DNA of 64,000 nucleotides from Bosea sp. ANAM02 (lineage in GTDB: Bacteria > Pseudomonadota > Alphaproteobacteria > Rhizobiales > Beijerinckiaceae), in assembly GCF_011764485.1 (NCBI RefSeq), contig NZ_AP022848.1, positions 2,508,001 to 2,572,000 on the forward strand, written 5' to 3'. The notes below the pieces were generated by a model. The model had not been told where the DNA came from. It searched no databases and saw only the letters and a list, made by a program, of their open reading frames with translations. Shown here piece by piece: positions 1-64,000 of the stretch. Both the position numbers and the translations under genes were made by a program. Every line of letters begins with the position of its first letter. The first letter of the stretch is position 1.

Positions 1-2
1 GC

Positions 3-1184
3 GCGCGCTATGCCTGCCGCTCGACGACGAGCCGGGGGCGCCTCGTGGCGGAGCCGGCCTCGGCAACGCGCGGCGAGTTCCAGCGCGACCGCGACCGCAT
101 CATCCATTCGACCGCCTTCCGCAGGCTGAAGCACAAGACGCAGGTCTTCGTCTCGCATGAGGGCGACCATTACCGGACGCGGCTGACCCATACGATCGAG
201 GTGGCGCAGATCGCCCGTGCGCTAGCGCGCGCGCTCGGTCTCGACGAGGACCTGGCCGAGGCCCTGGCGCTGGCGCATGACCTCGGCCACACGCCCTTCG
301 GCCATACCGGCGAGGACGCGCTGGAAGAATGCATGGCCGGGTTCGGCGGCTTCGACCACAATGCCCAGACGCTCCGGATCGTGACCCGGCTGGAGCGGCG
401 CTATGCCGATTTCGACGGGCTCAACCTGAGCTGGGAGACGCTGGAGGGGCTCGTCAAGCATAACGGCCCGCTGCTCGACCACGAGGGCCGGCCGACGGCG
501 CGCTATGCCAAGAGTGGTATCCCGGTCGCGATCGTCGAGTATCAGGAACGTCAGGACCTCTGGCTCGACAGCTATGCCTCGGCCGAGGCACAGGCGGCGG
601 CTTTGGCCGACGACATCGCCTACAACGCGCACGACATCGACGACGGCCTGCGGGCCGGGCTGTTCGGCCATGCCGAGCTGCGTGCCGTGCCCTTCCTCGC
701 CGAACTGCTCGACGAGATCGAGCGGCTCCATCCGGGGCTGGAGCGGGCGCGCGCCACCAACGAGCTGGTGCGGCGGGTTATCACGCGCTTCGTCGAGGAT
801 GTGATCGCGGAATCGCAGCGGCGTCTCACGAGCTTGATGCCAGCCGATGCGGATGCGATCCGGCGTGCGGATGCTCCCGTCATCGCCTTCTCGCCCGTGA
901 TCGAGGCGGCCGACCGCGACATCAAAGGCTTCCTCTATCCGAACATGTACCGACATCCGCGGATCGCGCCGATCCGGGCCGATGCGGCGCAGGTGGTGCG
1001 CGAGCTGTTCCAGCGCTTCAGTGCCGATCCGGCGACGATGCCCGAGGAGTGGGCGGCGGGCTGCGATCCGCTCGACGAACACCGCCGCGCCCGGCGTATC
1101 GCCGACTATATCGCGGGGATGACGGACTGGTACGCGCTCGACGAACACCGCCGCCTGTTTGACGCCACCCCCTCGCTGCGATAG
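3..1184 (+). CDS. dgt: dGTP triphosphohydrolase-like HD-domain protein, 5' end outside window
   Basis: Deoxyguanosinetriphosphate triphosphohydrolase family, which hydrolyses dGTP/dNTPs to the deoxynucleoside and triphosphate in the cytoplasm. The reading frame is open from the first bases, and the residues before the GTG at 45 (TSRGRL then [19 protein letters not shown]) already belong to the conserved dGTPase N-terminus, so the true start lies upstream and the GTG is internal. The core motif [13 protein letters not shown] is followed by the HD metal site: His in RLTHTIE and the His-Asp pair LAHDLGH at 276-281, then [13 protein letters not shown]. The C-terminus is complete and ends in a TAG. 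It is followed by a palindromic repeat and argS, the usual order in Hyphomicrobiales. Identification is firm; only the start is missing. Confidence 0.93.
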
Positions 1185-1247
1185 GGCCGGGCGGCCGTTT
1201 GTCTAACATCTATTCTATTGGATGTCGGATACCCGACCCTGAAGAGA

Positions 1248-1365
1248 AGCCCTTATCCTGAGGAGCCGCGAAGCGGCGTCTCGAAGGATGCTCCAGGAGG
1301 TTCCGGAAACAACTGGAGCATCCTTCGAGACGCGTGCCTGCGGCCCGCTCCTCAGGATGAGGGCT
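1248..1365. repeat. Family A palindromic intergenic repeat, copy 1
   Basis: Imperfect palindrome of about 118 bp. Outer arms are AGCCC(T)TATCCTGAGGAGC and GCTCCTCAGGATGAGGGCT; inner arms are GTCTCGAAGGATGCTCCAG and CTGGAGCATCCTTCGAGAC. It lies between dgt and argS. Translation in one frame is open through it, which makes argS look falsely N-terminally extended. Five more copies occur in the window. Confidence 0.85.
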
Positions 1366-1397
1366 CGAAGGCTTTCAGCGAGCAAGATGTGACCACG

Positions 1398-3164
1398 ATG
1401 AACCTGTTCGAGATCTATTCCGCCCGTCTTCATGCCGCGCTCTCAGGCCTGGCCGAGCGAGGCGCGCTCCCGGCCGGCCTCAATCTCGCGCGCGTCGTGG
1501 TCGAGCCGACCAAGGACCCGGCCCATGGCGATCTCGCCACCAATGCCGCGATGGTGCTCGCCAAGGATGCCGGCACCAACCCGCGCGCGCTTGCCGCGCT
1601 GCTGGTCGAGGAACTGTCCAAGGACCCGGAGATCAGCAAGGCGGAGATCGCCGGCCCCGGCTTCATCAACCTGACGCTGCAGCCGGCCGTGTTCACGGCA
1701 GTGCTGAAGGCCGCGATCGAGGCGGGGCTGGATTACGGGCGCGGCGCGCCGAAGCCCGAGCCCCGGGTCAATGTCGAGTATGTCTCGGCCAACCCGACCG
1801 GGCCGATGCATGTCGGCCATGGCCGCGGCGCGGTGTTCGGCGATGCGCTGGCGAGCCTGCTCGCCTTCGCCGGCCATGACGTCACCCGCGAATACTACAT
1901 CAACGATGCCGGCGCGCAGGTCGATGTGCTCGCCCGTTCCGCCTTCCTGCGCTATCGCGAGGCGCTGGGCGAGGATATCGGCGCGATCCCCGAGGGGCTT
2001 TATCCCGGCGACTATCTGGTCTCGGTCGGCAAGGCGCTGGCCGAACAGTATGGCGACGCCCTGCGCGGCAAGGCCGAGTGGGACTGGCTCCCGCTCGTCC
2101 GGCAGGCGGCGATCGACGGCATGATGGCGATGATCCGTGACGATCTCGCCGCGCTCGGCGTCGTCCACGAACTCTTCTTCTCAGAGCGCTCGCTGCAGGG
2201 CCGGGACGGCAATTCCAACGCGGTGCACCAAACCATCGAGGACCTGCGGGCGCGCGACCTCGTCTATGAGGGCCGCCTGCCGCCGCCGAAGGGCCAGAAG
2301 GACGAGGACTGGGAGGACCGCGAGCAGACGCTGTTCCGCGCCACCAGGTTCGGCGACGATGTCGACCGGCCGCTGCTGAAGTCGGATGGCAGCTACACCT
2401 ATTTCGCCAACGACATCGCTTATCACCGCTCCAAGTTCATGCGCGGCTTCCCCGAGATGATCGACGTCTGGGGCGCCGACCATGGCGGCTATGTCAAGCG
2501 CATGCAGGCGGCGGTGAAGGCGGTGACGAACGGCCAGGGCTCGCTCGACGTCAAGCTCTGCCAGCTCGTGCGCCTGCTGCGCAATGGCGAGCAGGTGCGG
2601 ATGTCCAAGCGCTCCGGCGATTTCGTGACGCTGCGCGAGGTGATCGACGAAGTCGGCCGTGATGCGGTGCGCTTCATGATGATCTTCCGCAAGAACGACG
2701 CGACGCTGGATTTCGACCTCGGCAAGGTGGTCGAGCAGTCGAAGGACAACCCGGTCTTCTACGTCCAGTACGCGCATGCGCGCTGCGCCTCGATCTTCAG
2801 GCAGGCGCGCGAGGCCTTCCCCGATCTCGATCTGTCGACGCCGGCGCTGGCCGGGGCCGATCTCTCGATCCTGACAGACGAGGCCGAAACCGGTATCGTC
2901 AAGATGATCGCGTCCTATCCGCGAATCATCGAGGCTGCTGCCGCAGCTCATGAGCCGCATCGCGTCGCCTTCTTCGTGCATGAGCTGGCAAGCGCCTTCC
3001 ACTCGCTCTGGAACAAGGGCAAAGACTCGCCGCAATTACGGTTCGTTAATCAAACTGATCGAAAGTCGACCTTGGCGAGATTGGCGTTCGTGCACGCGGT
3101 GCGCAGCGTCCTTGCTTCCGGTCTGGCTGTCGCCGGAGTTGCGGCGCCGGAAGAGATGCGCTGA
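1398..3164 (+). CDS. argS: Arginyl-tRNA synthetase
   Basis: Class I aminoacyl-tRNA synthetase charging tRNA-Arg. The 588-residue protein starts at the ATG before [10 protein letters not shown], which fits family N-termini; the frame is open further upstream only because it runs through the family A repeat. The N-terminal additional domain ([16 protein letters not shown]) precedes the HIGH-type motif PMHVGHGRG near residue 135. The KMSKS-equivalent [15 protein letters not shown] and the DALR anticodon-binding domain follow. Length is normal for the family. The next gene downstream is the SPOR protein, about 90 bp away, the conserved Hyphomicrobiales pairing. No clear Shine-Dalgarno sequence precedes the start. 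Confidence 0.96.
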
Positions 3165-3254
3165 CGGAAAAGGCTTTTCCGACGGTGCGCACAAGGTCAG
3201 GTTGACCGCACAGAGTTCCCGGTTCTTCCATAGGGAGAGGCGGCTTGTGCTGGA

Positions 3255-4844
3255 ATGGATCGTACCATGAGTGAGCCAGCTAGGAATCGTTTCGCGCTCG
3301 ATCTCGAGGATCTCGAGCGTCAGCTGCGCGGGGCAGGGCAGGCGCCTCGCCCGGGGCAGCAGGCCGATCCGCTTGCGGAACTGACCCGCATCGTCGGGCA
3401 GGACGATCCGCTCAAGGATATCTTCGCCGAGCGGCGCCAGCCGCCGCGCCCGGCGATGCGCCAGGAGCCGAGCTTCGAGGTCGTGCCGCCTCAGCCCGCG
3501 CCGGCCGTTTCGGAAATGAGCCAGCCGCCGGCGGAGATGCGCGGAGCCCTCGACGAGTTCGAGGCGCTGCTGCGCCGCACCGAGCCGCGCCGTGCGGAAG
3601 CTCCCGCGCCGGTGCCGGCCCCGCCGCAGGCGCCCCGGCAGGATTTCGAACCCGATTTCGAGCTGCCGGAGCCGCTGCCCTATTCCCGTCCGGCCGCGAT
3701 CCAGGGCGCAGCCCCGCCGCGCGATCTCGACGAGGGCGCGCAATATCGCCAGGCTCCGGCCGCCTATGCGCCGGAAGAGCCGGCCTATGACTACGGTCAT
3801 GCCCAGCAGGGCGCGCCGATGCCGGATTACAGCGAGGACGACCTGCCCGATCTGGAGCCGCGCCGCTCGCGCAAGGGGCTCTGGGCCGCCGCCGCGGTGA
3901 TCGCCGTCGGCCTGATCGGCGTCGGCGCCGCGTTCACGCTGCGAGGCGGCCCGGCGACGAAAGACGGCCAGCCGCCGCTGATCACGGCCGATGCCGGCCC
4001 GGTCAAGGTCGAGCCGGTCAATCCCGGCGGGACCGAGATCCCCAATCAGAACAAGCAGATCTACGAGCGCAACCCTGACGCTCCGCCGGCGCAGAGCAAG
4101 GTCGTGAACAACGAGGAGCAGCCGGTCGACGTGCAGCAGGCCGCCCGCTCGATGCCGCCGCGCGTGGTCATGCCGGGGCCGATCTCGGGCGCGGGCAACG
4201 CGCTCGCCGCCGCCCCCACCACGCCCGAGCGCAGCATCATCCCGCCGGAGCCGGCACTGCAGCCGATGCCGCCGGTTCCCGGCCTGGGCGAGCCGCGCAA
4301 GGTCCGCACCGTCTCGATCCGCCCGGACGGCACGCCGGCGCAAAATCCCGTCGTTGTCGACAGCTACCAGCCGTTCGCCACCGGCTCCGCGCCGAGCCGG
4401 TCGCTCGCCGGCCAGGCGACGAATCCCGCCACGCAGCGCCCGGCCCCGGTCGTGGCTGCCGCGCCCAAGGTCCAGGAGCGCGCCACGACGCCGCCCGCCG
4501 CCACCACACCGGCTGCGCCGACGCGTCTCGCCAGCGCCGCTCCGGCCCCTGCCGCGGTGCCGCCCGCCCCGGCGACCGGCGCCCTGCGTGCCGGCACCGG
4601 CGATTTCGTGGTGCAGCTCGGGGCGCCCGGCAGCGATGCCGAGGCCCGCGCCACCTTCGCGGCGCTCCAGCGCAAATATCCCCAGCTCCTCACCGGCCAG
4701 TCGCCGATCGTCCGCAAGACGGAGCTTGCCGGCGGCAAGACGGTCTTCCGCCTGCGCGTCGGACCCTATTCCCGCGAGGATGCGACCTCGATGTGCTCGC
4801 AGCTCCAGGCCGCCGGCGGACAGTGCTTCATCGCGAAGAACTGA
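3255..4844 (+). CDS. SPOR-domain membrane protein
   Basis: Protein of 529 residues with the layout of a peptidoglycan-binding division or envelope protein. A long, Pro/Ala/Glu-rich N-terminal cytoplasmic part is followed by one membrane helix at about residues 208-229 (GLWAAAAVIAVGLIGVG), a low-complexity Pro/Ala periplasmic linker, and a C-terminal SPOR domain from about residue 446 (GDFVVQLGAPGSDAEARATF to the end). SPOR domains bind denuded glycan strands at septa. An internal ATG at 3267 (MSEPARNRF) is an alternative start. A GGGAGAGG lies upstream at 3232-3239, somewhat far from either start. It sits between argS and nagZ as in related genomes and ends before a strong terminator. Confidence 0.85.
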   Translation: MDRTMSEPARNRFALDLEDLERQLRGAGQAPRPGQQADPLAELTRIVGQDDPLKDIFAERRQPPRPAMRQEPSFEVVPPQPAPAVSEMSQPPAEMRGALDEFEALLRRTEPRRAEAPAPVPAPPQAPRQDFEPDFELPEPLPYSRPAAIQGAAPPRDLDEGAQYRQAPAAYAPEEPAYDYGHAQQGAPMPDYSEDDLPDLEPRRSRKGLWAAAAVIAVGLIGVGAAFTLRGGPATKDGQPPLITADAGPVKVEPVNPGGTEIPNQNKQIYERNPDAPPAQSKVVNNEEQPVDVQQAARSMPPRVVMPGPISGAGNALAAAPTTPERSIIPPEPALQPMPPVPGLGEPRKVRTVSIRPDGTPAQNPVVVDSYQPFATGSAPSRSLAGQATNPATQRPAPVVAAAPKVQERATTPPAATTPAAPTRLASAAPAPAAVPPAPATGALRAGTGDFVVQLGAPGSDAEARATFAALQRKYPQLLTGQSPIVRKTELAGGKTVFRLRVGPYSREDATSMCSQLQAAGGQCFIAKN

Positions 4845-4870
4845 TCCTTCCAAGCATCACCGGTTTGCGG

Positions 4871-4898
4871 AACGGCGGCTCCTCGGGGCCGCCGTTTT
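4871..4898 (+). terminator. Rho-independent terminator after the SPOR gene
   Basis: Perfect 9-bp stem AACGGCGGC / GCCGCCGTT with an 8-nt loop, running into TTTT at 4895-4898. It lies 27 bp after the SPOR stop codon and separates that gene from the TRAP binding-protein gene. Confidence 0.85.
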
Positions 4899-5071
4899 CG
4901 TATGATGCCAGCGCATGGGCCTGCGAGATGCCCGAGGTTCCGCTGCTCGACGCCCGGCTGTAGCCTGCCGCCCGAATCGCGGGAGTTCTCGCCCGCGGGC
5001 CTTTGCCGCGTTGCGCGCGAAAGGCAGCAACTTGCTCCGGGCAAAGCACCCGGGCCTTCTGGAGGTAACCC

Positions 5072-6166
5072 ATGGATCGCCGCAGTTTCGTCAAGGCCGC
5101 CGGTGCCGGAGCGGCCGGAAGCGCCGTCATCGCCGCGCCCGCCATCGCGCAGTCACAGCCCAAGATCAACTGGCGCCTGACCTCCAGCTACCCGAAGAGC
5201 CTCGACACGCTGTTCGGCATCTCGACCCATGTCGCGAAGCGCGTGGCTGAGGCGACGGACAATAATTTCCAGATCCAGGTCTTCGCGCCGGGCGAGATCG
5301 TGCCGGCGCTGCAGGCACTGGACGCCGTGCAGAACGGCACCGTGGAGTGCAGCCATACCCTGTCGAGCTTCTATATCGGCAAGGATCCTGCCTTCGCCTT
5401 CGAGACCTCGCTGCCCTTCGGCTTCAATGCCCGCCAGCAGAATGCCTGGCTCTATCAGGGTGGCGGGCTCGAGCTCTGCCGCGCCTTCATGAAGGGCTAC
5501 AACATCCACACCATCCCCTCGGGCAATACCGGCGCGCAGATGGGCGGCTGGTTCCGCAAGGAGATCAAGTCGCTCGAGGACCTGAAAGGCCTGAAGTTCC
5601 GAATCGCCGGCCTTGGCGGGCGCATCATGGCGCGCCTCGGCGTCGTGCCGCAGACCATCGGCGGCGGCGACATCTACCCGGCGCTGGAGCGCGGCACGCT
5701 CGATGCGGTCGAGTTCTCCGGTCCCTATGACGACGAGAAGCTCGGCTTCGTGAAGGTCGCCAAGTACTACTACTATCCCGGTTTCTGGGAGGGGAACGCC
5801 AATGTCAGCTTCCTCGCCAACCAGGACAAGTGGAACGAATTGCCGGCCTCCTACAAGGCGATCGTCGAGGCCGCCTGCGCCGAGGCCAACATGAACTGCC
5901 TGGCCAAGTACGACCACAACAATCCGGACGCGCTGATTCGCCTCGCCGGCACCGGCGCCGAGCTGCGGCCATTCCCGCAGGAGGTGATGACGGCTGCATT
6001 CAAGGAGGCCTTCGCGATGTATGGCGAGCTCGCCGCCAGCAACGCCCATTTCAAGACCTTCTACGATTCCTTCCTGCCGTACTGGAAGAAGGAGCAGCTC
6101 TGGTTCCGCATCGCCGAACTGCCCTTCGACGCGTTCAACGCGCAGGCCTATCAGCAGGTGAAGTGA
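5072..6166 (+). CDS. takP: TRAP transporter substrate-binding protein, TakP-like (2-oxoacid type)
   Basis: Periplasmic DctP-family binding protein of 364 residues, a tripartite ATP-independent transporter component. The N-terminus is a Tat signal (MDRRSFVKAAGAGAAG, cleaved near APAIAQ), and GGAGG at 5060 lies before the ATG. The mature part follows the TakP pattern for alpha-keto acid binding: WRLTSSYPKSLDT, NTGAQMGGWFRKEI, GGDIYPALERGT, GPYDDEKLGF and YYYYPGFWEG. These resemble the Rhodobacter 2-oxo-monocarboxylate receptor as I remember it. No DctQ or DctM membrane gene is adjacent, so the membrane partners must be elsewhere. The gene interrupts the usual SPOR-nagZ neighbourhood. Substrate assignment is by similarity only. 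Confidence 0.85.
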   Translation: MDRRSFVKAAGAGAAGSAVIAAPAIAQSQPKINWRLTSSYPKSLDTLFGISTHVAKRVAEATDNNFQIQVFAPGEIVPALQALDAVQNGTVECSHTLSSFYIGKDPAFAFETSLPFGFNARQQNAWLYQGGGLELCRAFMKGYNIHTIPSGNTGAQMGGWFRKEIKSLEDLKGLKFRIAGLGGRIMARLGVVPQTIGGGDIYPALERGTLDAVEFSGPYDDEKLGFVKVAKYYYYPGFWEGNANVSFLANQDKWNELPASYKAIVEAACAEANMNCLAKYDHNNPDALIRLAGTGAELRPFPQEVMTAAFKEAFAMYGELAASNAHFKTFYDSFLPYWKKEQLWFRIAELPFDAFNAQAYQQVK

Positions 6167-6188
6167 GGGACTTTTCCCGCCAAGCCCT

Positions 6189-6300
6189 GTCATCCCGGGC
6201 GACCGTAGGGAGACCCGGGATCCATGCCTGAACCATGCGGGAAGCGCTCCGGCACGGATCCCGGATCGGCGCCGCCGAAGGCGGCTTGTCCGTGATGACG
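6189..6300. repeat. Family D palindromic repeat, copy 1
   Basis: Imperfect inverted repeat whose left part has GTCATCCCGGGCGACCGTAG and ACCCGGGATCCATGCCTGAA, and whose right part has GGATCCCGGAT and GTGATGACG. It occupies most of the takP-nagZ gap. A second copy lies at 38339-38442. Confidence 0.65.
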
Positions 6301-6401
6301 TCGAGGGTGAGGCGATGACGGTGCCTTCCCATTGCCTTCCCACGCCAGCCTAGTCCGAAAACCGCATTTGCCTTTTCGGGGCGATGTCGTAACCCGATGT
6401 C

Positions 6402-7412
6402 ATGACATCGCGCGCCTTCATCGCCGGCTGCCTCGGCACGAGCCTCACTGCTGACGAGCGGGCCTTTTTCCGTGATGCCAGGCCCTGGGGTTTCATCGTC
6501 TTCAAGCGCAACACGCAGTCGCCCGAGCAAGTCGCGGCGCTGACCGCCCAGATGCGCGAGACCGTCGGCTGGCACGCGCCGATCCTCATCGATCAGGAAG
6601 GCGGGCGGGTCCAGCGCATGGGGCCGCCGAACTGGCCGAAATACCCGTCGGCGCGCGCCTTCCTCGCGATCAACGACCCCATCCGCCAGCGCGAGATCAT
6701 CCGGCTCTCGGCCCGGCTGATGGCGCATGACCTGAAACAAGTCGGTATCGATGTCGACTGCCTGCCGGTGCTCGACGTGCCGGTGGCCGGCAGCCACGAC
6801 GTGATCGGCGACCGCGCCTATGCCCATGATCCCGACCAGGTGGCGCGGCTCGGCCGGGCGGCGGCCGAGGGGCTGATCGCCGGCGGCGTGCTGCCGGTCG
6901 TCAAGCACATGCCCGGCCATGGCCGCGCACGCGCCGACAGCCATCACGACCTGCCGATCGTCGATGCCTCGCTGGACGAACTCCGGGCGCATGATTTCCG
7001 GCCGTTCCGGCATCTCGCCGACATGCCGCTGGCGATGACAGCGCATCTCGTCTTCACCGCGCTCGACGCCAAGAATCCGGCGACGATCTCCCGCAAGATC
7101 GTGCGCGAGATCATGCGCGGCGAACTCGGCTTCGACGGGCTGATCATGACCGACGACATCTCGATGAAGGCACTGTCCGGTTCGTTCGAGGCGAAGTCGC
7201 GCGCCGCGATCCGCGCCGGCGTCGATGTGATCCTGCATTGCCACGGCATCATGGACGAGATGATCGCGGTCGCAGGCGCCGTGCCGGAGATGACCGGCGC
7301 GCGCGCGCGCCGCGCCAACGCAGCGCTCGGACGCATCAGGCACGAGCCGGAGCCGGTCGATCCGGAGGCCGCCCGCGCCGAAGTGGCGGCTGCGCTTGCG
7401 TTGCAGGCCTGA
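6402..7412 (+). CDS. nagZ: Beta-N-acetylhexosaminidase (GH3)
   Basis: Cytoplasmic glycoside hydrolase family 3 enzyme removing GlcNAc from 1,6-anhydroMurNAc peptides in peptidoglycan recycling. The protein has 336 residues, the usual single-domain NagZ length, starting MTSRAFIAGCLG. Family motifs: WGFIVFKRN, LIDQEGGRVQRM, the KHMPGHGRARADSHHDLP loop carrying the acid/base His, and the GLIMTDDISMKAL segment with the nucleophilic Asp pair at residues 251-252. The gene lies upstream of scpA and scpB, a linkage conserved in Hyphomicrobiales, with a family A repeat between. No membrane or signal segment is seen. Confidence 0.95.
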   Translation: MTSRAFIAGCLGTSLTADERAFFRDARPWGFIVFKRNTQSPEQVAALTAQMRETVGWHAPILIDQEGGRVQRMGPPNWPKYPSARAFLAINDPIRQREIIRLSARLMAHDLKQVGIDVDCLPVLDVPVAGSHDVIGDRAYAHDPDQVARLGRAAAEGLIAGGVLPVVKHMPGHGRARADSHHDLPIVDASLDELRAHDFRPFRHLADMPLAMTAHLVFTALDAKNPATISRKIVREIMRGELGFDGLIMTDDISMKALSGSFEAKSRAAIRAGVDVILHCHGIMDEMIAVAGAVPEMTGARARRANAALGRIRHEPEPVDPEAARAEVAAALALQA

Positions 7413-7447
7413 ACGGCTGAATCTGTTTCGGGCCAATCCGCATTCTC

Positions 7448-7565
7448 AGCCCTCATCCTGAGGAGCAGCCACAGGCTTGCGTCTCAAAGGATGCTCCAGA
7501 TGGTTTAGGAGCTTCCTGGAACATCCTTCGAGACGCCGCTGACGCGGCTCCTCAGGATGAGGGCT
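7448..7565. repeat. Family A palindromic repeat, copy 2
   Basis: Outer arms AGCCCTCATCCTGAGGAGC and GCTCCTCAGGATGAGGGCT are exact complements; the inner arms carry GTCTCAAAGGATG and CATCCTTCGAGAC. It fills the gap between nagZ and scpA. Confidence 0.88.
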
Positions 7566-7602
7566 GAGATCAGGGCTCGATTGAAACGAGGTCCAGGCCA
7601 AC

Positions 7603-8433
7603 ATGACGGCCGAATTGCCATTCGAGGAAGACCGCGCCGAGCGCGCGGGCGAGCCTTCGCTCGTCGTCGATGTCGACGGCTATGAAGGGCCGCTCGACCT
7701 GCTGCTTGATCTCGCGCGCCGTCAGAAGGTCGACCTGCACCGCATCTCGATCCTGGCGTTGGCCGAGCAGTATCTCGCCTTCGTCGAGGAGGCGCGGGCG
7801 CTGCGGCTGGAACTTGCCGCGGACTATCTCGTGATGGCGGCCTGGCTCGCCTATCTCAAATCGCGCCTGCTGCTGCCGGAGCCGCCCAAGGGCGAGGAGC
7901 CGAGCGCGGCCGATCTCGCGACCGCGCTGGCCTTGCGCCTGCGCCGGCTGGAAGCGATCCGGGCCGCCGCCAACCGGCTGTCGGCGCGCGAGCGGCTGGG
8001 GCAGGACGTGTTCGCCCGCGGTGCGCCGGAGGAGGTCGTGGCCGGCGCCCGGCCGGTCTGGCAGGCCGAGCTCTACGATCTGCTCGCAGCCTACGCCCAG
8101 CAGCGGCAGAAGCGGGTGCAGGGCCATATCTCGGTCGGCCATCGTGTCGTCTGGTCGCTGGTCGAGGCGCGCGTGGCCTTGCAGCGGCTGGTCGGCGAGG
8201 CCGGCGACTGGACGGAGCTCGACGGCTATCTCACGCAGTACATGGCGTCGCATGGCCTGCCGGCGCGGGAGATGCGGGCGACGGTACAGGCCTCCGCGCT
8301 TTCGGCCATGCTGGAGATGGTGCGGGAAGGGGTGCTCGACCTCAGGCAGGAGGAGGCCTTCGCGCCGATCCAGGTCCGCCGCCGCTCGGCCCGGCCGGAA
8401 AGCTTGCCCTTCGCCGCCAGGGATGCCTCATGA
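7603..8433 (+). CDS. scpA: Segregation and condensation protein A
   Basis: Kleisin subunit of the Smc-ScpAB condensin, which organises newly replicated chromosomes. The protein has 276 residues. The N-terminal Smc-neck-binding part is recognisable by DGYEGPLDLLLDLARRQKVD and the following ADYLVMAAWLAYLKSRLLLP; the C-terminal winged-helix part ends in VREGVLDLRQEEAFAPIQVR. The last codons overlap the start of scpB in an ATGA arrangement (8430-8433), so the two are translationally coupled. The N-terminal extension before the conserved core is short and acidic. Confidence 0.94.
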   Translation: MTAELPFEEDRAERAGEPSLVVDVDGYEGPLDLLLDLARRQKVDLHRISILALAEQYLAFVEEARALRLELAADYLVMAAWLAYLKSRLLLPEPPKGEEPSAADLATALALRLRRLEAIRAAANRLSARERLGQDVFARGAPEEVVAGARPVWQAELYDLLAAYAQQRQKRVQGHISVGHRVVWSLVEARVALQRLVGEAGDWTELDGYLTQYMASHGLPAREMRATVQASALSAMLEMVREGVLDLRQEEAFAPIQVRRRSARPESLPFAARDAS

Positions 8434-9125
8434 CCGGCATGGCGGCTGGACCCGAGGATGTCGAGGCCGATGGCGGGGCCGAAGCCTTTTCGCAGGCGCT
8501 GCGCGTCGTCGAGGCGCTGCTCTTCGCTTCGGCCGTGCCGCTGACGGCGGAGGCGCTCGGCCGCGCCATTCCCGCCGGCATCGCGATCGAGCAGGTGCTG
8601 GCTCGGCTGGTCGAGAGCTATGCCTTGCGCGGGGTCAATCTGCGCCAGGTCGCCGGCGGCTGGGCCTTTCGCACGGCGCCCGATCTCGGCTACCTGCTCG
8701 CGGCCGAGGCGGAGCCGCCGCGCCGGCTGTCGCGGGCCGCGCTCGAGGTGCTGTCGATCATCGCCTATCATCAGCCGGTAACGCGGGCCGAGATCGAGGA
8801 GATACGCGGCGTCGCCACCGCCAAGGGCACGCTCGACATCCTGCTGGAGGCGGGCTGGGTCCGCCTGCGCGGGCGGCGGCGCTCGCCGGGGCGGCCGATC
8901 ACCTATGGCACGACGCCGGGCTTCCTCGACCATTTCGGGCTCGATCGCATCGACGACCTGCCGGGGCTGGAGGAATTGAAGGGGACGGGCTTCATCGAGG
9001 GGCGCCTGACGCGCGACCTCGCCGTGCCGGTTCCCGACGACGATCCGTCCTTGCGCGACGACGAGGACCCGCTCGGCGACCTGTTCAGCCCGCTTGACGA
9101 CGGCGAAGGCGGGTCGCAGGGGTGA
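8430..9125 (+). CDS. scpB: Segregation and condensation protein B
   Basis: ScpB partner of ScpA in the Smc condensin; forms a winged-helix dimer on the kleisin linker. It has 231 residues and overlaps scpA by 4 nt. Characteristic segments are RVVEALLFASAVPLTAEALG at the start of the first winged helix, GWAFRTAPDLGYLL in the middle, and SRAALEVLSIIAYHQPVTRA with EIEEIRGV in the second winged helix. The acidic tail after LAVPVPDDDPS is not conserved. A family A repeat follows before the ABC ATPase gene. Confidence 0.94.
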   Translation: MTGMAAGPEDVEADGGAEAFSQALRVVEALLFASAVPLTAEALGRAIPAGIAIEQVLARLVESYALRGVNLRQVAGGWAFRTAPDLGYLLAAEAEPPRRLSRAALEVLSIIAYHQPVTRAEIEEIRGVATAKGTLDILLEAGWVRLRGRRRSPGRPITYGTTPGFLDHFGLDRIDDLPGLEELKGTGFIEGRLTRDLAVPVPDDDPSLRDDEDPLGDLFSPLDDGEGGSQG

Positions 9126-9146
9126 GGCGGCTTGTGTCGCCTGCTC

Positions 9147-9252
9147 AGCCCTCATCCTGAGGAGCAAGCGCAGCTTGCGTCTCGAAGGATGTTTCAGAGC
9201 GCGCTGGACCATCCTTCGAGACGCCGCTACGCGGCTCCTCAGGATGAGGGCT
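9147..9252. repeat. Family A palindromic repeat, copy 3
   Basis: Same outer arms as the other family A copies (AGCCCTCATCCTGAGGAGC and GCTCCTCAGGATGAGGGCT) with a shortened centre, between scpB and the ABC ATPase gene. Confidence 0.87.
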
Positions 9253-9282
9253 GAAGGACGACGCCCGGTAAGGAGCAGGGAC

Positions 9283-10395
9283 TTGGCGCAGAGCGAGACC
9301 AAATCAGGATGGCTCGGTTGGGGCCGGCGCGGCACGGCCGGCGCGGCGATCCCGATGGCGCTCGGCTTCGAGGCCGTGACGCAGCGCTTCGGTGCGGTGA
9401 CCGCGTTGTCCGATGTCTCGCTCTCGGTCAAACCGGGCGAGATCGTCGCGCTTCTCGGCCAGTCGGGCTGCGGCAAGACGACGCTGCTCAGGCTCGCCGC
9501 CGGGATCGAGCGGCCAAGCGCCGGCCGGATCCTGCTCGAAGGACGCGACGTCTCGGCGCCCGATCGCTTCGTCGAGCCCGAGGATCGCGGAATCGGCTTC
9601 GTCTTTCAGGATTATGCGCTGTTTCCCCATCTCAGCGTGCGCGACAATGTCCGCTTCGGCCTGCGCGGCCAGGCGCCGGCGGCGGCCGATGCGACCGCCT
9701 TGCGCGCGTTGGGGCGGGTTGGCCTTGCGGAACTCGCCGATTCCTACCCGCATATGCTTTCGGGCGGCGAGCAGCAGCGCGTGGCGCTGGCGCGCGCGAT
9801 CGCGCCGCGGCCGGGCGTGCTGCTGATGGACGAGCCCTTCTCCAATCTCGACCGGCGCCTGCGCGACGTGGTGCGCGACGAAACCGCGGCCCTGCTTGAG
9901 GAAACCGGCGCGACCTCGATCATCGTCACGCACGACCCCGAGGACGCGATGCGCATCGCCGACCGGATCGTGCTGATGCGGGCCGGCCGGATCGTCCAGG
10001 TCGGCACCGGCGAGGAGCTTTACCGGCAGCCCAACAGCCTCTTTGCCGCCCGATTTTTCTGCGATCTGACGGAGGTCGAAGGGCGGGTGTCCGATGGCGC
10101 CGTCGATACGCCATTCGGCCGTTTCGCGGCGCCGGGGATCGCGGAAGGCGCGATGGCGATCGCCTGCATCCGGCCACACCGTGTCCGTATCGTACCGAAG
10201 GGCTATTATCTGCGCGGGCGATTGATCGGCCGGCGCTTCCTTGGGGAGGCCGATCATCTGCAGGTGACGGTGGACGGCTTCGACAGGGCCTTGTCGGTTC
10301 GCGCGCCGCTCTCGGACGAGATCGCGGTGGGCGACGAGATCGGGGTCGAGATTCCGTCGGACGAAGTCCTTGTGTTTCCGGCCGCGGATCAATAG
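9283..10395 (+). CDS. ABC transporter ATP-binding protein, FbpC/PotA type, without adjacent permease
   Basis: Nucleotide-binding protein of about 370 residues in the iron/polyamine/sugar importer class with a C-terminal TOBE-like region. Walker A is GQSGCGKTT, the Q-loop FQDYALFPHLSV, the signature LSGGEQQR, Walker B VLLMDEPFSNLD, and the switch region IVTHDPEDAM. I chose the TTG at 9283 because AAGGAG lies 7 nt before it; an in-frame ATG at 9355 (MALGFEAVTQRF) is the alternative, and both keep the whole domain. The frame is open further upstream only through the repeat. No permease or binding protein is adjacent, so its partners and substrate are unknown. It lies in the space that usually joins scpB to tatA. 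Confidence 0.85.
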   Translation: MAQSETKSGWLGWGRRGTAGAAIPMALGFEAVTQRFGAVTALSDVSLSVKPGEIVALLGQSGCGKTTLLRLAAGIERPSAGRILLEGRDVSAPDRFVEPEDRGIGFVFQDYALFPHLSVRDNVRFGLRGQAPAAADATALRALGRVGLAELADSYPHMLSGGEQQRVALARAIAPRPGVLLMDEPFSNLDRRLRDVVRDETAALLEETGATSIIVTHDPEDAMRIADRIVLMRAGRIVQVGTGEELYRQPNSLFAARFFCDLTEVEGRVSDGAVDTPFGRFAAPGIAEGAMAIACIRPHRVRIVPKGYYLRGRLIGRRFLGEADHLQVTVDGFDRALSVRAPLSDEIAVGDEIGVEIPSDEVLVFPAADQ

Positions 10396-10476
10396 GTTCC
10401 GCCGCCGAACAAGCGACCGGACCAGGATTTGGTTGGGGCCATTCCCCGGTCGTCGCAATTTCGGAGGAGTTTCGCC

Positions 10477-10725
10477 ATGGGTGGCGTGAGCATTTGGCAC
10501 TGGATCGTCGTCGGCGTCATCGTGATGCTGCTCTTCGGGCGCGGCAAGGTTTCCGAGCTGATGGGCGATGTCGCCAAGGGCATCAAATCGTTCAAGAAGG
10601 GCATGGCCGAGGATGACGAGGCGGCGGCGCCGACCGCCACCAATGTCGACCCCAAGGTGATCGACCAGACGAAGGCCGACAACGCCGCCGCCCAGGCCCA
10701 GGCCAAGGCCGAGCACAAGGCCTGA
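10477..10725 (+). CDS. tatA: Sec-independent translocase subunit TatA
   Basis: Pore-forming TatA of the twin-arginine translocase, 82 residues. GGAGGAG at 10463-10469 sets the start at the ATG of MGGVSIWHW, not at an upstream in-frame TTG. One membrane helix ([18 protein letters not shown]) leads into the amphipathic helix [19 protein letters not shown] with the typical [12 protein letters not shown] hinge, followed by a charged, Ala-rich tail. It is first in a tatA-tatB-tatC operon. The translocase would export at least three Tat-signal binding proteins encoded in this window. Confidence 0.95.
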
Positions 10726-10769
10726 TGCCGCTACCCCTCCGGGGGTAGGCTTGAGAGGACGAGCCGTCG

Positions 10770-11474
10770 ATGTTCGACATCGCCTGGAGCGAGATGGTGC
10801 TGATCGGCGCGGTGGCGCTGGTGGTGATCGGCCCTAAGGACCTGCCCAAGGCCCTGCGCACGGTCGGCCAGACGGTCGGCCGCATCCGGCGCATGGCCTC
10901 GGAATTCCAGGGGCAGTTCAACGAGGCGATGCGCGAGGCCGAACTCGCCGACCTGAAGAAGCAGGTCGAGGATGTCGGCGGATCGGTGTCGAGCGCGCTG
11001 AATAGCGATTTCAAGCCGATCGAGACCCCGAAGGAGTTCGATCCCGCCAAGCCGGATGCTCCGAAGCCGGACGAGGAGGCCTTGAAGGAGGCCGAGGTCA
11101 AGCTCGCTTCGCTGCCGCCACCCGAGCCGCTGCCGCCGGTCGATATCGCGGCCGAGGCATCGAAGCCCGCCGAGAGGCCTAAGCGGGCGCGCAAGGCTGC
11201 GGCCGAGCCTGTACCTGCAGTCGTCGAGGCGCCTGCCGCCCCGGCCGTGTTGGCCGAGCCCGCTCCGGCCAAGCCCGTCCGCAAGCGCGGCGCAAAGGCC
11301 GTTGAAACCCCGGTTGCCGCCAAAGCTCCGGCGCCCGTCGCTGCCGTGCCGGCGAAGGCTCTCAAGGCGCCAGCCGCCCGCAAGCCGAAGGTCGCGGCCG
11401 AGGCCCCGTCCGAGTCCGCCAAGCCTGCCGCCCGCAAGCGCAAGACCGCCAAGGGCGAGGAGAATTCCGCATGA
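10770..11474 (+). CDS. tatB: Sec-independent translocase subunit TatB
   Basis: TatB receptor-complex subunit, 234 residues. The N-terminal membrane helix ([21 protein letters not shown]) with the conserved Glu and the G-P hinge GPKDLP is followed by an amphipathic helix ([20 protein letters not shown]). The long tail is rich in Ala, Pro, Glu and Lys. It is low in complexity, with repeats such as [13 protein letters not shown], and is typical of alphaproteobacterial TatB. The 3' end overlaps tatC by 4 nt (ATGA). Confidence 0.94.
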
Positions 11475-12283
11475 GCGTCGCCAATCCGCGCGATGGCGAG
11501 GACGAGATCGAGGCCTCGCGCGCGCCGCTCATCGAGCATCTGGTCGAACTGCGCTCGCGCCTGATCAAGTCGCTGATCGCGTTCCTGCTGATGTTCTTCG
11601 TCTGCTTCGGCTTCTCGACGCAGATCTACAATATCCTCGTGCTGCCCTATGTCTGGGCCGCCGGCAGCGCCGCCAATGCGCAACTGATCTATACCGGTCC
11701 GCTCGAGCTGCTCTTCACCCATATCAAGGTGGCGGCTTTCGGCGCCGGCTTCTTCGCCTTCCCGGTGATCGCGACGCAGATCTACAAATTCGTCGCGCCC
11801 GGCCTCTACAAGAACGAGAAGGCGGCCTTTGCACCCTATCTGGTGGCGACGCCGATCTTCTTCACGCTCGGCTCGCTCCTGGTGTTCTTCTTCGCCATGC
11901 CGGTTCTGATGAAGTTCTCGCTCGGCATGCAGCAGGCTGCGACCGAGACCCAGGCCGGCATCGCGCTCCTGCCGAAGGTCAGCGAATATCTCTCGCTGAT
12001 CATGACGCTGATCTTCGCCTTCGGCATCGCCTTCCAGCTGCCGGTGATCCTGACCCTGCTCGGGCAGGCCGGAATCATCGATTCGCAGTTCCTGAAGGAC
12101 AAGCGCCGCTACGCGATCGTCTTCGTCTTCGTCGTCGCGGCGGTGCTGACACCGCCGGACGTGATCTCGCAGCTCATGCTCGCCGTGCCGATGATGCTGC
12201 TCTACGAGCTCTCGGTGTTCTCGGTGCGTCGCGTCGAGAAGAAGGGCGAGGCCGCGAAGGCGGAAGCGGACGCGGCGGAGTAG
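11471..12283 (+). CDS. tatC: Sec-independent translocase subunit TatC
   Basis: Polytopic receptor subunit that binds the twin-arginine signal; 270 residues with six membrane helices. Family landmarks are the N-terminal [14 protein letters not shown] segment, the [22 protein letters not shown] loop containing the conserved Phe and Glu used for signal recognition, and [18 protein letters not shown] toward the C-terminus. It is translationally coupled to tatB. A family B repeat follows within 10 bp of the stop. Confidence 0.96.
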
Positions 12284-12291
12284 GGCGCTCC

Positions 12292-12384
12292 CGTCATGCT
12301 CGCCCTTGTGGCGAGCATCCACGTCTTGGGCATCGCACTGCGTCGACGAAGACGTGGATGGTCGGGACAGGCCCGACCATGACG
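12292..12384. repeat. Family B palindromic repeat, copy 1
   Basis: Composite inverted repeat CGTCATGCTCGCCCTTGTGG...GAGCATCCACGTCTTG, then AGACGTGGATGGTCGGGACA...CCCGACCATGACG. The two halves are a GCGAGCAT-type and a GGTCGGG-type hairpin bracketing the ACGTCTT/AAGACGT arms. It separates tatC from serS. Three more copies are in the window. Confidence 0.8.
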
Positions 12385-12485
12385 TGTCGGGCCTTCAAAT
12401 GCCCATAACGGTGGTTCCCTCGCGCGCGATCCCGGTCTAGAGCATGCGACGCTGCATTCCGCAGCGATGGCATGGCCGGACGACG

Positions 12486-13787
12486 ATGTACGACATCAGA
12501 TGGATTCGCGAGAACGCCACGGCGTTCGACAAGGGGCTTGAACGCAGGGGCCTGGCGCCGCTGTCGTCCTCGCTGCTCGCACTCGACGATGTCCGCCGCT
12601 CGTCGATCGCCAAGGCGCAAGCCACGCAGGAGCGCCGCAACGCGCTTTCCAAGGAGATCGGCAAGGCTTTTGCGCAGAAGGATGCCGCGCTCGCCGACAG
12701 CCTGAAGGCCGAGGTCGCCGCGCTCAAGGAGCAGCAGCCGGCGCTGGAGGCGGAGGAGAAGGCCGCCAAGGATGCTCTCGACGAAAAGCTCGCCGCGATC
12801 CCGAACATGCCCTTCGACGACGTGCCGGACGGTGCCGACGAGCACGGCAATGTCGTGCTGCACGTCCATGGCGTGAAGCCGGAGGATCGCGGGCTGCTCA
12901 AGGGCGTCAACGATCCCAAGCAGCATTTCGAGCTGGGCGAGGCGCTCGGCCAGATGGATTTCGAGAAGGCGGCCAAGCTCTCCGGCTCGCGCTTCGTCGT
13001 GCTGCAGAGTGGGGTCGCGCGGCTCAGCCGGGCGATCGGGCAGTTCATGCTCGACACGCACACGGAAGAGCACGGCTATACCGAGGTCAACCCGCCGCTG
13101 CTGGTGCGCGACGACGCGATGTTCGGCACGGCGCAGTTGCCGAAGTTCCGCGAGGATCAGTTCCGCGCCGGCGAGGAGCACTGGCTGATCCCGACCGCCG
13201 AGGTGCCGCTGACCAATCTGGCAAGGGAATCAATCCTCTCCGAGGAGGAGCTGCCGCTTCGATTCTCCGCGCTGACACCCTGCTTCCGCTCGGAAGCCGG
13301 TTCGGCCGGGCGCGACACGCGCGGCATGCTGCGCCAGCACCAGTTCGAGAAGGTCGAGCTCGTCTCGATAACCGCGCCGGAGAAGTCGCGCGAGGAGCAT
13401 GAGCGCATGCTCGCCTGCGCCGAGGCCGTGCTGAAGAAGCTCGACCTGCATTATCGCGTGATGACCTTGTGCACCGGCGACATGGGCTTCGCCTCGCAGA
13501 AGACCTGGGACATCGAGGCCTGGCTGCCCGGCCAGAAGACCTATCGCGAGATCTCGTCCTGCTCGGTCTGCGGCGATTTCCAGGCGCGGCGCATGAACGC
13601 CCGCTACAAGACCAGGGACGGCAAGGGGCCGTTCTTCGTGCACACCCTCAACGGCTCGGGCACGGCGGTCGGCCGGGCGCTGATCGCGGTGATGGAGAAC
13701 TACCAGAACGCCGACGGCTCGATCACCGTGCCGGACGTGCTGGTGCCCTATATGCGTGGGCTGACGCGGATCGAGAAGGCGGCCTGA
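12486..13787 (+). CDS. serS: Seryl-tRNA synthetase
   Basis: Class II synthetase charging tRNA-Ser and tRNA-Sec. It has 433 residues from the ATG of [10 protein letters not shown], which matches the family start; in-frame codons upstream are not conserved. Residues 30-110 form the tRNA-binding coiled coil ([20 protein letters not shown]). Motif 2 is [20 protein letters not shown] and motif 3 is [17 protein letters not shown]. It is followed after only 3 nt by surE, so the two are probably co-transcribed, with pcm and nlpD further along. Confidence 0.96.
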
Positions 13788-13790
13788 GAC

Positions 13791-14552
13791 ATGCGTATCC
13801 TCGTCACCAATGATGACGGCATCCATGCCGAGGGCCTGGCCGTGCTGGAGCGCATCGCGCGCCAGCTCTCCGACGACGTCTGGGTCGTGGCGCCAGAGAC
13901 CGACCAGTCCGGCGTCGCGCATTCGCTGTCGCTGTCCAATCCGCTGCGGCTGCGCCAGATCGAGGAAAAGCGCTTCGCGGTGCAGGGCACGCCGACCGAT
14001 TGCGTGATCATGGCGGTGCGCGCCGTCATGAAGGAGGCGCGGCCCGATCTCGTGCTTTCCGGCGTCAACCGCGGCTCGAACGTCGCCGAGGACGTGACCT
14101 ATTCCGGCACGATCGCCGCCGCCATGGAAGGCACGCTGCTCGGCGTGCCCTCGATCGCGGTGAGCCAGGCCTATATGCCGGGCAATCGCGATTCGATCCG
14201 CTGGGACTGCGCCGAGAGCCATGCGCCGGGCATCATCCGCCGGTTGCTGGAGGAGGGCATTCCGGAGGGCGTTCTGTTCAACCTCAACTTCCCCAATGCC
14301 GGACCGGACGAGGTCGAGGGCGTCGCCGTCACCGTGCAGGGGCGGCGCGACCAGGGGATCGTGCAGCTCGAACCGCGCAAGGACGGCCGCGGCAATCCCT
14401 ATTACTGGATCGCCTTCCAGCGCAGCGGCCAGGAACCGGCCAACGGCACCGACCTGAAGGCGCTGGCGGAAAGGCGGATCTCGGTCACGCCGCTGGAACT
14501 CGACCTGACGCATGAGCCGACGCTGACGCGCTTCGCGCAGCTCTTCGCGTGA
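13791..14552 (+). CDS. surE: 5'/3'-nucleotidase SurE
   Basis: Stationary-phase survival nucleotidase, hydrolysing nucleoside monophosphates with a divalent metal. It has 253 residues. The N-terminal [10 protein letters not shown] carries the metal-binding Asp pair (residues 8-9), followed by [15 protein letters not shown] and [20 protein letters not shown] with the conserved Asn and Ser. It lies 3 nt after serS and upstream of pcm, the familiar surE-pcm-nlpD order shared with enterobacteria. Confidence 0.95.
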
Positions 14553-14569
14553 GGAGGCATTGCCCTTTG

Positions 14570-14662
14570 CGTCATGGTCGGCCTTGTGCCGACCATCCAC
14601 GTCCTCCTTTGTCGGGAGCGGTGTTCAAGACGTGGATGCTCGCCACAAGGGCGAGCATGACG
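14570..14662. repeat. Family B palindromic repeat, copy 2 (reverse orientation)
   Basis: Same element as at 12292 read from the other side: GTCATGGTCGGCCTTGTGCC...CATCCACGTC, then AAGACGTGGATGCTCGCCAC...GCGAGCATGACG. It lies between surE and pcm. Confidence 0.78.
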
Positions 14663-14678
14663 GCGGCGCAATGAACGG

Positions 14679-15353
14679 ATGCCGGACAGCATGAGCGAGG
14701 ACGCGCCGGCCAGCGAAGGCGAGCGCACCGTCGCCTTCCTGCTCTCGCTCCGGGCGCGGGGCGTGCGCGACCTCGCGCTGCTGCGCGCGATGGAGCGGGT
14801 GCCGCGCGACCGCTTCGCGCCGGCCCGCTTCGCCGATCTCGCCCGGCAGGACGTCTCGGTGCCGCTGCCCTGCGGCCAGACGATGACCGCGCCGCACACC
14901 GTCGCCAACCTGCTCGGCGCGCTCGACATGCAACCGGGTGCACGGGTGCTCGAAGTGGGGACCGGCTCCGGCTACGTCTCGGCGCTGCTTGCCGCCATGG
15001 GCGGCGAGATCGTCTCGCTGGAGCGCTACCGCTCGCTGGCGCTGGCGGCGCATGAGCGTGTCTCCGGCAGCGGCTTCGGCGGCATCGTCGACCTGCGCCA
15101 TGCGGATGGTTTCCAGCCCGACCGGACGCTCGGGCGCTTCGACCGCATCCTTGTCAACGGCGTGACCCAGGCCGTGCCGGAGGCGCTGCTGGCGCGGCTT
15201 TCGCCGGGCGGGCGCCTCGTCGGGGCGCTGCGCATCGACGGCGCGGCGCGGCGGGTGGTGGTCACGCATCTCGAAGACGGGCAGTTCGACCATGCGACCG
15301 GGCCGGCGCTGCGCCTGCCGCCTCTCGTGCCCGGCCGGTCTCGCGCGCTGTAG
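14679..15353 (+). CDS. pcm: Protein-L-isoaspartate O-methyltransferase family protein
   Basis: SAM-dependent methyltransferase of the PCMT family that repairs L-isoaspartyl residues in aged proteins; 224 residues. The SAM motif I is VLEVGTGSGYVSALLA, preceded by the substrate-side segment VPLPCGQTMTAPHTVANLL. The post-motif segment GRLVGALRIDG is present. The start could be the ATG at 14679 or the one at 14691 (MSEDAPASEGE). Position between surE and nlpD supports the assignment. Alphaproteobacterial members are divergent, and several have not been shown to be true isoaspartyl methyltransferases. Confidence 0.88.
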   Translation: MPDSMSEDAPASEGERTVAFLLSLRARGVRDLALLRAMERVPRDRFAPARFADLARQDVSVPLPCGQTMTAPHTVANLLGALDMQPGARVLEVGTGSGYVSALLAAMGGEIVSLERYRSLALAAHERVSGSGFGGIVDLRHADGFQPDRTLGRFDRILVNGVTQAVPEALLARLSPGGRLVGALRIDGAARRVVVTHLEDGQFDHATGPALRLPPLVPGRSRAL

Positions 15354-15425
15354 GTCCTTGCCGCGCCGTCGGCATGCGCGAGCCCTCTTTCGGGAAATCC
15401 AAAAAAATGAAGACGGCCGGCTGAG

Positions 15426-15438
15426 CGAAACGGTTTCG
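15426..15438. promoter_or_regulatory. Perfect 13-bp palindrome upstream of nlpD
   Basis: CGAAAC-G-GTTTCG, 61 bp before the nlpD start, inside the 145-bp pcm-nlpD gap. It could be an operator; no matching regulator is in the window, and a chance palindrome is possible. The rest of the gap shows nothing else clear. Confidence 0.25.
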
Positions 15439-15498
15439 TAACCTCAACGGGAGTTTAATCCCGGTCATCGAGTTGCGTCGTTCGCGAGTACTCAGTTC

Positions 15499-16866
15499 AT
15501 GCGTAGCCAAGCCGGATCGATCAATCCCCGCTCTCTCCGTCGTTTGTCCACGGTGTGCCTGTTCGCCATCGGCGTCAGCGCGTGCTCGTCGGATACGATG
15601 CGTTTCACCGAGACGCCGTTCGATAGTCCGTTCAAGACGGCCCAGGCGCCGGTTCGCGATCCGGTCACGACCGGCTCGATCGGGCAGGTGTCGAGCGCGC
15701 CGCTGCAGCCGGTGGCCTCCGCCCCCGTCGTCCGGGCGCAGCCCCTGCCGCCGCCGCAATCCTCCGTCGCGCTGAGCTCGCCGGCTCCGCAGGCCGTCTC
15801 CGGCGGCGCTTCAGGCTGGTCCGCGCAAGGCGGCACGCCCGTCGTGCTCGCCCAGGGTGAGACGCTCGACATGATCTCGCTGCGCTATGGCGTGCCGCGG
15901 GCCGCCATCATGTCGGCGAACGGGCTGAGCAATCCGAACGTCGCTCCCGGTACGCGCGTCACCATTCCCGTCTATAACGCTTCCGCCGCGGCTGTTCCGG
16001 CTGCCGCCCCGGCGCCGGTCCGACAGGTTGCCCAGGCTCCGGTGGAGACGCAGCGCTTCGTCGCCGGGCCGTCCGCCGCCCCGCGCGTCACCCCGCCGGC
16101 TGCCGTCGATCCGAAGACGCGGGCCAGGGCTGCCGCCGAGGCCAAGGCTGCCGCTGCCGCCGAGGCCAAAGCGAAGGCCGCTGCCGATGCCCAGGCCATG
16201 AAGGAATCGCGCGCTCGTTTCGCCGCCGAGGCCAAGGCCAAGGCCGATGCCCGCAAGAGCGCGGCGCTGCCGACGCCGGCCGCCAAGCCCGCTGCGGTTT
16301 CGGTCGCCGCCGCAAGGCCCGCTGCCGAGGCGAAGCCGGTGAAGCCTGCCGCCCAGCCGACGAAGCCGGTGGTCGTCGCGAGCGCGCCGGCTGTCGAGCC
16401 GAAGCCGACCGCGATCCCGAAGGCCGATCCGGCGCCGGAGCCGAAGACCACGGCGAGCATCCCGAAGCAGGAAGAAGCGGCAGCGTCGTCCTCCGACAAG
16501 GCGGATTTCCGCTGGCCGGCACGCGGCCGCGTCATCTCCGGCTATAGCGGCAAGGGCGGCAACGAGGGCATCAACATCGCGGTTCCCGAGGGCACGCCGG
16601 TCAAGGCGGCCGAGGGCGGCACCGTCGCCTATGCCGGCAGCGAGCTGAAGGGCTACGGCAATCTCGTCCTGATCCGTCACCCGAACGGCTATGTCTCGGC
16701 CTATGCCCATAACGGCGAGCTCAAGGTGAAGCGCGGCGACACCGTCAAGCGCGGCCAGGTCGTCGCCAGCTCGGGCCAGACCGGAAACGTCTCCTCGCCG
16801 CAGCTCCATTTCGAACTGCGCAAGGGCTCGGCGCCGGTCGATCCGACGCCCTACCTGAACAACTGA
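15499..16866 (+). CDS. nlpD: NlpD-like lipoprotein, LysM plus degenerate M23/LytM domain
   Basis: Outer-membrane lipoprotein of 455 residues, probably an activator of periplasmic amidases in septal peptidoglycan splitting. The signal ends in a lipobox IGVSAC with Cys29. A LysM domain spans about residues 113-158 (VVLAQGETLDMISLRYGVPR). An Ala/Lys/Pro-rich linker follows, then the LytM domain from about residue 335. The metal ligands of active M23 enzymes are replaced: NEGINIA stands where HxGxDxA is expected and QLHFE where HLHFE is expected. This is the same state as E. coli NlpD and argues against peptidase activity. It follows surE-pcm, the classic linkage. Confidence 0.9.
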   Translation: MRSQAGSINPRSLRRLSTVCLFAIGVSACSSDTMRFTETPFDSPFKTAQAPVRDPVTTGSIGQVSSAPLQPVASAPVVRAQPLPPPQSSVALSSPAPQAVSGGASGWSAQGGTPVVLAQGETLDMISLRYGVPRAAIMSANGLSNPNVAPGTRVTIPVYNASAAAVPAAAPAPVRQVAQAPVETQRFVAGPSAAPRVTPPAAVDPKTRARAAAEAKAAAAAEAKAKAAADAQAMKESRARFAAEAKAKADARKSAALPTPAAKPAAVSVAAARPAAEAKPVKPAAQPTKPVVVASAPAVEPKPTAIPKADPAPEPKTTASIPKQEEAAASSSDKADFRWPARGRVISGYSGKGGNEGINIAVPEGTPVKAAEGGTVAYAGSELKGYGNLVLIRHPNGYVSAYAHNGELKVKRGDTVKRGQVVASSGQTGNVSSPQLHFELRKGSAPVDPTPYLNN

Positions 16867-16930
16867 TACGGGAGCCGCGGACGAGGTTTCACCCTTCGAT
16901 CGGTTCCGCGAGACCCTCCCGATCGAAAAG

Positions 16931-16966
16931 AACGGGGCTGCCCCAGAAAAGGGCGGCCCCGTTTTC
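16931..16966 (+). terminator. Strong terminator after nlpD, probably bidirectional
   Basis: 13-bp stem AACGGGGCTGCCC / GGGCGGCCCCGTT (one wobble pair) with a 7-nt CAGAAAA loop, followed by TTTT on the plus strand. On the minus strand the stem is followed by CTTTTCG, so it could also stop transcripts from the DUF815 gene coming the other way. Confidence 0.85.
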
Positions 16967-16979
16967 GCTTGTCCAACGT

Positions 16980-17062
16980 CGTCATGCTCGGGCTTGACTT
17001 GAGCATCTCGGAAACCAGAGCCCTCTGGTCATGAGATTCTCGGGTCAAGCCCGAGAATGACG
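16980..17062. repeat. Family C palindromic repeat, copy 1
   Basis: CGTCATGCTCGGGCTTGACT..GAGCATCTC, then GAGATTCTCGGGTCAAGCCC..GAGAATGACG. The inverted arms are built on CGGGCTTGAC / GTCAAGCCCG. It lies between nlpD and the convergent DUF815 gene. Confidence 0.75.
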
Positions 17063-17065
17063 CCC

Positions 17066-17950
17066 CTAATCTTCCAGCTTCTTTCCCAACCGCCCGGCGA
17101 GGTCCTGGATGTACTGCCAGGCGGTGCGGCCGGAGCGGGAACCGCGCGTCGTCGACCATTCCAGCGCGTCGCGGCGCAGTTCCTCGGCTGCGACGTCCAG
17201 CCCGAAATGGCCGGCATAGCCGTTGATCATCTCCAGATACTCGTCCTGGCTGCATTTGTGGAAGCCGAGCCAGAGGCCGAAACGGTCCGAGAGCGAGACC
17301 TTCTCCTCGATCGCCTCGCCCGGATTGATCGAGGTCGAGCGCTCGTTGTCCATCATGTCGCGCGGCAGCAGGTGGCGGCGATTCGAGGTGGCGTAGAACA
17401 CGACATTGTCCGGCCGCCCCTCGACACCGCCGTCGAGCACAGCCTTAAGCGACTTGTAGGAGGTGTCGTCGCTGTCGAAGGACAGATCGTCGCAGAAGAC
17501 GATGGCGCGGTGCGGATCGTTGCGCAGCAGCCCCATCAGTGCCGGCAGGCTCTCGATGTCCTCGCGATGGATCTCGATCAGCTTCAGCGGCAGCGCGTCC
17601 TGGGCGAGGCGCAGGTTGGTGTCGGCATGGACCGCCTTGACCAGCGAGGACTTGCCCATGCCGCGCGCGCCCCAGAGCAGCACGTTGTTGGCCGGCAGCC
17701 CCTTGGCGAAGCGCTCGGTATTCTCGGCCAGCGTGTCGCGGACACGGTCGACGCCGCGCAGCAGCGAGAGCGCGACGCGGTTCACCTTCGGCACCGGCAC
17801 GAGCTCCGAGCCTGAGGCCTGCCAGACGAAGGCGTTGGCGGCCTTGAGATCGGCCGCCTTGCGACGGGGCGGGGCGATGCGCTCCAGCGCGTCGGCGATG
17901 CGCAGCAGCGTGGCCAGGGTCTGGTCGGGGGCGGTTTCGGTCGTGGTCAT
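17066..17950 (-). CDS. DUF815-family AAA+ ATPase
   Basis: Cytoplasmic P-loop ATPase of 294 residues in the DUF815 family (function unknown). Walker A is GARGMGKSS, Walker B IVFCDDLSFD, sensor-like Asn in FYATSNRRHLL, and the arginine-finger region is EKVSLSDRFGLWLGF. The last 50 residues (EWSTTRGSRSGRTAWQYIQD) are well conserved in the family. It is the only minus-strand gene inside the plus-strand block between dgt and the phytoene-synthase-like gene, a placement I recall from related genomes. A 10-bp inverted repeat lies 30-56 bp before its start. Confidence 0.88.
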   Translation of the reverse strand: MTTTETAPDQTLATLLRIADALERIAPPRRKAADLKAANAFVWQASGSELVPVPKVNRVALSLLRGVDRVRDTLAENTERFAKGLPANNVLLWGARGMGKSSLVKAVHADTNLRLAQDALPLKLIEIHREDIESLPALMGLLRNDPHRAIVFCDDLSFDSDDTSYKSLKAVLDGGVEGRPDNVVFYATSNRRHLLPRDMMDNERSTSINPGEAIEEKVSLSDRFGLWLGFHKCSQDEYLEMINGYAGHFGLDVAAEELRRDALEWSTTRGSRSGRTAWQYIQDLAGRLGKKLED

Positions 17951-17979
17951 GGCGTCGTGGCCTTCGTTTCATTCCGTCG

Positions 17980-18006
17980 AACCGTACCGTACCGTCCGGT
18001 ACGGTT
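17980..18006 (-). promoter_or_regulatory. Inverted repeat resembling a TetR-type operator upstream of the DUF815 gene
   Basis: Perfect 10-bp arms AACCGTACCG and CGGTACGGTT around a 7-nt centre, with an extra ACCGT half inside (tandem CCGTA units). The interval lies 30 bp upstream of the ATG, where it would overlap a promoter. The CCGTACGG-rich palindrome is typical in character of TetR/AcrR operators, but no TetR gene lies in the window. Confidence 0.45.
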
Positions 18007-18126
18007 CTCGTCGCTAGCTAAACCGCGTCGTGGATCGTGCGCAAGGGGCATTGCGCGAATGGCAGCCAGCCCATAGGTGAGGGATCGCGCATGGGCGACC
18101 GGAAAAGCTGCCGCGTTTGTTTGTCG

Positions 18127-18249
18127 AGCCCTCATCCTGAGGAGCGGCCAAAGGCTGCGTCTCGAAGGATGCTCCAGGAGATTGTGGAGGTATCTGGAGC
18201 ATCCTTCGAGACGCCATTTCCACGGAAATGGCTCCTCTGGATGAGGGCT
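18127..18249. repeat. Family A palindromic repeat, copy 4
   Basis: Left arm AGCCCTCATCCTGAGGAGC, right arm GCTCCTCTGGATGAGGGCT (one mismatch), inner arms CTCGAAGGATGCTCCAG and CTGGAGCATCCTTCGAG. It lies upstream of the yajC promoter. The rest of the 440-bp DUF815-yajC gap holds the operator-like repeat and the promoter listed separately. Confidence 0.87.
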
Positions 18250-18295
18250 CGGGGTTCAAACGTGGTCGCATGTCCGGGAGACCGGGCGCGTCCGA

Positions 18296-18323
18296 TTGAT
18301 TTCACGGCGTTGCTGGCTATAGT
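18296..18323 (+). promoter_or_regulatory. Sigma70-like promoter of yajC-secD-secF
   Basis: TTGATT at 18296-18301, a 16-bp spacer and TATAGT at 18318-18323, about 100 bp before the yajC start. The two hexamers together are the best housekeeping promoter match in this gap. Confidence 0.55.
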
Positions 18324-18423
18324 CCGCGCGATTTTGCGGCCGGGCGGTGGTTTTGGCTTGCGTCTTCCCGTCTAGAGATTCGCGGTCGGCGGCGTGCCGC
18401 CGCCGTACCAGAGGAGTGTATTC

Positions 18424-18750
18424 GTGATCACCCCCGCTTTCGCCCAGGCCACAGGAGCCGGTGGCGGCGCCGACATGCTGATCCAGCTCGTGCCGTTCCT
18501 GCTGATCTTCGTCATCATGTGGTTCCTGATCATCCGGCCGCAGCAGCGCCGGGCCAAGGCTCATCAGGAGCTGATCAAGAACGTCCGCCGCGGCGACACC
18601 GTCGTCACCTCCGGCGGCATGATCGGGAAGGTCTCGAAGGTCGTCGACGACGGCGAGATCGAGGTCGAGATCGCCGACGGCGTGCGCGTGCGCATCGTGC
18701 GCGGCATGATCCAGGACGTCCGCTCCAAGGGCGAGCCGGTCAAGAACTGA
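18424..18750 (+). CDS. yajC: Preprotein translocase subunit YajC
   Basis: Single-span accessory of the SecDF-YajC complex, 108 residues. GAGGAG at 18411-18416 places the start at the GTG of 18424 (VITPAFAQATG), not at in-frame codons further upstream. The membrane helix is LIQLVPFLLIFVIMWFLIIR, followed by the family hallmark RPQQRRAKAHQELIKNV and the small barrel region GDTVVTSGGMIGKV. It is followed by secD 63 bp downstream and then secF. Confidence 0.95.
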   Translation: MITPAFAQATGAGGGADMLIQLVPFLLIFVIMWFLIIRPQQRRAKAHQELIKNVRRGDTVVTSGGMIGKVSKVVDDGEIEVEIADGVRVRIVRGMIQDVRSKGEPVKN

Positions 18751-18813
18751 GAATGCGGCGGCCCAGGCCCTCGAAAGGGGGCCTGAGGCACGATAACAAG
18801 GCTGTTCACGCAG

Positions 18814-20424
18814 ATGCTTCGTCTCCAGGCCCGCAAGGTCATTCTCGTCCTGCTCGTGCTGTTCATCGGCTGCGGGCTCGCCGTGCCGAACCTCTTGTCG
18901 CCTGAGACGCGCAAGGCCATCGAAACCAACGCGCCCTCCTGGATTCCGCGCGCCTTCCTGCCGATCCATGCGGTGGTGCTCGGCCTCGATCTGCAGGGCG
19001 GATCGCACGTCCTGCTCGAGATCGACCGGGCCGAGCTGGTGCGCAGCCAGGTCGTCCAGCTCCGCGACGATACCCGCCGCATCCTGCGCGAGGAGCGGGC
19101 GGCGCCACAAGGCGGCATCCAGACGACGCAGCGCGGCGTTCAGGTCCGCGTTCCCGATGCCGCCGAGCGCGCCCGCGTGATGCCGAAGCTGCGCGAGCTC
19201 GCCCAGCCGATCGGTACGATCGGCGCCTTCGGACCCTCGGGCAACCAGTCGATCGCCGTCACCGAGCAGCCGGACGGGCTGATCCAGCTTACGGTCACGG
19301 AAGCCGGCTCCAATGAGCGCATCCGCCGCGCCGTGGAGCAGGCCATGGAAGTGCTGCGCCGGCGCGTCGACGCGCTCGGCACGACCGAGCCGAACATCCA
19401 GCGCCAGGGCCTCGACCGCATCCTGGTGCAGGTGCCGGGCCTGCAGGATCCGCAGCGCCTGAAGCAGATCCTCGGCGACACCGCCAAGCTCGAATTCCGC
19501 CTCGTCGGCGATGCCAACAGCAGCGATGTCGACATGCTGCCCTCGCAGGATGCCGGCGGCCAGATGGTGCCCGTCGCGCGCCAGCCCGTCGTCGACGGCG
19601 CCGACCTGATCGACGCGCAGCCGGCCTTCGATTCGCGCTCGGGCCAGCCGATCGTGAATTTCCGCTTCAATATCCGCGGCGCCCAGCGATTCGGCCAGAT
19701 CACAACCGAGAATCTCGGCCGCCCGCTGGCGATCGTGCTCGACAACAAGGTGATCTCCTCGCCGGTGATCCAGTCGCCGATCACCGGCGGCTCGGGCCAG
19801 ATCTCCGGCAATTTCACGGTCGAGCAGGTCAACAACCTGTCGATCCTGCTGCGTGCCGGCGCGCTGCCCGCCAAGATGACGATCGTCGAGGAGCGCACCG
19901 TGGGCCCCGGCCTCGGCGCCGACTCGATCCAGGCCGGCAAGATGGCGACCCTGATCGCGACCGTGCTGGTCGTGGTCTACATGCTGGCGACCTACGGTAT
20001 CTTCGGCATCATCGCGAGCATCGCGCTGCTCGTCCATGTCGGGCTGATCTTCGGCCTGATGTCCTTTCTCGGTGCGACGATGACGCTGCCCGGCATCGCC
20101 GGCATCGTGCTGACCATCGGCACGGCGGTCGATTCCAACGTGCTGATCTACGAACGCATGCGCGAGGAGGAGCACCAGGGCCGCAGCCTCGTCTCCGCGC
20201 TCGAAGCCGGCTTCCAGCGCGCGTTCGCCACGATCATCGACTCCAACGTCACCATGCTCATCGCGGCGGTGGCGCTGTTCACGCTCGGCTCCGGCCCGGT
20301 GCGCGGCTTCGCGGTGGTCTTCATCCTGGGCATCCTGACCACCGTCATCACGGCGGTGACGCTGACCCGGATGCTGATCGCGATCTGGTACCGCCTGGCC
20401 AAGCCCAAGCACCTCCCGTTCTGA
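18814..20424 (+). CDS. secD: Protein translocase subunit SecD
   Basis: Proton-driven Sec auxiliary protein that pulls exported chains across the membrane; 536 residues, the expected size. The first helix is VILVLLVLFIGCGLAV, followed by the DLQGGSHVLLEID motif (D1), a large periplasmic P1 domain and five C-terminal helices. The D5 motif IVLTIGTAVDSNVLIYERMR carries the conserved Asp and Arg. It is paired with secF 27 bp downstream. Confidence 0.96.
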   Translation: MLRLQARKVILVLLVLFIGCGLAVPNLLSPETRKAIETNAPSWIPRAFLPIHAVVLGLDLQGGSHVLLEIDRAELVRSQVVQLRDDTRRILREERAAPQGGIQTTQRGVQVRVPDAAERARVMPKLRELAQPIGTIGAFGPSGNQSIAVTEQPDGLIQLTVTEAGSNERIRRAVEQAMEVLRRRVDALGTTEPNIQRQGLDRILVQVPGLQDPQRLKQILGDTAKLEFRLVGDANSSDVDMLPSQDAGGQMVPVARQPVVDGADLIDAQPAFDSRSGQPIVNFRFNIRGAQRFGQITTENLGRPLAIVLDNKVISSPVIQSPITGGSGQISGNFTVEQVNNLSILLRAGALPAKMTIVEERTVGPGLGADSIQAGKMATLIATVLVVVYMLATYGIFGIIASIALLVHVGLIFGLMSFLGATMTLPGIAGIVLTIGTAVDSNVLIYERMREEEHQGRSLVSALEAGFQRAFATIIDSNVTMLIAAVALFTLGSGPVRGFAVVFILGILTTVITAVTLTRMLIAIWYRLAKPKHLPF

Positions 20425-20451
20425 CGCTGCCAACCCCTCAGGAGATTGGCC

Positions 20452-21417
20452 ATGCGCATGCGCCTGCTTCGTATCGTTCCCGACAATACCAAGTTCAAAT
20501 TCGTCTGGTTCCGGCGCTTCAGCTATCCGCTGTCGGCTGCCTATTCGATCCTCGTGCTCGTGCTCTTCCTGACGGTCGGCCTGAATTTCGGCATCGACTT
20601 CAAGGGCGGCACCCTGATCGAGATGCAGACCAAGGGCGCGGCCGTCGACATCGCCCAGATCCGCCAGACCGCCAACGGCCTCGGCTTCGGCGAGGCCGAG
20701 GTCCAGGAATTCGGCTCCGGCGGAGAGGTCTCGATGCGCTTCGGCATGCAGCCGGGTGGCGAGACGGCGCAGCAGGCCGTGGTGGTCAAGGCGCGCGAGG
20801 CCTTCGCCTCCGGTTATGACTTCCGTCGCGTCGAGACCGTCGGTCCGCGCGTCTCGGGCGAACTGGTCCAGGCCGGCACGCTCGGCGTCGTGCTCGCGAT
20901 CGTCGGCGTGCTGATCTATCTCTGGTTCCGCTTCGAGATGCCGCTGGCGATCGGCGCGATCCTCGGCACGCTGCACGATATCGTGCTGACGATCGGCTTC
21001 TTCCTGATCACGCAGCTCGAATTCAACCTGACTTCGATCGCGGCGATCCTGACCATCGTCGGCTACTCGCTGAACGAGACCGTCGTGGTGTTCGACCGTA
21101 CGCGCGAGTTGCTGCGGCGCTACAAGACCATGCCGGTGGCCGAGCTGCTCGACCTCTCGGTGAACTCGACGCTGTCGCGTACCGCGATGACGGCGACCAC
21201 GACCTTCCTGTCGCTGCTGGCGCTCGTGATCTTCGGCGGCACGGCGATCGAGGGCTTCGCGCTGGTCATGCTGTTCGGGGTCGTCGTCTGCACCTATTCC
21301 GCGATGTTCGTCTCGACCCCGGTGCTGCTCTACATGGATGTCCGCTCCGCCGGCGTCCGCGAGGAGGCGCAGGAGGCGGCGCGCGCCAAGGCTTCCGCCG
21401 CGAAGGCCAAGGCCTGA
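20452..21417 (+). CDS. secF: Protein translocase subunit SecF
   Basis: Partner of SecD in the translocase motor; 321 residues. AGGAG at 20440-20444 fits the ATG at 20452 (MRMRLLRIVPDN). An in-frame TTG six bases earlier is less likely because it would leave almost no ribosome-binding spacing. Landmarks: GLNFGIDFKGGTLIE (D1), GYSLNETVVVFDRTRELLRR (conserved Asp and Arg in helix 4/5) and six membrane helices. The tail is Ala/Lys-rich. The Mth938-like gene follows 24 bp later. Confidence 0.96.
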   Translation: MRMRLLRIVPDNTKFKFVWFRRFSYPLSAAYSILVLVLFLTVGLNFGIDFKGGTLIEMQTKGAAVDIAQIRQTANGLGFGEAEVQEFGSGGEVSMRFGMQPGGETAQQAVVVKAREAFASGYDFRRVETVGPRVSGELVQAGTLGVVLAIVGVLIYLWFRFEMPLAIGAILGTLHDIVLTIGFFLITQLEFNLTSIAAILTIVGYSLNETVVVFDRTRELLRRYKTMPVAELLDLSVNSTLSRTAMTATTTFLSLLALVIFGGTAIEGFALVMLFGVVVCTYSAMFVSTPVLLYMDVRSAGVREEAQEAARAKASAAKAKA

Positions 21418-21441
21418 TCGTCGCCGGGGCTTCTGCTCACC

Positions 21442-21819
21442 ATGCCGCGCTTCGAGGGCTTCGTTCCCGGCCGTTTCCCGCTCGACGCCATCGGCGCGGG
21501 CGGGTTCCGCTTCGCCGAGATGAGCCACAAGGGCTCGATCATCGCGACGCCGGCCGGCATCCGGATCTGGCCGGTGACGCGCTTTTCGGAGATTACGATC
21601 GAGAGCCTGCAGCCGGTGCTCGATGAGGCCGGGACGATCGATTTCCTGCTGATCGGCACAGGCGCGGATATCGCCTTCATTCCGCCCGCTCTGCGTGATC
21701 CGCTGAGGCAGGCCGGAATCACCATCGAGGGCATGGCGACCGGCGCGGCCGCCCGGACCTATAATGTGCTGGTCGGCGAGGACCGGCGGGTGGCGGCGGC
21801 GCTGATCGCAGTCGACTAG
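21442..21819 (+). CDS. Mth938-like domain protein (DUF498), NDUFAF3-type
   Basis: Small cytoplasmic protein of 125 residues with the Mth938/DUF498 fold, the family of the human complex I assembly factor NDUFAF3. Conserved stretches are GGFRFAEMSHKGSI, DFLLIGTGADIAFIPPALR and the C-terminal MATGAAARTYNVLVGEDRRV. It sits 24 bp after secF and just before the phytoene-synthase-like gene, whose own family includes NDUFAF6. The biochemical activity is unknown; a role in complex I maturation is inferred from the mitochondrial homologues. Confidence 0.85.
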   Translation: MPRFEGFVPGRFPLDAIGAGGFRFAEMSHKGSIIATPAGIRIWPVTRFSEITIESLQPVLDEAGTIDFLLIGTGADIAFIPPALRDPLRQAGITIEGMATGAAARTYNVLVGEDRRVAAALIAVD

Positions 21820-21908
21820 AGGTCGGCCATGCCGGCGACGCGTAGCGCGGGCAGGGCGCTTGCCCTAAGATTGGAAACGGCCGCACGATGACGGGCCGAG
21901 GCGGAACG

Positions 21909-22796
21909 ATGCCGCAGACCGAGACAGACGACCGCAGGGAGATTGCGCCGGCGCGCCTGCCGGAAGCTTACGCCCATTGCGCCGAGCTCGTCCGCGAGCA
22001 GGACCAGGATCGCTACATCGCCGGGCTCTATGCCCCGGAAGACCGCCGCGCGGCGCTCTATGCGCTCCATGCCTTCAGCCTGGAGATCGCGCGCGTCAGG
22101 GCCCTGGTGAGCGAACCCTTGCCAGGCGAGGTCCGCCTGCAATGGTGGCGCGACGTGCTCGAAGGCCAGGCCGGCGGCGAGACGCAGGCCCATCCCGTCG
22201 CCGCGGCCCTGCTCGACACGATCAGGCGCTATCGCCTGCCGGTCGCGCCGCTGACCGCGCTGATCGATGCGCGCATCTTCGACCTCTACGACGATCCGAT
22301 GCCGTCGCTGCGCGATCTCGAAGGCTATGCCGGCGAGACGGTCGGCGCGGTGATCCGGCTCGCCTGCATCATCCTGGCCGGCGGGCGCGATCCGGGCGGC
22401 GCGGCGGCCTGCGGCCATGCCGGCGTCGCCTATGCGCTGACCGGCCTGATGCGCGCCTTCCCCTGGCATGCGGCCGAAGGGCAGGTCTATCTGCCGGCCG
22501 ATATCCTCGCCCGCAACGGCGTGACGCGCGACGACATCGTGCGCGGGCGCGGCGGGCCGGGCGTGCTCTACACGCTGAAGGAGTTGCGCGAAATCGCGCG
22601 CGGGCACCTGAAGAAGCTCACGAGCCTCGGCGAGACGATTCCGAGCGACCTGAAGCCGGCCTTCCTGCCGGTGGCGCTGGTCGAGCCCTATCTCAAGCGG
22701 ATGGAGGTGGCCGGCTACGATCCCTACCGCACCATCATCACGCTTCCGGCCTGGCGCCGGCAATGGGTGTTGTGGCGGGCGTCGCGGCGCAAGTGA
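21909..22796 (+). CDS. Squalene/phytoene synthase family protein, NDUFAF6-like
   Basis: Trans-isoprenyl diphosphate synthase-fold protein of 295 residues. The start at 21909 has GAGG 7 nt upstream; an ATG at 21888 is in frame and possible. The sequence ALYALHAFSLEIARVRALVSEPLPGEVRLQWWRDVLEG is the signature of the NDUFAF6/non-carotenoid subgroup. The Asp-rich motifs of true squalene and phytoene synthases are only partly kept (FDLYDDPMPS), and no other carotenoid or hopanoid gene is near. I therefore favour a complex I assembly-type role over isoprenoid synthesis, but this is inference. Confidence 0.82.
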   Translation: MPQTETDDRREIAPARLPEAYAHCAELVREQDQDRYIAGLYAPEDRRAALYALHAFSLEIARVRALVSEPLPGEVRLQWWRDVLEGQAGGETQAHPVAAALLDTIRRYRLPVAPLTALIDARIFDLYDDPMPSLRDLEGYAGETVGAVIRLACIILAGGRDPGGAAACGHAGVAYALTGLMRAFPWHAAEGQVYLPADILARNGVTRDDIVRGRGGPGVLYTLKELREIARGHLKKLTSLGETIPSDLKPAFLPVALVEPYLKRMEVAGYDPYRTIITLPAWRRQWVLWRASRRK

Positions 22797-22853
22797 AAGG
22801 TTCGTGCCGTTACTCTCCGCAGAGTGATTTGCTCAGTCCAGATTTCAGATTGC

Positions 22854-23014
22854 GCGGGGAACCCTCTCCCATAGGGAGAGGGCAGGGTGAGGGGTAGGCT
22901 GTTGGACACTGGAGCCGTGACCTGACCGCTGCTGCGGTGAGTGCGCGCCTCACTGGTCCGGGAGCCTACACCTCACCCCTGCCCCTCTCCTTACAGGAGA
23001 GGGGTTCCTCGCGG
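22854..23014. repeat. Family E long palindromic repeat, copy 1
   Basis: About 160 bp with outer parts GGGGAACCCTCTCCC and GGAGAGGGGTTCCTCGCGG and inner parts GGGCAGGGTGAGGGG and CCTCACCCCTGCCCC, complementary to one another. The centre carries GTTGGACACTGGAGCCGTGA. It fills the gap between the phytoene-synthase-like gene and the convergent trmFO. A variant copy with an insert is at 52089-52313. Confidence 0.8.
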
Positions 23015-23048
23015 TTGTTCTTCCCGTTGAGAGTGACGCCAGGGCTGC

Positions 23049-24455
23049 CTACTCAGCGGCCTTCGCCTCGACGCCGCCGGCCCATTCATCCATGACCTGC
23101 TTGGCGCGCGCCGTCAGGGCCTGCTTGCGGGCAAGGCTCTTGGCCGGGCCTTTCAGGCGCTTGCCGTCGGGGCCGGTTGTCGCGACACCCTCGATCGGCG
23201 GGAACAGGCCGAAATTGATGTTCATCGGCTGAAAGGATCGCGGCCCCTCGTCGATGGTGACGATATGGCCGCCGGTGATGTGGTTGACCAGCGCGCCGAG
23301 CGCCGTCGCCGCGGGCGGTATCGGCAGCTCGCGGCCAAGCCGCTCGGCGGCGGCCATGCGGCCGGCGAGCAGGCCGGTCGCGGCGCTCTCGACATAGCCC
23401 TCGCAGCCGGTGATCTGGCCGGCGAAGCGCAGGCGCGTGTCGGCCTTGAGGCGCAGGCGCTCGTCGAGCAGCTTCGGCGAGTTCAGGTAGGTGTTGCGAT
23501 GGATGCCGCCGAGCCGGGCGAATTCGGCATTCTGCAGGCCCGGAATCATCCGGAAGATCGCGGCCTGCTCGCCATATTTCAGCTTGGTCTGGAAGCCGGT
23601 CATGTTGAACAGCGTGCCGAGCGCGTTGTCCTGCCGGAGCTGGACCACGGCATAGGCCTTCACGGTCGGGTTGTGCTTGTTGGTCAGGCCGACCGGCTTC
23701 ATCGGGCCCCAGCGCAGGGTTTCGCGGCCACGCTCGGCCATGACTTCGATCGGCAGGCAACCGTCGAAATAGGGCGTGCCTTCCCACTCCTTGAACTCGG
23801 TCTTCTCGGCGGCGAGCAGCGCGTCGATGAAGGCTTCGTACTGGTCACGGTCGAGCGGGCAGTTGATGTAGTCGGCGCCGGTACCGCCGGGTCCGGCCTT
23901 GTCGTAGCGCGACTGGAACCAGGCCTGATCCATGTCGATCGAATCGAAATGGACGATCGGCGCGATCGCGTCGAAGAAGGCGAGCGAATCCTCTGATGTC
24001 AGCGACTGCAGGCCCTGGGCCAGGGCCGGCGAGGTCAGCGGGCCGGTGGCGATGATGACATTGTCCCATTCGGCCGGAGGGAGGCCGGCGATCTCGCCGC
24101 GATCGATGGTGACGAGCGGATGGGCTTCGAGCGCGGCGGTGACGGCTTGCGAGAAGCCGTCGCGGTCGACCGCGAGCGCGCCGCCGGCCGGAACCTGATG
24201 GGTGTCGCCCTTGGCCATGATCAGCGAGTTCAGGCGGCGCATCTCCCAATGGAGCTGGCCGACGGCATTGCTGGAGGAATCGTCGGAGCGGAAGGAGTTC
24301 GAGCAGACGAGCTCCGCCAGCCCCTCGGTCTTGTGGGCGTCGGTGCCGCGGACGGGCCGCATCTCGTGGATGATGACGGGGATGCCGGCCTGCGCGACCT
24401 GCCAGGCGGCTTCGGAGCCGGCGAGACCGCCGCCGATGATATGAACGGGTTCCAT
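23049..24455 (-). CDS. trmFO: Methylenetetrahydrofolate-tRNA-(uracil-5-)-methyltransferase
   Basis: Folate- and FAD-dependent enzyme making ribothymidine 54 in tRNA; 468 residues. The FAD dinucleotide motif is at the N-terminus ([15 protein letters not shown]), followed by [40 protein letters not shown] with the catalytic-site Cys, and [20 protein letters not shown] near the end. It closes the conserved block. A convergent gap with the family E repeat lies downstream; a hairpin terminator belonging to the next minus-strand gene lies upstream. Confidence 0.95.
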
Positions 24456-24515
24456 GGCTTGCGGATGTGTCCGCAGCGGGCCGCAAGGTCAAGGGACAGG
24501 CGCCCTGAAATGCAA

Positions 24516-24539
24516 AATGCCCGCCGTGAGGCGGGCATT
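24516..24539 (-). terminator. Terminator of the DUF1127 gene
   Basis: Perfect 10-bp stem AATGCCCGCC / GGCGGGCATT with a 4-nt loop. Read on the minus strand the stem is followed by TTGCATTTC with the T-run starting in the stem (CATTTTGC). It lies 100 bp beyond the DUF1127 stop and just upstream of trmFO. Confidence 0.75.
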
Positions 24540-24640
24540 CGCTCTTCGACCGAAGCTCGAGGGGAGGGGAAACACGAGCCTCAGGAGAAACTACACGGAA
24601 CGCGCCGCACCCTGTGCGCGGCGGTTCTCATTCAGAGCCT

Positions 24641-24796
24641 TCAGGCCGCGGCGTGCGAACGCGCGATGAAGGAGATCTCCGAGCGCGACAGGCCGAGATC
24701 ATCGAGCTCGCGGTCTGTCAGGCGGGAGAGCTCGCGGACGGTCTCGCGATAGCGGAGGTAGGCGCGGATTTTGGCGGCGATCATGGTGACGAACAT
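24641..24796 (-). CDS. DUF1127 small protein
   Basis: Short protein of 51 residues with the DUF1127 (YjiS-like) motif: RYRETVRELSRLTDRELDDL then GLSRSEISFIAR. The start at 24796 (MFVTMIAAKIRAYL) has AAGGAAG about 7 nt before it; a longer reading upstream is not conserved in character. Arg/Leu-rich short DUF1127 proteins in other alphaproteobacteria bind RNA and take part in phosphate and nutrient responses, but several paralogues usually exist and this one cannot be matched to a role. It is monocistronic, with its own terminator. Confidence 0.85.
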   Translation of the reverse strand: MFVTMIAAKIRAYLRYRETVRELSRLTDRELDDLGLSRSEISFIARSHAAA

Positions 24797-25359
24797 GGTG
24801 GTCTTCCTTGGCGATATTCCGGACCGGGGCGGTGCCCACAGCGATAATTTCGTTGTGCGCTGCATATAAACCGGACAGTCTGCTTCCAACAGGGGCACGC
24901 CGTCAGCTCCGATATGCAATCAACGCATGGCTAATTAAGATTTCCGTCATTTTCTGGGGGTCGTTCTGCACTGAACGTAACGCTTGCGGCGAAAATGCGG
25001 AAATCAGACGCCTGTGATTTGTGCATCAATCTGCTCGCTCGAGTTTGCTGCGGAAGCTTTGCTCATTATATAGGCATATTGCATGTGCTAAATAGCGAGC
25101 GCCTGCGCCAGGGCAATTTTGCGTTGCAACAAGGGGCAGTGAGGCGGCGATTCTCGGCTGCCGCGGGGAGGGCTCGTCAGCCGGCGCACACCGATCCGCG
25201 GCGGCAGAGTTTGCCGGGCAGAACTTGCCCGACGTCGCGGGCGACCTAGCTTCGAATCGCGCCAATCCGCCGGCAAGCCGCTGATATCCGGTTGTTTTCA
25301 AGGAGCGACGCCCGCGGCCCGGAGATTGCCTGCCGGTGCCCAGCAGAAAGGAGCGCGCG
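24797..25359. other. 563-bp intergenic region, partly AT-rich
   Basis: Divergent region between the DUF1127 gene and a plus-strand gene. The stretch from about 24900 to 25100 is markedly richer in A+T than its surroundings. On the minus strand TTGGAA, 17 bp and TATGCA (around 24860-24890) could be the DUF1127 promoter. I see no convincing coding region, tRNA or repeat here; a small RNA cannot be excluded. Confidence 0.4.
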
Positions 25360-25707
25360 ATGACCATCTCGTTCTCGACCTCGAACTGGCCCGTCAACCT
25401 GACGAAGACCTTCGCCGCCAAGCAAGCCGCCGACGGCGATTCGAAGCAGGATGCAGCCGCCTCGTCCTCCGTCTCGTCATCCTCGACCGAGGCCGAATTC
25501 CTGAAGATCGCGCGGATGTCGCCGGAGGAGCGGGTTCAGGCCGCGCTGCTGGCCAAGCTCGGCATGACCGAGGAGGAGTTCAACAAGCTCGACGCCCAGG
25601 CCAAGGCCGACGTCATGAGCAAGATCCGCGACGAGATGCTGAAGCAGATGGAAGCCAAGGGCGAGACCGCGAAGAAGATCGGTGCGCTCGCCGACATCAG
25701 CGTGTGA
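25360..25707 (+). CDS. Hypothetical 115-residue protein
   Basis: Not recognised. The start at 25360 follows AAAGGAG (25347-25353), whereas the in-frame codon 24 nt upstream lacks such a site. The N-terminal third is polar and low in complexity with Ser runs (DAAASSSVSSSS). The C-terminal two thirds are predicted helical and charged: AEFLKIARMSPEERVQAALL, then GMTEEEFNKLDAQAKADVMS and KIRDEMLKQMEAKGE, with no signal peptide or membrane helix. It is a single gene bounded by a strong terminator. Small Ser-rich proteins ending in such helices are common in Hyphomicrobiales, but I cannot assign a function. Confidence 0.7.
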   Translation: MTISFSTSNWPVNLTKTFAAKQAADGDSKQDAAASSSVSSSSTEAEFLKIARMSPEERVQAALLAKLGMTEEEFNKLDAQAKADVMSKIRDEMLKQMEAKGETAKKIGALADISV

Positions 25708-25718
25708 AGCGCGTTTGC

Positions 25719-25746
25719 GAGGCCGGCTGCTGCCGGCCTCTTTTTT
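25719..25746 (+). terminator. Rho-independent terminator of the 115-aa protein gene
   Basis: Perfect 9-bp stem GAGGCCGGC / GCCGGCCTC, loop TGCT, followed by six T residues (25741-25746), 12 bp after the stop codon. Confidence 0.92.
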
Positions 25747-25756
25747 CGATCTGTTG

Positions 25757-28078
25757 TCAGCCCACCTTCCCGGCGTCGAAACGCAGCAGCCGCAGGGCAT
25801 TGGCGGTGACGATCACGGTCGCGCCGGTATCGGCGAGGATCGCGACCCAGAGCCCGGTATAGCCGAGCACGCTGGTGACCAGGAACACCGCCTTGAGCCC
25901 GAGCGCGATCGTGATGTTCGTGCGGATATTGCCCATCGCGGCGCGCGCCAGCCGGATCAGTGCCGCGACATCGCGCACGCGGCTCTTCAGCACCGCGCCA
26001 TCGGCCGTCTCCAGCGCGACATCGGTGCCCGAGCCCATGGCGATGCCGATGCTGGCGGCGGCCAAAGCTGGCGCATCGTTGATGCCGTCGCCGACCATCA
26101 TCACCGAGGTCTCGCCGGAGAAGGCCTTGATCGCCGCGACCTTGTCGTCGGGCATGAGTTCAGCCTTGTGCTCCATGCCGAGGCCTGCGGCGATGGCGGC
26201 GCCGGTACGGGCATTGTCGCCGGTCAGCATGGTCGAGCGGATGCCCATCGCCTTGAGCTCGGCGATCGCGGTGGCGGCATCCTCGCGCGGCTCGTCGCGC
26301 AAGGCAATGAAGCCGGCGAGCGCGCCGTCGACGATCACGGCGGCGACGGTCTTGCCGGCGGCCTCCAGCTCCTCGGCCGTGACGCGCGCCCGCTTGTCGA
26401 AGGGCGCGCGGCTCTCGGCATGGCGGGGAGCGCCGACGAAGACGGCGCGGCCATCGAGCTTGCCGGTGACGCCCTGGCCGGCGATCGCGGCGGCCTCGGC
26501 CGCGGGCTTGTAGGCGATGCTCTCGCTGCGGGTGCGCTCCAGCACGGCCTCGGCCAGCGGATGCGCCGATCCATGCTCGACCGCGGCGGCGAAGGCCAGA
26601 ACCTCAGCCTCGCTGCCGGAGAGCGCCACGATATCGGTGACGCGCGGCCGACCTTGCGTGAGGGTTCCCGTCTTGTCGAAGGCGACGAGGCCGGTCTTGG
26701 CGGCGGTCTCGATCACGACGCCGCCCTTCATCAGCAGGCCCTGGCGAGCGCCGGCCGAGAGGGCGGCGGCGATCGAGGCGGGCACCGAGATGACCAGCGC
26801 GCAGGGGCAGCCGATCAGGAGCAGCGCCAGCGCCCGGTAGATCCAGACCGACCATTCGGCGCCGAGCAGGAGCGGAGGCGCCAGCGCGACCAGCACGGCG
26901 AGGCCGACGATCGCCGGCATGTACCAGCGCGAGAAGCGATCGATGAAGCGCTCGGTCGGGGCGCGGGCTTCCTGCGCCTCCTCGACCAGGCGGATGATGC
27001 GGGCGATGGTGTTGTCCTGCGCCGCCTTGTCGACGCGCACGCGCAGCGCCGCCTCGCGATTGACCGAGCCGGCATAGACGGGCTCGCCGACGCCCTTGGT
27101 CTTCGGCACGGATTCGCCGGTGACCGGGCTCTCGTCGATGCCGGAGGTACCATCGGTGATCTCGCCATCGGCCGGGATGCGGTCGCCGGGGCGGACCAGC
27201 ACGGTCTGGCCGATCCTGAGGCTCGCGGCGTCGACCTGACGGTTCGCCCCGTTCTCCTCGACGATGGCGGTCTTGGGCACGAGGTCGCCGAGCGCGCGGA
27301 TCGAGGCGCGGGCGCGGTCGGCCGCGACGCCTTCCAGCACCTCGCCGACCGCGAAGAGGAAGACGACGAGCGCCGCCTCCTCCGCCGCGCCGATGAAGAG
27401 CGCGCCGATGGCGGCGATCGTCATCAGCATCTCGATGGTGAAGGGGATGCCGGCGCACGCCGCCGCGACAGCGCGCTTCGCCACGGGCGTGACGCCGACG
27501 ACACAGGCCAGGATGAAGGCCCAGTGGCCGATGCCGGGCCAGATCAGCCCGGCGGCATAGGCCGCACCGAGGAACAGGCCCGTCGCGATGACGAGCCTAC
27601 CCTTGCCGGTCTGGTACCAGCTCGCGCCCTCGGGCGTGGCCTCATGGACATGGCCGGGCAGGCCATGACCGTGATCCTTTGCGGCGACGGGTTGCTTGGC
27701 GCCCTTCGGGGCGTGGTCATGACCGGCGTGGGAATGGCCGGAATGATCGTGCTTGTGGTCGTGACCGTGCGCGTGGCCACCGTGATCATGACCGCAACCG
27801 CAGGCGTCCTGCTTGGCTTCTGGGCGCACAGAGGCCGGGTTTGCCAGCGCGGCCGTGGTATAACCGAGGCCGTTGACGCGCTTCTCGATCGCCTCCGGCG
27901 TGGTCGCGCCCGTGTCGAGCGCGAGCGTCAGCGTCTCCGACATCACCGAGAGCCTGACGTCGCTGACGCCGGGCAGGCGCTCGACCGCACCGCGAATCTT
28001 CGTCGCGCAGCTCGCGCAATCCATGCCTCCGACCTTCCAGGACAGGGTCTGGGCGGTGGTTTCGGGGCGGGCGGCCAT
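25757..28078 (-). CDS. zntA: Zn/Cd/Pb-exporting P1B-type ATPase
   Basis: Inner-membrane heavy-metal efflux pump, 773 residues from the ATG at 28078 (MAARPETTAQ), preceded by GGAG. The frame is open 66 nt further but that part is the promoter. An N-terminal HMA domain (GGMDCASCATKIRGA) is followed by a His-rich stretch with over 20 His (CGCGHDHGGHAHGHDHKHDH). The core has TGES, the CPC metal site in LLIGCPCALVISVP, DKTGTLTQG phosphorylation motif, SAHPLAEA and GDGINDAPA. The last helices contain the Lys and the Asp-Thr-Gly (GLKAVF, ILADTGATV) expected for Zn/Cd transporters. A CadR-like promoter precedes it; no regulator is adjacent. Confidence 0.92.
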   Translation of the reverse strand: MAARPETTAQTLSWKVGGMDCASCATKIRGAVERLPGVSDVRLSVMSETLTLALDTGATTPEAIEKRVNGLGYTTAALANPASVRPEAKQDACGCGHDHGGHAHGHDHKHDHSGHSHAGHDHAPKGAKQPVAAKDHGHGLPGHVHEATPEGASWYQTGKGRLVIATGLFLGAAYAAGLIWPGIGHWAFILACVVGVTPVAKRAVAAACAGIPFTIEMLMTIAAIGALFIGAAEEAALVVFLFAVGEVLEGVAADRARASIRALGDLVPKTAIVEENGANRQVDAASLRIGQTVLVRPGDRIPADGEITDGTSGIDESPVTGESVPKTKGVGEPVYAGSVNREAALRVRVDKAAQDNTIARIIRLVEEAQEARAPTERFIDRFSRWYMPAIVGLAVLVALAPPLLLGAEWSVWIYRALALLLIGCPCALVISVPASIAAALSAGARQGLLMKGGVVIETAAKTGLVAFDKTGTLTQGRPRVTDIVALSGSEAEVLAFAAAVEHGSAHPLAEAVLERTRSESIAYKPAAEAAAIAGQGVTGKLDGRAVFVGAPRHAESRAPFDKRARVTAEELEAAGKTVAAVIVDGALAGFIALRDEPREDAATAIAELKAMGIRSTMLTGDNARTGAAIAAGLGMEHKAELMPDDKVAAIKAFSGETSVMMVGDGINDAPALAAASIGIAMGSGTDVALETADGAVLKSRVRDVAALIRLARAAMGNIRTNITIALGLKAVFLVTSVLGYTGLWVAILADTGATVIVTANALRLLRFDAGKVG

Positions 28079-28113
28079 GACGCGTCTCCGTCTCTCTTTC
28101 GCTACGGGACACC

Positions 28114-28144
28114 TCTCTACAAGCTGTAGCCACTTCAGGTTCAA
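28114..28144 (-). promoter_or_regulatory. MerR/CadR-type promoter and operator of the metal ATPase
   Basis: On the minus strand: TTGAAC (28144-28139), then a 19-bp spacer CTGAAGTGGCTACAGCTTG, then TAGAGA (28119-28114). The long 19-bp spacer with a central dyad (GTGGCTACAG core) is the layout recognised by MerR-family activators such as CadR and ZntR, which untwist over-spaced promoters. It sits 36 bp before the chosen ATG. Confidence 0.7.
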
Positions 28145-28172
28145 GAGGGAAAATGCGCATCGGGCGCATGAG

Positions 28173-28277
28173 CGTCATGCTCGGGCCTGACCCGAGCATC
28201 TCCGGCCGGAAGAGACTCTTGTCACCCACTCGTCATGAGATTCTCGGGTCTGCGCTGCGCTTCGCCCGAGAATGACG
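28173..28277. repeat. Family C palindromic repeat, copy 2
   Basis: CGTCATGCTCGGGCCTGACC...GAGCATCTC, then GAGATTCTCGGG...CCCGAGAATGACG with a partly diverged right half. It marks the border between the metal ATPase promoter and the M81 island. Confidence 0.7.
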
Positions 28278-28284
28278 ACTGACC

Positions 28285-29769
28285 TCAATCCAGCGGATAA
28301 ACCGGCCGGCGCAGGCGCTTGTAGGGCAGGCCGGCGATCCGGCTGGTGCAGGGGCCGGGCGTCGTCACGGTGAAGCTGCCCTTTGCGATCTTGTCATAGG
28401 CGCGCCGATGCGCCACCGCCGCCTTCACGCCGATCGCCTTCAGCGTCTCCGGCTCGATACCCTGCGAGCGGAGCTGGCCGAGGTCGAAGGGCGGGGTCTT
28501 GCGGCTGCTCAGCAGCACCGTGACGCCCTCGACCTGCACGACCACGCAAGGCCCCATGCTGAAATGCGAGCCCTGCGAGGCCGCAAGGTGGCTGTTGAGG
28601 TCCTCCAGCGCGAATTCGCCGTCGCTGGCGCTGACGAAGCTGGCCTCGATCTCGACCGGCCCCTCGGCGATGGCGCTGCCCTTGCCGCCGATCGAGAGCT
28701 TGCGGGTTTCACCGGGCTTGGCGCCGGCCATGGCTGCGACGGCGGCGGGGTCAGCGATGGCGACGGCGCAGTTCGTAACGCCATGGCGCAGGAAGGCGCG
28801 CAGCACCGAAGTGGCGTCGCCCGGCGCGCCGCCGCCGATATTGTCGGCCGGCTCGACCACGATATAGGGGCCGCCCTCCGAGCGCTGGATTTCTGCGACC
28901 GCCTCGTCGAGATTCCATTCCGCCGGCAGGCCGGATTCGCGCAGCTCCGTCGCGGTCGCGGTCAGGCGCGCCAGTGCATCGCGGGCGGCTGCTTCCGGGC
29001 CGGCGAAGGCGACCGCGAAGGCAACGCCCGCTTCGGGGACATCCGAGAAGGAGTAGCCGCCGACGACATTGGCCACCCAGATATCCGGGTTCTCCTGCTC
29101 GATCCGGCGCGCCAGCGCCTCCAGGTCGCGCATCGGCCGGTCGGCGGTGCCGGTGCCGGTCGGCGGCCAGATCACCGGGGCGTTGCAGGAGAGCATGCGC
29201 GGCAATTCGCCGGTCCGGAGCGCCCGCGCCAGCAGCTTCGCCGAACGGACAGCGGATTCGCGGGCATCCGCATGGGGGTTTTCGCGATAGGCCACGAGGG
29301 CGTTGGCATGCTGCGCCATGGCAGCCGTGAAATTGGCGTGGAGGTCGAAGACGCCGAAGACCGGCAAGGTCTCGCAGCCTGGCACCGAGCGGATATGGGC
29401 GAGGAGCGCGCCTTCCGGGTCGAGGCATTCGGTCGTGACCATCGCGCCGTGCAGGGCAAGCCAGATGCCGTCGAGGCCGCCATGGGCGAGGGCTTGCTTC
29501 AGTCCGGCGTCGAATTCCGCGAGGAAGTGCTGGAAGACGGCGTGGTTGACGGTGCCGGCGGGCAGGGCGGTGTAGTCCACCGTCGGCAACACCTCCCAAC
29601 CTTCGGCCTCGGCGATTTCGAGGAAGCCGTCCACCGTCGAGCCGTCGCCGCGGCGCGTCGGCAGCTCGGCACCCTTGCGGATGCTGAAATCGGCGAGCGT
29701 CGTCTCTTCGTCGACGAAGCTGTGGGTCTCGTGGAAGAGCGATCCCAGCAGGATGCGGCGGCGGGACAT
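28285..29769 (-). CDS. M81 family metallopeptidase (MlrC-like), paralogue 1
   Basis: Zinc-dependent M81 family protein of 494 residues, related to MlrC, which cleaves linearised microcystin. The start at 29769 (MSRRRILLGSLFHETHSF) is the family N-terminus; the frame is open 81 nt further into the regulatory region. Family landmarks: FHETHSF near the start, GIWLALHGAMVT, FGVFDLHANFTAAM, AYRENPHAD and the C-terminal VEPADNIGGGAPGDATSVL. No signal peptide is seen, so it acts in the cytoplasm. It is transcribed divergently from paralogue 2, with tandem dyads between them. Its substrate is unknown. Confidence 0.88.
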   Translation of the reverse strand: MSRRRILLGSLFHETHSFVDEETTLADFSIRKGAELPTRRGDGSTVDGFLEIAEAEGWEVLPTVDYTALPAGTVNHAVFQHFLAEFDAGLKQALAHGGLDGIWLALHGAMVTTECLDPEGALLAHIRSVPGCETLPVFGVFDLHANFTAAMAQHANALVAYRENPHADARESAVRSAKLLARALRTGELPRMLSCNAPVIWPPTGTGTADRPMRDLEALARRIEQENPDIWVANVVGGYSFSDVPEAGVAFAVAFAGPEAAARDALARLTATATELRESGLPAEWNLDEAVAEIQRSEGGPYIVVEPADNIGGGAPGDATSVLRAFLRHGVTNCAVAIADPAAVAAMAGAKPGETRKLSIGGKGSAIAEGPVEIEASFVSASDGEFALEDLNSHLAASQGSHFSMGPCVVVQVEGVTVLLSSRKTPPFDLGQLRSQGIEPETLKAIGVKAAVAHRRAYDKIAKGSFTVTTPGPCTSRIAGLPYKRLRRPVYPLD

Positions 29770-29822
29770 GATCGGCTGAATCTCCCAGGCTTGCGAGGCC
29801 TGCGCATCTCGGCCGCCGATCT

Positions 29823-29860
29823 GTTCCGGATCAAGCCTGCATTGTTCCATTCGGAGGAAC
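29823..29860. promoter_or_regulatory. Tandem regulator dyads, site 1 (divergent M81 promoters)
   Basis: Dyad GTTCC-ATTCGGA-GGAAC is perfect at 29844-29860. A second, GTTCC-GGATCAA-GCCTG, is centred exactly 21 bp away at 29823-29839. On the plus strand the perfect dyad is followed after 9 nt by TTGACA (29870-29875) and 18 bp later TTTCAT. On the minus strand it is followed after 9 nt by TTGATC, inside the second dyad. The same layout recurs at 32727, 38471 and 44682. Confidence 0.7.
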
Positions 29861-29949
29861 GCGAGTGCTTTGACAGGCCGCGTCCCGTCCCGGTTTCATG
29901 GGCGTGCCGGCAGTCCGAAAGGGCGGCTGCCGCCCCTGACCGAGAGAGC

Positions 29950-31416
29950 ATGCGGATGCGCGTCTTCACTGCGTCGCTGGCGACGGAAACCAACACCTTC
30001 GCGCCGCTCTTCGTCGATCGCAGTGCTTTCGAGGGCGCCTTCTACTGTCCGCCCGGCACGCATCCGGACACGCCGACGCTGTGCTCGGCGCCGACCGTCG
30101 CGGCGCGCCGCCGCGCCGCCAGCGAGGGCTACGAGCTGGTCGAGGGCACCGCGACCTGGGCCGAACCGGCGGGGCTCGTCTCGCGGGAGGGCTATGAGAG
30201 CCTGCGCGACGAAATCCTCGATCAGCTCAAGGCGGCGCTGCCGGTTGATATCGTGCTGCTCGGCCTGCACGGCTCGATGGTGGCGCGCGGCTACGACGAT
30301 TGCGAAGGCGACCTGATCGCACGGGTAAGGGCGCTGGCCGGCCCGGATTGCGTCATCGGCGCCGAGCTCGACATGCATTGCCATCTGACGGCCGAGATGG
30401 TCGCGGGCGCCGATATCATCGTCGCCTTCAAGGAGTTCCCGCATACGGATTTCCTGGCGCGGGCCGAGGACCTGCTGGAGCTTTGCCTCAGGACCGCGCG
30501 CAAGCAGGTGAAGCCGGTCAGCGCCGTGTTCGATTGCCGCGGCCTCGCCGCCTTCATGACCAGCCGCGAGCCCGGCCGCGGCTTCGTCGACCGGCTGCTC
30601 GCGATGGAGGGACGAGACGGCATCCTCTCGATCTCGGTCGCGCATGGCTTCCAGGCGGCGGATGTCGCCGATGTCGGGACCAAGGTGCTGGTCATCGCTG
30701 ACGGCAACGCGGCGAAGGCGGCAGTGCTGGCGAAGGAACTGGGTCTCGAAATCCTGCGCTGGGGGCAGGGCGCCTCGCCGAAGCACTACAAGCCGGAAGA
30801 GGGGATCGCTGCGGCGCTGGAGCTGGCCAAGCCCGGCAAGCCGGTGGTGCTGGCCGATCGCTGGGACAATCCGGGCGGCGGCGTCGCCGGCGATTCCTCC
30901 GTGATGGTCGAGGCGCTATTGCGCCACCCGGATGTGCCGGCGGCGATCGGGGCCATGTGGGACCCTGTCGCGGTCAGCCTGTGCCGGGCAGCCGGTGTCG
31001 GCGCCGAGATTCCCTTGCGCTTCATCGGCAAGGCCGCGCCGTCCTCCGGGCGGCCGATCGATGCGGTGGTGACCGTCACGGCTACGACCGGGGACCTGCT
31101 GATCCCGTTCGCGCAGAGCTGGGTTTCGCTCGGGCCTGCCGCGGCGATCCGGATCGGCCGGCTCGACATCGTGCTGGCCTCGACGCGGGCGCAGACCTTC
31201 AGCCCGCCGGTCTTCACCGATCTCGGCATCGATCTCAGCGCCAAGAAGGTCGTGGTGGTGAAATCCTCCAACCATTTCCACGCCGCCTTCGCGCCGATCG
31301 CGGCACAGGTGCTTTATCTCGACAGCGGTGGACCCTATCCGCCCGATGCGAGCAAGATCCCCTATACCAAGGTGAAACGCCCCTTCTCTCCGCTGGACCC
31401 GAATCCATGGCTGTGA
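29950..31416 (+). CDS. M81 family metallopeptidase (MlrC-like), paralogue 2
   Basis: Second M81 protein of the island, 488 residues from the ATG at 29950; an ATG 6 nt later (MRVFTASLATETNTF) is equally possible. Landmarks: SLATETNTFAPLF, VDIVLLGLHGSMVA, GAELDMHCHLTAEM (the DxH motif), AFKEFPHTDF and VVLADRWDNPGGGVAGDSS. It differs strongly from paralogues 1 and 3. Its last 10 nt overlap the start of the DSD1-like gene, so the two proteins are made together. The promoter TTGACA-18-TTTCAT lies just downstream of the site 1 dyads. A cytoplasmic location is expected. Confidence 0.88.
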   Translation: MRMRVFTASLATETNTFAPLFVDRSAFEGAFYCPPGTHPDTPTLCSAPTVAARRRAASEGYELVEGTATWAEPAGLVSREGYESLRDEILDQLKAALPVDIVLLGLHGSMVARGYDDCEGDLIARVRALAGPDCVIGAELDMHCHLTAEMVAGADIIVAFKEFPHTDFLARAEDLLELCLRTARKQVKPVSAVFDCRGLAAFMTSREPGRGFVDRLLAMEGRDGILSISVAHGFQAADVADVGTKVLVIADGNAAKAAVLAKELGLEILRWGQGASPKHYKPEEGIAAALELAKPGKPVVLADRWDNPGGGVAGDSSVMVEALLRHPDVPAAIGAMWDPVAVSLCRAAGVGAEIPLRFIGKAAPSSGRPIDAVVTVTATTGDLLIPFAQSWVSLGPAAAIRIGRLDIVLASTRAQTFSPPVFTDLGIDLSAKKVVVVKSSNHFHAAFAPIAAQVLYLDSGGPYPPDASKIPYTKVKRPFSPLDPNPWL

Positions 31417-32711
31417 CTGCATCCGCCCCGCTGCCCCGCCTGTCGCTCGGCGAGATCGAGGAGCAGCGCCTCGATGTGCTGGTCAAGGGCCTGCCGCCGG
31501 GCGCATCGCTCCGGCTCGGCGATGTCGGCAAGCAGGGCTGGAATGTGCTCGCCGGCGATATGCCGATGCCGCTCGCGGTGATCCGCGAGAGCGTGCTCAA
31601 GGCCAACAGCGCCTGGATGAGTGCTTTCACCGGCGAAAACGGTCTCAAGATCGCGCCGCATGGCAAGACGACGATGGCGCCGCAGCTCTTCGACCTGCAG
31701 ATCGCCGATGGCGCCTGGGCGATCACCGTCGCGACGATGCAGCAATTGGCCGTCGCCCGGCATTTCGGGGTGAAGCGCGTCATCCTCGCCAACCAGCCGA
31801 TCGGGCGGCAGGAGGTCGCCGCCTGCTTCGAAGCGCTGCGGGAGCCCGGCTTCGAGCTCTACTGCCTTGCCGACAGCGTCGCCGGCGTCGGCTTGCTGGC
31901 GCAGGCCGCGAAGGGGCGTGAGGGCGCCAACCCGCTGCGGATCTTCGTCGAGATCGGCTTCATGGGCGGGCGCACCGGTGCGCGGACCCGCGAGGAGGCG
32001 CTAGCCGTGGCGCGTGCCGTCGCGGGCGCACCGGGCTTGCGGCTTTCCGGCTTCGAGTGTTTCGAGGGGCTGCACAGCGACACTGCCGGCGCCGATCGGC
32101 TGCTCGGCGAGGTCGTCGCGGTCGCGGCGGCGGCTGAGGGCGAAGGACTGCTCGGGCCGGAGCCGATGGTGCTCTCCGCCGGCGGGACCTCGCTGTTCGA
32201 CCGGGTCGGCGAGGCCTTCAATGCCGCCGCCTTCAAGCGGCCGATCGTCAAGGTGCTGCGCTCCGGCTGCTACCTGACTCATGATTCCACGGCCTATTCG
32301 GCAGCCTTCCGGCGGATCACGCTGGAGACCAGCCTCAGGCTGCCACCGGGCGGGCTGGAGCCGGCGCTGGAGGTCTGGGCCTATGTCCAGTCGCGGCCCG
32401 AGCGCGGACGCAGCCTGCTCACCGTGGGCAAGCGCGATATCTCGTTCGATTCCGGCATGCCGGTGCCGTTGCGCTGGTATCGGCCGGGCGGCGCGATGCA
32501 GCGGCCGGAGCCGATGCCGGCGGGCCATACGGTTCTGGGGCTCAACGACCAGCATTGCCATCTCGGCACGCCTGAAGAGAGCCCCTTGCAGGTTGGTGAC
32601 ATGGTCGCCTTCGGCATCGGCCACCCCTGCACGACCTTCGACAAATGGGCGGTGCTGATGCTGGTCGACGACGACTGGACCGTCACCGGCGCAATCCGGA
32701 CCTTCTTCTGA
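31407..32711 (+). CDS. DSD1-like PLP enzyme (D-serine dehydratase / D-threonine aldolase family)
   Basis: Pyridoxal-phosphate enzyme of 434 residues with an alanine-racemase-type barrel followed by the D-serine-dehydratase-like C-terminal domain. The PLP lysine is in IAPHGKTTMAP (Lys87). The zinc-ligand region typical of DSD1 is present as NDQHCHLGTP and FGIGHPCTTFDKW. Family members dehydrate or cleave D-hydroxy amino acids or deaminate D-amino acids to keto acids. The start overlaps the M81 paralogue 2 gene by 10 nt, which ties a peptidase to a D-amino-acid enzyme. The actual substrate cannot be told from sequence. Confidence 0.87.
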   Translation: MAVTASAPLPRLSLGEIEEQRLDVLVKGLPPGASLRLGDVGKQGWNVLAGDMPMPLAVIRESVLKANSAWMSAFTGENGLKIAPHGKTTMAPQLFDLQIADGAWAITVATMQQLAVARHFGVKRVILANQPIGRQEVAACFEALREPGFELYCLADSVAGVGLLAQAAKGREGANPLRIFVEIGFMGGRTGARTREEALAVARAVAGAPGLRLSGFECFEGLHSDTAGADRLLGEVVAVAAAAEGEGLLGPEPMVLSAGGTSLFDRVGEAFNAAAFKRPIVKVLRSGCYLTHDSTAYSAAFRRITLETSLRLPPGGLEPALEVWAYVQSRPERGRSLLTVGKRDISFDSGMPVPLRWYRPGGAMQRPEPMPAGHTVLGLNDQHCHLGTPEESPLQVGDMVAFGIGHPCTTFDKWAVLMLVDDDWTVTGAIRTFF

Positions 32712-32726
32712 CGCGCTTCCGAAGCT

Positions 32727-32781
32727 GTTCCTTCTGGTGAAACCTGTAATCCTTGACGTGAATTCGGGCCGTTCCTAGCCT
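32727..32781 (+). promoter_or_regulatory. Tandem dyads (site 2) and promoter of the first ABC operon
   Basis: GTTCC-TTCTGGT-GAAAC at 32727-32743 and AATCC-TTGACGT-GAATT at 32748-32764, centres 21 bp apart. The second dyad contains the -35 box TTGACG (32753-32758), followed by a 17-bp spacer and TAGCCT (32776-32781). The binding-protein gene starts at 32928. Confidence 0.7.
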
Positions 32782-32927
32782 GCATCTCACAGAGGGATGG
32801 CCCGCCATCCGCGATGCGGACGAGACGGGCTGAGCGGCGATGACGGGAAGCACGGCGAAGGCCGGTCCCTGCCTCGCGCGGAAGAGGCCGGGACCGGCCG
32901 GCAAGCAGGATGCTGGGAGGATCGTTC

Positions 32928-34526
32928 GTGACGACACCGTCATTCCCGATGATTGATGACTCCGATCTCGCCGCGCAGGGCTTGCATCGGCGCAGCCTCT
33001 TGCAACTGCTGAGCGCGGGCGGCGCGGCACTTGCGGTCCCAGGCCTGTGGAGCAACCTCGCCCAGGCGCAGACGCCGGTTGCCGGCGGCACGCTGACGAT
33101 CGGCGCCGATGCCGATCCAATCGGGCTCGATCCGGTCACGGTCAACGCCTTCTCGTCCTTCGATTTCACCAGCCTGCTCTATAGCGGCCTGCTGCGCTGG
33201 AACGCCCAGATGAAGTTCGAGCCCGATCTGGCGACGGGCTTCGAGCAGCCCGATCCGAAGACCTATGTCTTCAAGCTCAGGCAGGGCGTGAAATTCCACA
33301 ACGGCAAGGATTTCTCCGCCGCGGACGTCAAGCACACTTTCGACCGGATCATGAACCCGACGACGGGCAGCCGGCTCAGGTCGCTCTATTCCAGCGTCGA
33401 GTCGGTGACGGCGGTCGATTCTTTCACGGTGAAATTCCAGCTCAAAGCCACCGACGCGGCCTTCCTCAGCAATCTCGCCAGCAACCCGAACGGCGCGATC
33501 GTGCCGGCCGGCGTCGAGAACCTCGTGACACAGCCGGTCGGCACAGGACCGTTCGCCTTCGAGGCCTATCAGCCGAACCAGCAATTCTCGCTGACGCGCT
33601 TCGACGGCTATTACGAGAAGGGTGAGCCCTATCTCGCGAAGGTGATCTTCAAGTTCTACAAGGACCAGGCGACGCTGACCTCTGCGCTGCGCTCGCGCGC
33701 CATCGACATGACCTGGGTGAAGGACCCGAAGGTCGCGACCGCAATCTCGCGGGCGTCGTCGAATTTCGTCTCGGCGCCGGGCCAGACCTCGCGGACCTTC
33801 CCGATCTGGCTGAACATGAAGGCCAAGCCCCTGAACGACGTGAAGGTGCGTCGCGCGCTCAGCCTCGCGACAGACCGCAAGGCCTGCCTAGACACCGTGC
33901 TCGGCGGCGCCGGCAAGGTCGGCGCGATGATCCCGGAAAGCCAGGTCGGCGGCTATGACGGCACGGGCGAATTGCCGTACTACAAGCATGACCCGGCAGC
34001 GGCGAAGGCGCTGCTGGCCGAGGCCGGCTATCCGAATGGGATCGATCTCGGGGACTATATCGTCGTCGCGGCCAATCCGCTCGACGTCGCCTGCGCGCAG
34101 ATCCTGCAGCAGCAATGGCAGGCGGCCGGCATCACCGTGAAGCTGGTGCCCATGGAAACCGCGCCGCTCCTGGCCAAATGGGCCAGCGGCGACTGGCCGA
34201 CGCTGCTCTCGGTCGCGTTGTCCTGGACGCCTGATCCGGACGGCATCTTCCAGTACATCACCTCGACCAGCGGCTACGGCAAGGCGATGGGCTCGAACGA
34301 TCCCGAGCTCGACAAGATGATCGCCGAGGCGCGGGCCGAGCTCGACGTGCCCAAGCGTGCGGCCAAGAACCAGGCGATCCAGAAGCGCATCGCCGAGAAC
34401 GCCTATGTCATCCAGATCTACCAGTACCCGCTGCGCTGGGAGATCTGGTGGAACCATGTCCAGGGCTATGTGCCGCTCGCCGCGAATATCCGCTCCTTCG
34501 TGCGTACGACATGGCTGAAGAAATAA
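32928..34526 (+). CDS. Peptide-type ABC transporter substrate-binding protein 1
   Basis: Periplasmic SBP_bac_5 (DppA/OppA cluster C) protein of 532 residues. The GTG at 32928 is chosen because GGAGG lies 7 nt upstream; an ATG at 32910 is in frame but overlaps that site. The N-terminus holds a Tat-type signal with HRRSLLQLLSAGGAALAV and cleavage near LAQAQTP. The mature part shows GGTLTIGADADPIGLDP, the VKFHNGKDFSAADVKHTFDR signature and SWTPDPDGIFQYI near the C-terminus. It heads an operon with two permeases and two ATPases, controlled by site 2. The ligand is likely a short peptide or peptide-like compound. Confidence 0.9.
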   Translation: MTTPSFPMIDDSDLAAQGLHRRSLLQLLSAGGAALAVPGLWSNLAQAQTPVAGGTLTIGADADPIGLDPVTVNAFSSFDFTSLLYSGLLRWNAQMKFEPDLATGFEQPDPKTYVFKLRQGVKFHNGKDFSAADVKHTFDRIMNPTTGSRLRSLYSSVESVTAVDSFTVKFQLKATDAAFLSNLASNPNGAIVPAGVENLVTQPVGTGPFAFEAYQPNQQFSLTRFDGYYEKGEPYLAKVIFKFYKDQATLTSALRSRAIDMTWVKDPKVATAISRASSNFVSAPGQTSRTFPIWLNMKAKPLNDVKVRRALSLATDRKACLDTVLGGAGKVGAMIPESQVGGYDGTGELPYYKHDPAAAKALLAEAGYPNGIDLGDYIVVAANPLDVACAQILQQQWQAAGITVKLVPMETAPLLAKWASGDWPTLLSVALSWTPDPDGIFQYITSTSGYGKAMGSNDPELDKMIAEARAELDVPKRAAKNQAIQKRIAENAYVIQIYQYPLRWEIWWNHVQGYVPLAANIRSFVRTTWLKK

Positions 34527-34545
34527 GAGCTCGTCCAGATAAACG

Positions 34546-34666
34546 AGCCCTCATCCTGAGGAGCCGCGCAGCGGCGTCTCGAAGGATGCTTCAATTGGTT
34601 CCGGAACCTCCTGGAACATCCTTCGAGACGCCATGCCTGAGGGCATGGCTCCTCAGGATGAGGGCT
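34546..34666. repeat. Family A palindromic repeat, copy 5, inside the ABC operon
   Basis: Full-length copy with outer arms AGCCCTCATCCTGAGGAGC and GCTCCTCAGGATGAGGGCT, lying between the binding-protein gene and its first permease. As a large RNA hairpin it could protect or stop the upstream message and so give more binding protein than permease. Confidence 0.88.
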
Positions 34667-34725
34667 CGCGGGGTTCTCGGGCGGTTTTCACAATTGGCCG
34701 GCCGCCTCCCGGCGGAGGCCTGCCG

Positions 34726-35667
34726 ATGACGCGTTTCGTCCTCGGGCGTCTCGCCTGGATGGCCGCGATCCTGCTCGGCGTTTCCTTCGTCGCCTTCATG
34801 CTGATGCGGGCCATTCCCGGCGATTTCGCCATCGCGGCGGCGGGCTCGCAGAGCGTGGCGCCGGAGGTTCTGGCGACGATCCGCCGGGACCTCGGCCTCG
34901 ACCAGCCGCTGATGACGCAATATCTGCTCTGGCTCGGGTCTGCGCTGACCGGCGATTTCGGCAAGTCCTTCGTCACCCGCCAGCCGGTGCTCGGCGAATT
35001 GCTCAATCGGCTCGCCGTCACAGTCCAGCTCACATCGCTCGCCGCGGTCATCGCCGCGGTGATGGGCGTCGCCTCGGGGCTCGCGGCGGCGCGTCTGCGC
35101 GGCGCGACCGACTGGCTGGTCCGGCTCTGGAACGGGCTGATGCTGGCGGTGCCGAACTATGTCGTGGCGACGCTGATCGTGCTGCTCTTCGGGCTCTATT
35201 TCCCGGAGATCACGGTGCTCGGCTACACGCCCTTTCTCAAGAACCCGCTCGGCAATCTCGCCAGCCTGCTGCTGCCCGCCTTCGCATTGGCGCTCGCGGT
35301 CTCCGTGACGATCGCGGAGAACACGCGCGCCGCCGTGCTTGAGGTCGCCAACCAGGATTTCGTCATGGTCGCCCGCGCCAAGGGCCTGACGCCGGCCGCG
35401 ATCCTGCGCGACTACCTGATGCGCAATGCGCTGACGCCGGTGATCACTGCCGCCGGCCTCAAGATCGCGGCGCTGCTCGGCGGCAGCATCCTGGTCGAGA
35501 CCATCTTCGCCATTCCCGGCATGGGCCAGTACCTGTTCGATTCCATCAACAGCCGCGACTATCCAGTGATCCAGGCGATCGTGCTGGTCGCGGCCGGCAT
35601 CGTCGTGCTGGTCAATACGGCGATCGACATCGCCTATGCCCGCGTCGATGCACGGGTGCAGATGTGA
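34726..35667 (+). CDS. Peptide-type ABC transporter permease 1 (DppB-like)
   Basis: Inner-membrane permease of 313 residues with six helices. GGCGGAGG at 34711-34718 sets the start at the ATG of MTRFVLGRLAWM; in-frame codons further up run through the repeat. The N-terminal membrane segment (MAAILLGVSFVAFMLMRAIPGD) with the RAIPGD motif and the EAA-type loop (VARAKGLTPAAILRDYLMRN) are typical of DppB. Its stop overlaps the next gene as GTGA, so the two permeases are coupled. Confidence 0.92.
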   Translation: MTRFVLGRLAWMAAILLGVSFVAFMLMRAIPGDFAIAAAGSQSVAPEVLATIRRDLGLDQPLMTQYLLWLGSALTGDFGKSFVTRQPVLGELLNRLAVTVQLTSLAAVIAAVMGVASGLAAARLRGATDWLVRLWNGLMLAVPNYVVATLIVLLFGLYFPEITVLGYTPFLKNPLGNLASLLLPAFALALAVSVTIAENTRAAVLEVANQDFVMVARAKGLTPAAILRDYLMRNALTPVITAAGLKIAALLGGSILVETIFAIPGMGQYLFDSINSRDYPVIQAIVLVAAGIVVLVNTAIDIAYARVDARVQM

Positions 35668-36530
35668 GCGGGACCATTCAGGACAGTGCGCCGGCCGCGA
35701 CGGTGCGGAAGGGGGCAGGGATCACGCAGGGCTGGCTGCTGCTCGGGCTGGGACTTGCCATGCTGGCGGCAATGCTGGTGCTGACGATCTTCGCGCCGCT
35801 TATCGCGCCTTACAGTCCCTCGGCCACGTCGCCGGACTCGCTGGCCCCCGCCAGTGCAGCCCATTGGCTCGGCACCGATTCGATCGGACGCGACGTGCTG
35901 AGCCGCCTGATCGTCGGCGGGCGCACGACGCTGCTCATCACGGTCTCGGCCGTGTTGATCGCGCTGGTGGCCGGGCTGATCCTCGGGCTCGCGGCCGGCT
36001 ACATGGGCGGGCGCACCGACGAGGTCATCATGCGGCTGCTCGATGTCGTCTTCGCCTTCCCGGTTCTGCTGCTCGCGATCGCGGTGGTGGCTGCGCTGGG
36101 GCCGACCGTGCCGAACCTGATCCTGACCATCGCCATCGTCTACACGCCGGCCATGGCGCGGGTGGTCAGGGCGCCGGTGCTCAGCGTCAAGCAATGGGAC
36201 CATGTCGAGGCTGCCCGCAGCGTCGGCATGAGCGAGATGCGGCTCGTGCTGCGCCATATCCTGCCGATCGTGGTCTCGCCGATCCTCGTCGCGACGAGCC
36301 TAACGCTGTCCCAGACGATCTTCACGGTGACGGCGCTGTCCTTCCTGGGCTTAGGCCCGCCGCCGCCCGATCCGAACTGGGGCGGCATGCTCTCGGAAGC
36401 GCGCCAGTTCATGGAGCTTGCGCCCTTGACCGTGGTCGGCCCGGCCCTGGCGATCGTCTTCGCGACGCTGACCTTCATCATCATCGCCAACGGCTTGCGT
36501 GAAGTGCTCGATGTGGGGAGCGTGCGATGA
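35664..36530 (+). CDS. Peptide-type ABC transporter permease 2 (DppC-like)
   Basis: Second permease, 288 residues, starting with the GTG inside the GTGA overlap with permease 1. DppC features: a cytoplasmic lead, first helix LLLGLGLAMLAAMLVLTIFAP, HWLGTDSIGRDVLSRLIVGG, and the EAA loop VEAARSVGMSEMRLVLRHIL. The last helix ends in LREVLDVGSVR, overlapping the ATPase gene by 4 nt. Confidence 0.92.
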   Translation: MSGTIQDSAPAATVRKGAGITQGWLLLGLGLAMLAAMLVLTIFAPLIAPYSPSATSPDSLAPASAAHWLGTDSIGRDVLSRLIVGGRTTLLITVSAVLIALVAGLILGLAAGYMGGRTDEVIMRLLDVVFAFPVLLLAIAVVAALGPTVPNLILTIAIVYTPAMARVVRAPVLSVKQWDHVEAARSVGMSEMRLVLRHILPIVVSPILVATSLTLSQTIFTVTALSFLGLGPPPPDPNWGGMLSEARQFMELAPLTVVGPALAIVFATLTFIIIANGLREVLDVGSVR

Positions 36531-37339
36531 CCGGCCCGCTGCTCAGGGTGCGTGACCTCACCGCGACCGTGACCACCCGCCGTGAGGTGATCCAGGCGGT
36601 GCGCGGCATCTCCTTCGATATCAATGCCGATGAGGCGGTCGGTTTCGTCGGGGAATCCGGTTGCGGCAAGAGTGTAACCGCCAAGGCGTTGATGCGATTG
36701 GCGCCTGATGGCGCCTCGATCGGGCTTGGCGGCTCCATCGCTTTCTGGGGGCAGGACCTGCTCGGGCTCGGCGAGGAAGAGATGCGCGACCTGCGCGGCC
36801 GACGCATCGCCATGGTGTTCCAGGACCCGATGACCTCGCTCAACCCGGTGATGAGCATCGGCGCGCAGATGGGCGACATGCTGCGCCGCCATTTCGGCAT
36901 TTCAGTAAAGGAGGCGCGTGAGCGTAGCGTCGAACTGCTCGACCTCGTCGGCATTCCCGATCCCGCGCGGCGGATCGACGACTTCCCGCACCAGTTCTCG
37001 GGCGGGCAGCGCCAGCGCGTGCTGATTGCCATCGCGATCTCCTGCGAGCCGGACCTGCTGATCGCCGACGAGCCGACGACGGCGCTCGACGTCACCGTGC
37101 AGGCGCAGATCCTGCGGCTGCTGCTGCGGCTTCGGGAGGAGCGCGGCATGGGGCTGATGCTGATCACCCATGATTTCGGCGTCGTCGCCGGCATGGTCGA
37201 CCGGGTGAACGTGATGTATGGCGGCGAAATCGTCGAGGCCGGGCCGGTCGACGATGTCTTCGCCCGGCCGCAGCATGCGTATACGCGGGCGCTGCTCGAT
37301 GCCGTGCCGCGCCTGCAAGGAGCGGGGGCGCTGCGATGA
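36527..37339 (+). CDS. Peptide-type ABC transporter ATPase 1 (DppD-like, short)
   Basis: Nucleotide-binding subunit of 270 residues. Walker A GESGCGKSV, Q-loop FQDPMTSLNPVM, signature FSGGQRQRV, Walker B LLIADEPTTALD and the H-loop LITHDFGVV are all intact. It is about 50 residues shorter than the usual DppD because the C-terminal oligopeptide region after ALLDAVPRL, including the Cys-rich part, is missing. It overlaps both neighbours by 4 nt and pairs with ATPase 2. Confidence 0.93.
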   Translation: MTGPLLRVRDLTATVTTRREVIQAVRGISFDINADEAVGFVGESGCGKSVTAKALMRLAPDGASIGLGGSIAFWGQDLLGLGEEEMRDLRGRRIAMVFQDPMTSLNPVMSIGAQMGDMLRRHFGISVKEARERSVELLDLVGIPDPARRIDDFPHQFSGGQRQRVLIAIAISCEPDLLIADEPTTALDVTVQAQILRLLLRLREERGMGLMLITHDFGVVAGMVDRVNVMYGGEIVEAGPVDDVFARPQHAYTRALLDAVPRLQGAGALR

Positions 37340-38298
37340 CGGAGCCGCTGCTTCAGGTCCGCGATCTCTCGGTGCTGTTTCCGGCGCGGCGCGGCGCGCC
37401 GCCGGTCAAGGCGGTGGAGCGCCTCTCCTTCGATATCGCGCCGGGGCAGACGCTCGGGCTCGTCGGCCAGTCCGGCTCGGGCAAGACCACGGCGGGGCGC
37501 GCCATCCTCCAGCTTCAGAAGGCGAGCGGAGGTTCGGTCCGCCTGCTCGGGCAGGAACTGACGAGGATGCGTTCGGGCGAGTTGCGCCGGATGCGCCGGC
37601 ATATGCAGTTCGTGCTGCAGAACCCCTATTCCAGCCTGCATCCGCGCATGACGATCGGGCAGATCCTGAGCGAGCCCTTGCAGGTGCATCGCACGGTGCC
37701 GGGCAACCGCATCCGCGAACGCGTCGAAGAGCTGCTGGAGTTGGTCAATCTCGATCCCGCGATGATCCGGCGCTACCCGCACGAGTTCTCGGGCGGGCAG
37801 CGCCAGCGCGTCGTCATCGCAAGGGCGCTCGCGGTCAACCCCGATTTCGTCGTCTGCGACGAACCGGTCTCGGCGCTCGACGTGCGGACACAGGCGCAGA
37901 TCGTCGCGCTGCTGCAATCGCTGCAGGAGAAACTCGGCCTGTCCTATCTCTTCATCGCGCATGACCTCGCGATCGTCCGCGAGATGGCGCATCGCGTCGC
38001 GGTGATGTTCCGCGGGCGCATCGTCGAGATGGGTAGCGCGGGCCAAGTCTATGACAGCCCGGCACACCCCTACACGCAACTCCTGCTGGATGCCGTGCCG
38101 GTGCCCGACCCCGTGCTGCAGCGCGAGCGGCTCCGGCGCCCGCCACCGGACCTGCGCTTCCTCGATGGCGATGGCGGCGGGTGCGTCCATGGTGCCGATC
38201 ACGCGCGGGCGGTAACGCCCGAATGGCACGAGGTCGCGCCGGGCCATGGCGTGTCCTGCCGCTACTGGCCGAAAGGAGCGGGACGGGAGGCGGCGTGA
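37336..38298 (+). CDS. Peptide-type ABC transporter ATPase 2 (DppF-like)
   Basis: Second nucleotide-binding subunit, 320 residues. Walker A GQSGSGKTTAG, Q-loop LQNPYSSLHPRM, signature FSGGQRQRV, Walker B FVVCDEPVSALD, H-loop FIAHDLAIV. The C-terminus keeps a peptide-transporter extension up to VSCRYWPKGAGREAA, with single Cys residues but no clear 4Fe-4S cluster set. It ends the first ABC operon. Because the second binding-protein operon has permeases but no ATPase, this pair may also drive that transporter. Confidence 0.93.
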   Translation: MTEPLLQVRDLSVLFPARRGAPPVKAVERLSFDIAPGQTLGLVGQSGSGKTTAGRAILQLQKASGGSVRLLGQELTRMRSGELRRMRRHMQFVLQNPYSSLHPRMTIGQILSEPLQVHRTVPGNRIRERVEELLELVNLDPAMIRRYPHEFSGGQRQRVVIARALAVNPDFVVCDEPVSALDVRTQAQIVALLQSLQEKLGLSYLFIAHDLAIVREMAHRVAVMFRGRIVEMGSAGQVYDSPAHPYTQLLLDAVPVPDPVLQRERLRRPPPDLRFLDGDGGGCVHGADHARAVTPEWHEVAPGHGVSCRYWPKGAGREAA

Positions 38299-38338
38299 GC
38301 GGCCGCTTGAAATGCAAGCTCTTAATCTTATCGCGCGG

Positions 38339-38442
38339 TCATCCCGGACGGAGCGAAGCGAAGATCTGGGATCCATTCCTGAGCATTTCCGATCAAGGTT
38401 CCGGCATGGATCCCGGGTCTCCCTTCGGTCGCCCGGGATGAC
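38339..38442. repeat. Family D palindromic repeat, copy 2
   Basis: GTCATCCCGGACGGAGCGAAGC...TGGGATCCATTCCTGAGC, then GGCATGGATCCCGGGTCTCC...CGCCCGGGATGAC. It lies between the first ABC operon and the site 3 dyads. Confidence 0.7.
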
Positions 38443-38470
38443 ATGGTTCCTTTCGGGGGAGGTCGAGGAT

Positions 38471-38526
38471 GTTCCTTAGGGCGGAACATTCAATCCTTGA
38501 CGCGAAATATCTGGCGCAACTACGCT
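38471..38526 (+). promoter_or_regulatory. Tandem dyads (site 3) and promoter of the M81-3 operon
   Basis: GTTCC-TTAGGGC-GGAAC at 38471-38487 (perfect arms) and AATCC-TTGACGC-GAAAT at 38492-38508, centres 21 bp apart. The second dyad holds the -35 box TTGACG (38497-38502); 18 bp later comes TACGCT (38521-38526). The stretch AATCCTTGACG followed by GAA is shared with site 2. Confidence 0.7.
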
Positions 38527-38638
38527 TTTGGTGACGAGGCCGGGCTGAAGAACGGATCCGGCAAGATATCCTGAAGTCCGAGTTACCGCTTCGCCCGGCA
38601 TCGGCCGGCCGGCGGAACCGCAATCCGGGAGGATGGCC

Positions 38639-40147
38639 GTGCGTCTGGCGCTGATCCACATCGTTCAGGAAACGAACGACTTCAATCCGCTGCTGACGAC
38701 GCTCGCGGATTTCGAGGCGTTCGGCCTCGTCGAGGGCGAGGAGATCGCCCGGCAATTCGGCGAGATCGGCCAGATCGGCGGGCATTACGCGGCGGTGAAG
38801 GAAAGCGGGCTCGCGATCGAGACGATCCCGATCATCCGCGCCTGGGCCGTGGCGGGCGGGCGCATCTCGCGTGAGGCCTTCGATTTCTTCCAGGCGAAGA
38901 TCCGGGCCGGGCTGGAGACGGTGGGACCGATCGACGGGCTCGTCCTGCATCTGCACGGCGCCTGCGCGGCCGAGGGCATCGACGATGTCGAGGGCGAGCA
39001 GGCCGAGCTTTGCCGCGAGATTCTGGGGCCGGACGTGCCGATCCTGCTCGGGCTCGATCACCACGCCAATATCACGCACAAGATCATGGCCAATTGCACG
39101 ACGATCGTCGGCCATCGCACCCAGCCACATGACGTGTTCGATACGGGCAAGGTCGGCACCGAGGTGCTGCTGCGCATCCTCACCGAGAAGTGCAAGCCGG
39201 TGATGGCCTGGCGGAAGATCCCGCTGCTCTCGCATCAGGAGCAGTTCCTAACCTCGAAGGGGCCGATGAAGCTCTGGTTCGACCGGGCCCGCGCGATCGA
39301 GGCCGACCGGCGCGTGCTACAGGCTTCGAACTACCCGATGCAGCCCTGGCTCGATGTGGCCGAGGGCGGCTGGTCGACGATCGTGGTCACCGATGGCGAC
39401 CGGTTGCTGGCCGAGAAGCTGGCGGACGAGCTCGCCGATCTCGCCTGGTCTATGCGCGACGATTTCCAGGTGCGCGAGGCGGTTTCCATCGACGACGCCG
39501 TGCGCAAGGCCGATGCGGCCGAGCGTGGCATGATCGTGATCAGCGATACCGGCGACACCGTCTTCGGCGGCGCGGCCGGGGACAGCAACCTGCTGCTGGA
39601 AGCGATGCTGCGGCTCGGCATCAGGAGCAAGGCGCTGATCCCGCTGATCTCGCCCAAGGCCGTCGCGACGCTGACCGCGGCGGGCGAGGGCGCCGAGGTG
39701 ACGCTCCCGCTCGGGGGCGACGCGGCCACCGCCTTCTTCAAGCCGCTGACGGTGACGGGCAAGGTCCGCAAGCTCGGCGGCGGGTCGATCCCGCTCAGGT
39801 TCAACCATCAGCCGGAGGTCGATATGGGCCGGGTCGCGGTCTTCGATGTCGGGCCGGTGACGCTGCTGATCTCGGAACTGCGCGGCGTCGCGGGCAACGT
39901 GCCCGATGTCTACGAGGCCTTCGGCATCGACCTCTCCGACTACAAGATGGCGGTACTCAAGACGGCTTCGAACTTCCAGTATTTCGACCGCATCGCCTCC
40001 GGGCTCGTCCGTGCCGATACGCGCGGGCCGGGGCAGTCGGACGTATTCACCCTGCCGTGGCAGCGGATTCCGCGCCCGGTCTATCCGTTGGAGACAATAA
40101 GCGACTGGCGGGCGCATTCGTCCCAGCCGGGAGCGGGGAAAAGCTGA
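38639..40147 (+). CDS. M81 family metallopeptidase (MlrC-like), paralogue 3
   Basis: Third M81 protein, 502 residues. GGGAGG at 38627-38632 lies 6 nt before the GTG at 38639, which I prefer; an ATG at 38633 abuts that site and would add two residues. Landmarks: HIVQETNDFNPLL, GLVLHLHGACAAEG, ILLGLDHHANITHKI (metal-binding motif), GHRTQPHDVFDTG and VFGGAAGDSNLLLEAML. The protein is likely cytoplasmic. It heads an operon with a binding protein and two permeases, so imported substrate is probably processed by it. The exact bond cleaved is unknown. Confidence 0.88.
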   Translation: MRLALIHIVQETNDFNPLLTTLADFEAFGLVEGEEIARQFGEIGQIGGHYAAVKESGLAIETIPIIRAWAVAGGRISREAFDFFQAKIRAGLETVGPIDGLVLHLHGACAAEGIDDVEGEQAELCREILGPDVPILLGLDHHANITHKIMANCTTIVGHRTQPHDVFDTGKVGTEVLLRILTEKCKPVMAWRKIPLLSHQEQFLTSKGPMKLWFDRARAIEADRRVLQASNYPMQPWLDVAEGGWSTIVVTDGDRLLAEKLADELADLAWSMRDDFQVREAVSIDDAVRKADAAERGMIVISDTGDTVFGGAAGDSNLLLEAMLRLGIRSKALIPLISPKAVATLTAAGEGAEVTLPLGGDAATAFFKPLTVTGKVRKLGGGSIPLRFNHQPEVDMGRVAVFDVGPVTLLISELRGVAGNVPDVYEAFGIDLSDYKMAVLKTASNFQYFDRIASGLVRADTRGPGQSDVFTLPWQRIPRPVYPLETISDWRAHSSQPGAGKS

Positions 40148-40177
40148 GACGAAACCAACACAACAAGAGGGAAAGCG

Positions 40178-41716
40178 ATGACAAAGCTGTCGCGACGTCA
40201 ATTCGGCATGGCCGGCCTTGCGCTGGCGGGCGTGTCCCTGGCGGGGGCCTTGCCGGCCTCGGCCCAGCAGCTCAAGGGCGGGAGGCTGCGCGTCGCCGTG
40301 CTGAGCGAGCTGGCGAACTACGATCCGCAGCAGCTCTCGACGGTGAATTTCCACGTCATCAAGAACCTCTATGACAGCCTGATCGAGTACACGCCGGAGG
40401 GGAAGCCGGAGCCGAGCCTGGCGACGGAGTGGAAGATCGCGCCCGACAAGACCTCGGTGACGCTGAAGCTGCGCAGCGGCGTGACCTTCCATAGTGGTAC
40501 GCCGTTCAAGGCGGATTCCGTCCTGGCGACCCTGCAGAAGGGCGCCGATCCCAAGCGCGGCAAGAACGTCTTCGCGACCATGTCGATCGTCAAGGACTGG
40601 TCGGCGCCTGACGATTCCACGGTGACGATCAATTTCAAGGCGCCGGTGCCCGAGCGTCAGATGCTCGATCTCCTGCAGTTCCTGATCCCGATCGATCCCA
40701 AGGGAATCGACACGGTCGAGACCGTGCCGGCGGGCACCGGCCCCTTCACGCTGGTCAACCGGGCGGTGGGGCAGAGCCTGACGCTCAAGGCCAACCCGAA
40801 ATACTGGCGCGACAAGCAGCCGATCGTGCAAGATCTCGTCTTCACGGTGTTCAGCGAGGACGCCTCGGCCAGCGCCGCGCTGGAATCGGGCGCGGTAGAC
40901 ATCGTCTATAACGGCTCCTCGCGCAGCGCGGTCCGGCTCAAGAATGCCGGGTTCCAGGTCTTCGCCGGGCCGGGGCCACTGGTGCAGGTCTTCCGCATCA
41001 ACTCGACGCGCGGACCCTTCCGCAACAAGGCGTTCCGGCAGGCCTTCAACCATCTGATGGACCGGGCGAGCATCCTGCGGGTCGGCTATGCCGGCATGGG
41101 CAAGGTCGTGGCGCTGCCCTGGGCGCCGGCGAGCCCCGCCTATGACGAGAGCTACAATGCGACCTATGCCTATGATCTCGACAAGGCCAAGAAGCTGATC
41201 GCGGATTCCGGCCTTTCCGCCGACGAGACCAAGAACTGGAAGCTGCTGGTCAACGGCAGCGACGAATCCTCCGTCGCGATCAGCCAGATCGTGCAGGGCT
41301 CGCTGCAGAAGATCGGCATCCCCGTCGAGCTCGACATGCGGCAGGGCGCGGAATACGTCACCGCGCTGCTCGGCGGCGATTTCGCAGCGACCTTCGGTGC
41401 CGTCGGCAACGTCCAGAAATTCCCCTCGCGCGTCGCCACCAACTCGATCTACCGCACCTCGGGCAACCCCGTCCTGAAGGACCCGCATCCGCATCCCGAC
41501 TATGTCGCAGCCATCGCCAGGGTCGATGCCACGTCCGGCGGGGCGGCCGAGGTCAAGGCGGCCTATGACAACCTCAACAAGGTGCTGGTCGCGGAGGCCT
41601 TCGGCATCCCCACCAATTCCTACGATGTCGGCCTGATCGTCGCCTCGGACAAGATCGGCGGCGTGACGCTCGATATCGACAATCTCTTCGTCGCCCGCAC
41701 CATCGGCTTCAAATGA
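40178..41716 (+). CDS. Peptide-type ABC transporter substrate-binding protein 2
   Basis: Second SBP_bac_5 protein, 512 residues, with a Tat signal (KLSRRQFGMAGLALAGVSLA, cleaved near ASAQQ). GAGGGAAAG precedes the ATG. The mature protein shows GGRLRVAVLSELANYDPQQL, LRSGVTFHSGTPFKADSV and VPAGTGPFTLVNRAVG. It is only distantly related to binding protein 1. Its operon (M81-3, binding protein, DppC-like, DppB-like) contains no ATPase. Confidence 0.9.
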   Translation: MTKLSRRQFGMAGLALAGVSLAGALPASAQQLKGGRLRVAVLSELANYDPQQLSTVNFHVIKNLYDSLIEYTPEGKPEPSLATEWKIAPDKTSVTLKLRSGVTFHSGTPFKADSVLATLQKGADPKRGKNVFATMSIVKDWSAPDDSTVTINFKAPVPERQMLDLLQFLIPIDPKGIDTVETVPAGTGPFTLVNRAVGQSLTLKANPKYWRDKQPIVQDLVFTVFSEDASASAALESGAVDIVYNGSSRSAVRLKNAGFQVFAGPGPLVQVFRINSTRGPFRNKAFRQAFNHLMDRASILRVGYAGMGKVVALPWAPASPAYDESYNATYAYDLDKAKKLIADSGLSADETKNWKLLVNGSDESSVAISQIVQGSLQKIGIPVELDMRQGAEYVTALLGGDFAATFGAVGNVQKFPSRVATNSIYRTSGNPVLKDPHPHPDYVAAIARVDATSGGAAEVKAAYDNLNKVLVAEAFGIPTNSYDVGLIVASDKIGGVTLDIDNLFVARTIGFK

Positions 41717-41759
41717 CGCGGCCTGACGGCGCCGGGCGGCGCGAGCGCGGCGCCCGGCG

Positions 41760-42638
41760 ATGACGGAGACATTTGCCCAGGTCAAAGGGTTGCTGCGTCG
41801 GCTGCTGGCCCGGCGGGGCGCGGCCCTGGGGCTCGGCTTTCTTGTGCTGGTCGCGCTCGCCGCGGCCTTCGCCGATCTGCTGCCCTTTGACCCTTTGCGG
41901 CAGAACGTGGCGGACTCGCTCCTGCCTCCATCCGCCGAATACTGGTTCGGCACGGACGAGCTCGGCCGCGACATCCTGGCGCGCGTCATCCATGGCGCGC
42001 GGACCTCGCTGCTGACGGCGGCCGGCGCGGTCGTGATCGCGGCGCTCATCGGCGTGCCGATCGGACTTGCCGCCGGCTTCTATGGCGACTGGCGCGATTC
42101 CCTGCTGATGCGTTGCATCGATGTGCTCTTGGCGCTGCCGAACATCCTGTTCGCGATGGCGCTGATCGCGGTTCTCGGCCGCAGCCAGGGGGCGGCGCTG
42201 ATCGCGGTCGGCATCGCCGGCATACCCGGGTTCGCCCGCATCGCGCGGGCGCAGGTCATGGCCTTGCGCCAGCTCGATTTCGTCACGGCGGTGCGCGGCT
42301 TCGGCGGCAGCCCCGGCTACATCATGTTCCGGACGATCCTGCCCAACGCCTTGAGCCCGCTGGTGGTTCAGGCGATCGTGCTGGCCTCGATCGCGATCCT
42401 GCTGGAAGCGGCGCTCGCCTTCCTCGGGGTCGGCGTGCCGCCGCCGACGCCGAGCTGGGGCGAGATGCTGCGTACCGGCAAATCCTATCTCTACGAGGCG
42501 CCGACCTATGCGGTGCTGCCCGGCATCGTGCTGACGCTGACGATCCTCTCGCTCGACACGATCGGCCGGGCGCTGACCGCGATCCTCGACCGCGACGAGA
42601 GCGAGGCGGGCGGCGAGCCGATCGGGGGGCGGCGATGA
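41760..42638 (+). CDS. Peptide-type ABC transporter permease 3 (DppC-like)
   Basis: Permease of 292 residues, DppC type: cytoplasmic N-terminus, first helix AALGLGFLVLVALAAAFADL, YWFGTDELGRDILARVIHGA, then the EAA loop VTAVRGFGGSPGYIMFRTIL. The order here is DppC before DppB, the reverse of the first operon. The stop codon overlaps the next start (ATGA). Confidence 0.92.
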   Translation: MTETFAQVKGLLRRLLARRGAALGLGFLVLVALAAAFADLLPFDPLRQNVADSLLPPSAEYWFGTDELGRDILARVIHGARTSLLTAAGAVVIAALIGVPIGLAAGFYGDWRDSLLMRCIDVLLALPNILFAMALIAVLGRSQGAALIAVGIAGIPGFARIARAQVMALRQLDFVTAVRGFGGSPGYIMFRTILPNALSPLVVQAIVLASIAILLEAALAFLGVGVPPPTPSWGEMLRTGKSYLYEAPTYAVLPGIVLTLTILSLDTIGRALTAILDRDESEAGGEPIGGRR

Positions 42639-43582
42639 CGGGATATGTCCTGCGCCGCCTGTTTCAGATGCTGCCGGTGCTGCTGCTCGCCTCCTTCGCG
42701 ATCTTCGCGATGATCTATGCCGTGCCGGGCGGGCCGGTCGCGGTGATCGTTGGCGAGAATGCCGGGCCTGAGGAGATCGCGGCCGCGATCCAGCGCTACG
42801 GGCTCGACCGCCCGATGGTGGTGCAATATGCCGACTGGCTCGGGCGGGCGGCGACGGGCGATTTCGGGCTCTCGCTGCATAGTCGCCAGCCGGTGCTGCA
42901 ACTGATCGGCGAGCGCCTGCCGGCGACGCTGCAACTGGCGCTCGCCGCGATCTTCGTCGCGCTCGTCATCGGCATTCCCGTTGCGATCGCGAGCGCGGTC
43001 AAGCCGAATTCCTGGCTCGACCGGTTGCTCAGCGGCTGGAGCGCGCTGGCGCTGGGCGTGCCGACCTTCTGGCTCGGTATCCTCCTGATCCTGCTCTTCG
43101 CCGTGGAACTGCGCTGGCTGCCATCGGCCTCGCGCCATGTGCCATTCTGGGAGTCGCCTTTAGACACGCTGCGCAGTCTCGCGCTGCCGGCGATCACGCT
43201 CGGCACCTATGTCTCCGGCATCCTGGCGCGCTTCCTGCGGGCCTCGCTGATCGGTGAGGCGCGGGCCGACTATGTCCGCACCGCCCGCGCCAAGGGCGTC
43301 CCGGAGAACCGGATCGTCGGCTTCCACATCATGCGCAACGCGCTTCTGCCCTTCGTCACCATCGTCGGTTTGATGATGGCGAATTTCATCGGCGGGGCCG
43401 TGGTGACGGAGGCGGTCTTCACCTATCCGGGGCTCGGGCGCCTGCTGATCCAGGCGATCAGCACCCGCGACTACCCGCTGATTCAGGGCTGCATCCTGGT
43501 GATCCTGGTCGCCTATATGCTGATCAACCTCACGGTCGACATGCTCTATGCCTGGATCGACCCGCGGATCGAATACCGATGA
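42635..43582 (+). CDS. Peptide-type ABC transporter permease 4 (DppB-like)
   Basis: Permease of 315 residues, DppB type, starting with the ATG in the ATGA overlap with permease 3. The N-terminus MTGYVLRRLFQMLPVLLLAS leads to the YAVPGGP motif. TARAKGVPENRIVGFHIMRN is the EAA loop, and VVTEAVFTYPGLGRLLIQAI lies near the C-terminus. It is the last gene of the second operon; a repeat-filled gap separates it from the convergent iclR-type gene. Confidence 0.92.
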   Translation: MTGYVLRRLFQMLPVLLLASFAIFAMIYAVPGGPVAVIVGENAGPEEIAAAIQRYGLDRPMVVQYADWLGRAATGDFGLSLHSRQPVLQLIGERLPATLQLALAAIFVALVIGIPVAIASAVKPNSWLDRLLSGWSALALGVPTFWLGILLILLFAVELRWLPSASRHVPFWESPLDTLRSLALPAITLGTYVSGILARFLRASLIGEARADYVRTARAKGVPENRIVGFHIMRNALLPFVTIVGLMMANFIGGAVVTEAVFTYPGLGRLLIQAISTRDYPLIQGCILVILVAYMLINLTVDMLYAWIDPRIEYR

Positions 43583-43684
43583 TTGCCGCTCTCGAGGATG
43601 CGCGCGTTTGTCGAAACGGTTCTCGACGGAACCTCCGCCGTCATTCCGGGGCGGTCCGCAGGATCGAGCCCGGAACCCATATTC

Positions 43685-43777
43685 CGTCATGGTCGGGCTT
43701 GTCCCGACCATCCACGTCTTCATGGGTCGAGCGCTGTGTTCAAGACGTGGATGCTCGCCACAAGGGCGAGCATGACG
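43685..43777. repeat. Family B palindromic repeat, copy 3
   Basis: CGTCATGGTCGGGCTTGTCC...CCATCCACGTCTTC, then CAAGACGTGGATGCTCGCCA...GCGAGCATGACGG. A fragment resembling a family D half (TCATTCCGGGG...CCCGGAAC) precedes it at about 43640. Together they fill the 254-bp gap between the permease and iclR-type genes. Confidence 0.78.
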
Positions 43778-43836
43778 GAACCGGGGCGGCGACGGTGGCG
43801 GATGGGAAGGCCGGTCTGACCAAGCCTCCATGCGTT

Positions 43837-44628
43837 TCAGCGCAGGTCCGCGGTCGGGCGCGAGCCGAGATGGGTCGAGATGCCGGCCGCGACCTCGCGC
43901 AGGCGCGTCCCGACCTTGGCCGCCAGCGAGTGCGGCATCCGCATCAGCGGCGCGGAGACGCTGAGCGCCGCGACGGGATAGCCGTCATCGTCGAGGATCG
44001 GCACGCCGACGCACATGGCGCCGTCCTCGTTCTCGCCCATCTCGGTGGCGTAGCCGGTACGGGCGACCTGCCGGAGCTGCCGCTCGATCTCCTCGCGCTC
44101 GAGCAGGGTGCGGCCGGTGCGCTCGGTCAGCGGCAGGTCGAGCTGCCTTTGCCGCTCCGCATCCGGCAGGAAGGCGAGGATCGCCTTGCCGAGCGCGGTC
44201 GAATGCATCGGGTGGCTCTCGCCGATGCGGGCCTGCATCCTGAGCGAGCGATTGGCCTCGATAAGGTCGATATAGACGACGGTGCCGTTGCCCTTGACCG
44301 CGAGATTGACGGTCTCGTTGAACTCCTGCATCAGCTCGATCATGGCTGGGCGGGCGAGCTCGCGGACCTTGCTGACGCTGGCATCGGCGCGGGCGATGGC
44401 GCGCAATTGCGGCCCGATATTGTAGCGGTCGGTCGCGCGGTTGTGGTCGAGGAAACCGGCGGCGGTCAGCGTCTGGAGATAGCGGAAGGTCGTCGTCTTC
44501 GGGATCTTGAGCTCCTTGCTGACGGCGGTGAGCGCGATCTCATGGCCGTGGCGGGCGACCAGCTCCAGCACCTTCAGCGCCTTCATCACCGGCTGCACGA
44601 CATAGGGGTTGTCGGTTGTCCTGGACAT
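43837..44628 (-). CDS. IclR-family transcriptional regulator of the island
   Basis: Regulator of 263 residues with an N-terminal winged helix-turn-helix (KALKVLELVARHGHEIALTA, SKELKIPKTTTFRYLQTL) and a C-terminal IclR effector domain (MQARIGESHPMHSTALGKAI, GYATEMGENEDGAMCVGVPI). The start at 44628 (MSRTTDNPYVVQPV) is the usual one; the frame is open 252 nt further upstream but overlaps the divergent promoter region. It is transcribed divergently from the class III aminotransferase. Paired dyads in that gap recur at the other island promoters, making this protein the leading candidate for the island regulator. The effector is unknown. Confidence 0.9.
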   Translation of the reverse strand: MSRTTDNPYVVQPVMKALKVLELVARHGHEIALTAVSKELKIPKTTTFRYLQTLTAAGFLDHNRATDRYNIGPQLRAIARADASVSKVRELARPAMIELMQEFNETVNLAVKGNGTVVYIDLIEANRSLRMQARIGESHPMHSTALGKAILAFLPDAERQRQLDLPLTERTGRTLLEREEIERQLRQVARTGYATEMGENEDGAMCVGVPILDDDGYPVAALSVSAPLMRMPHSLAAKVGTRLREVAAGISTHLGSRPTADLR

Positions 44629-44681
44629 GGCGGCTCCGGTGGTCGCGCTCGTTCGACCGCCAGCATGGCCAACCCCTAATA

Positions 44682-44719
44682 ATTCCGCAAGGCGAAACCC
44701 CTGTTCCTTTACGCGGAGT
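44682..44719. promoter_or_regulatory. Tandem dyads, site 4 (iclR-type gene / aminotransferase intergenic region)
   Basis: ATTCC-GCAAGGC-GAAAC at 44682-44698 and GTTCC-TTTACGC-GGAGT at 44703-44719, centres 21 bp apart. The second dyad holds a -35-like TTTACG (44708-44713) for the plus-strand gene; the -10 is weak (TCTGGT, 17 bp on). The pair lies 54-91 bp before the regulator's own start, consistent with autoregulation. Confidence 0.65.
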
Positions 44720-44761
44720 GGGCGCTCTGGTCTGGTCGGGACAACAGCAGGAGGCAACGCA

Positions 44762-46078
44762 GTGACAGGCAATGGCAGCCAGCAGGCGGGCGCTCTGCGC
44801 TTCGACGAATCCGCCCGGCAGATCGCGGCGAATGCGCGTTTCATCGCCGGCGGCGTGAACAGCAATTTCCGCTTGGGCATGCAGCCCGGCCCGCTCGTCT
44901 TCGAGCGCGGCGAGGGTGCCTATCTGATCGATGTCGATGGCAACCGGATCATCGACTACTACTGCGGCATGGGCGCGACCGTGCTCGGCCATACGCCGGC
45001 GCCCGTCATCGAGGCGGTGAAAAGGCAGGCCGAGAAGGGCATCCTCTTCGCGGGTCAGATGCCGGTCGAAGTGGAAGCTGCACAACTGATCTGCGAGCGC
45101 ATTCCCTCGGCCGAGCGCCTGCGCTTCGGTTCATCGGGCTCGGAGGTGGCGCAAGCCGCTATGCGGCTGGCGCGCGCGGCCACCGGCAAGCGGACGATCG
45201 TCAAGTTCGAGGGGCATTATCACGGCTGGTTCGACAACATCCTGTGGTCGACGGCGCCGGGGCTGAATGCGGCAGGTCCCGAGGAGGCGCCGACGCCGGT
45301 GATCGGCAGCAAGGGCCAGGACCCGCAGGCCGGCGAGGGGCTCTCGATCCTCGGCTGGAACGATCTCGCGGCACTGGAGGCCCGGCTCGCGAGGGGCGAT
45401 GTCGCCGCCGTGCTGATGGAGCCGGCGATGTGCAACCAGGGCGCCATCGCACCGGCGCCGGGCTATCTGGAAGGAGCGCTCGCGGCCTGCCGCAAGCATG
45501 GCGCGATCCTGATCTTCGACGAGGTCATCACCGGCTTCCGGCTCGGGCGCGGCGGCGCGCAGGAGCGCTTCGGCGTGACGCCGGACCTCACCCTCATGGC
45601 CAAGGCGATCGCCAACGGCTTCCCGGTCGCTGCGATCGCCGGGCGGGCGGACCTGCTCGACCTCTTCGCCGACGGCGTGCTGCATGGCGGCACCTTCAAT
45701 GCCCAGCCGGTCGCGATGGCGGCACTCGTCGCCACCCAGAAGGCGCTGACGCCGGAGCATTATGAGCGCAGCTCCGCTCAGGGCCAGCGCCTGCAGGACG
45801 GTATCCGCACGATCCTCGCGGAGACCGGCATCAAGGCGCAGGTCGCCGGCTTCCCGCTGATGTTCCACGTCGCCTTCGGGCTCGATGCGCCGGCGCGGAA
45901 CTACCGCGACGTCGCGCGCGCCGACAAGGCTGCCTATAGCCGTTTCGCGCATGAACTGTTGAAGCGCGGCGTGCGCGTGCTGGAGCGCGGCGCCTGGTTC
46001 GTGTCGTCGGAACATGATGCGTCGGTTGTGGATGCGACGCTTTCCGCGGTGCGGGATGCGGCGCGCGCGGTGGCGTAA
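44762..46078 (+). CDS. Class III aminotransferase, glutamate-1-semialdehyde-aminomutase-like
   Basis: PLP enzyme of 438 residues. CAGGAGG at 44747-44753 fits the GTG start at 44762. Landmarks: FIAGGVNSNFRLGMQPGPLV, RFGSSGSEVAQAAMRLARAA, KFEGHYHGWFDN, IFDEVITGFRLGRGG and the PLP-lysine segment LMAKAIANGFPVAAIAGR (Lys281). The family includes HemL and the beta-amino-acid (beta-phenylalanine type) aminotransferases. Placement in a catabolic island, not with haem genes, favours an amino-acid or beta-amino-acid transaminase. The site 4 dyads precede it. Confidence 0.86.
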   Translation: MTGNGSQQAGALRFDESARQIAANARFIAGGVNSNFRLGMQPGPLVFERGEGAYLIDVDGNRIIDYYCGMGATVLGHTPAPVIEAVKRQAEKGILFAGQMPVEVEAAQLICERIPSAERLRFGSSGSEVAQAAMRLARAATGKRTIVKFEGHYHGWFDNILWSTAPGLNAAGPEEAPTPVIGSKGQDPQAGEGLSILGWNDLAALEARLARGDVAAVLMEPAMCNQGAIAPAPGYLEGALAACRKHGAILIFDEVITGFRLGRGGAQERFGVTPDLTLMAKAIANGFPVAAIAGRADLLDLFADGVLHGGTFNAQPVAMAALVATQKALTPEHYERSSAQGQRLQDGIRTILAETGIKAQVAGFPLMFHVAFGLDAPARNYRDVARADKAAYSRFAHELLKRGVRVLERGAWFVSSEHDASVVDATLSAVRDAARAVA

Positions 46079-46151
46079 CGGTTCAGGCCTCTCCCTTTGT
46101 CGTTCCGGAGCGGGCGGCCGGTCCGAGCCGGAACCTTGAATACGACCTATC

Positions 46152-46244
46152 CGTCATGGTCGGGCTTGTCCCGACCATCCACGTCTTCTTTTATGCCATG
46201 CGGTGTTCAAGACGTGGATGCTCGCCACAAGGGCGAGCATGACG
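46152..46244. repeat. Family B palindromic repeat, copy 4
   Basis: CGTCATGGTCGGGCTTGTCC...CATCCACGTCTTC, then CAAGACGTGGATGCTCGCCA...GCGAGCATGACGG. It lies in the gap between the aminotransferase and CoA-transferase genes. Confidence 0.8.
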
Positions 46245-46308
46245 GCTGGAGTGGCGCGGCGGTTCGTTGCCATGCACTCCGCTCCTGCATGCAGCATACA
46301 CGACGCCA

Positions 46309-46338
46309 TTGACCGCGCCGCTCGCCGTACCGGATAGT
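46309..46338 (+). promoter_or_regulatory. Candidate promoter of the CoA-transferase gene
   Basis: TTGACC (46309-46314), 18-bp spacer, GATAGT (46333-46338), 26 bp before the ATG. It lacks the tandem dyads seen at the other island promoters. Confidence 0.4.
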
Positions 46339-46363
46339 TCGCCCCGAGAGGGAGCGAAGACCG

Positions 46364-47557
46364 ATGCCGCAGCCGAGACCGTCCACCGCGCTTGCCGGGC
46401 TCAAGGTGCTGGACCTGACGCGGGTGCGGGCCGGGCCGACCTGCGTGCGCATCTTCGCCGATTTCGGGGCCGACGTGATCAAGGTCGAGAGCCCGCCGGG
46501 ACTCGACCCCAACGAGAACATGAGCGGGCCGCGCCTCGGCTACGACATGCAGAACCTGCATCGCAACAAGCGCTCGCTCGCGCTGAACCTGAAGACGCCC
46601 GAGGGCAAGGCGATCCTGATGAAGCTCGTCGACGAGGCCGATCTCGTCGTCGAGAACTTCCGCCCGGATGTGAAGGAGCGGCTCGGGCTCGATTTCGAGA
46701 CGCTGCATGCGCGCAATCCCCGCCTGATCCTGGTCTCGATCTCCGGCTTCGGCCAGTCCGGCCCCTACCGGACGCGTGCCGGCTTCGACCAGATCGCGCA
46801 GGGCATGGGCGGGATGATGTCGGTGACGGGGCTGCCGGGGCAGGGGCCGGTGAGGGCGGGAATCGCGCTCGCCGATTCCTCGGCCGGGCTCTATGGCGCG
46901 GTCGGGGCGCTGGTCGCGCTGCAGGAGCGGGCAGTCTCGGGGCGGGGGCAGTGGGTGCAGACCTCGCTGCTCGAAGCGCAGATCGCGATGATGGATTTCC
47001 AGGCCGCGCGCTATCTCGTCGAGGGTTCGGTGCCACCGCAGTCCGGCAACGACCATCCCTACCAGACGCCGATGGGCGTCTACCGGACGCGCGACGGCGC
47101 GATCAATCTCGGCGTCGGCGGCGAAGAGCAGTGGCGTTCGTTCTGCCGGGCGATCGGGCGACCGGACTGGGGCACGGATACGCGCTATGACAGCACGGAG
47201 AAGCGCTTCGCCCGCCGGCCGGAGCTGCGCGAACTGATCGAGGACATCTTCGCCGGGGCGGACAGCGCCGATTGGCTGGAAGCGATGGAGCGCAACAGCG
47301 TCCCGGCCGGGCCGATCTATGCGGTCGACGAGATGTTCGAGGACCCGCAGGTGCGCCATCTCGGCATCGCCAGGCCGGTGAACCATCCCGAGCTCGGCGG
47401 TATCCACCTGATCGGCCAGCCGGTGACGCTGTCGCGCACGCCGGCCGATGTCGCGACGCCGACGCCGGCGGCCGGGGCGCATAACGACGAGATCCTGGCC
47501 GGTCTCGGCTATGACGAAGCCGGGCTCGCGCGCTTGCGGGCCGATGGCGTGATCTGA
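46364..47557 (+). CDS. Family III (CaiB/BaiF) CoA-transferase
   Basis: Family III CoA-transferase of 397 residues, moving CoA between carboxylic acids by a ping-pong glutamyl/aspartyl anhydride route. GGAGCGAAG lies before the ATG. Landmarks: LAGLKVLDLTRVRAGPTC, GADVIKVESPPG, NLHRNKRSLALNLKTPEG and VSISGFGQSGPY. The catalytic Asp is in ALADSSAGLYGAVGAL at residue 171. The C-terminal YAVDEMFEDPQVRHLGIARP segment is normal. The crotonase-fold gene starts 12 nt downstream. Acid substrate unknown. Confidence 0.92.
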   Translation: MPQPRPSTALAGLKVLDLTRVRAGPTCVRIFADFGADVIKVESPPGLDPNENMSGPRLGYDMQNLHRNKRSLALNLKTPEGKAILMKLVDEADLVVENFRPDVKERLGLDFETLHARNPRLILVSISGFGQSGPYRTRAGFDQIAQGMGGMMSVTGLPGQGPVRAGIALADSSAGLYGAVGALVALQERAVSGRGQWVQTSLLEAQIAMMDFQAARYLVEGSVPPQSGNDHPYQTPMGVYRTRDGAINLGVGGEEQWRSFCRAIGRPDWGTDTRYDSTEKRFARRPELRELIEDIFAGADSADWLEAMERNSVPAGPIYAVDEMFEDPQVRHLGIARPVNHPELGGIHLIGQPVTLSRTPADVATPTPAAGAHNDEILAGLGYDEAGLARLRADGVI

Positions 47558-47569
47558 CGGAGAGCCTGC

Positions 47570-48352
47570 GTGAACGACGAAATCCTGTATGCGGTCGAGG
47601 GCGGGGTCGGCACGATCACGCTCAACCGGCCCCAGGCGCGTAATGCGCTGACCTTCGCCATGTACGAGCGCATCGCCGAGATCTGCCGCGACCCGGCGGC
47701 TCATGGCGATCCGCGTGTCATCGTCATGACCGGGGCCGGCGACAAGGCTTTCGCGGCCGGCACCGATATCGCGCAGTTCCGCTCCTTCTCGAGCGCTGAG
47801 GACGCGCTGGCCTATGAGGAGCGGATCGAAGTCGTGATCGGCACGATCGAGCGTTGCCCGGTGCCGACGCTCGCCGCGATCTCCGGCGCCTTCACCGGCG
47901 GCGGGGCCGCGATCGGGCTCGCCTGCGATCTACGCATCGCGACCACGAGCGCGCGCTTCGGCTTCCCGATCGCGCGCACGCTCGGCAACTGCCTGTCGAT
48001 GGAGAATTACGGGCGGCTCTACGCCATTCTCGGCCCGGCGCGGGTCAAGGACATCGTCTTCACCGCTCGGCTCGTCGAGGCGGAGGAGGGCGCGCGGATC
48101 GGGCTCTATAACGAGCTGGTGCCGGACCATGAAGCGCTGATGCGGCGCGCCCGCGAACTGGCGCAGATCATCGCCGGCCATGCGCCGTTGACGATGCGCG
48201 CGACCAAGGAAGCGATGCGCCGCCTGACGGCCGCGACCGCTTCTGGGATCGACGGCCATGACCTCGTGACGCTCTGCTATACCAGCGCCGATTTCCGCGA
48301 GGGCATGGAAGCATTCCTCGGCAAGCGGACACCGAACTGGCAGGGGCGGTAA
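47570..48352 (+). CDS. Enoyl-CoA hydratase/isomerase (crotonase) family protein
   Basis: Crotonase-fold protein of 260 residues starting at a GTG 12 nt after the CoA-transferase stop. Oxyanion-hole segments are FAAGTDIAQFRSF and SGAFTGGGAAIGLACDLRIA. The region where hydratases carry their catalytic glutamates reads RTLGNCLSMENYGRLYAILG, which does not clearly match the classic GE...G pattern, so hydratase, isomerase or hydrolase chemistry cannot be decided. It probably works with the adjacent CoA-transferase on an acyl-CoA. Confidence 0.88.
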   Translation: MNDEILYAVEGGVGTITLNRPQARNALTFAMYERIAEICRDPAAHGDPRVIVMTGAGDKAFAAGTDIAQFRSFSSAEDALAYEERIEVVIGTIERCPVPTLAAISGAFTGGGAAIGLACDLRIATTSARFGFPIARTLGNCLSMENYGRLYAILGPARVKDIVFTARLVEAEEGARIGLYNELVPDHEALMRRARELAQIIAGHAPLTMRATKEAMRRLTAATASGIDGHDLVTLCYTSADFREGMEAFLGKRTPNWQGR

Positions 48353-48404
48353 GGGGCGCCTGTTTGCCGGTGGTTGCGGGCTTGGCCCAGGATCCATACC
48401 CAGC

Positions 48405-48510
48405 CGTCATTCTCGGACGCAGCGAAGCGGAGATCCGAGAATCTCCGGCCGGAAGAGGCGCTGGGTGCCCTTTTCGGCCTGAGATGCTCGGGTCAAGCCC
48501 GAGCATGACG
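48405..48510. repeat. Family C palindromic repeat, copy 3
   Basis: CGTCATTCTCGGACGCAGCG...GAGAATCTCCGGCCGG, then GAGATGCTCGGGTCAAGCCC...GAGCATGACG. It lies between the convergent crotonase-fold and M20 genes. Confidence 0.7.
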
Positions 48511-48537
48511 GCCTCCATGGCTGCCCGATAGCGCCTC

Positions 48538-49917
48538 TCAGCCCTGCTTACCCAACTGCCCGAGTTCGTGCAGCAGGGCTGCGCCGGTGCGCAGGCCGCT
48601 ATAGAAGCAGTCCAGCGTCATGTTCTCGTTGGGGGCGTGGTTGGCCTCGTCGTGATTGGCGTAGGGCGTCACGAAGGCGGGAATGCCGAGGATCTTGGTG
48701 AAGACGTAGTTCGGCAGGCTGCCGAACCCGGCCGGGATCAGCAGGGGCTCCTCGCCCTGCGCCGCCACGAAGGCGCGCCGCAACGGCGCGGTATAGGGCG
48801 AGGCGATCGCGGTCTTTGAGGGCTGCATGCCCTTTTCCTCGGCGACGAACTCGACCTCGGGCGCGTGCTTTTCGACATGAGCCCGGACCTTGCGCAGGAT
48901 GTCCTCCGGGTCCTGCGCCTCGACGAGGCGGATATCGCATTTCACCAACGCTTCGTTCGGCAGCACGGTCTTGGTGCCCGGCCCGCCATAGCCGCCATGG
49001 AAGCCGTTGATCGTCAGCGTCGGCCGGAAGCAGAGACGCTCGTAGAAGGGCCGGTCGGCCGGCGCGTCGAGGCGAGTGAGGCCGAGCCCCTTCTTGAAGG
49101 CCTCGATGTCGAGCGGCAGGCGTTCGACCGCTTCCAGGTCCTCCGCATTCGGCGGCTCGATGGCATCGTGCAGCCCGTCGATGGTGATCTCCCCCTCGGG
49201 GTTCTTCATCGTGGCGAGGAGATGGACCAGCGTCCAGATCGGGTTCGGCACGACGCCGCCGAAATTGCCGGAATGGACGTCGCGGCTGGCATGGCGGCAG
49301 CGCAGGTCGAAGGAGACGACGCCGCGCGAGCCGAACTTGATGGTGGGCGCGCCACTGGCATGGCGCGGGCCGTCGGCGGTGACGGCGAGGTCGGCCTTGA
49401 GCAGATGCGGGTTGGCACGGACGAAGCCGGCGATGTTCGGGCTGCCGATCTCTTCCTCGCCCTCGAGCACGAGGATGACGTTGCAGGGCAGTTCGCCATG
49501 GACCTTGAGATGAGATTCGATCGCGAGGATCTGGGCGAAGTGCTGGCCCTTGTTGTCGCCGACGCCGCGCGCATAGAGGCGTCCGTCGCGGATCGTCGGC
49601 TCGAACGGGGGCGACACCCACTTATCGAGCGGGTCCGGCGGCTGCACGTCGTAATGGCCGTAGAGCAGCACGGTCGGCTTGCCCGGCGCCTTCTCCCTGC
49701 GCGCGACGACGACCGGGTGGCCCTCGGTCGGGACGAGACTGGTTTCGAGGCCGATCTCCGTGAGCATGTCGACGAGCAGCAGGCCGACCTCGGCGATGCC
49801 GATATTCTCGGCGCTGATGCTGGGATGGCGCAGATAGGCGACGAGGCGGTCGAGGAAGGCGCTGCGATTGGTCTCGATATGGTCGAAGACCGCGGCGAGT
49901 GCGTCTGAGGAAGCCAT
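48538..49917 (-). CDS. M20 family dipeptidase (carnosinase-like)
   Basis: Metallo-dipeptidase of 459 residues with two-zinc M20 architecture. Metal and catalytic motifs: LLYGHYDVQPPDPLDKW (His-x-Asp), YARGVGDNKGQ, LEGEEEIGSPN (Glu pair) and YANHDEANHAPNENM near the C-terminus; the dimerisation segment FLCRHASRD-like FDLRCRHASRDVHSGNFGG is present. I place the start at 49917 (MASSDALAAVFDHIE); the frame is open further but that part is Pro/Ala-rich and unlike the family. No signal peptide is seen. Its position next to the peptide-uptake island suggests that it finishes dipeptide hydrolysis, but it lacks the island's dyads. Confidence 0.9.
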   Translation of the reverse strand: MASSDALAAVFDHIETNRSAFLDRLVAYLRHPSISAENIGIAEVGLLLVDMLTEIGLETSLVPTEGHPVVVARREKAPGKPTVLLYGHYDVQPPDPLDKWVSPPFEPTIRDGRLYARGVGDNKGQHFAQILAIESHLKVHGELPCNVILVLEGEEEIGSPNIAGFVRANPHLLKADLAVTADGPRHASGAPTIKFGSRGVVSFDLRCRHASRDVHSGNFGGVVPNPIWTLVHLLATMKNPEGEITIDGLHDAIEPPNAEDLEAVERLPLDIEAFKKGLGLTRLDAPADRPFYERLCFRPTLTINGFHGGYGGPGTKTVLPNEALVKCDIRLVEAQDPEDILRKVRAHVEKHAPEVEFVAEEKGMQPSKTAIASPYTAPLRRAFVAAQGEEPLLIPAGFGSLPNYVFTKILGIPAFVTPYANHDEANHAPNENMTLDCFYSGLRTGAALLHELGQLGKQG

Positions 49918-50086
49918 AGACAATGCCTGACTGGAGAGGAATCCGTGCCGACCGCCGAGCGGGGGCGCAAGCGGCGGCCGAGCGGCTGTCGCGGGCAGCC
50001 TAGACGCGGGGTCTGCGGCGCTCAAGCGCGGGCCGGGCTGTCGCGGCGACTGGCAGCCTTGCGATTTTCGCTGGTCGGATTATCGC

Positions 50087-50114
50087 TTGTATTGTTCTTT
50101 TTTTGTTCTATCAT
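50087..50114 (+). promoter_or_regulatory. SOS (LexA) box within a sigma70-like promoter
   Basis: GTTC-TTTTTTT-GTTC at 50094-50108 is an exact match to the alphaproteobacterial LexA consensus GTTC-N7-GTTC. It occupies the spacer between TTGTAT (50087-50092) and TATCAT (50109-50114), the classical position for repression. The -10 ends only 5 nt before the ATG of the next gene. Confidence 0.72.
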
Positions 50115-50119
50115 TGGAT

Positions 50120-50704
50120 ATGCAGCTCGTTCTCGACCTCGACGGTGAGCGGGAGTTTCAGCCGCGAGAAGTCCACCGCCCACCCCGCTATTTCTTCGCG
50201 CTCCTTCCGGATATCGAAGCGAAGCAGCGAATCCATAAGCTTGCCGGTGAGTTGAACGCGCGGCTTCGCGCCTCGAACCGGCTGCGCGGGCCGGACAAGT
50301 ATCATGTGACCTTGCGTGGAATTGCTGTGCCCGACGGCTCGTTCGGGCAGAGCATCGCGATGGCACGCACGGTCGCCGACGCGATTCGGAGGACGTCCTT
50401 CGCCGTCATGTTCGATCAGGCCGCAAGCTTCGGAAAGCCGCCGAAATACGCATTCTCCCTGACGACACGGGCGGATTTGCCTGCTGCCAACAGTTTGTCT
50501 GCCACGCTGCTTGATGACTTGCGGCATGCCGGCCTCAAGGTCGATGGATCAAGCTTCCAGCCGCATGTCACGCTGTTCTACGACCGGAGACGTCGGGAGC
50601 CGATCGATCTGCCCGAGCTGCGCTGGCAGGTGCGCGCGTTCGTGCTGATCGAGAGCATCGATAACAGGAAATACGTCATCCTGGGCTCCTGGCCGCTCGG
50701 CTGA
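50120..50704 (+). CDS. 2'-5' RNA ligase / 2H phosphoesterase family protein
   Basis: Two-His phosphoesterase of 194 residues from the ATG at 50120. The two HxT catalytic motifs are YHVTLRG (His62, Thr64) and PHVTLFYDRR (His149). The N-terminal RYFFALLPDIEAKQRI segment is characteristic of the ThpR/LigT group. Members hydrolyse or ligate 2'-5' or cyclic phosphodiester bonds in RNA. An exact LexA box overlaps the promoter, so the gene is predicted to be DNA-damage-inducible, suggesting a role in RNA repair or signalling during SOS. The -10 element is so close that the message may be leaderless. Confidence 0.87.
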   Translation: MQLVLDLDGEREFQPREVHRPPRYFFALLPDIEAKQRIHKLAGELNARLRASNRLRGPDKYHVTLRGIAVPDGSFGQSIAMARTVADAIRRTSFAVMFDQAASFGKPPKYAFSLTTRADLPAANSLSATLLDDLRHAGLKVDGSSFQPHVTLFYDRRRREPIDLPELRWQVRAFVLIESIDNRKYVILGSWPLG

Positions 50705-50821
50705 ACTCCATGCAGCCGTGCAAGGCCGCTTTGCGGCGATCGGGATGCTGCGCCGTTGCTTTGGGCGCGGTCGGCTCTATCGTTTCCGGCCGAAGCCCAT
50801 CCGATTCAGACGGAGCCTGTC

Positions 50822-51529
50822 ATGGCCGATTTGTCCGCTTTCCCGATCACCAGGCGCTGGCCGGCAGCGCATCCCGACCGTATCCAGCTCTATTCGCTGC
50901 CGACGCCCAACGGCGTGAAGGTCTCGATCGCGCTGGAGGAGCTGGAACTGCCCTACGAGCCGCATGCCATCGATATCGGCAAGAACGAGACCTGGGGGCC
51001 GGAATTCCTGTCGCTGAACCCCAACGGCAAGATCCCGGCGATCATCGACCCCAACGGCCCGGACGGAAAGCCGTTCGGCCTTTGGGAATCCGGCGCGATC
51101 CTGCTCTATCTCGCCGAGAAGACCGGCAAGCTCCTGCCGAAGGACCCTGCCGCCCGCTACGAGACCATCCAGTGGGTGTTCTTCCAGATGGCGGCGATCG
51201 GCCCGATGTTCGGCCAGCTCGGCTTCTTCCACAAATTCGCCGGCCGCGAATACGAGGACAAGCGTCCGCGCGACCGCTACGCCAATGAGAGCAAGCGCCT
51301 GCTCGGCGTGCTCGAGGACCGGCTGGCGAGCCGCACCTGGATCATGGGCGACGACTACAGCATCGCCGATATCGCGATCCTCGGCTGGGTGCGCAATCTC
51401 GTCGGATTCTACGGCGCGGGCGAACTCGTCGACTATGCCAAGCTGACCCATGTGCCGATCTGGCTGGAGCGCTGCCTGTCGCGCCCGGCCGTGCAGCGCG
51501 GCCTCGACAGCCCGAAGCGCCCGGCCTGA
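50822..51529 (+). CDS. Glutathione S-transferase, YfcG/YghU-like
   Basis: Cytosolic thioredoxin-fold GST of 235 residues. CGGAGCC upstream supports the ATG at 50822 (MADLSAFPITRRW). The N-terminal domain has QLYSLPTPNGVKVSIALEEL with the Thr/Asn glutathione-thiolate residues of the Nu class. Next come NPNGKIPAIIDP, WESGAILLYLAEKTGKLLP and the C-terminal helical domain with DDYSIADIAILGWVRNL. Related E. coli proteins act as disulfide reductases using glutathione. The nearest downstream gene is an ArsC-like reductase after a family A repeat. Confidence 0.92.
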   Translation: MADLSAFPITRRWPAAHPDRIQLYSLPTPNGVKVSIALEELELPYEPHAIDIGKNETWGPEFLSLNPNGKIPAIIDPNGPDGKPFGLWESGAILLYLAEKTGKLLPKDPAARYETIQWVFFQMAAIGPMFGQLGFFHKFAGREYEDKRPRDRYANESKRLLGVLEDRLASRTWIMGDDYSIADIAILGWVRNLVGFYGAGELVDYAKLTHVPIWLERCLSRPAVQRGLDSPKRPA

Positions 51530-51547
51530 GGTTTGATTTAGAACGTC

Positions 51548-51669
51548 AGCCCTCGTCCTGAGGAGGCCCGAAGGGCCGTCTCGAAGGGCGTTCCAGGTGT
51601 CTCCGGAGTCTCCTGGAACATCCTTCGAGACGCCATTCCCAAGCGGAATGGCTCCTCAGGATGAGGGCT
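51548..51669. repeat. Family A palindromic repeat, copy 6
   Basis: Left arm AGCCCTCGTCCTGAGGAGG (two mismatches), right arm GGCTCCTCAGGATGAGGGCT, inner arms GTCTCGAAGG and CCTTCGAGAC. It lies between the GST and ArsC-like genes. Confidence 0.85.
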
Positions 51670-51705
51670 CGATATACTTTCAATGAGATTGAGGGGCGCT
51701 CAAGC

Positions 51706-52062
51706 GTGGCCAAGACGATCTACGGCATCAAGAACTGCGACACGATGAAGAAGGCGCGGGCCTGGCTCGACGGCCATGGCGTCGCCGTCGCGTTCCATGA
51801 CTACAAGGCGAGCGGGGTCGACAAGGCGTCGCTTGAGCGTTGGGTCAAGGAGCACGGCTGGGAGACGGTGCTTAACCGCGCCGGCACGACCTTCCGCGCG
51901 CTGCCGGATGCCGAGAAGCAGGGGCTCGATGCCGAGAAGGCGATCGCGCTGATGCTGGCGCAGCCCTCGATGATCAAGCGTCCGGTGCTCGATCTGGGCC
52001 AGGGCAGGACGATCGTCGGCTTCAAGCCGGAGATTTACGCGGCCGCGGTATCGAGGAGTTGA
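51706..52062 (+). CDS. ArsC-family (YffB/Spx-like) reductase
   Basis: Small thioredoxin-fold protein of 118 residues of the YffB subgroup. GAGGGG at 51691-51696 precedes the GTG start (VAKTIYGIKNCDTMKKARAW). The single active-site Cys is residue 11 in KNCDTMKKA. The remaining landmarks are FHDYKASGVDKASLERWV, GTTFRALPD and IKRPVLDLG (the Arg-Pro pair). YffB proteins are glutathione-dependent thiol reductases; arsenate reduction is doubtful because no ars operon is near. Confidence 0.9.
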   Translation: MAKTIYGIKNCDTMKKARAWLDGHGVAVAFHDYKASGVDKASLERWVKEHGWETVLNRAGTTFRALPDAEKQGLDAEKAIALMLAQPSMIKRPVLDLGQGRTIVGFKPEIYAAAVSRS

Positions 52063-52088
52063 GGCTCGCTAAGGAACGCGCGGACAGC

Positions 52089-52313
52089 GCGGGGAACCCT
52101 CTCCCGGAGGGAGACGGCAGGGTGAGGGGGAGTCTGTTGGACGTTTTGGCCGTGACCTGACCGTTGCTGCTATGGCGGCAGCGCTTCACTGGCCCAGGGA
52201 CCTACACCTCACCCCTGACCCTCTCGCCCATCTCGGGCTTGCCCGAGATGGGCGTCGTATAGTGTCGAAGTCGGCAACAGCCGGCTTCGATGCAGGAGAG
52301 GGGTTCCCCGCGG
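52089..52313. repeat. Family E long palindromic repeat, copy 2, with an internal insertion
   Basis: Outer and inner parts match copy 1 (GGGGAACCCTCTCCC...GGGTGAGGGGG, then CCTCACCCCTGACCCTCTC...AGGAGAGGGGTTCCCCGCGG). Between CCTCTC and CAGGAG about 67 bp replace 4 bp of copy 1. The insert (52225-52291) holds a 13-bp hairpin GCCCATCTCGGGC / GCCCGAGATGGGC and a second, imperfect hairpin CGAAGTCGGC / GCCGGCTTCG. Confidence 0.75.
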
Positions 52314-52425
52314 TTCAAGACGGCATCCGGTTGTGGAGAGTTCGGTTCGCTCATGACGGCGAGGAACGGCCATCCGGCGCGCGGGTCACTTCCCTAAACC
52401 CGCGCGCTGCTCTACCTCGCAGGCC

Positions 52426-53589
52426 ATGACCGTCGAGCCCCAAGTCCTGCAGCCGCAAACCGCTGCCACACCCGAATTCACCTTCAAGGTCGCGGCCCGC
52501 GACGGCGCGGCGCGCACCGGCGCGATCAGCATGCCGCGCGGCGTCATCCGCACGCCGGCCTTCATGCCGGTCGGCACCGCCGCGACCGTGAAGGGTATGT
52601 ACCCCGAGCAGGTGAGGGCGCTCGGCGCCGATGTCGTGCTCGGCAACACCTATCACCTGATGCTGCGGCCTGGCGCCGAGCGCGTCGCGCGGCTCGGCGG
52701 CCTGCATCAATTCATGAACTGGCCGCACCCGATCCTGACGGACTCGGGCGGCTTCCAGGTGATGTCGCTGTCGCAGCTCCGCAAGCTGACCGAGGAGGGT
52801 GTGACCTTCCGCTCGCATATCGACGGCTCGAAACATGTGCTCACCCCCGAGCGCTCGGTCGAGATCCAGAACCTGCTCGGCTCCGACATCGTGATGCAGC
52901 TCGACGAATGCGTGGCGCTGCCCTGCGAGGAGAAGGTCGCGGAGAAGGCGATGCGGCTGTCGCTGCGCTGGGCCGAGCGCTGCAAGGCGGCGTTCGGCGA
53001 TCATCCGGGCCGGGCGCTGTTCGGCATCGTGCAGGGCGGGGACGTGCCGCATCTGCGCGTCGAGAGCGCACGCGAGCTCGCGGCGATGGACCTCAAGGGC
53101 TATGCGGTCGGCGGGCTTGCGGTCGGCGAACCGCAGGACGTCATGCTGGCGATGATCGAGACGGTCGAGCCGCATCTGCCGCAGGAGAAGCTGCGCTACC
53201 TGATGGGCGTCGGCACGCCCGACGACATCGTGAAATCGGTGGCGCGCGGCATCGACATGTTCGATTGCGTGATGCCGACGCGGGCCGGCCGCCACGGCCA
53301 GATCTTCACCCGCTTCGGCCGGATGAACCTGAAGAACGCCAAGCATGCGGAAGACCCGCGCCCGATCGACGCGCAATCCTCCTGCCCGGCCGCGAATAGC
53401 TGGTCGCGCGCCTATCTGCACCATCTCGTCAAGGCCGAGGAGATGCTCGGCAAGATGCTGCTGACCTGGGTGAACCTCGCCTATTACCAGGACCTGATGG
53501 CCGGCCTGCGCGCCGCGATCGCCGCCGGGCGGCTCGACGATTTCATCGCCGAGACCCGCGAAGGCTGGGACAGGGGCGAGCCGGCTTGA
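52426..53589 (+). CDS. tgt: Queuine/preQ1 tRNA-ribosyltransferase
   Basis: Tgt exchanges guanine 34 for preQ1 in tRNAs with GUN anticodons; 387 residues, family length. Catalytic and substrate segments are present: [45 protein letters not shown] and [16 protein letters not shown] with the nucleophilic Asp. The C-terminal zinc site CxCxxC before SRAYLHHL reads S-S-C-P-A-A (residues 318-323), so two of three cysteine ligands are replaced. The queuosine gene queF lies 4.6 kb downstream. The next gene starts at the stop codon. Confidence 0.95.
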
Positions 53590-54371
53590 ACACGGGCCTC
53601 GCCCTGCTGCCTTTCAAGATGGCGCTCGCGGCCTGCGTGGTCGTGAGCTGCTCGATGCTGGCCGAGCGGGCCGGGCCCTTGATGGCGGCGATGATCGCCA
53701 CCTTGCCGATCTCGCTCGGGCCGGTGCTCGTCTTCCTCGCGCTCGACCATGGCCCCGACTTCATCGCGGGCGCCGCGCTCGGCACGATGAACGCCAATGC
53801 GACCCATGCCAGCTTCGTGCTGAGCTATGTGCTGCTCGCGCAGCGCCATGGCGTGCTGGTCTCCCTCGGTGGAGCGCTGGCAATCTGGACGGTTCTGCTG
53901 CTGGTCCTGCGCAGCATGGCGCTGACGGTGTTCCCGCTCACGGTGCTGACGGTGCTCGCCCTGTTCGTCGTGCACCTGCTCGTGCGGCCCTATCTCAAGG
54001 TGCGCGCCAAGCCTCCGGCCGGGATTTCGCGCCATGCCATTCCCATCCGCGCGGCCTGCGTCGCGGCGCTGGTCGGCATCGTGACCGGGCTCAGCGAGCG
54101 TGTCGGCCCGCAATGGTCCGGCATCCTTGCCGGCCTGCCGATCATCCTGTCGAGCCTGATCGTCATCCTGCATATGCGAGCCGGCGGCCGGGCGGCTGCT
54201 GCCGTCATCGGCAGCAGCGCGCTCGGCCTGCTCGGGGCCGGGCTTGGGCTGGCAGCGGTGCATGTCGCCGCGGTGCCCTGGGGCTCATGGGCTGCGCTGG
54301 GGCTGGGCCTTGTCATTGCCGTCGGCTGGAACCTGATCCTGCTGGGCCTGGCGCGTCGGTCGGCGCCATGA
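53586..54371 (+). CDS. Integral membrane protein of unknown function with internal duplication
   Basis: Very hydrophobic protein of 261 residues with about nine membrane helices; family not recognised. The TTG start overlaps the tgt stop (TTGA), implying translational coupling; Met12 (53619) is an alternative start. The halves are related: [20 protein letters not shown] near residue 26 matches [20 protein letters not shown] near residue 170, each after an Ala-Cys-Val-rich helix. This points to a two-fold repeat as in many transporters. The last 87 nt overlap the 3' end of the convergent EamA gene. Confidence 0.75.
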
Positions 54372-55277
54372 GGCCACGAACAGCCCGCCGATGATCAGCA
54401 CGATCCCGACAAGCTGGAGCGAGGAGGGGATCTCGCCGAGCGCGGGAATCGCGAGCAGCGTGCCGGTGACCGGGATCAGCGGGGGAAAGCGCCCGACCAC
54501 GGACGGTCCGAGCACATGGGCGGCCCAGCCCCAGACCCAGAGACCGACGATGACGTTGAGCACGCCCTGATTGAAACCGTGAAGCGCCAGCACCCACCAG
54601 GGCGCGACGTCGAAGCCGCGGAAATAGAACAGGAAATAGATCGGCAGATAGACCAGCGAGAGCACCGAGACGATCGCCGTCGCCTTCAGGCCGTCGACCT
54701 GCCAGCGCTGGATCATCAGGGGGTAGAAGCCCCAGAGCAGGCCGACGCCTAGGAAGCAGAGATCGCCGCGCAGCGTCATGGCGTTCGCGCCCGCGCTGCC
54801 GGCGATACCGAGGCAGATCAGGCCGGCGAGCACCCCCGCGACGCCGATCATGAGCCGCCCGGTCAGGGCGGCGCCGAACATCACGACCGAGCCGATGATG
54901 CCGATCAGCGTCACCGTGCCCGGCCCGATGGTGGCGCCATGGGCGGCTGGCGCCATCGTCAGGCCGGTCAGCATCAGATAGGTCATCGGGACGCCGCTGC
55001 TCAGTGTCAGCCAGAGGCCGCGCCCCCAGCCGACGCCGCCGCAGGTGGCCAGTCCCGGCCGCAGGAAGATCGGCAGGAGCAGAAGGCCGGCGATGGCGAA
55101 GCGGAGCGCCATCAGGTCATGCTGGGTCAGCCCGTTCAGGACGGCATGGCGGCTGATGACGAAATTCGAACCGTAGATCAGCACGGCCAACAGCATGCCG
55201 AGCGCGGCGAGGCGCTTGCGGCGGCGCACCCGCGTATCGGTCTCGAGCATCGCAGCGGGGGTGATCTGGTCCATCAT
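54285..55277 (-). CDS. EamA-family (DMT superfamily) transporter
   Basis: Inner-membrane drug/metabolite-type exporter of 330 residues with ten helices in two EamA repeats. The first repeat starts ALGMLLAVLIYGSNFVISRHAV and has DLMALRFAIAGLLLLPI. The second starts GDLCFLGVGLLWGFYPLMIQ and ends in LIPVTGTLLAIPALGEIPSS. The tail is hydrophilic. The start could be the first ATG or Met10. It is convergent with, and overlaps by 87 nt, the duplicated membrane protein gene. The substrate is unknown. Confidence 0.88.
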   Translation of the reverse strand: MMDQITPAAMLETDTRVRRRKRLAALGMLLAVLIYGSNFVISRHAVLNGLTQHDLMALRFAIAGLLLLPIFLRPGLATCGGVGWGRGLWLTLSSGVPMTYLMLTGLTMAPAAHGATIGPGTVTLIGIIGSVVMFGAALTGRLMIGVAGVLAGLICLGIAGSAGANAMTLRGDLCFLGVGLLWGFYPLMIQRWQVDGLKATAIVSVLSLVYLPIYFLFYFRGFDVAPWWVLALHGFNQGVLNVIVGLWVWGWAAHVLGPSVVGRFPPLIPVTGTLLAIPALGEIPSSLQLVGIVLIIGGLFVASWRRPTRQAQQDQVPADGNDKAQPQRSP

Positions 55278-55445
55278 CCTTCTCTAACGCCGCATCGGCG
55301 GGCCGGTTACGGGCCGGCGCGCATGGCGCCCGCGCGTGCGGCGGCAGACCGTATTTGCGCCCTGTTTCGGCCCCGCTGGCGCCCAGAGGCCACGGCTTCC
55401 TTGCGATGCAACAGGCAAGGGGCGCAGCGATGCGGAGCGCAACCG

Positions 55446-56087
55446 ATGCAGACAGATTCTGAATTTCCCGCGCCGGCCGCGATGGCGGCGCGGCTGGGCG
55501 GCGATCTCCTGCTCTCGCTGGGTGTCGCGGCGGCGACGGCCCTGCTCGTGACGGTGCCGGCGCTGATGTCCGATGCCGCGCCCGATCGTGCCAAAGCGCC
55601 GGCCCTGACCTTGCTGCGCGACGGCAAACTCACGGATAGGCTGGCGGAGTTCGCAGCAGGCGGCGAGGAGGGGGTCCCGGAGGAGCGCCTGCTGACGCCG
55701 GCCGCTTTGGCGATGCCGATGTCGCTTGCCTGGCCCGAGCAGGGTGAGTGGGCGCCGCCGCGCACGATCGCGCAGGCGAAGGCGCCGGTACCAGCCGTAG
55801 CCAGCGCGATTGCGCTGCCGCCGCGTCGCCTGGCGGTGCTGTCCGAGAGAAAGGGCCACGGGCCGGCCGCGCCGCTGGTGATCCTGCCTCCGGCGGCCAT
55901 GGCCGGCGCGGATACGGCGCCGGCGGCCGACGCCTCAAGCGGCGGGGCTGCCGATTCATCCCTGCGGCAGTATGTCGTCGCGCCGGCGATGAAGGTCGTC
56001 GACGCGGTGTCCGGCGCGGCCGGAAGCGTGCAGGCGGCAGGATCATGGACCCTGACGCAGGCTAACGGCCTGCTGCCGCGCTGGTGA
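55446..56087 (+). CDS. Hypothetical single-span protein
   Basis: Protein of 213 residues, not recognised. GGAG at about 55434 precedes the ATG at 55446 (MQTDSEFPAPAAMAARLG); codons upstream in the same frame overlap the EamA promoter and are not credible. A membrane helix is at residues 21-40 (DLLLSLGVAAATALLVTVPA), followed by an Ala/Pro-rich periplasmic part without motifs and a hydrophobic C-terminal stretch. It is convergent with eno, 23 bp away. Confidence 0.6.
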   Translation: MQTDSEFPAPAAMAARLGGDLLLSLGVAAATALLVTVPALMSDAAPDRAKAPALTLLRDGKLTDRLAEFAAGGEEGVPEERLLTPAALAMPMSLAWPEQGEWAPPRTIAQAKAPVPAVASAIALPPRRLAVLSERKGHGPAAPLVILPPAAMAGADTAPAADASSGGAADSSLRQYVVAPAMKVVDAVSGAAGSVQAAGSWTLTQANGLLPRW

Positions 56088-56110
56088 ACGCGGCAGCCTG
56101 AGCCGGTCGA

Positions 56111-57436
<1,326 letters not shown>

Positions 57437-57541
57437 CTAGCCAAGAGCCTGCCGCGGGGAAAGCCTCAATCGGCGCCTGCGTGGCGCGGAGCTTGCGGAT
57501 TACCGGGGGACCCAGACGCTTCGTCCCATCGGGAAACGATC

Positions 57542-57667
57542 ATGTTCCAGACCATGCCTGACCGCCGCCGGCCTTCACTCTCCTCTGTCCTGTTCTGGTC
57601 CGGTTTGACCGTCCTGTGGTGGACGGGGCTCTGCCTCTTCGCGGGGCGGCCGGTCTGGTTCTGGTAA
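57542..57667 (+). CDS. Possible 41-residue membrane miniprotein
   Basis: ATG-initiated frame coding for 41 residues: basic N-terminus (DRRRPSL) and one Trp-rich membrane helix (SVLFWSGLTVLWWTGLCLFA) ending in FW. The pattern is typical of small inner-membrane proteins. It overlaps by 93 nt the 3' part of a minus-strand membrane protein gene, has a weak ribosome-binding site and may not be translated. Confidence 0.35.
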   Translation: MFQTMPDRRRPSLSSVLFWSGLTVLWWTGLCLFAGRPVWFW

Positions 57668-57898
57668 ATCCCGTTCCTCCTCGGGCAGGCCGAGATAGCC
57701 GCCGAGCAGGAAGCCGGCCTGGAGGGCAAAGAGGTATCCGATCCAGACGAGGACGACGAACAGGCCAAGCTCGCCGCGGATGATCCATGTCGGAAAGGCG
57801 ACGAGCGTGACCGCGGCACTTGCAAGAAGGATTGCCGGATAGCCGTGCGAGAGGCCGATCAGAAGGCCGATCAGGAACAGGATGCCGGCAATGATCAT
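57575..57898 (-). CDS. Small membrane protein of unknown function
   Basis: Protein of 107 residues with three hydrophobic segments (MIIAGILFLIGLLIGLSHGY, AILLASAAVTLVAFPTWII, GLFVVLVWIGYLFALQAGF) and a charged, Pro/Glu/Arg-rich tail after YLGLPEEERD. No family is recognised. The start ATG is at 57898 and the upstream region becomes AT-rich. It overlaps the 41-residue frame on the other strand. Confidence 0.5.
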   Translation of the reverse strand: MIIAGILFLIGLLIGLSHGYPAILLASAAVTLVAFPTWIIRGELGLFVVLVWIGYLFALQAGFLLGGYLGLPEEERDLPEPDRPPREEAEPRPPQDGQTGPEQDRGE

Positions 57899-58191
57899 AT
57901 AGTACGGTCTAGGCTTCCGATTTCACGAAATCGAAGTAGAGCGTGCAGGCATATCGCGCAAATAAGCGTGTGGAAGATCCAGAAATATTTAATAAATCAG
58001 TCGATTTTATTACATAAAACTTGACTGCTTTAAGGGATGCTCAGTCGACGAACGGCGAGGCAAGGCTGTGGTTTCGCGCGCCGGCTATCGTGCCAGCCTG
58101 CATTATGGCGTCGGAGGCTGCGGCGCGGCAGGCGACAGTTCCCATATCCGCTGGAGATGCTCTAGAACCCGCCCAAATCCAGGAGCATCCC
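57899..58191. other. 293-bp AT-rich intergenic region upstream of queF
   Basis: Divergent gap between the 107-aa membrane protein and queF. From about 57940 to 58030 it is clearly A+T-rich (AATATTTAATAAATCAG, TTTTATTACATAAAACTTGA). A short hairpin CGATTTC-AC-GAAATCG lies near 57920. No preQ1 riboswitch fold or RNA gene is recognised. The promoters of both neighbours must be here. Confidence 0.4.
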
Positions 58192-58647
58192 ATGACCATC
58201 GACGCCTCGACCTTGCAGCTCGGCCAGAGCAGCGCCTTGCCCGCCTCGCCGGAGGAGGCGCGGCTCGACCGCGTGCCCAATCCGCATGTCGGCACGAATT
58301 ATCTCGCCCGCTTCACCTGCCCGGAATTCACCTCGATCTGTCCGGTCACCGGCCAGCCGGATTTCGGCATCCTCGTCATCGACTATCTGCCCGGGCAATG
58401 GCTGGTCGAATCGAAGTCGCTGAAGCTCTATCTCGGCTCGTTCCGCAACCACGGCGCCTTCCACGAGGATTGCACGGTCTCGATCGGCAAGACGCTGGTC
58501 AACCTGCTGGAACCGGAATGGTTCCGCATCGGCGGTTACTGGTATCCGCGCGGCGGCATCCCGATCGACGTGTTCTGGCAGACCGGCGAGCCGCCCAAGG
58601 GCCTCTGGCTGCCCGACCAGGGCGTCGCGCCCTATCGCGGGCGCTGA
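58192..58647 (+). CDS. queF: NADPH-dependent 7-cyano-7-deazaguanine reductase (type I)
   Basis: QueF reduces preQ0 to preQ1 in queuosine biosynthesis; 151 residues, the unimodular length. AGGAG at 58181-58185 fixes the ATG at 58192. [16 protein letters not shown] carries the catalytic Cys50 and Asp57. The QueF motif [20 protein letters not shown] follows, for NADPH and substrate binding. preQ1 made here is the substrate of Tgt, encoded 4.6 kb upstream. The 3' end overlaps the convergent MFS gene by 16 nt. Confidence 0.96.
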
Positions 58648-59855
58648 GCCTCCGCCGCGCCGAGCATCGGCAGGATGCGCGGCGCGGCAAAGCCGAGCAA
58701 ACCAATGCCGGCGGCGAAGAGGGCGATCGCGCCGGTCGTGCCGAGCAGCGCGAGCGCCGTGCCCATCAAGACCGGGCCGAGCGCATGGCCCGCGAACAGC
58801 GAGCAGGCGAAGAGCGAGACCGCCGAGCCGCGGGCGCCGGGCGCCAGTTCGGTGGCCTGCGCCTGGAACGTGCCGTGCATCAGGAAGAAGCCGAAGCCGT
58901 TGACCACGAAGAACGGTATGGCGCTCCACCACGGCAGGAAGGGCAGCGCGAACAGCCCATAGCCGATCGCCATCAGGACGCCGCCGACGATCGGCATGCG
59001 GGTGGGGCCGATCCGATCGACCAGGATGCGGGTCGTGAGACCGTAGATCAGCCCGCCGATGCCCGTTCCCGCGATGACCAGCCCGGCGAGCGAGGGGCCG
59101 ATTCCGGCGCGCTCCTGCAGGATGGCGGCGACGAAGGGCGGCATCCCGAAGATGAGGCTGCCCTCGGTGATCACCAGCGCATAGAGAAGCTTCGAGCGCG
59201 GGTTGGAGAAGACAGCCGCGTAGCTGGCGATCGCTCCGCCCAGGGTCGGGCGCCGCCGCACCGCACCGGCGCGTGGCCGCATCGTCAGGGTGAGCATCAG
59301 GAAGGCGATCGCGGCGATGCCGCCCGCCATCAGGAAGACGCCGCGCCAGCCGAGATATTCGGCGATCACGCCGGAACAGGCGGCGCCCGCCATCTGGCCG
59401 AAGATCATGATGACGGTGAAGCGGCCGAGCGTGACCTGGCGCTGCGCCATGGTCGCGCGATCGCCGATCGCCGCCATCGCGATCGGGATGATCCCGCCGG
59501 CGACGATGCCGCTGGCGGCGCGGAGCGCGAGCAGTGCCTCGAAATTCGGGGCGAAGGAGCAGGCGACCGACAGCAAGACCAGCAGGACAAGGCAACTGCC
59601 GATCGTGCGAATCTTGCCGATCGCGTCGGCGATCGGGCCGAGGATCGGCTGGCCGAAGGCATATGAGAACGAGAACGCCGTCGCCATCACCGCGACCTGT
59701 GCGATCGAACGGCTGAAATGAGCGGCGAGCGTCGGCACCAGCGGATCGATGAGCCGCATGGTGAAGGTCGAGGCGAAGCCGCAGGTCCCGAGGACGAGGA
59801 CGAGCGTTCCCAGCGATGTCGCCGAAGAATCTGCCTGCGGAACGGGCTCAGACAT
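58632..59855 (-). CDS. MFS transporter (DHA1-type)
   Basis: Major facilitator of 407 residues with twelve helices. The loop 2-3 signature [15 protein letters not shown] and the motif-C-like stretch [20 protein letters not shown] in helix 5 suggest a proton-driven exporter. The first helix follows the short hydrophilic start [16 protein letters not shown]. Its start codon overlaps the end of kdsA by 8 nt, so the two are co-transcribed. The substrate is unknown; a link to Kdo metabolism is not implied by the family. Confidence 0.9.
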
Positions 59856-60720
59856 AAGCGACGGCCGCCGGGGCGGTCCGCGACTTGGCCAAGCGGTCGA
59901 AGCCCTGCAATTCGGCGATCAGCGCCTTGAACTCGGCGAGCGGCACCATGTTGGGGCCGTCGGAGGGCGCCTTGTCCGGGTCGGGATGGGTCTCGATGAA
60001 GAGACCGGCGACGCCGACTGCGACCGCCGCCCGCGACAGGACGGGTACGAACTCGCGCTGCCCGCCGGTGGAGGCGCCCTTGCCGCCGGGCTGCTGTACG
60101 GAATGGGTGGCGTCGAAGATCACGGGCGCGCCGATCTCGGCCATGGTCGGCAGGGCACGCATGTCGGAGACCAGCGTGTTGTAGCCGAAGGAGGCGCCGC
60201 GCTCGGTCAGTATCACGTTCGGATTGCCGCTCTCGGTGACCTTGGCGGCGACATTGACCATGTCCCAGGGCGCGAGAAACTGGCCCTTCTTGACGTTGAC
60301 GACGCGCCCGGTCTTCGCGGCCGCGACGAGCAGGTCGGTCTGGCGGCAGAGGAAGGCCGGGATCTGGAGGATGTCGACCACTTCGGCGACCGGCGCGCAC
60401 TGGTCGGCTTCATGCACGTCGGTCACGACCGGCAGACCGGTGCGTTCGCGAATCTCGGCATAGACGGGCAGCCCGGCCTTCATTCCCATGCCGCGGGCGC
60501 CCTTGACGCTGGTACGGTTGGCCTTGTCGAAGGAGGCCTTGAAGACGAGGCCGACATCCAGCTCCGCCGCGATCTCCTTGAGCGCGAGCGCGCATTCCAG
60601 CGCATGGTCGCGGCTTTCCATCTGGCAGGGGCCGGCGATCAGGGCGAGCGGCAGGGCATTGCCGAAGCGCACGGGTCGGGCGAGATCCTCGCCGATGGTC
60701 ACGATGGCGTTAGGAGTCAT
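59848..60720 (-). CDS. kdsA: 3-deoxy-8-phosphooctulonate synthase (Kdo8P synthase)
   Basis: KdsA condenses phosphoenolpyruvate with arabinose-5-phosphate for lipopolysaccharide Kdo; 290 residues. Landmarks: [72 protein letters not shown] and [19 protein letters not shown]. Cys32 in AGPC is the ligand characteristic of the metal-dependent class, where metal-independent enzymes have Asn. It leads a two-gene unit with the MFS gene. Confidence 0.95.
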
Positions 60721-60761
60721 GGCGGCGTCCTTGTCCAGCGGGCTGCCGGGTGCTTGCCGGG

Positions 60762-60791
60762 CTTATGTCGAGTTGAGCCCGGCCGGGTCAA
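60762..60791 (-). promoter_or_regulatory. Candidate promoter of kdsA
   Basis: On the minus strand TTGACC (60791-60786), 18-bp spacer, CATAAG (60767-60762), about 41 bp before the ATG. Confidence 0.4.
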
Positions 60792-61003
60792 GTCGGGGTA
60801 GCCCTGCGGAGCGCTTATCGGCCATGCTCGCCGCGAACGGGCTGGCGAAGCGGAGGCGAGGTCTGTAAATTCGCAGGCGAAGCACTATCTCGGAAGTCGA
60901 TGCAGGATCGGATGTGGATACGGCGCGGACGGGAATGATGCAGTCAGGCCAGCACAGGACCAGGCGGGCAGGGCGTCCGGCGCGCGCCGGCGAGGGGCTC
61001 GTC

Positions 61004-61363
61004 ATGGCCGATCGCCCCAAGCGTGGCCAGCCGCCGAACGACGGTGGCGGGCGTGACGGCAACGGCCGCGAGGGCAGCGGCACCGCCGTCCTGACCCGCA
61101 CGCGGACGCGCAAGCCCAATCTCTATCGCGTCCTGCTGCTCAACGACGACTACACGCCGATGGAGTTCGTCGTTCACGTTCTGGAGCGGTTCTTCAACAA
61201 GGACCGCGCCGAAGCCACGCAGATCATGATGCATGTGCATCAGAACGGCGTCGGCGAATGCGGCGTCTTTACCTACGAAGTCGCCGAGACCAAGGTTACG
61301 CTCGTCATGGATCTGGCGCGCAAGCACATGCATCCGCTGCAATGCGTGATGGAGAAGAAGTAG
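61004..61363 (+). CDS. clpS: ATP-dependent Clp protease adaptor ClpS
   Basis: N-end-rule adaptor delivering substrates to ClpAP; 119 residues. CGAGGGG before the ATG at 61004 ([11 protein letters not shown]) supports this start over the in-frame codons further up. A disordered Gly/Arg-rich N-terminal extension precedes the core: [20 protein letters not shown] with the Asp-Asp pair for N-degron binding, and [20 protein letters not shown]. clpA follows 45 bp downstream, the conserved pairing. Confidence 0.95.
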
Positions 61364-61408
61364 CCTTCGGTTGATCATACGTACCCGAAACAGATAGGAG
61401 CGCGCCCC

Positions 61409-63937
61409 TTGCCGAGTTTCTCGCGCAGTCTCGAACAGGCGCTTCACCGGGCTCTGGCTCTGGCCAACGAGCGCCGTCACGAATACGCCACCCTTGAACA
61501 TCTCCTGCTCGCGCTGGTCGACGACCAGGACGCGGCCGCGGTGATGCGCGCCTGCAGCGTCGATCTCGACCTGCTCAGGCGCAATCTCGTCGACTATATC
61601 GACGCGGAGCTGACCAATCTCGTCACCGACGGGCGTGACGATTCCAAGCCGACCGCCGGCTTTCAGCGCGTCATCCAGCGCGCGGTGATCCATGTCCAGT
61701 CCTCGGGCCGCGAGGAGGTGACCGGCGCCAATGTGCTCGTCGCGATGTTCGCCGAGCGCGAGAGCCACGCCGCCTATTTCCTGCAGGAGCAGGACATGAC
61801 CCGCTACGACGCGGTCAACTATATCAGCCACGGCATCGCCAAGCGCCCCGGCGCCAGCGAGAGCCGGCCCGTCCGCGGCGCCGAGGAGGAGGGCGAGCCG
61901 CAGCGCGAGCAGCGCTCCGAGCAGGGCCAGGCCGAGGACAAGGACAAGAAGAAGAAGGAAAGCGCGCTCGACGCCTATTGCGTCAACCTCAACCGCAAGG
62001 CGAGGGACGGGCGCATCGATCCGCTGATCGGCCGCGAGGCCGAGGTGCAGCGCACGATCCAGATCCTGTGCCGCCGGCAGAAGAACAATCCGCTGCTGGT
62101 CGGCGATCCCGGCGTCGGCAAGACCGCGATCGCCGAGGGCCTGGCCCTCAAGATCACCCGCGGCGAGGTGCCGGAGGTGCTGGAGGACGCGACCGTCTTC
62201 TCGCTCGACATGGGCACGCTGCTCGCCGGCACGCGCTATCGCGGCGATTTCGAGGAACGCCTCAAGCAGGTGATGAAGGAGATCGAGCAGCACCCGAAGG
62301 CGATCATGTTCATCGACGAGATCCACACGGTGATCGGCGCCGGTGCGACCTCGGGCGGCGCGATGGACGCCTCGAACCTGCTCAAGCCGGCGCTGGCCTC
62401 GGGCTCGCTGCGCTGCATCGGCTCGACCACCTACAAGGAATACCGCCAGTATTTCGAGAAGGACCGGGCGCTGGTGCGCCGCTTCCAGAAGATCGACGTC
62501 AACGAGCCGTCGGTGCCGGACACGATCGAGATCCTGAAGGGGCTGAAGCCCTATTTCGAGGAGTTCCACAAGCTGCGCTACACCAATGACGCCATCAAGG
62601 CGGCGGTGGAGCTCTCGGCGCGCTACATCCATGACCGCAAGCTGCCGGACAAGGCGATCGACGTGATCGACGAGACCGGCGCCTCGCAGATGCTGGTGAC
62701 CGAATCCAAGCGCAAGAAGACGATCGGCGTGAAGGAGATCGAGGCAGCGATCGCGACCATGGCGCGCATTCCGGCCAAGACCGTCTCCAAGGACGATGCC
62801 GAGGTGCTGCGCAATCTCGAGACGACGCTGAAGCGTACCGTCTACGGGCAGGAGAAGGCGATCGAGGCCCTGTCCTCCTCGATCAAGCTCGCCCGCGCCG
62901 GCCTGCGCGACGGCGAGAAGCCGATCGGCTGCTATCTCTTCGCCGGCCCGACCGGCGTCGGCAAGACCGAGGTCGCGCGCCAGCTCGCCTCCTCGCTGGG
63001 CGTCGAGCTGATCCGCTTCGACATGTCGGAATATATGGAGCGCCACACCGTCTCGCGGTTGATCGGCGCGCCTCCGGGCTATGTCGGCTTCGATCAGGGC
63101 GGGCTCCTGACCGACCAGATCGACCAGCATCCGCACAGCGTGCTGCTGCTCGACGAGATCGAGAAGGCCCATCCGGACCTGTTCAACATCCTCCTGCAGG
63201 TGATGGACCACGGCAAGCTGACCGACAATAACGGCAAGCAGGTCGATTTCAGGAACATCATCCTGATCATGACGACCAATGCCGGCGCCGCCGACATGGC
63301 CCGCAACGCCTATGGCTTCACCCGGACCAAGCGCGAGGGCGACGATACGGAGGCGATCAACAAGCTGTTCGCGCCGGAATTCCGCAACCGGCTCGATTCG
63401 GTCATCTCCTTCGGCCATCTGCCGAAGACGGTGGTTGCGCGTGTCGTCGACAAGTTCGTGCTCCAGCTCGAAGCGCAGCTCGCCGACCGCAACGTCACGA
63501 TCGAGCTCTCGGAAGAGGCGCGCGACTGGCTGGTCGAGAACGGTTATGACGAGGCGATGGGCGCCCGCCCGATGGCCCGCCTGATCCAACAGACGATCAA
63601 GACCCCGCTCGCCGACGAGGTGCTGTTCGGGCGCCTGAAGAATGGTGGCGCGGTCAAGGTCGTCGTCGTCCAGTCCGAGACCGGTATCAAGGTGCTCGGC
63701 CTCGAATTCCCGGACGGGCCGGCGAAGCCCAAGCCGGAGAAGGACGTCGCGGCGGCGACCGCCAAGCGGGTGCCGAAGCCGCGTGCGAAAGCTGCGGCTA
63801 CCGGCAAAACGAGCAAGACTCCGCCGCGGCGAGCGCCTAAAGGTGGCGGCACTCCCGATGGGACGGGTGGCGGTGCTCCGAAGGCCTCGGCCAAGGGCGT
63901 GCGCACCGTGCCGAAGGTTCCGCTGACGAAGGCCTGA
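61409..63937 (+). CDS. clpA: ATP-dependent Clp protease ATP-binding subunit ClpA
   Basis: AAA+ unfoldase of the ClpAP protease, 842 residues, with a TTG start preceded by AGGAG at 61396-61400 ([20 protein letters not shown] is the family start). The N domain is followed by an acidic linker ([20 protein letters not shown]). The first AAA module has Walker [10 protein letters not shown] and Walker B IMFIDEIH; the second has GPTGVGKTE and [13 protein letters not shown]. The family's ClpP loop is expected near the end of the second module. The C-terminus has an unusual Lys/Pro/Ala-rich extension of about 80 residues after LEFPDGPAK. Confidence 0.96.
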
Positions 63938-63941
63938 GACC

Positions 63942-64000
63942 GTGTTGTTCAAGCGAAAGACCGCGAGCCTCGCCGCCGAGAGCGGCGAGGTGCTTGAGGA
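63942..64000 (+). CDS. Possible start of a further gene, truncated by the window end
   Basis: A GTG 4 nt after the clpA stop opens a frame (LFKRKTASLAAESGEVLE) that runs to the window edge. No ribosome-binding site is clear. The same bases form a 9-bp hairpin CCTCGCCGC / GCGGCGAGG (63968-63990) without a T-run, so this may instead be non-coding. Confidence 0.25.
   Translation, partial: MLFKRKTASLAAESGEVLE

Follow-up and report, generated by a model that had tools for sequence, protein, structure and literature searches.

In the soil bacterial genus Bosea and some of its relatives, a single regulator appears to switch an adjoining block of peptide-uptake and breakdown genes via two-part promoter sites, a conclusion that is well supported at the sequence level. 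The island lies within the window, i.e. the whole 64,000-nucleotide (64-kb) stretch of DNA analysed, and its promoters very likely form the regulon of the IclR-family protein M, the predicted binder. The best overall explanation, with a probability of roughly 0.6, is that M would repress its entire island as one regulon.

The island promoters share a two-part layout

The initial annotation placed pairs of GTTCC-N7-GGAAC-like dyads at four promoter regions, with centres at 29831/29852, 32735/32756, 38479/38500 and 44690/44711 and 21 bp between the members of each pair. All four pairs were found at these positions and at this distance, and both dyads described as having perfect arms (29844-29860 and 38471-38487) score 10/10. 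In the order of the centres given, the arms match at 6/10 and 10/10 (site 1), 9/10 and 5/10 (site 2), 10/10 and 6/10 (site 3), and 8/10 and 8/10 (site 4). The second dyads associated with the -35 box are indeed placed at 21 bp; as dyads in their own right, those at 29831, 32756 and 38500 are weak (5-6/10).

The common unit consists of a strong dyad (RTTYC-N7-GRAAC) followed after 9 nt by a -35 hexamer located inside a weaker second dyad. Both strands of site 1 show this layout, so that the four sites correspond to five oriented promoters. At sequence level, the centre of the strong dyad is 18 bp before the -35 hexamer at all five. The weaker, asymmetric second unit, 21 bp on, contains the -35 at four of the five; at site 1 towards gene B (site 1 +) there is next to no second dyad, and the -35 position alone is retained. 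Inspection also confirmed the -35-like hexamers TTGACA and TTGATC on opposite strands of site 1, and the string AATCCTTGACG-N-GAA common to sites 2 and 3. Predicted -10 boxes are weak at the island promoters (2-4/6 matches).

Table 1. Promoter sites and genes of the island, numbered from the first letter of the window.
Feature	Position	Strand	Remarks
Site 1, full layout unit	29844-29875	+	
Site 1, full layout unit	29829-29860	-	
Site 1, strong dyad GTTCCATTCGGAGGAAC	29844..29860	.	10/10 arms; shared by A and B, the divergent M81 genes
Site 1, weak second dyad towards A	29823..29839	-	-35-like TTGATC 29829-29834; intact GGAAC arm on -
Gene B -35 TTGACA	29870..29875	+	9 nt from site 1 dyad
Site 2, full layout unit	32727-32758		
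Site 2, strong dyad GTTCCTTCTGGTGAAAC	32727..32743	+	
Site 2, second dyad	32748..32764	+	holds -35 TTGACG 32753-32758
Site 3, full layout unit	38471-38502		
Site 3, strong dyad GTTCCTTAGGGCGGAAC	38471..38487	+	
Site 3, second dyad	38492..38508	+	holds -35 TTGACG 38497-38502
Site 4, full layout unit	44682-44713		
Site 4, first dyad ATTCCGCAAGGCGAAAC	44682..44698	.	between IclR (-) and aminotransferase (+)
Site 4, second dyad	44703..44719	+	holds -35 TTTACG 44708-44713
A, M81 (MlrC-like) metallopeptidase	28285..29769	-	PF07364 + PF07171; probable promoter at site 1 -
B, M81 metallopeptidase	29950..31416	+	nearest MlrC, 388.6 bits; probable promoter at site 1 +
C, DSD1-type PLP enzyme	31407..32711	+	PF14031, PF01168; overlaps B
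D, peptide/nickel-type ABC substrate-binding protein	32910..34526	+	heads D-H; probable promoter at site 2
E-H, two permeases and two ATPases of D-H transporter	34726..38298	+	
I, third M81 metallopeptidase	38633..40147	+	heads I-L; probable promoter at site 3
J-L, second ABC transporter, binding protein and two permeases	40178..43582	+	
M, IclR-family regulator, 263 aa	43837..44628	-	PF01614 2.8e-39, PF09339 3.4e-13; likely site binder
N, class III aminotransferase	44762..46078	+	PF00202; probable promoter at site 4

Genes F, G, K and L were named from their own sequence only, and D, E, H and J from NCBIfam/profile matches; DSD1 is the label we take to apply to gene C. Both the HTH domain (PF09339, 49.6 bits) and the IclR_C domain (PF01614, 134.9 bits) of M score above cut-off. 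Assignment of A, B and I to the MlrC microcystinase family NF041767 was rejected, with all three below the curated cut-off of 999 bits (I 119.7 and A 95.9 bits, B as in Table 1) while carrying the M81 Pfam domains.

Paired dyads are specific to the island

The best three 21-bp pairs in the window are sites 1, 3 and 4 (summed score 16), and the site 2 pair sums to 14, a score reached by five 21-bp pairs in the window. Three pairs at score 16 compare with a mean of 0.02 in dinucleotide shuffles, none of 200 shuffles containing three, and each other spacing from 10 to 44 bp yields zero or one such pair in the window. Single dyads are not enriched, either in the window (29 matches with at most two mismatches vs 23.95 expected) or, as perfect copies, genome-wide (10 vs 12 for the reversed pattern), and a lone dyad thus proves nothing.

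Genome-wide scatter of the paired layout, which would speak against an island regulon, was not seen: the five island sites match exactly and no other place matches with up to one mismatch, the pattern itself having been written from these five sites. A model built from sites 3 and 4 of relatives (R1), for which 150 of 1637 first-look candidates were scored, recovered the held-out site 2 at 36.0 bits (E 2.3e-8 genome-wide), with the next candidate at 12.9. Site 1 was not found genome-wide by this model, which draws on relatives' sites 3 and 4 only; support for site 1 comes from conservation, the weight matrix and the fixed-distance pattern. With leave-one-site-out weight matrices made from relatives' sites, the five sites took the first five ranks among 127,926 window positions in 4/4 trials. 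Across 24 genomes, 96 of 101 exact motif matches adjoin regulon genes; the reversed control pattern gave 7 matches across 28 genomes.

Sites are retained in relatives together with the regulator

A loss of the dyads from orthologous islands that encode the regulator, the refuting outcome named in the initial annotation, did not occur: such islands mostly keep the dyads at fixed spacing, and exceptions are genomes G122 and G148, locus L048, and site 1 in the direction of gene A (site 1 -). Sites 3 and 4 are retained in 17/17 loci, with site 4 also present in five further genomes, and site 2 is retained upstream of close D orthologs in 11/11 cases. Among the 23 loci encoding B, the site 1 + layout has exact spacing in 21, and site 1 - is exact in only 12. 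In L048 the site 1 + -35 is one base nearer to the dyad (a 1-bp shift), G122 has lost site 1 with the regulator retained at 52% identity, and G148 has no exact site 3, with I located directly 3' of B. The linker varies among relatives' loci while the dyad-to--35 spacing stays fixed, and sites are kept even at target operons on other contigs. Alignment rows, with identical rows counted once, were chosen by a pattern demanding arms and -35, so that column conservation is partly by construction. This pattern was passed by all loci examined for site 3 (17), site 2 (11) and site 4 (22), and it hides the losses at site 1 + (L048, L061) and at site 1 - (11/23 loci).

The motif occurs in 24/24 genomes with the regulator and in 0/4 same-genus genomes without it, the regulator being counted as absent when none of the 15-17 candidates scored per genome matched at E 1e-70. 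These four genomes also lack a close B ortholog. The proposal that the island IclR protein controls all four sites is supported by genome-wide restriction, conservation and regulator-motif co-occurrence. Its extension to control of M itself finds weak support: the dyad is centred 62 bp ahead of the start of the IclR gene, and the -35 in the IclR direction is poorly kept, this -35-like hexamer being present in the closest relatives only and with a low weight-matrix score. A copy of the layout in the IclR direction was not upheld.

All five arm pairs of site 3 are complementary in 18/18 rows, including a paired C-G to T-A change that takes at least two changes on the tree. Complementarity of the fourth arm pair differs between sites (18/18 rows at site 3, 5/12 at site 2, 12/22 at site 1 and 0/23 at site 4), an unevenness in line with the published Y/R degeneracy. 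For sites 2 and 3 jointly, four of the five arm pairs are invariant and 96.0% of cells are paired, a level reached by 0/500 shuffles. The number of pairs with change on both sides is matched by 474/500 shuffles for these two sites, and a slide of their joint alignment by -1 column raises the covariation score (0.199 vs 0.130).

Proposed mechanism and alternatives

Tandem cooperative occupancy of the paired dyads appears likely, and net repression, rather than activation, is moderately favoured. One IclR dimer would bind the strong dyad, with a second dimer held over the -35 on the same DNA face via tetramer contacts. RNA polymerase would then be blocked at A, B-C, D-H, I-L and N when inducer is absent. 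The inducer would most probably be a compound that the encoded peptide/amide pathway forms or uses as substrate; it would loosen the tetramer, allowing the island promoters to open together. At site 1, the single central dyad could serve both directions. Repression is favoured because near-consensus TTGAC -35 hexamers are present at three of the five promoters (1+, 2 and 3), those of sites 2 and 3 being covered by the second unit. Such hexamers are unusual for activator-dependent promoters.

The main rival to repression is BhcR-like activation, in which the same regulon has the opposite sign. M would be an activator, or have a dual role (self-repressing and target-activating, as proposed for BhcR), with ligand-bound dimers on the strong dyad and the -35 dyad contacting sigma/RNA polymerase. 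Features that would suit an activator are the position of the strong dyad, entirely upstream of the -35 and at a constant distance from it, the weak -10 boxes and the lack of a conserved -35 layout at the IclR gene; the near-consensus -35 hexamers and their cover at sites 2 and 3 would not suit one. The best NCBIfam match of M is BhcR (NF045644), reported as an activator of IclR type whose putative palindrome precedes the -35 (PMC11323563), yet at 174.5 bits this match reaches half the curated cut-off of 350, so M is not counted as a BhcR equivalog. We regard activation as a serious though less probable reading.

The dyads might also serve a different regulator as operators, such as one of the genome's seven other IclR-family proteins, with M a mere neighbour. 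The genome does encode eight IclR_C proteins, and the IclR paralog C1:482837 has a perfect GTTCCAAAAAATGGAAC directly upstream of its gene, so the half-site is no proof of the binder. What makes this reading improbable is that regulator and motif co-occur at family level (8/8 genomes with the regulator have a motif match vs 26/141 without, the latter rate being near that of the reversed-pattern control). Furthermore, the stretch PKTT-FRYLQTL, taken as the recognition helix, is kept in three further regulators, down to 52% identity, and differs in the seven paralogs. A shared sigma-70 promoter sequence combined with chance dyads, without any common regulator, is highly improbable. TTGAC is shared and the -35 box is itself part of the conservation, but those strong-dyad arms that lie outside the -35 stay at a constant distance in 17/17 and 11/11 loci, arm changes at site 3 are paired, the layout occurs in 0/200 shuffles and nearly all exact matches in the 24 genomes adjoin regulon genes. 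Chance and plain promoter similarity were thus rejected on the basis of spacing shuffles, weight matrices and arm conservation outside the -35.

Several observations count against the preferred model of repression by M. The second dyad has poor symmetry (5-6/10) at three of the four sites and is next to missing towards B, R1 misses site 1, G122 is without site 1, the -10 boxes are weak and BhcR is reported to be an activator. In addition, only the spacer of site 4 fits the published RYW3RY well, and the fourth arm pair and the slide score are unfavourable.

More tentatively, a single IclR protein may impose a fixed promoter code, in which the strong dyad is followed after 9 nt by a -35 inside a half-dyad, on five promoters, including a back-to-back pair with one central dyad. 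It may in this way run a new catabolic regulon for uptake and breakdown of a peptide or amide that contains unusual amino acids (D- or beta-), comprising two peptide-type ABC importers, an aminotransferase, a DSD1 PLP enzyme and three M81 peptidases of MlrC type. For the M81/MlrC-like peptidases this supplies a defined regulon together with a candidate regulator, and the reporter promoters at hand allow a direct search for the inducing substrate. Because its geometry is repeated and fixed, the island also provides five comparable natural promoters for testing IclR tetramer action at the -35.

Comparison with known systems

The IclR-family group 1 motif is GTT-11-AAC, with GTTYC...GRAAC arms and a 7-base spacer, and tandem IclR sites 18-22 nt apart, mainly 19-21, are reported for 94 orthologous groups (Suvorova and Gelfand 2021, PMC8222616). 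The arms found here belong to this GTT-11-AAC subgroup, being exact in the first dyads of sites 1-3 (site 4 starts with A), and the 21-nt spacing at all four sites falls inside the tandem range, with a well-matched second site (8/10) at site 4 only. The published spacer RYW3RY fits at 4/7 bases at sites 1, 2 and 3 and at 6/7 at site 4. In contrast to the tandem operators described in that text, the second site here lacks symmetry and has the -35 built into it at a constant distance. As regulation, the island fits the IclR rules as set out there and breaks no new ground. The main text of PMC8222616 makes no mention of MlrC or COG5476, and no such regulon is described in the titles or abstract openings examined from literature searches on IclR operators, BhcR, M81/MlrC and Bosea.

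BhcR of Paracoccus denitrificans is an IclR-type activator, with a dual role proposed and a putative palindrome upstream of the -35 (PMC11323563, available text). As in that system, M is divergent from a target and the palindrome is upstream of the -35. Gene C weakly matches BhcC (71.2 bits, cut-off 690). The predicted targets, in contrast to those of BhcR, comprise peptidases of family M81 and peptide ABC transporters.

M matches TtgV (2xrn, 2xro), of the same IclR family, over residues 11-217 (E 1.2e-19), 2xro presumably being the TtgV DNA complex. The title of the TtgV operator-complex paper, as listed in the references of PMC8222616, names cooperative tetramer binding. Gene B matches the MlrC microcystinase structure 7ylq over its full length (E 3.6e-112).

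Putative operator layout and genome-wide specificity

The window spans G000:C1:2508001-2572000 of a 5.65 Mb genome; in a tree built from two proteins, the closest row is Bosea sp. 47.2.35 (98% identity). The promoter regions of the island, namely the divergent A/B promoter (site 1) and those before D (site 2), before I (site 3) and between M and N (site 4), carry paired dyads 21 bp apart. The eight dyad centres claimed by the initial annotation are all correctly positioned, and the 21-bp spacing is indeed distinctive: three such pairs were found at 16/20 arm matches, compared to a shuffle mean of 0.02 and no case of three in 200 shuffles, with no more than one pair at any of the other spacings between 10 and 44. 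On their own, dyads show no enrichment in the window or the genome. A directional layout fits better, in which a strong dyad (RTTYC-N7-GRAAC) is followed after nine nucleotides by a -35 hexamer (TTGACA, TTGATC, TTGACG, TTGACG and TTTACG at the five oriented sites). This hexamer is embedded in a recognisable weaker dyad, the second unit, at all oriented sites but the B-direction of site 1. As proposed, the divergent M81 site displays the layout on both strands, sharing one perfect dyad.

Coordinates of the island and associated features (window positions unless a contig or locus is given)
Location	Feature	Assignment
28285-46078	Island, A-N	14 genes
	A, B, I	Three M81 (MlrC-like) metallopeptidases
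	C	DSD1-type PLP enzyme
	D-H and J-L	Two peptide-type ABC transporters (F, G, K, L named from sequence, outside the domain scan)
	M	IclR-family regulator
	N	Class III aminotransferase
32727-38298 (L111)	Stretch with the D-H operon	
38330-38450	Intergenic, around CCCGGGTCTCCCTTCGGTCGCCCGGG	Repeat-like by eye
43620-43790	Intergenic, around GTCGGGCTTGTCCCGACCATCCACGTCTT	Repeat-like by eye
G000:C1:482575-482591 (L123)	Perfect GTTCC-N7-GGAAC dyad of a second IclR-family gene	IclR_C domain from 482837
L110 8742-9080	Divergent A/B promoter of G122	
L108 8308-8345	Extra site in G055 (genus g15)	

Allowing up to two mismatches, the oriented pattern matches the whole genome 35 times (5 exact, 0 with one mismatch, 30 with two; reversed control 54). 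All five exact matches lie inside the island and no one-mismatch match occurs anywhere, in line with the expected confinement to this island; as the pattern was derived from the five sites, their recovery is by construction, while the absence of others is not. For an independent test, a sequence model was built solely on site 3 and site 4 copies (39 in all) taken from relatives. With 150 of 1637 first-look candidates scored genome-wide, site 4, site 3 and the held-out site 2 reached 43.4, 38.7 and 36.0 bits, the next-best match being at most 12.9 bits. Site 1 was missed genome-wide by this model, and only a 4.1-bit fragment was obtained in the window with filters off. In 4/4 trials of leave-one-site-out weight matrices built from relatives' sites, the five oriented sites outranked all other positions in the window (127,926 in total); when site 1 was the one omitted, its directions scored 17.2 and 4.4, and the next position 1.6.

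Conservation in related genomes

The expected retention in relatives was observed, with some exceptions. Sites 3 and 4 are present in 17/17 loci from Bosea and other Rhizobiales (site 4 also in 5 more genomes), and site 2 at 11/11 close D orthologs (78–96% identity); it was not seen at two remote D homologs (34–36%). The B-direction of site 1 has exact spacing in 21/23 loci, the exceptions being L048 (one base shorter) and that of genome G122, which lacks site 1, but the A-direction is exact in 12/23 only. G148, in which I directly follows B, has no exact site 3.

Among rows passing the pattern, which itself requires part of this conservation, strong-dyad arms carry 1.79–1.93 bits per column, the second unit 1.28–1.88, the linker 0.72–1.00 and the spacer 0.69–1.38. 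At site 3, C-G is changed to T-A jointly in both arms in 5/18 rows and in a single arm in none, with at least two such changes required by the tree. The same arm pair is often mismatched at other sites, and the joint pair count for sites 2 and 3 gave a mixed outcome.

The D-H operon is missing between C and I in 7/17 loci. In six of these seven genomes, no D homolog was found at E 1e-60; in the seventh, G156, D-H and its operator are found on another contig.

Co-occurrence with the regulator

In the 28 genomes searched, the exact pattern occurs in 24/24 with the regulator and in 0/4 same-genus genomes without it, the latter having only remote B homologs (best match 33–36% identity). The reversed pattern gave a total of 7 matches across the 28. 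Regulator genomes hold 101 exact matches, 96 on regulon contigs beside regulon genes and 5 elsewhere; neighbour genes were read directly for the window, for L001–L017 together with the D and B loci belonging to these, and for G055, G122, G148 and G156, and inferred from regulator and B positions for G015, G087 and G112. Across 149 family genomes, matches occur in 8/8 with the regulator versus 26/141 without, where 28 matches compare with 21 for the reversed control (counted from the table).

Targets can be unlinked, as in G156 with its intact site 2. G055 has the regulator and aminotransferase on a contig separate from that of A, B, C and I-L, with sites on both; pattern matches in G015, G087 and G112 have matching positions. 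G122, with a regulator 52% identical, keeps a site before J and, by relaxed match, one before N.

The genome encodes eight IclR_C proteins. A single perfect dyad lies a short distance before the likely start of a second family gene; the oriented -35 layout has no match there, and the upstream stretches read for the remaining six contain no like dyad. Hence the arms by themselves do not identify the binder. Linkage and co-occurrence point to the island's own IclR protein.

Proposed mode of regulation

Predicted -10 boxes lie 17–18 bp past the -35, with 3–4/6 TATAAT matches at sites 1 (B-direction), 2, 3 and 4, and 2/6 in the A-direction. From these positions, the centre of the strong dyad would fall near -53 and that of the second unit near -32. 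A separation of 21 bp would put two dimers on the same helix face, an arrangement tied to tetrameric binding in PMC8222616. The island regulator may repress, which is favoured because near-consensus -35 boxes would be covered. Activation is the main alternative: the best family match of the regulator, BhcR, is a reported activator (PMC11323563). The inducer probably comes from the peptide/amide pathway that the island encodes.

In PMC8222616 the same arms, within the consensus GTTYCRYW3RYGRAAC, and the same tandem spacing are described for 94 orthologous groups; the spacer part of that consensus fits well only at site 4. The island regulon is thus a further case of a known kind; no such target set was found in the accessible portions of the literature searched on IclR, M81/MlrC and Bosea.

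The A/B promoter of G122, without the IclR layout, contains ATTCTACA-like repeats (ATTCTACAATATAGAAT), perhaps reflecting a regulator change. In G055, an extra site precedes a different ABC transporter beside the regulator, its binding protein ~26% identical to J; the regulon of genus g15 may include this transporter as one more target. The stretches around CCCGGGTCTCCCTTCGGTCGCCCGGG and GTCGGGCTTGTCCCGACCATCCACGTCTT look, by eye, like dispersed repeats.
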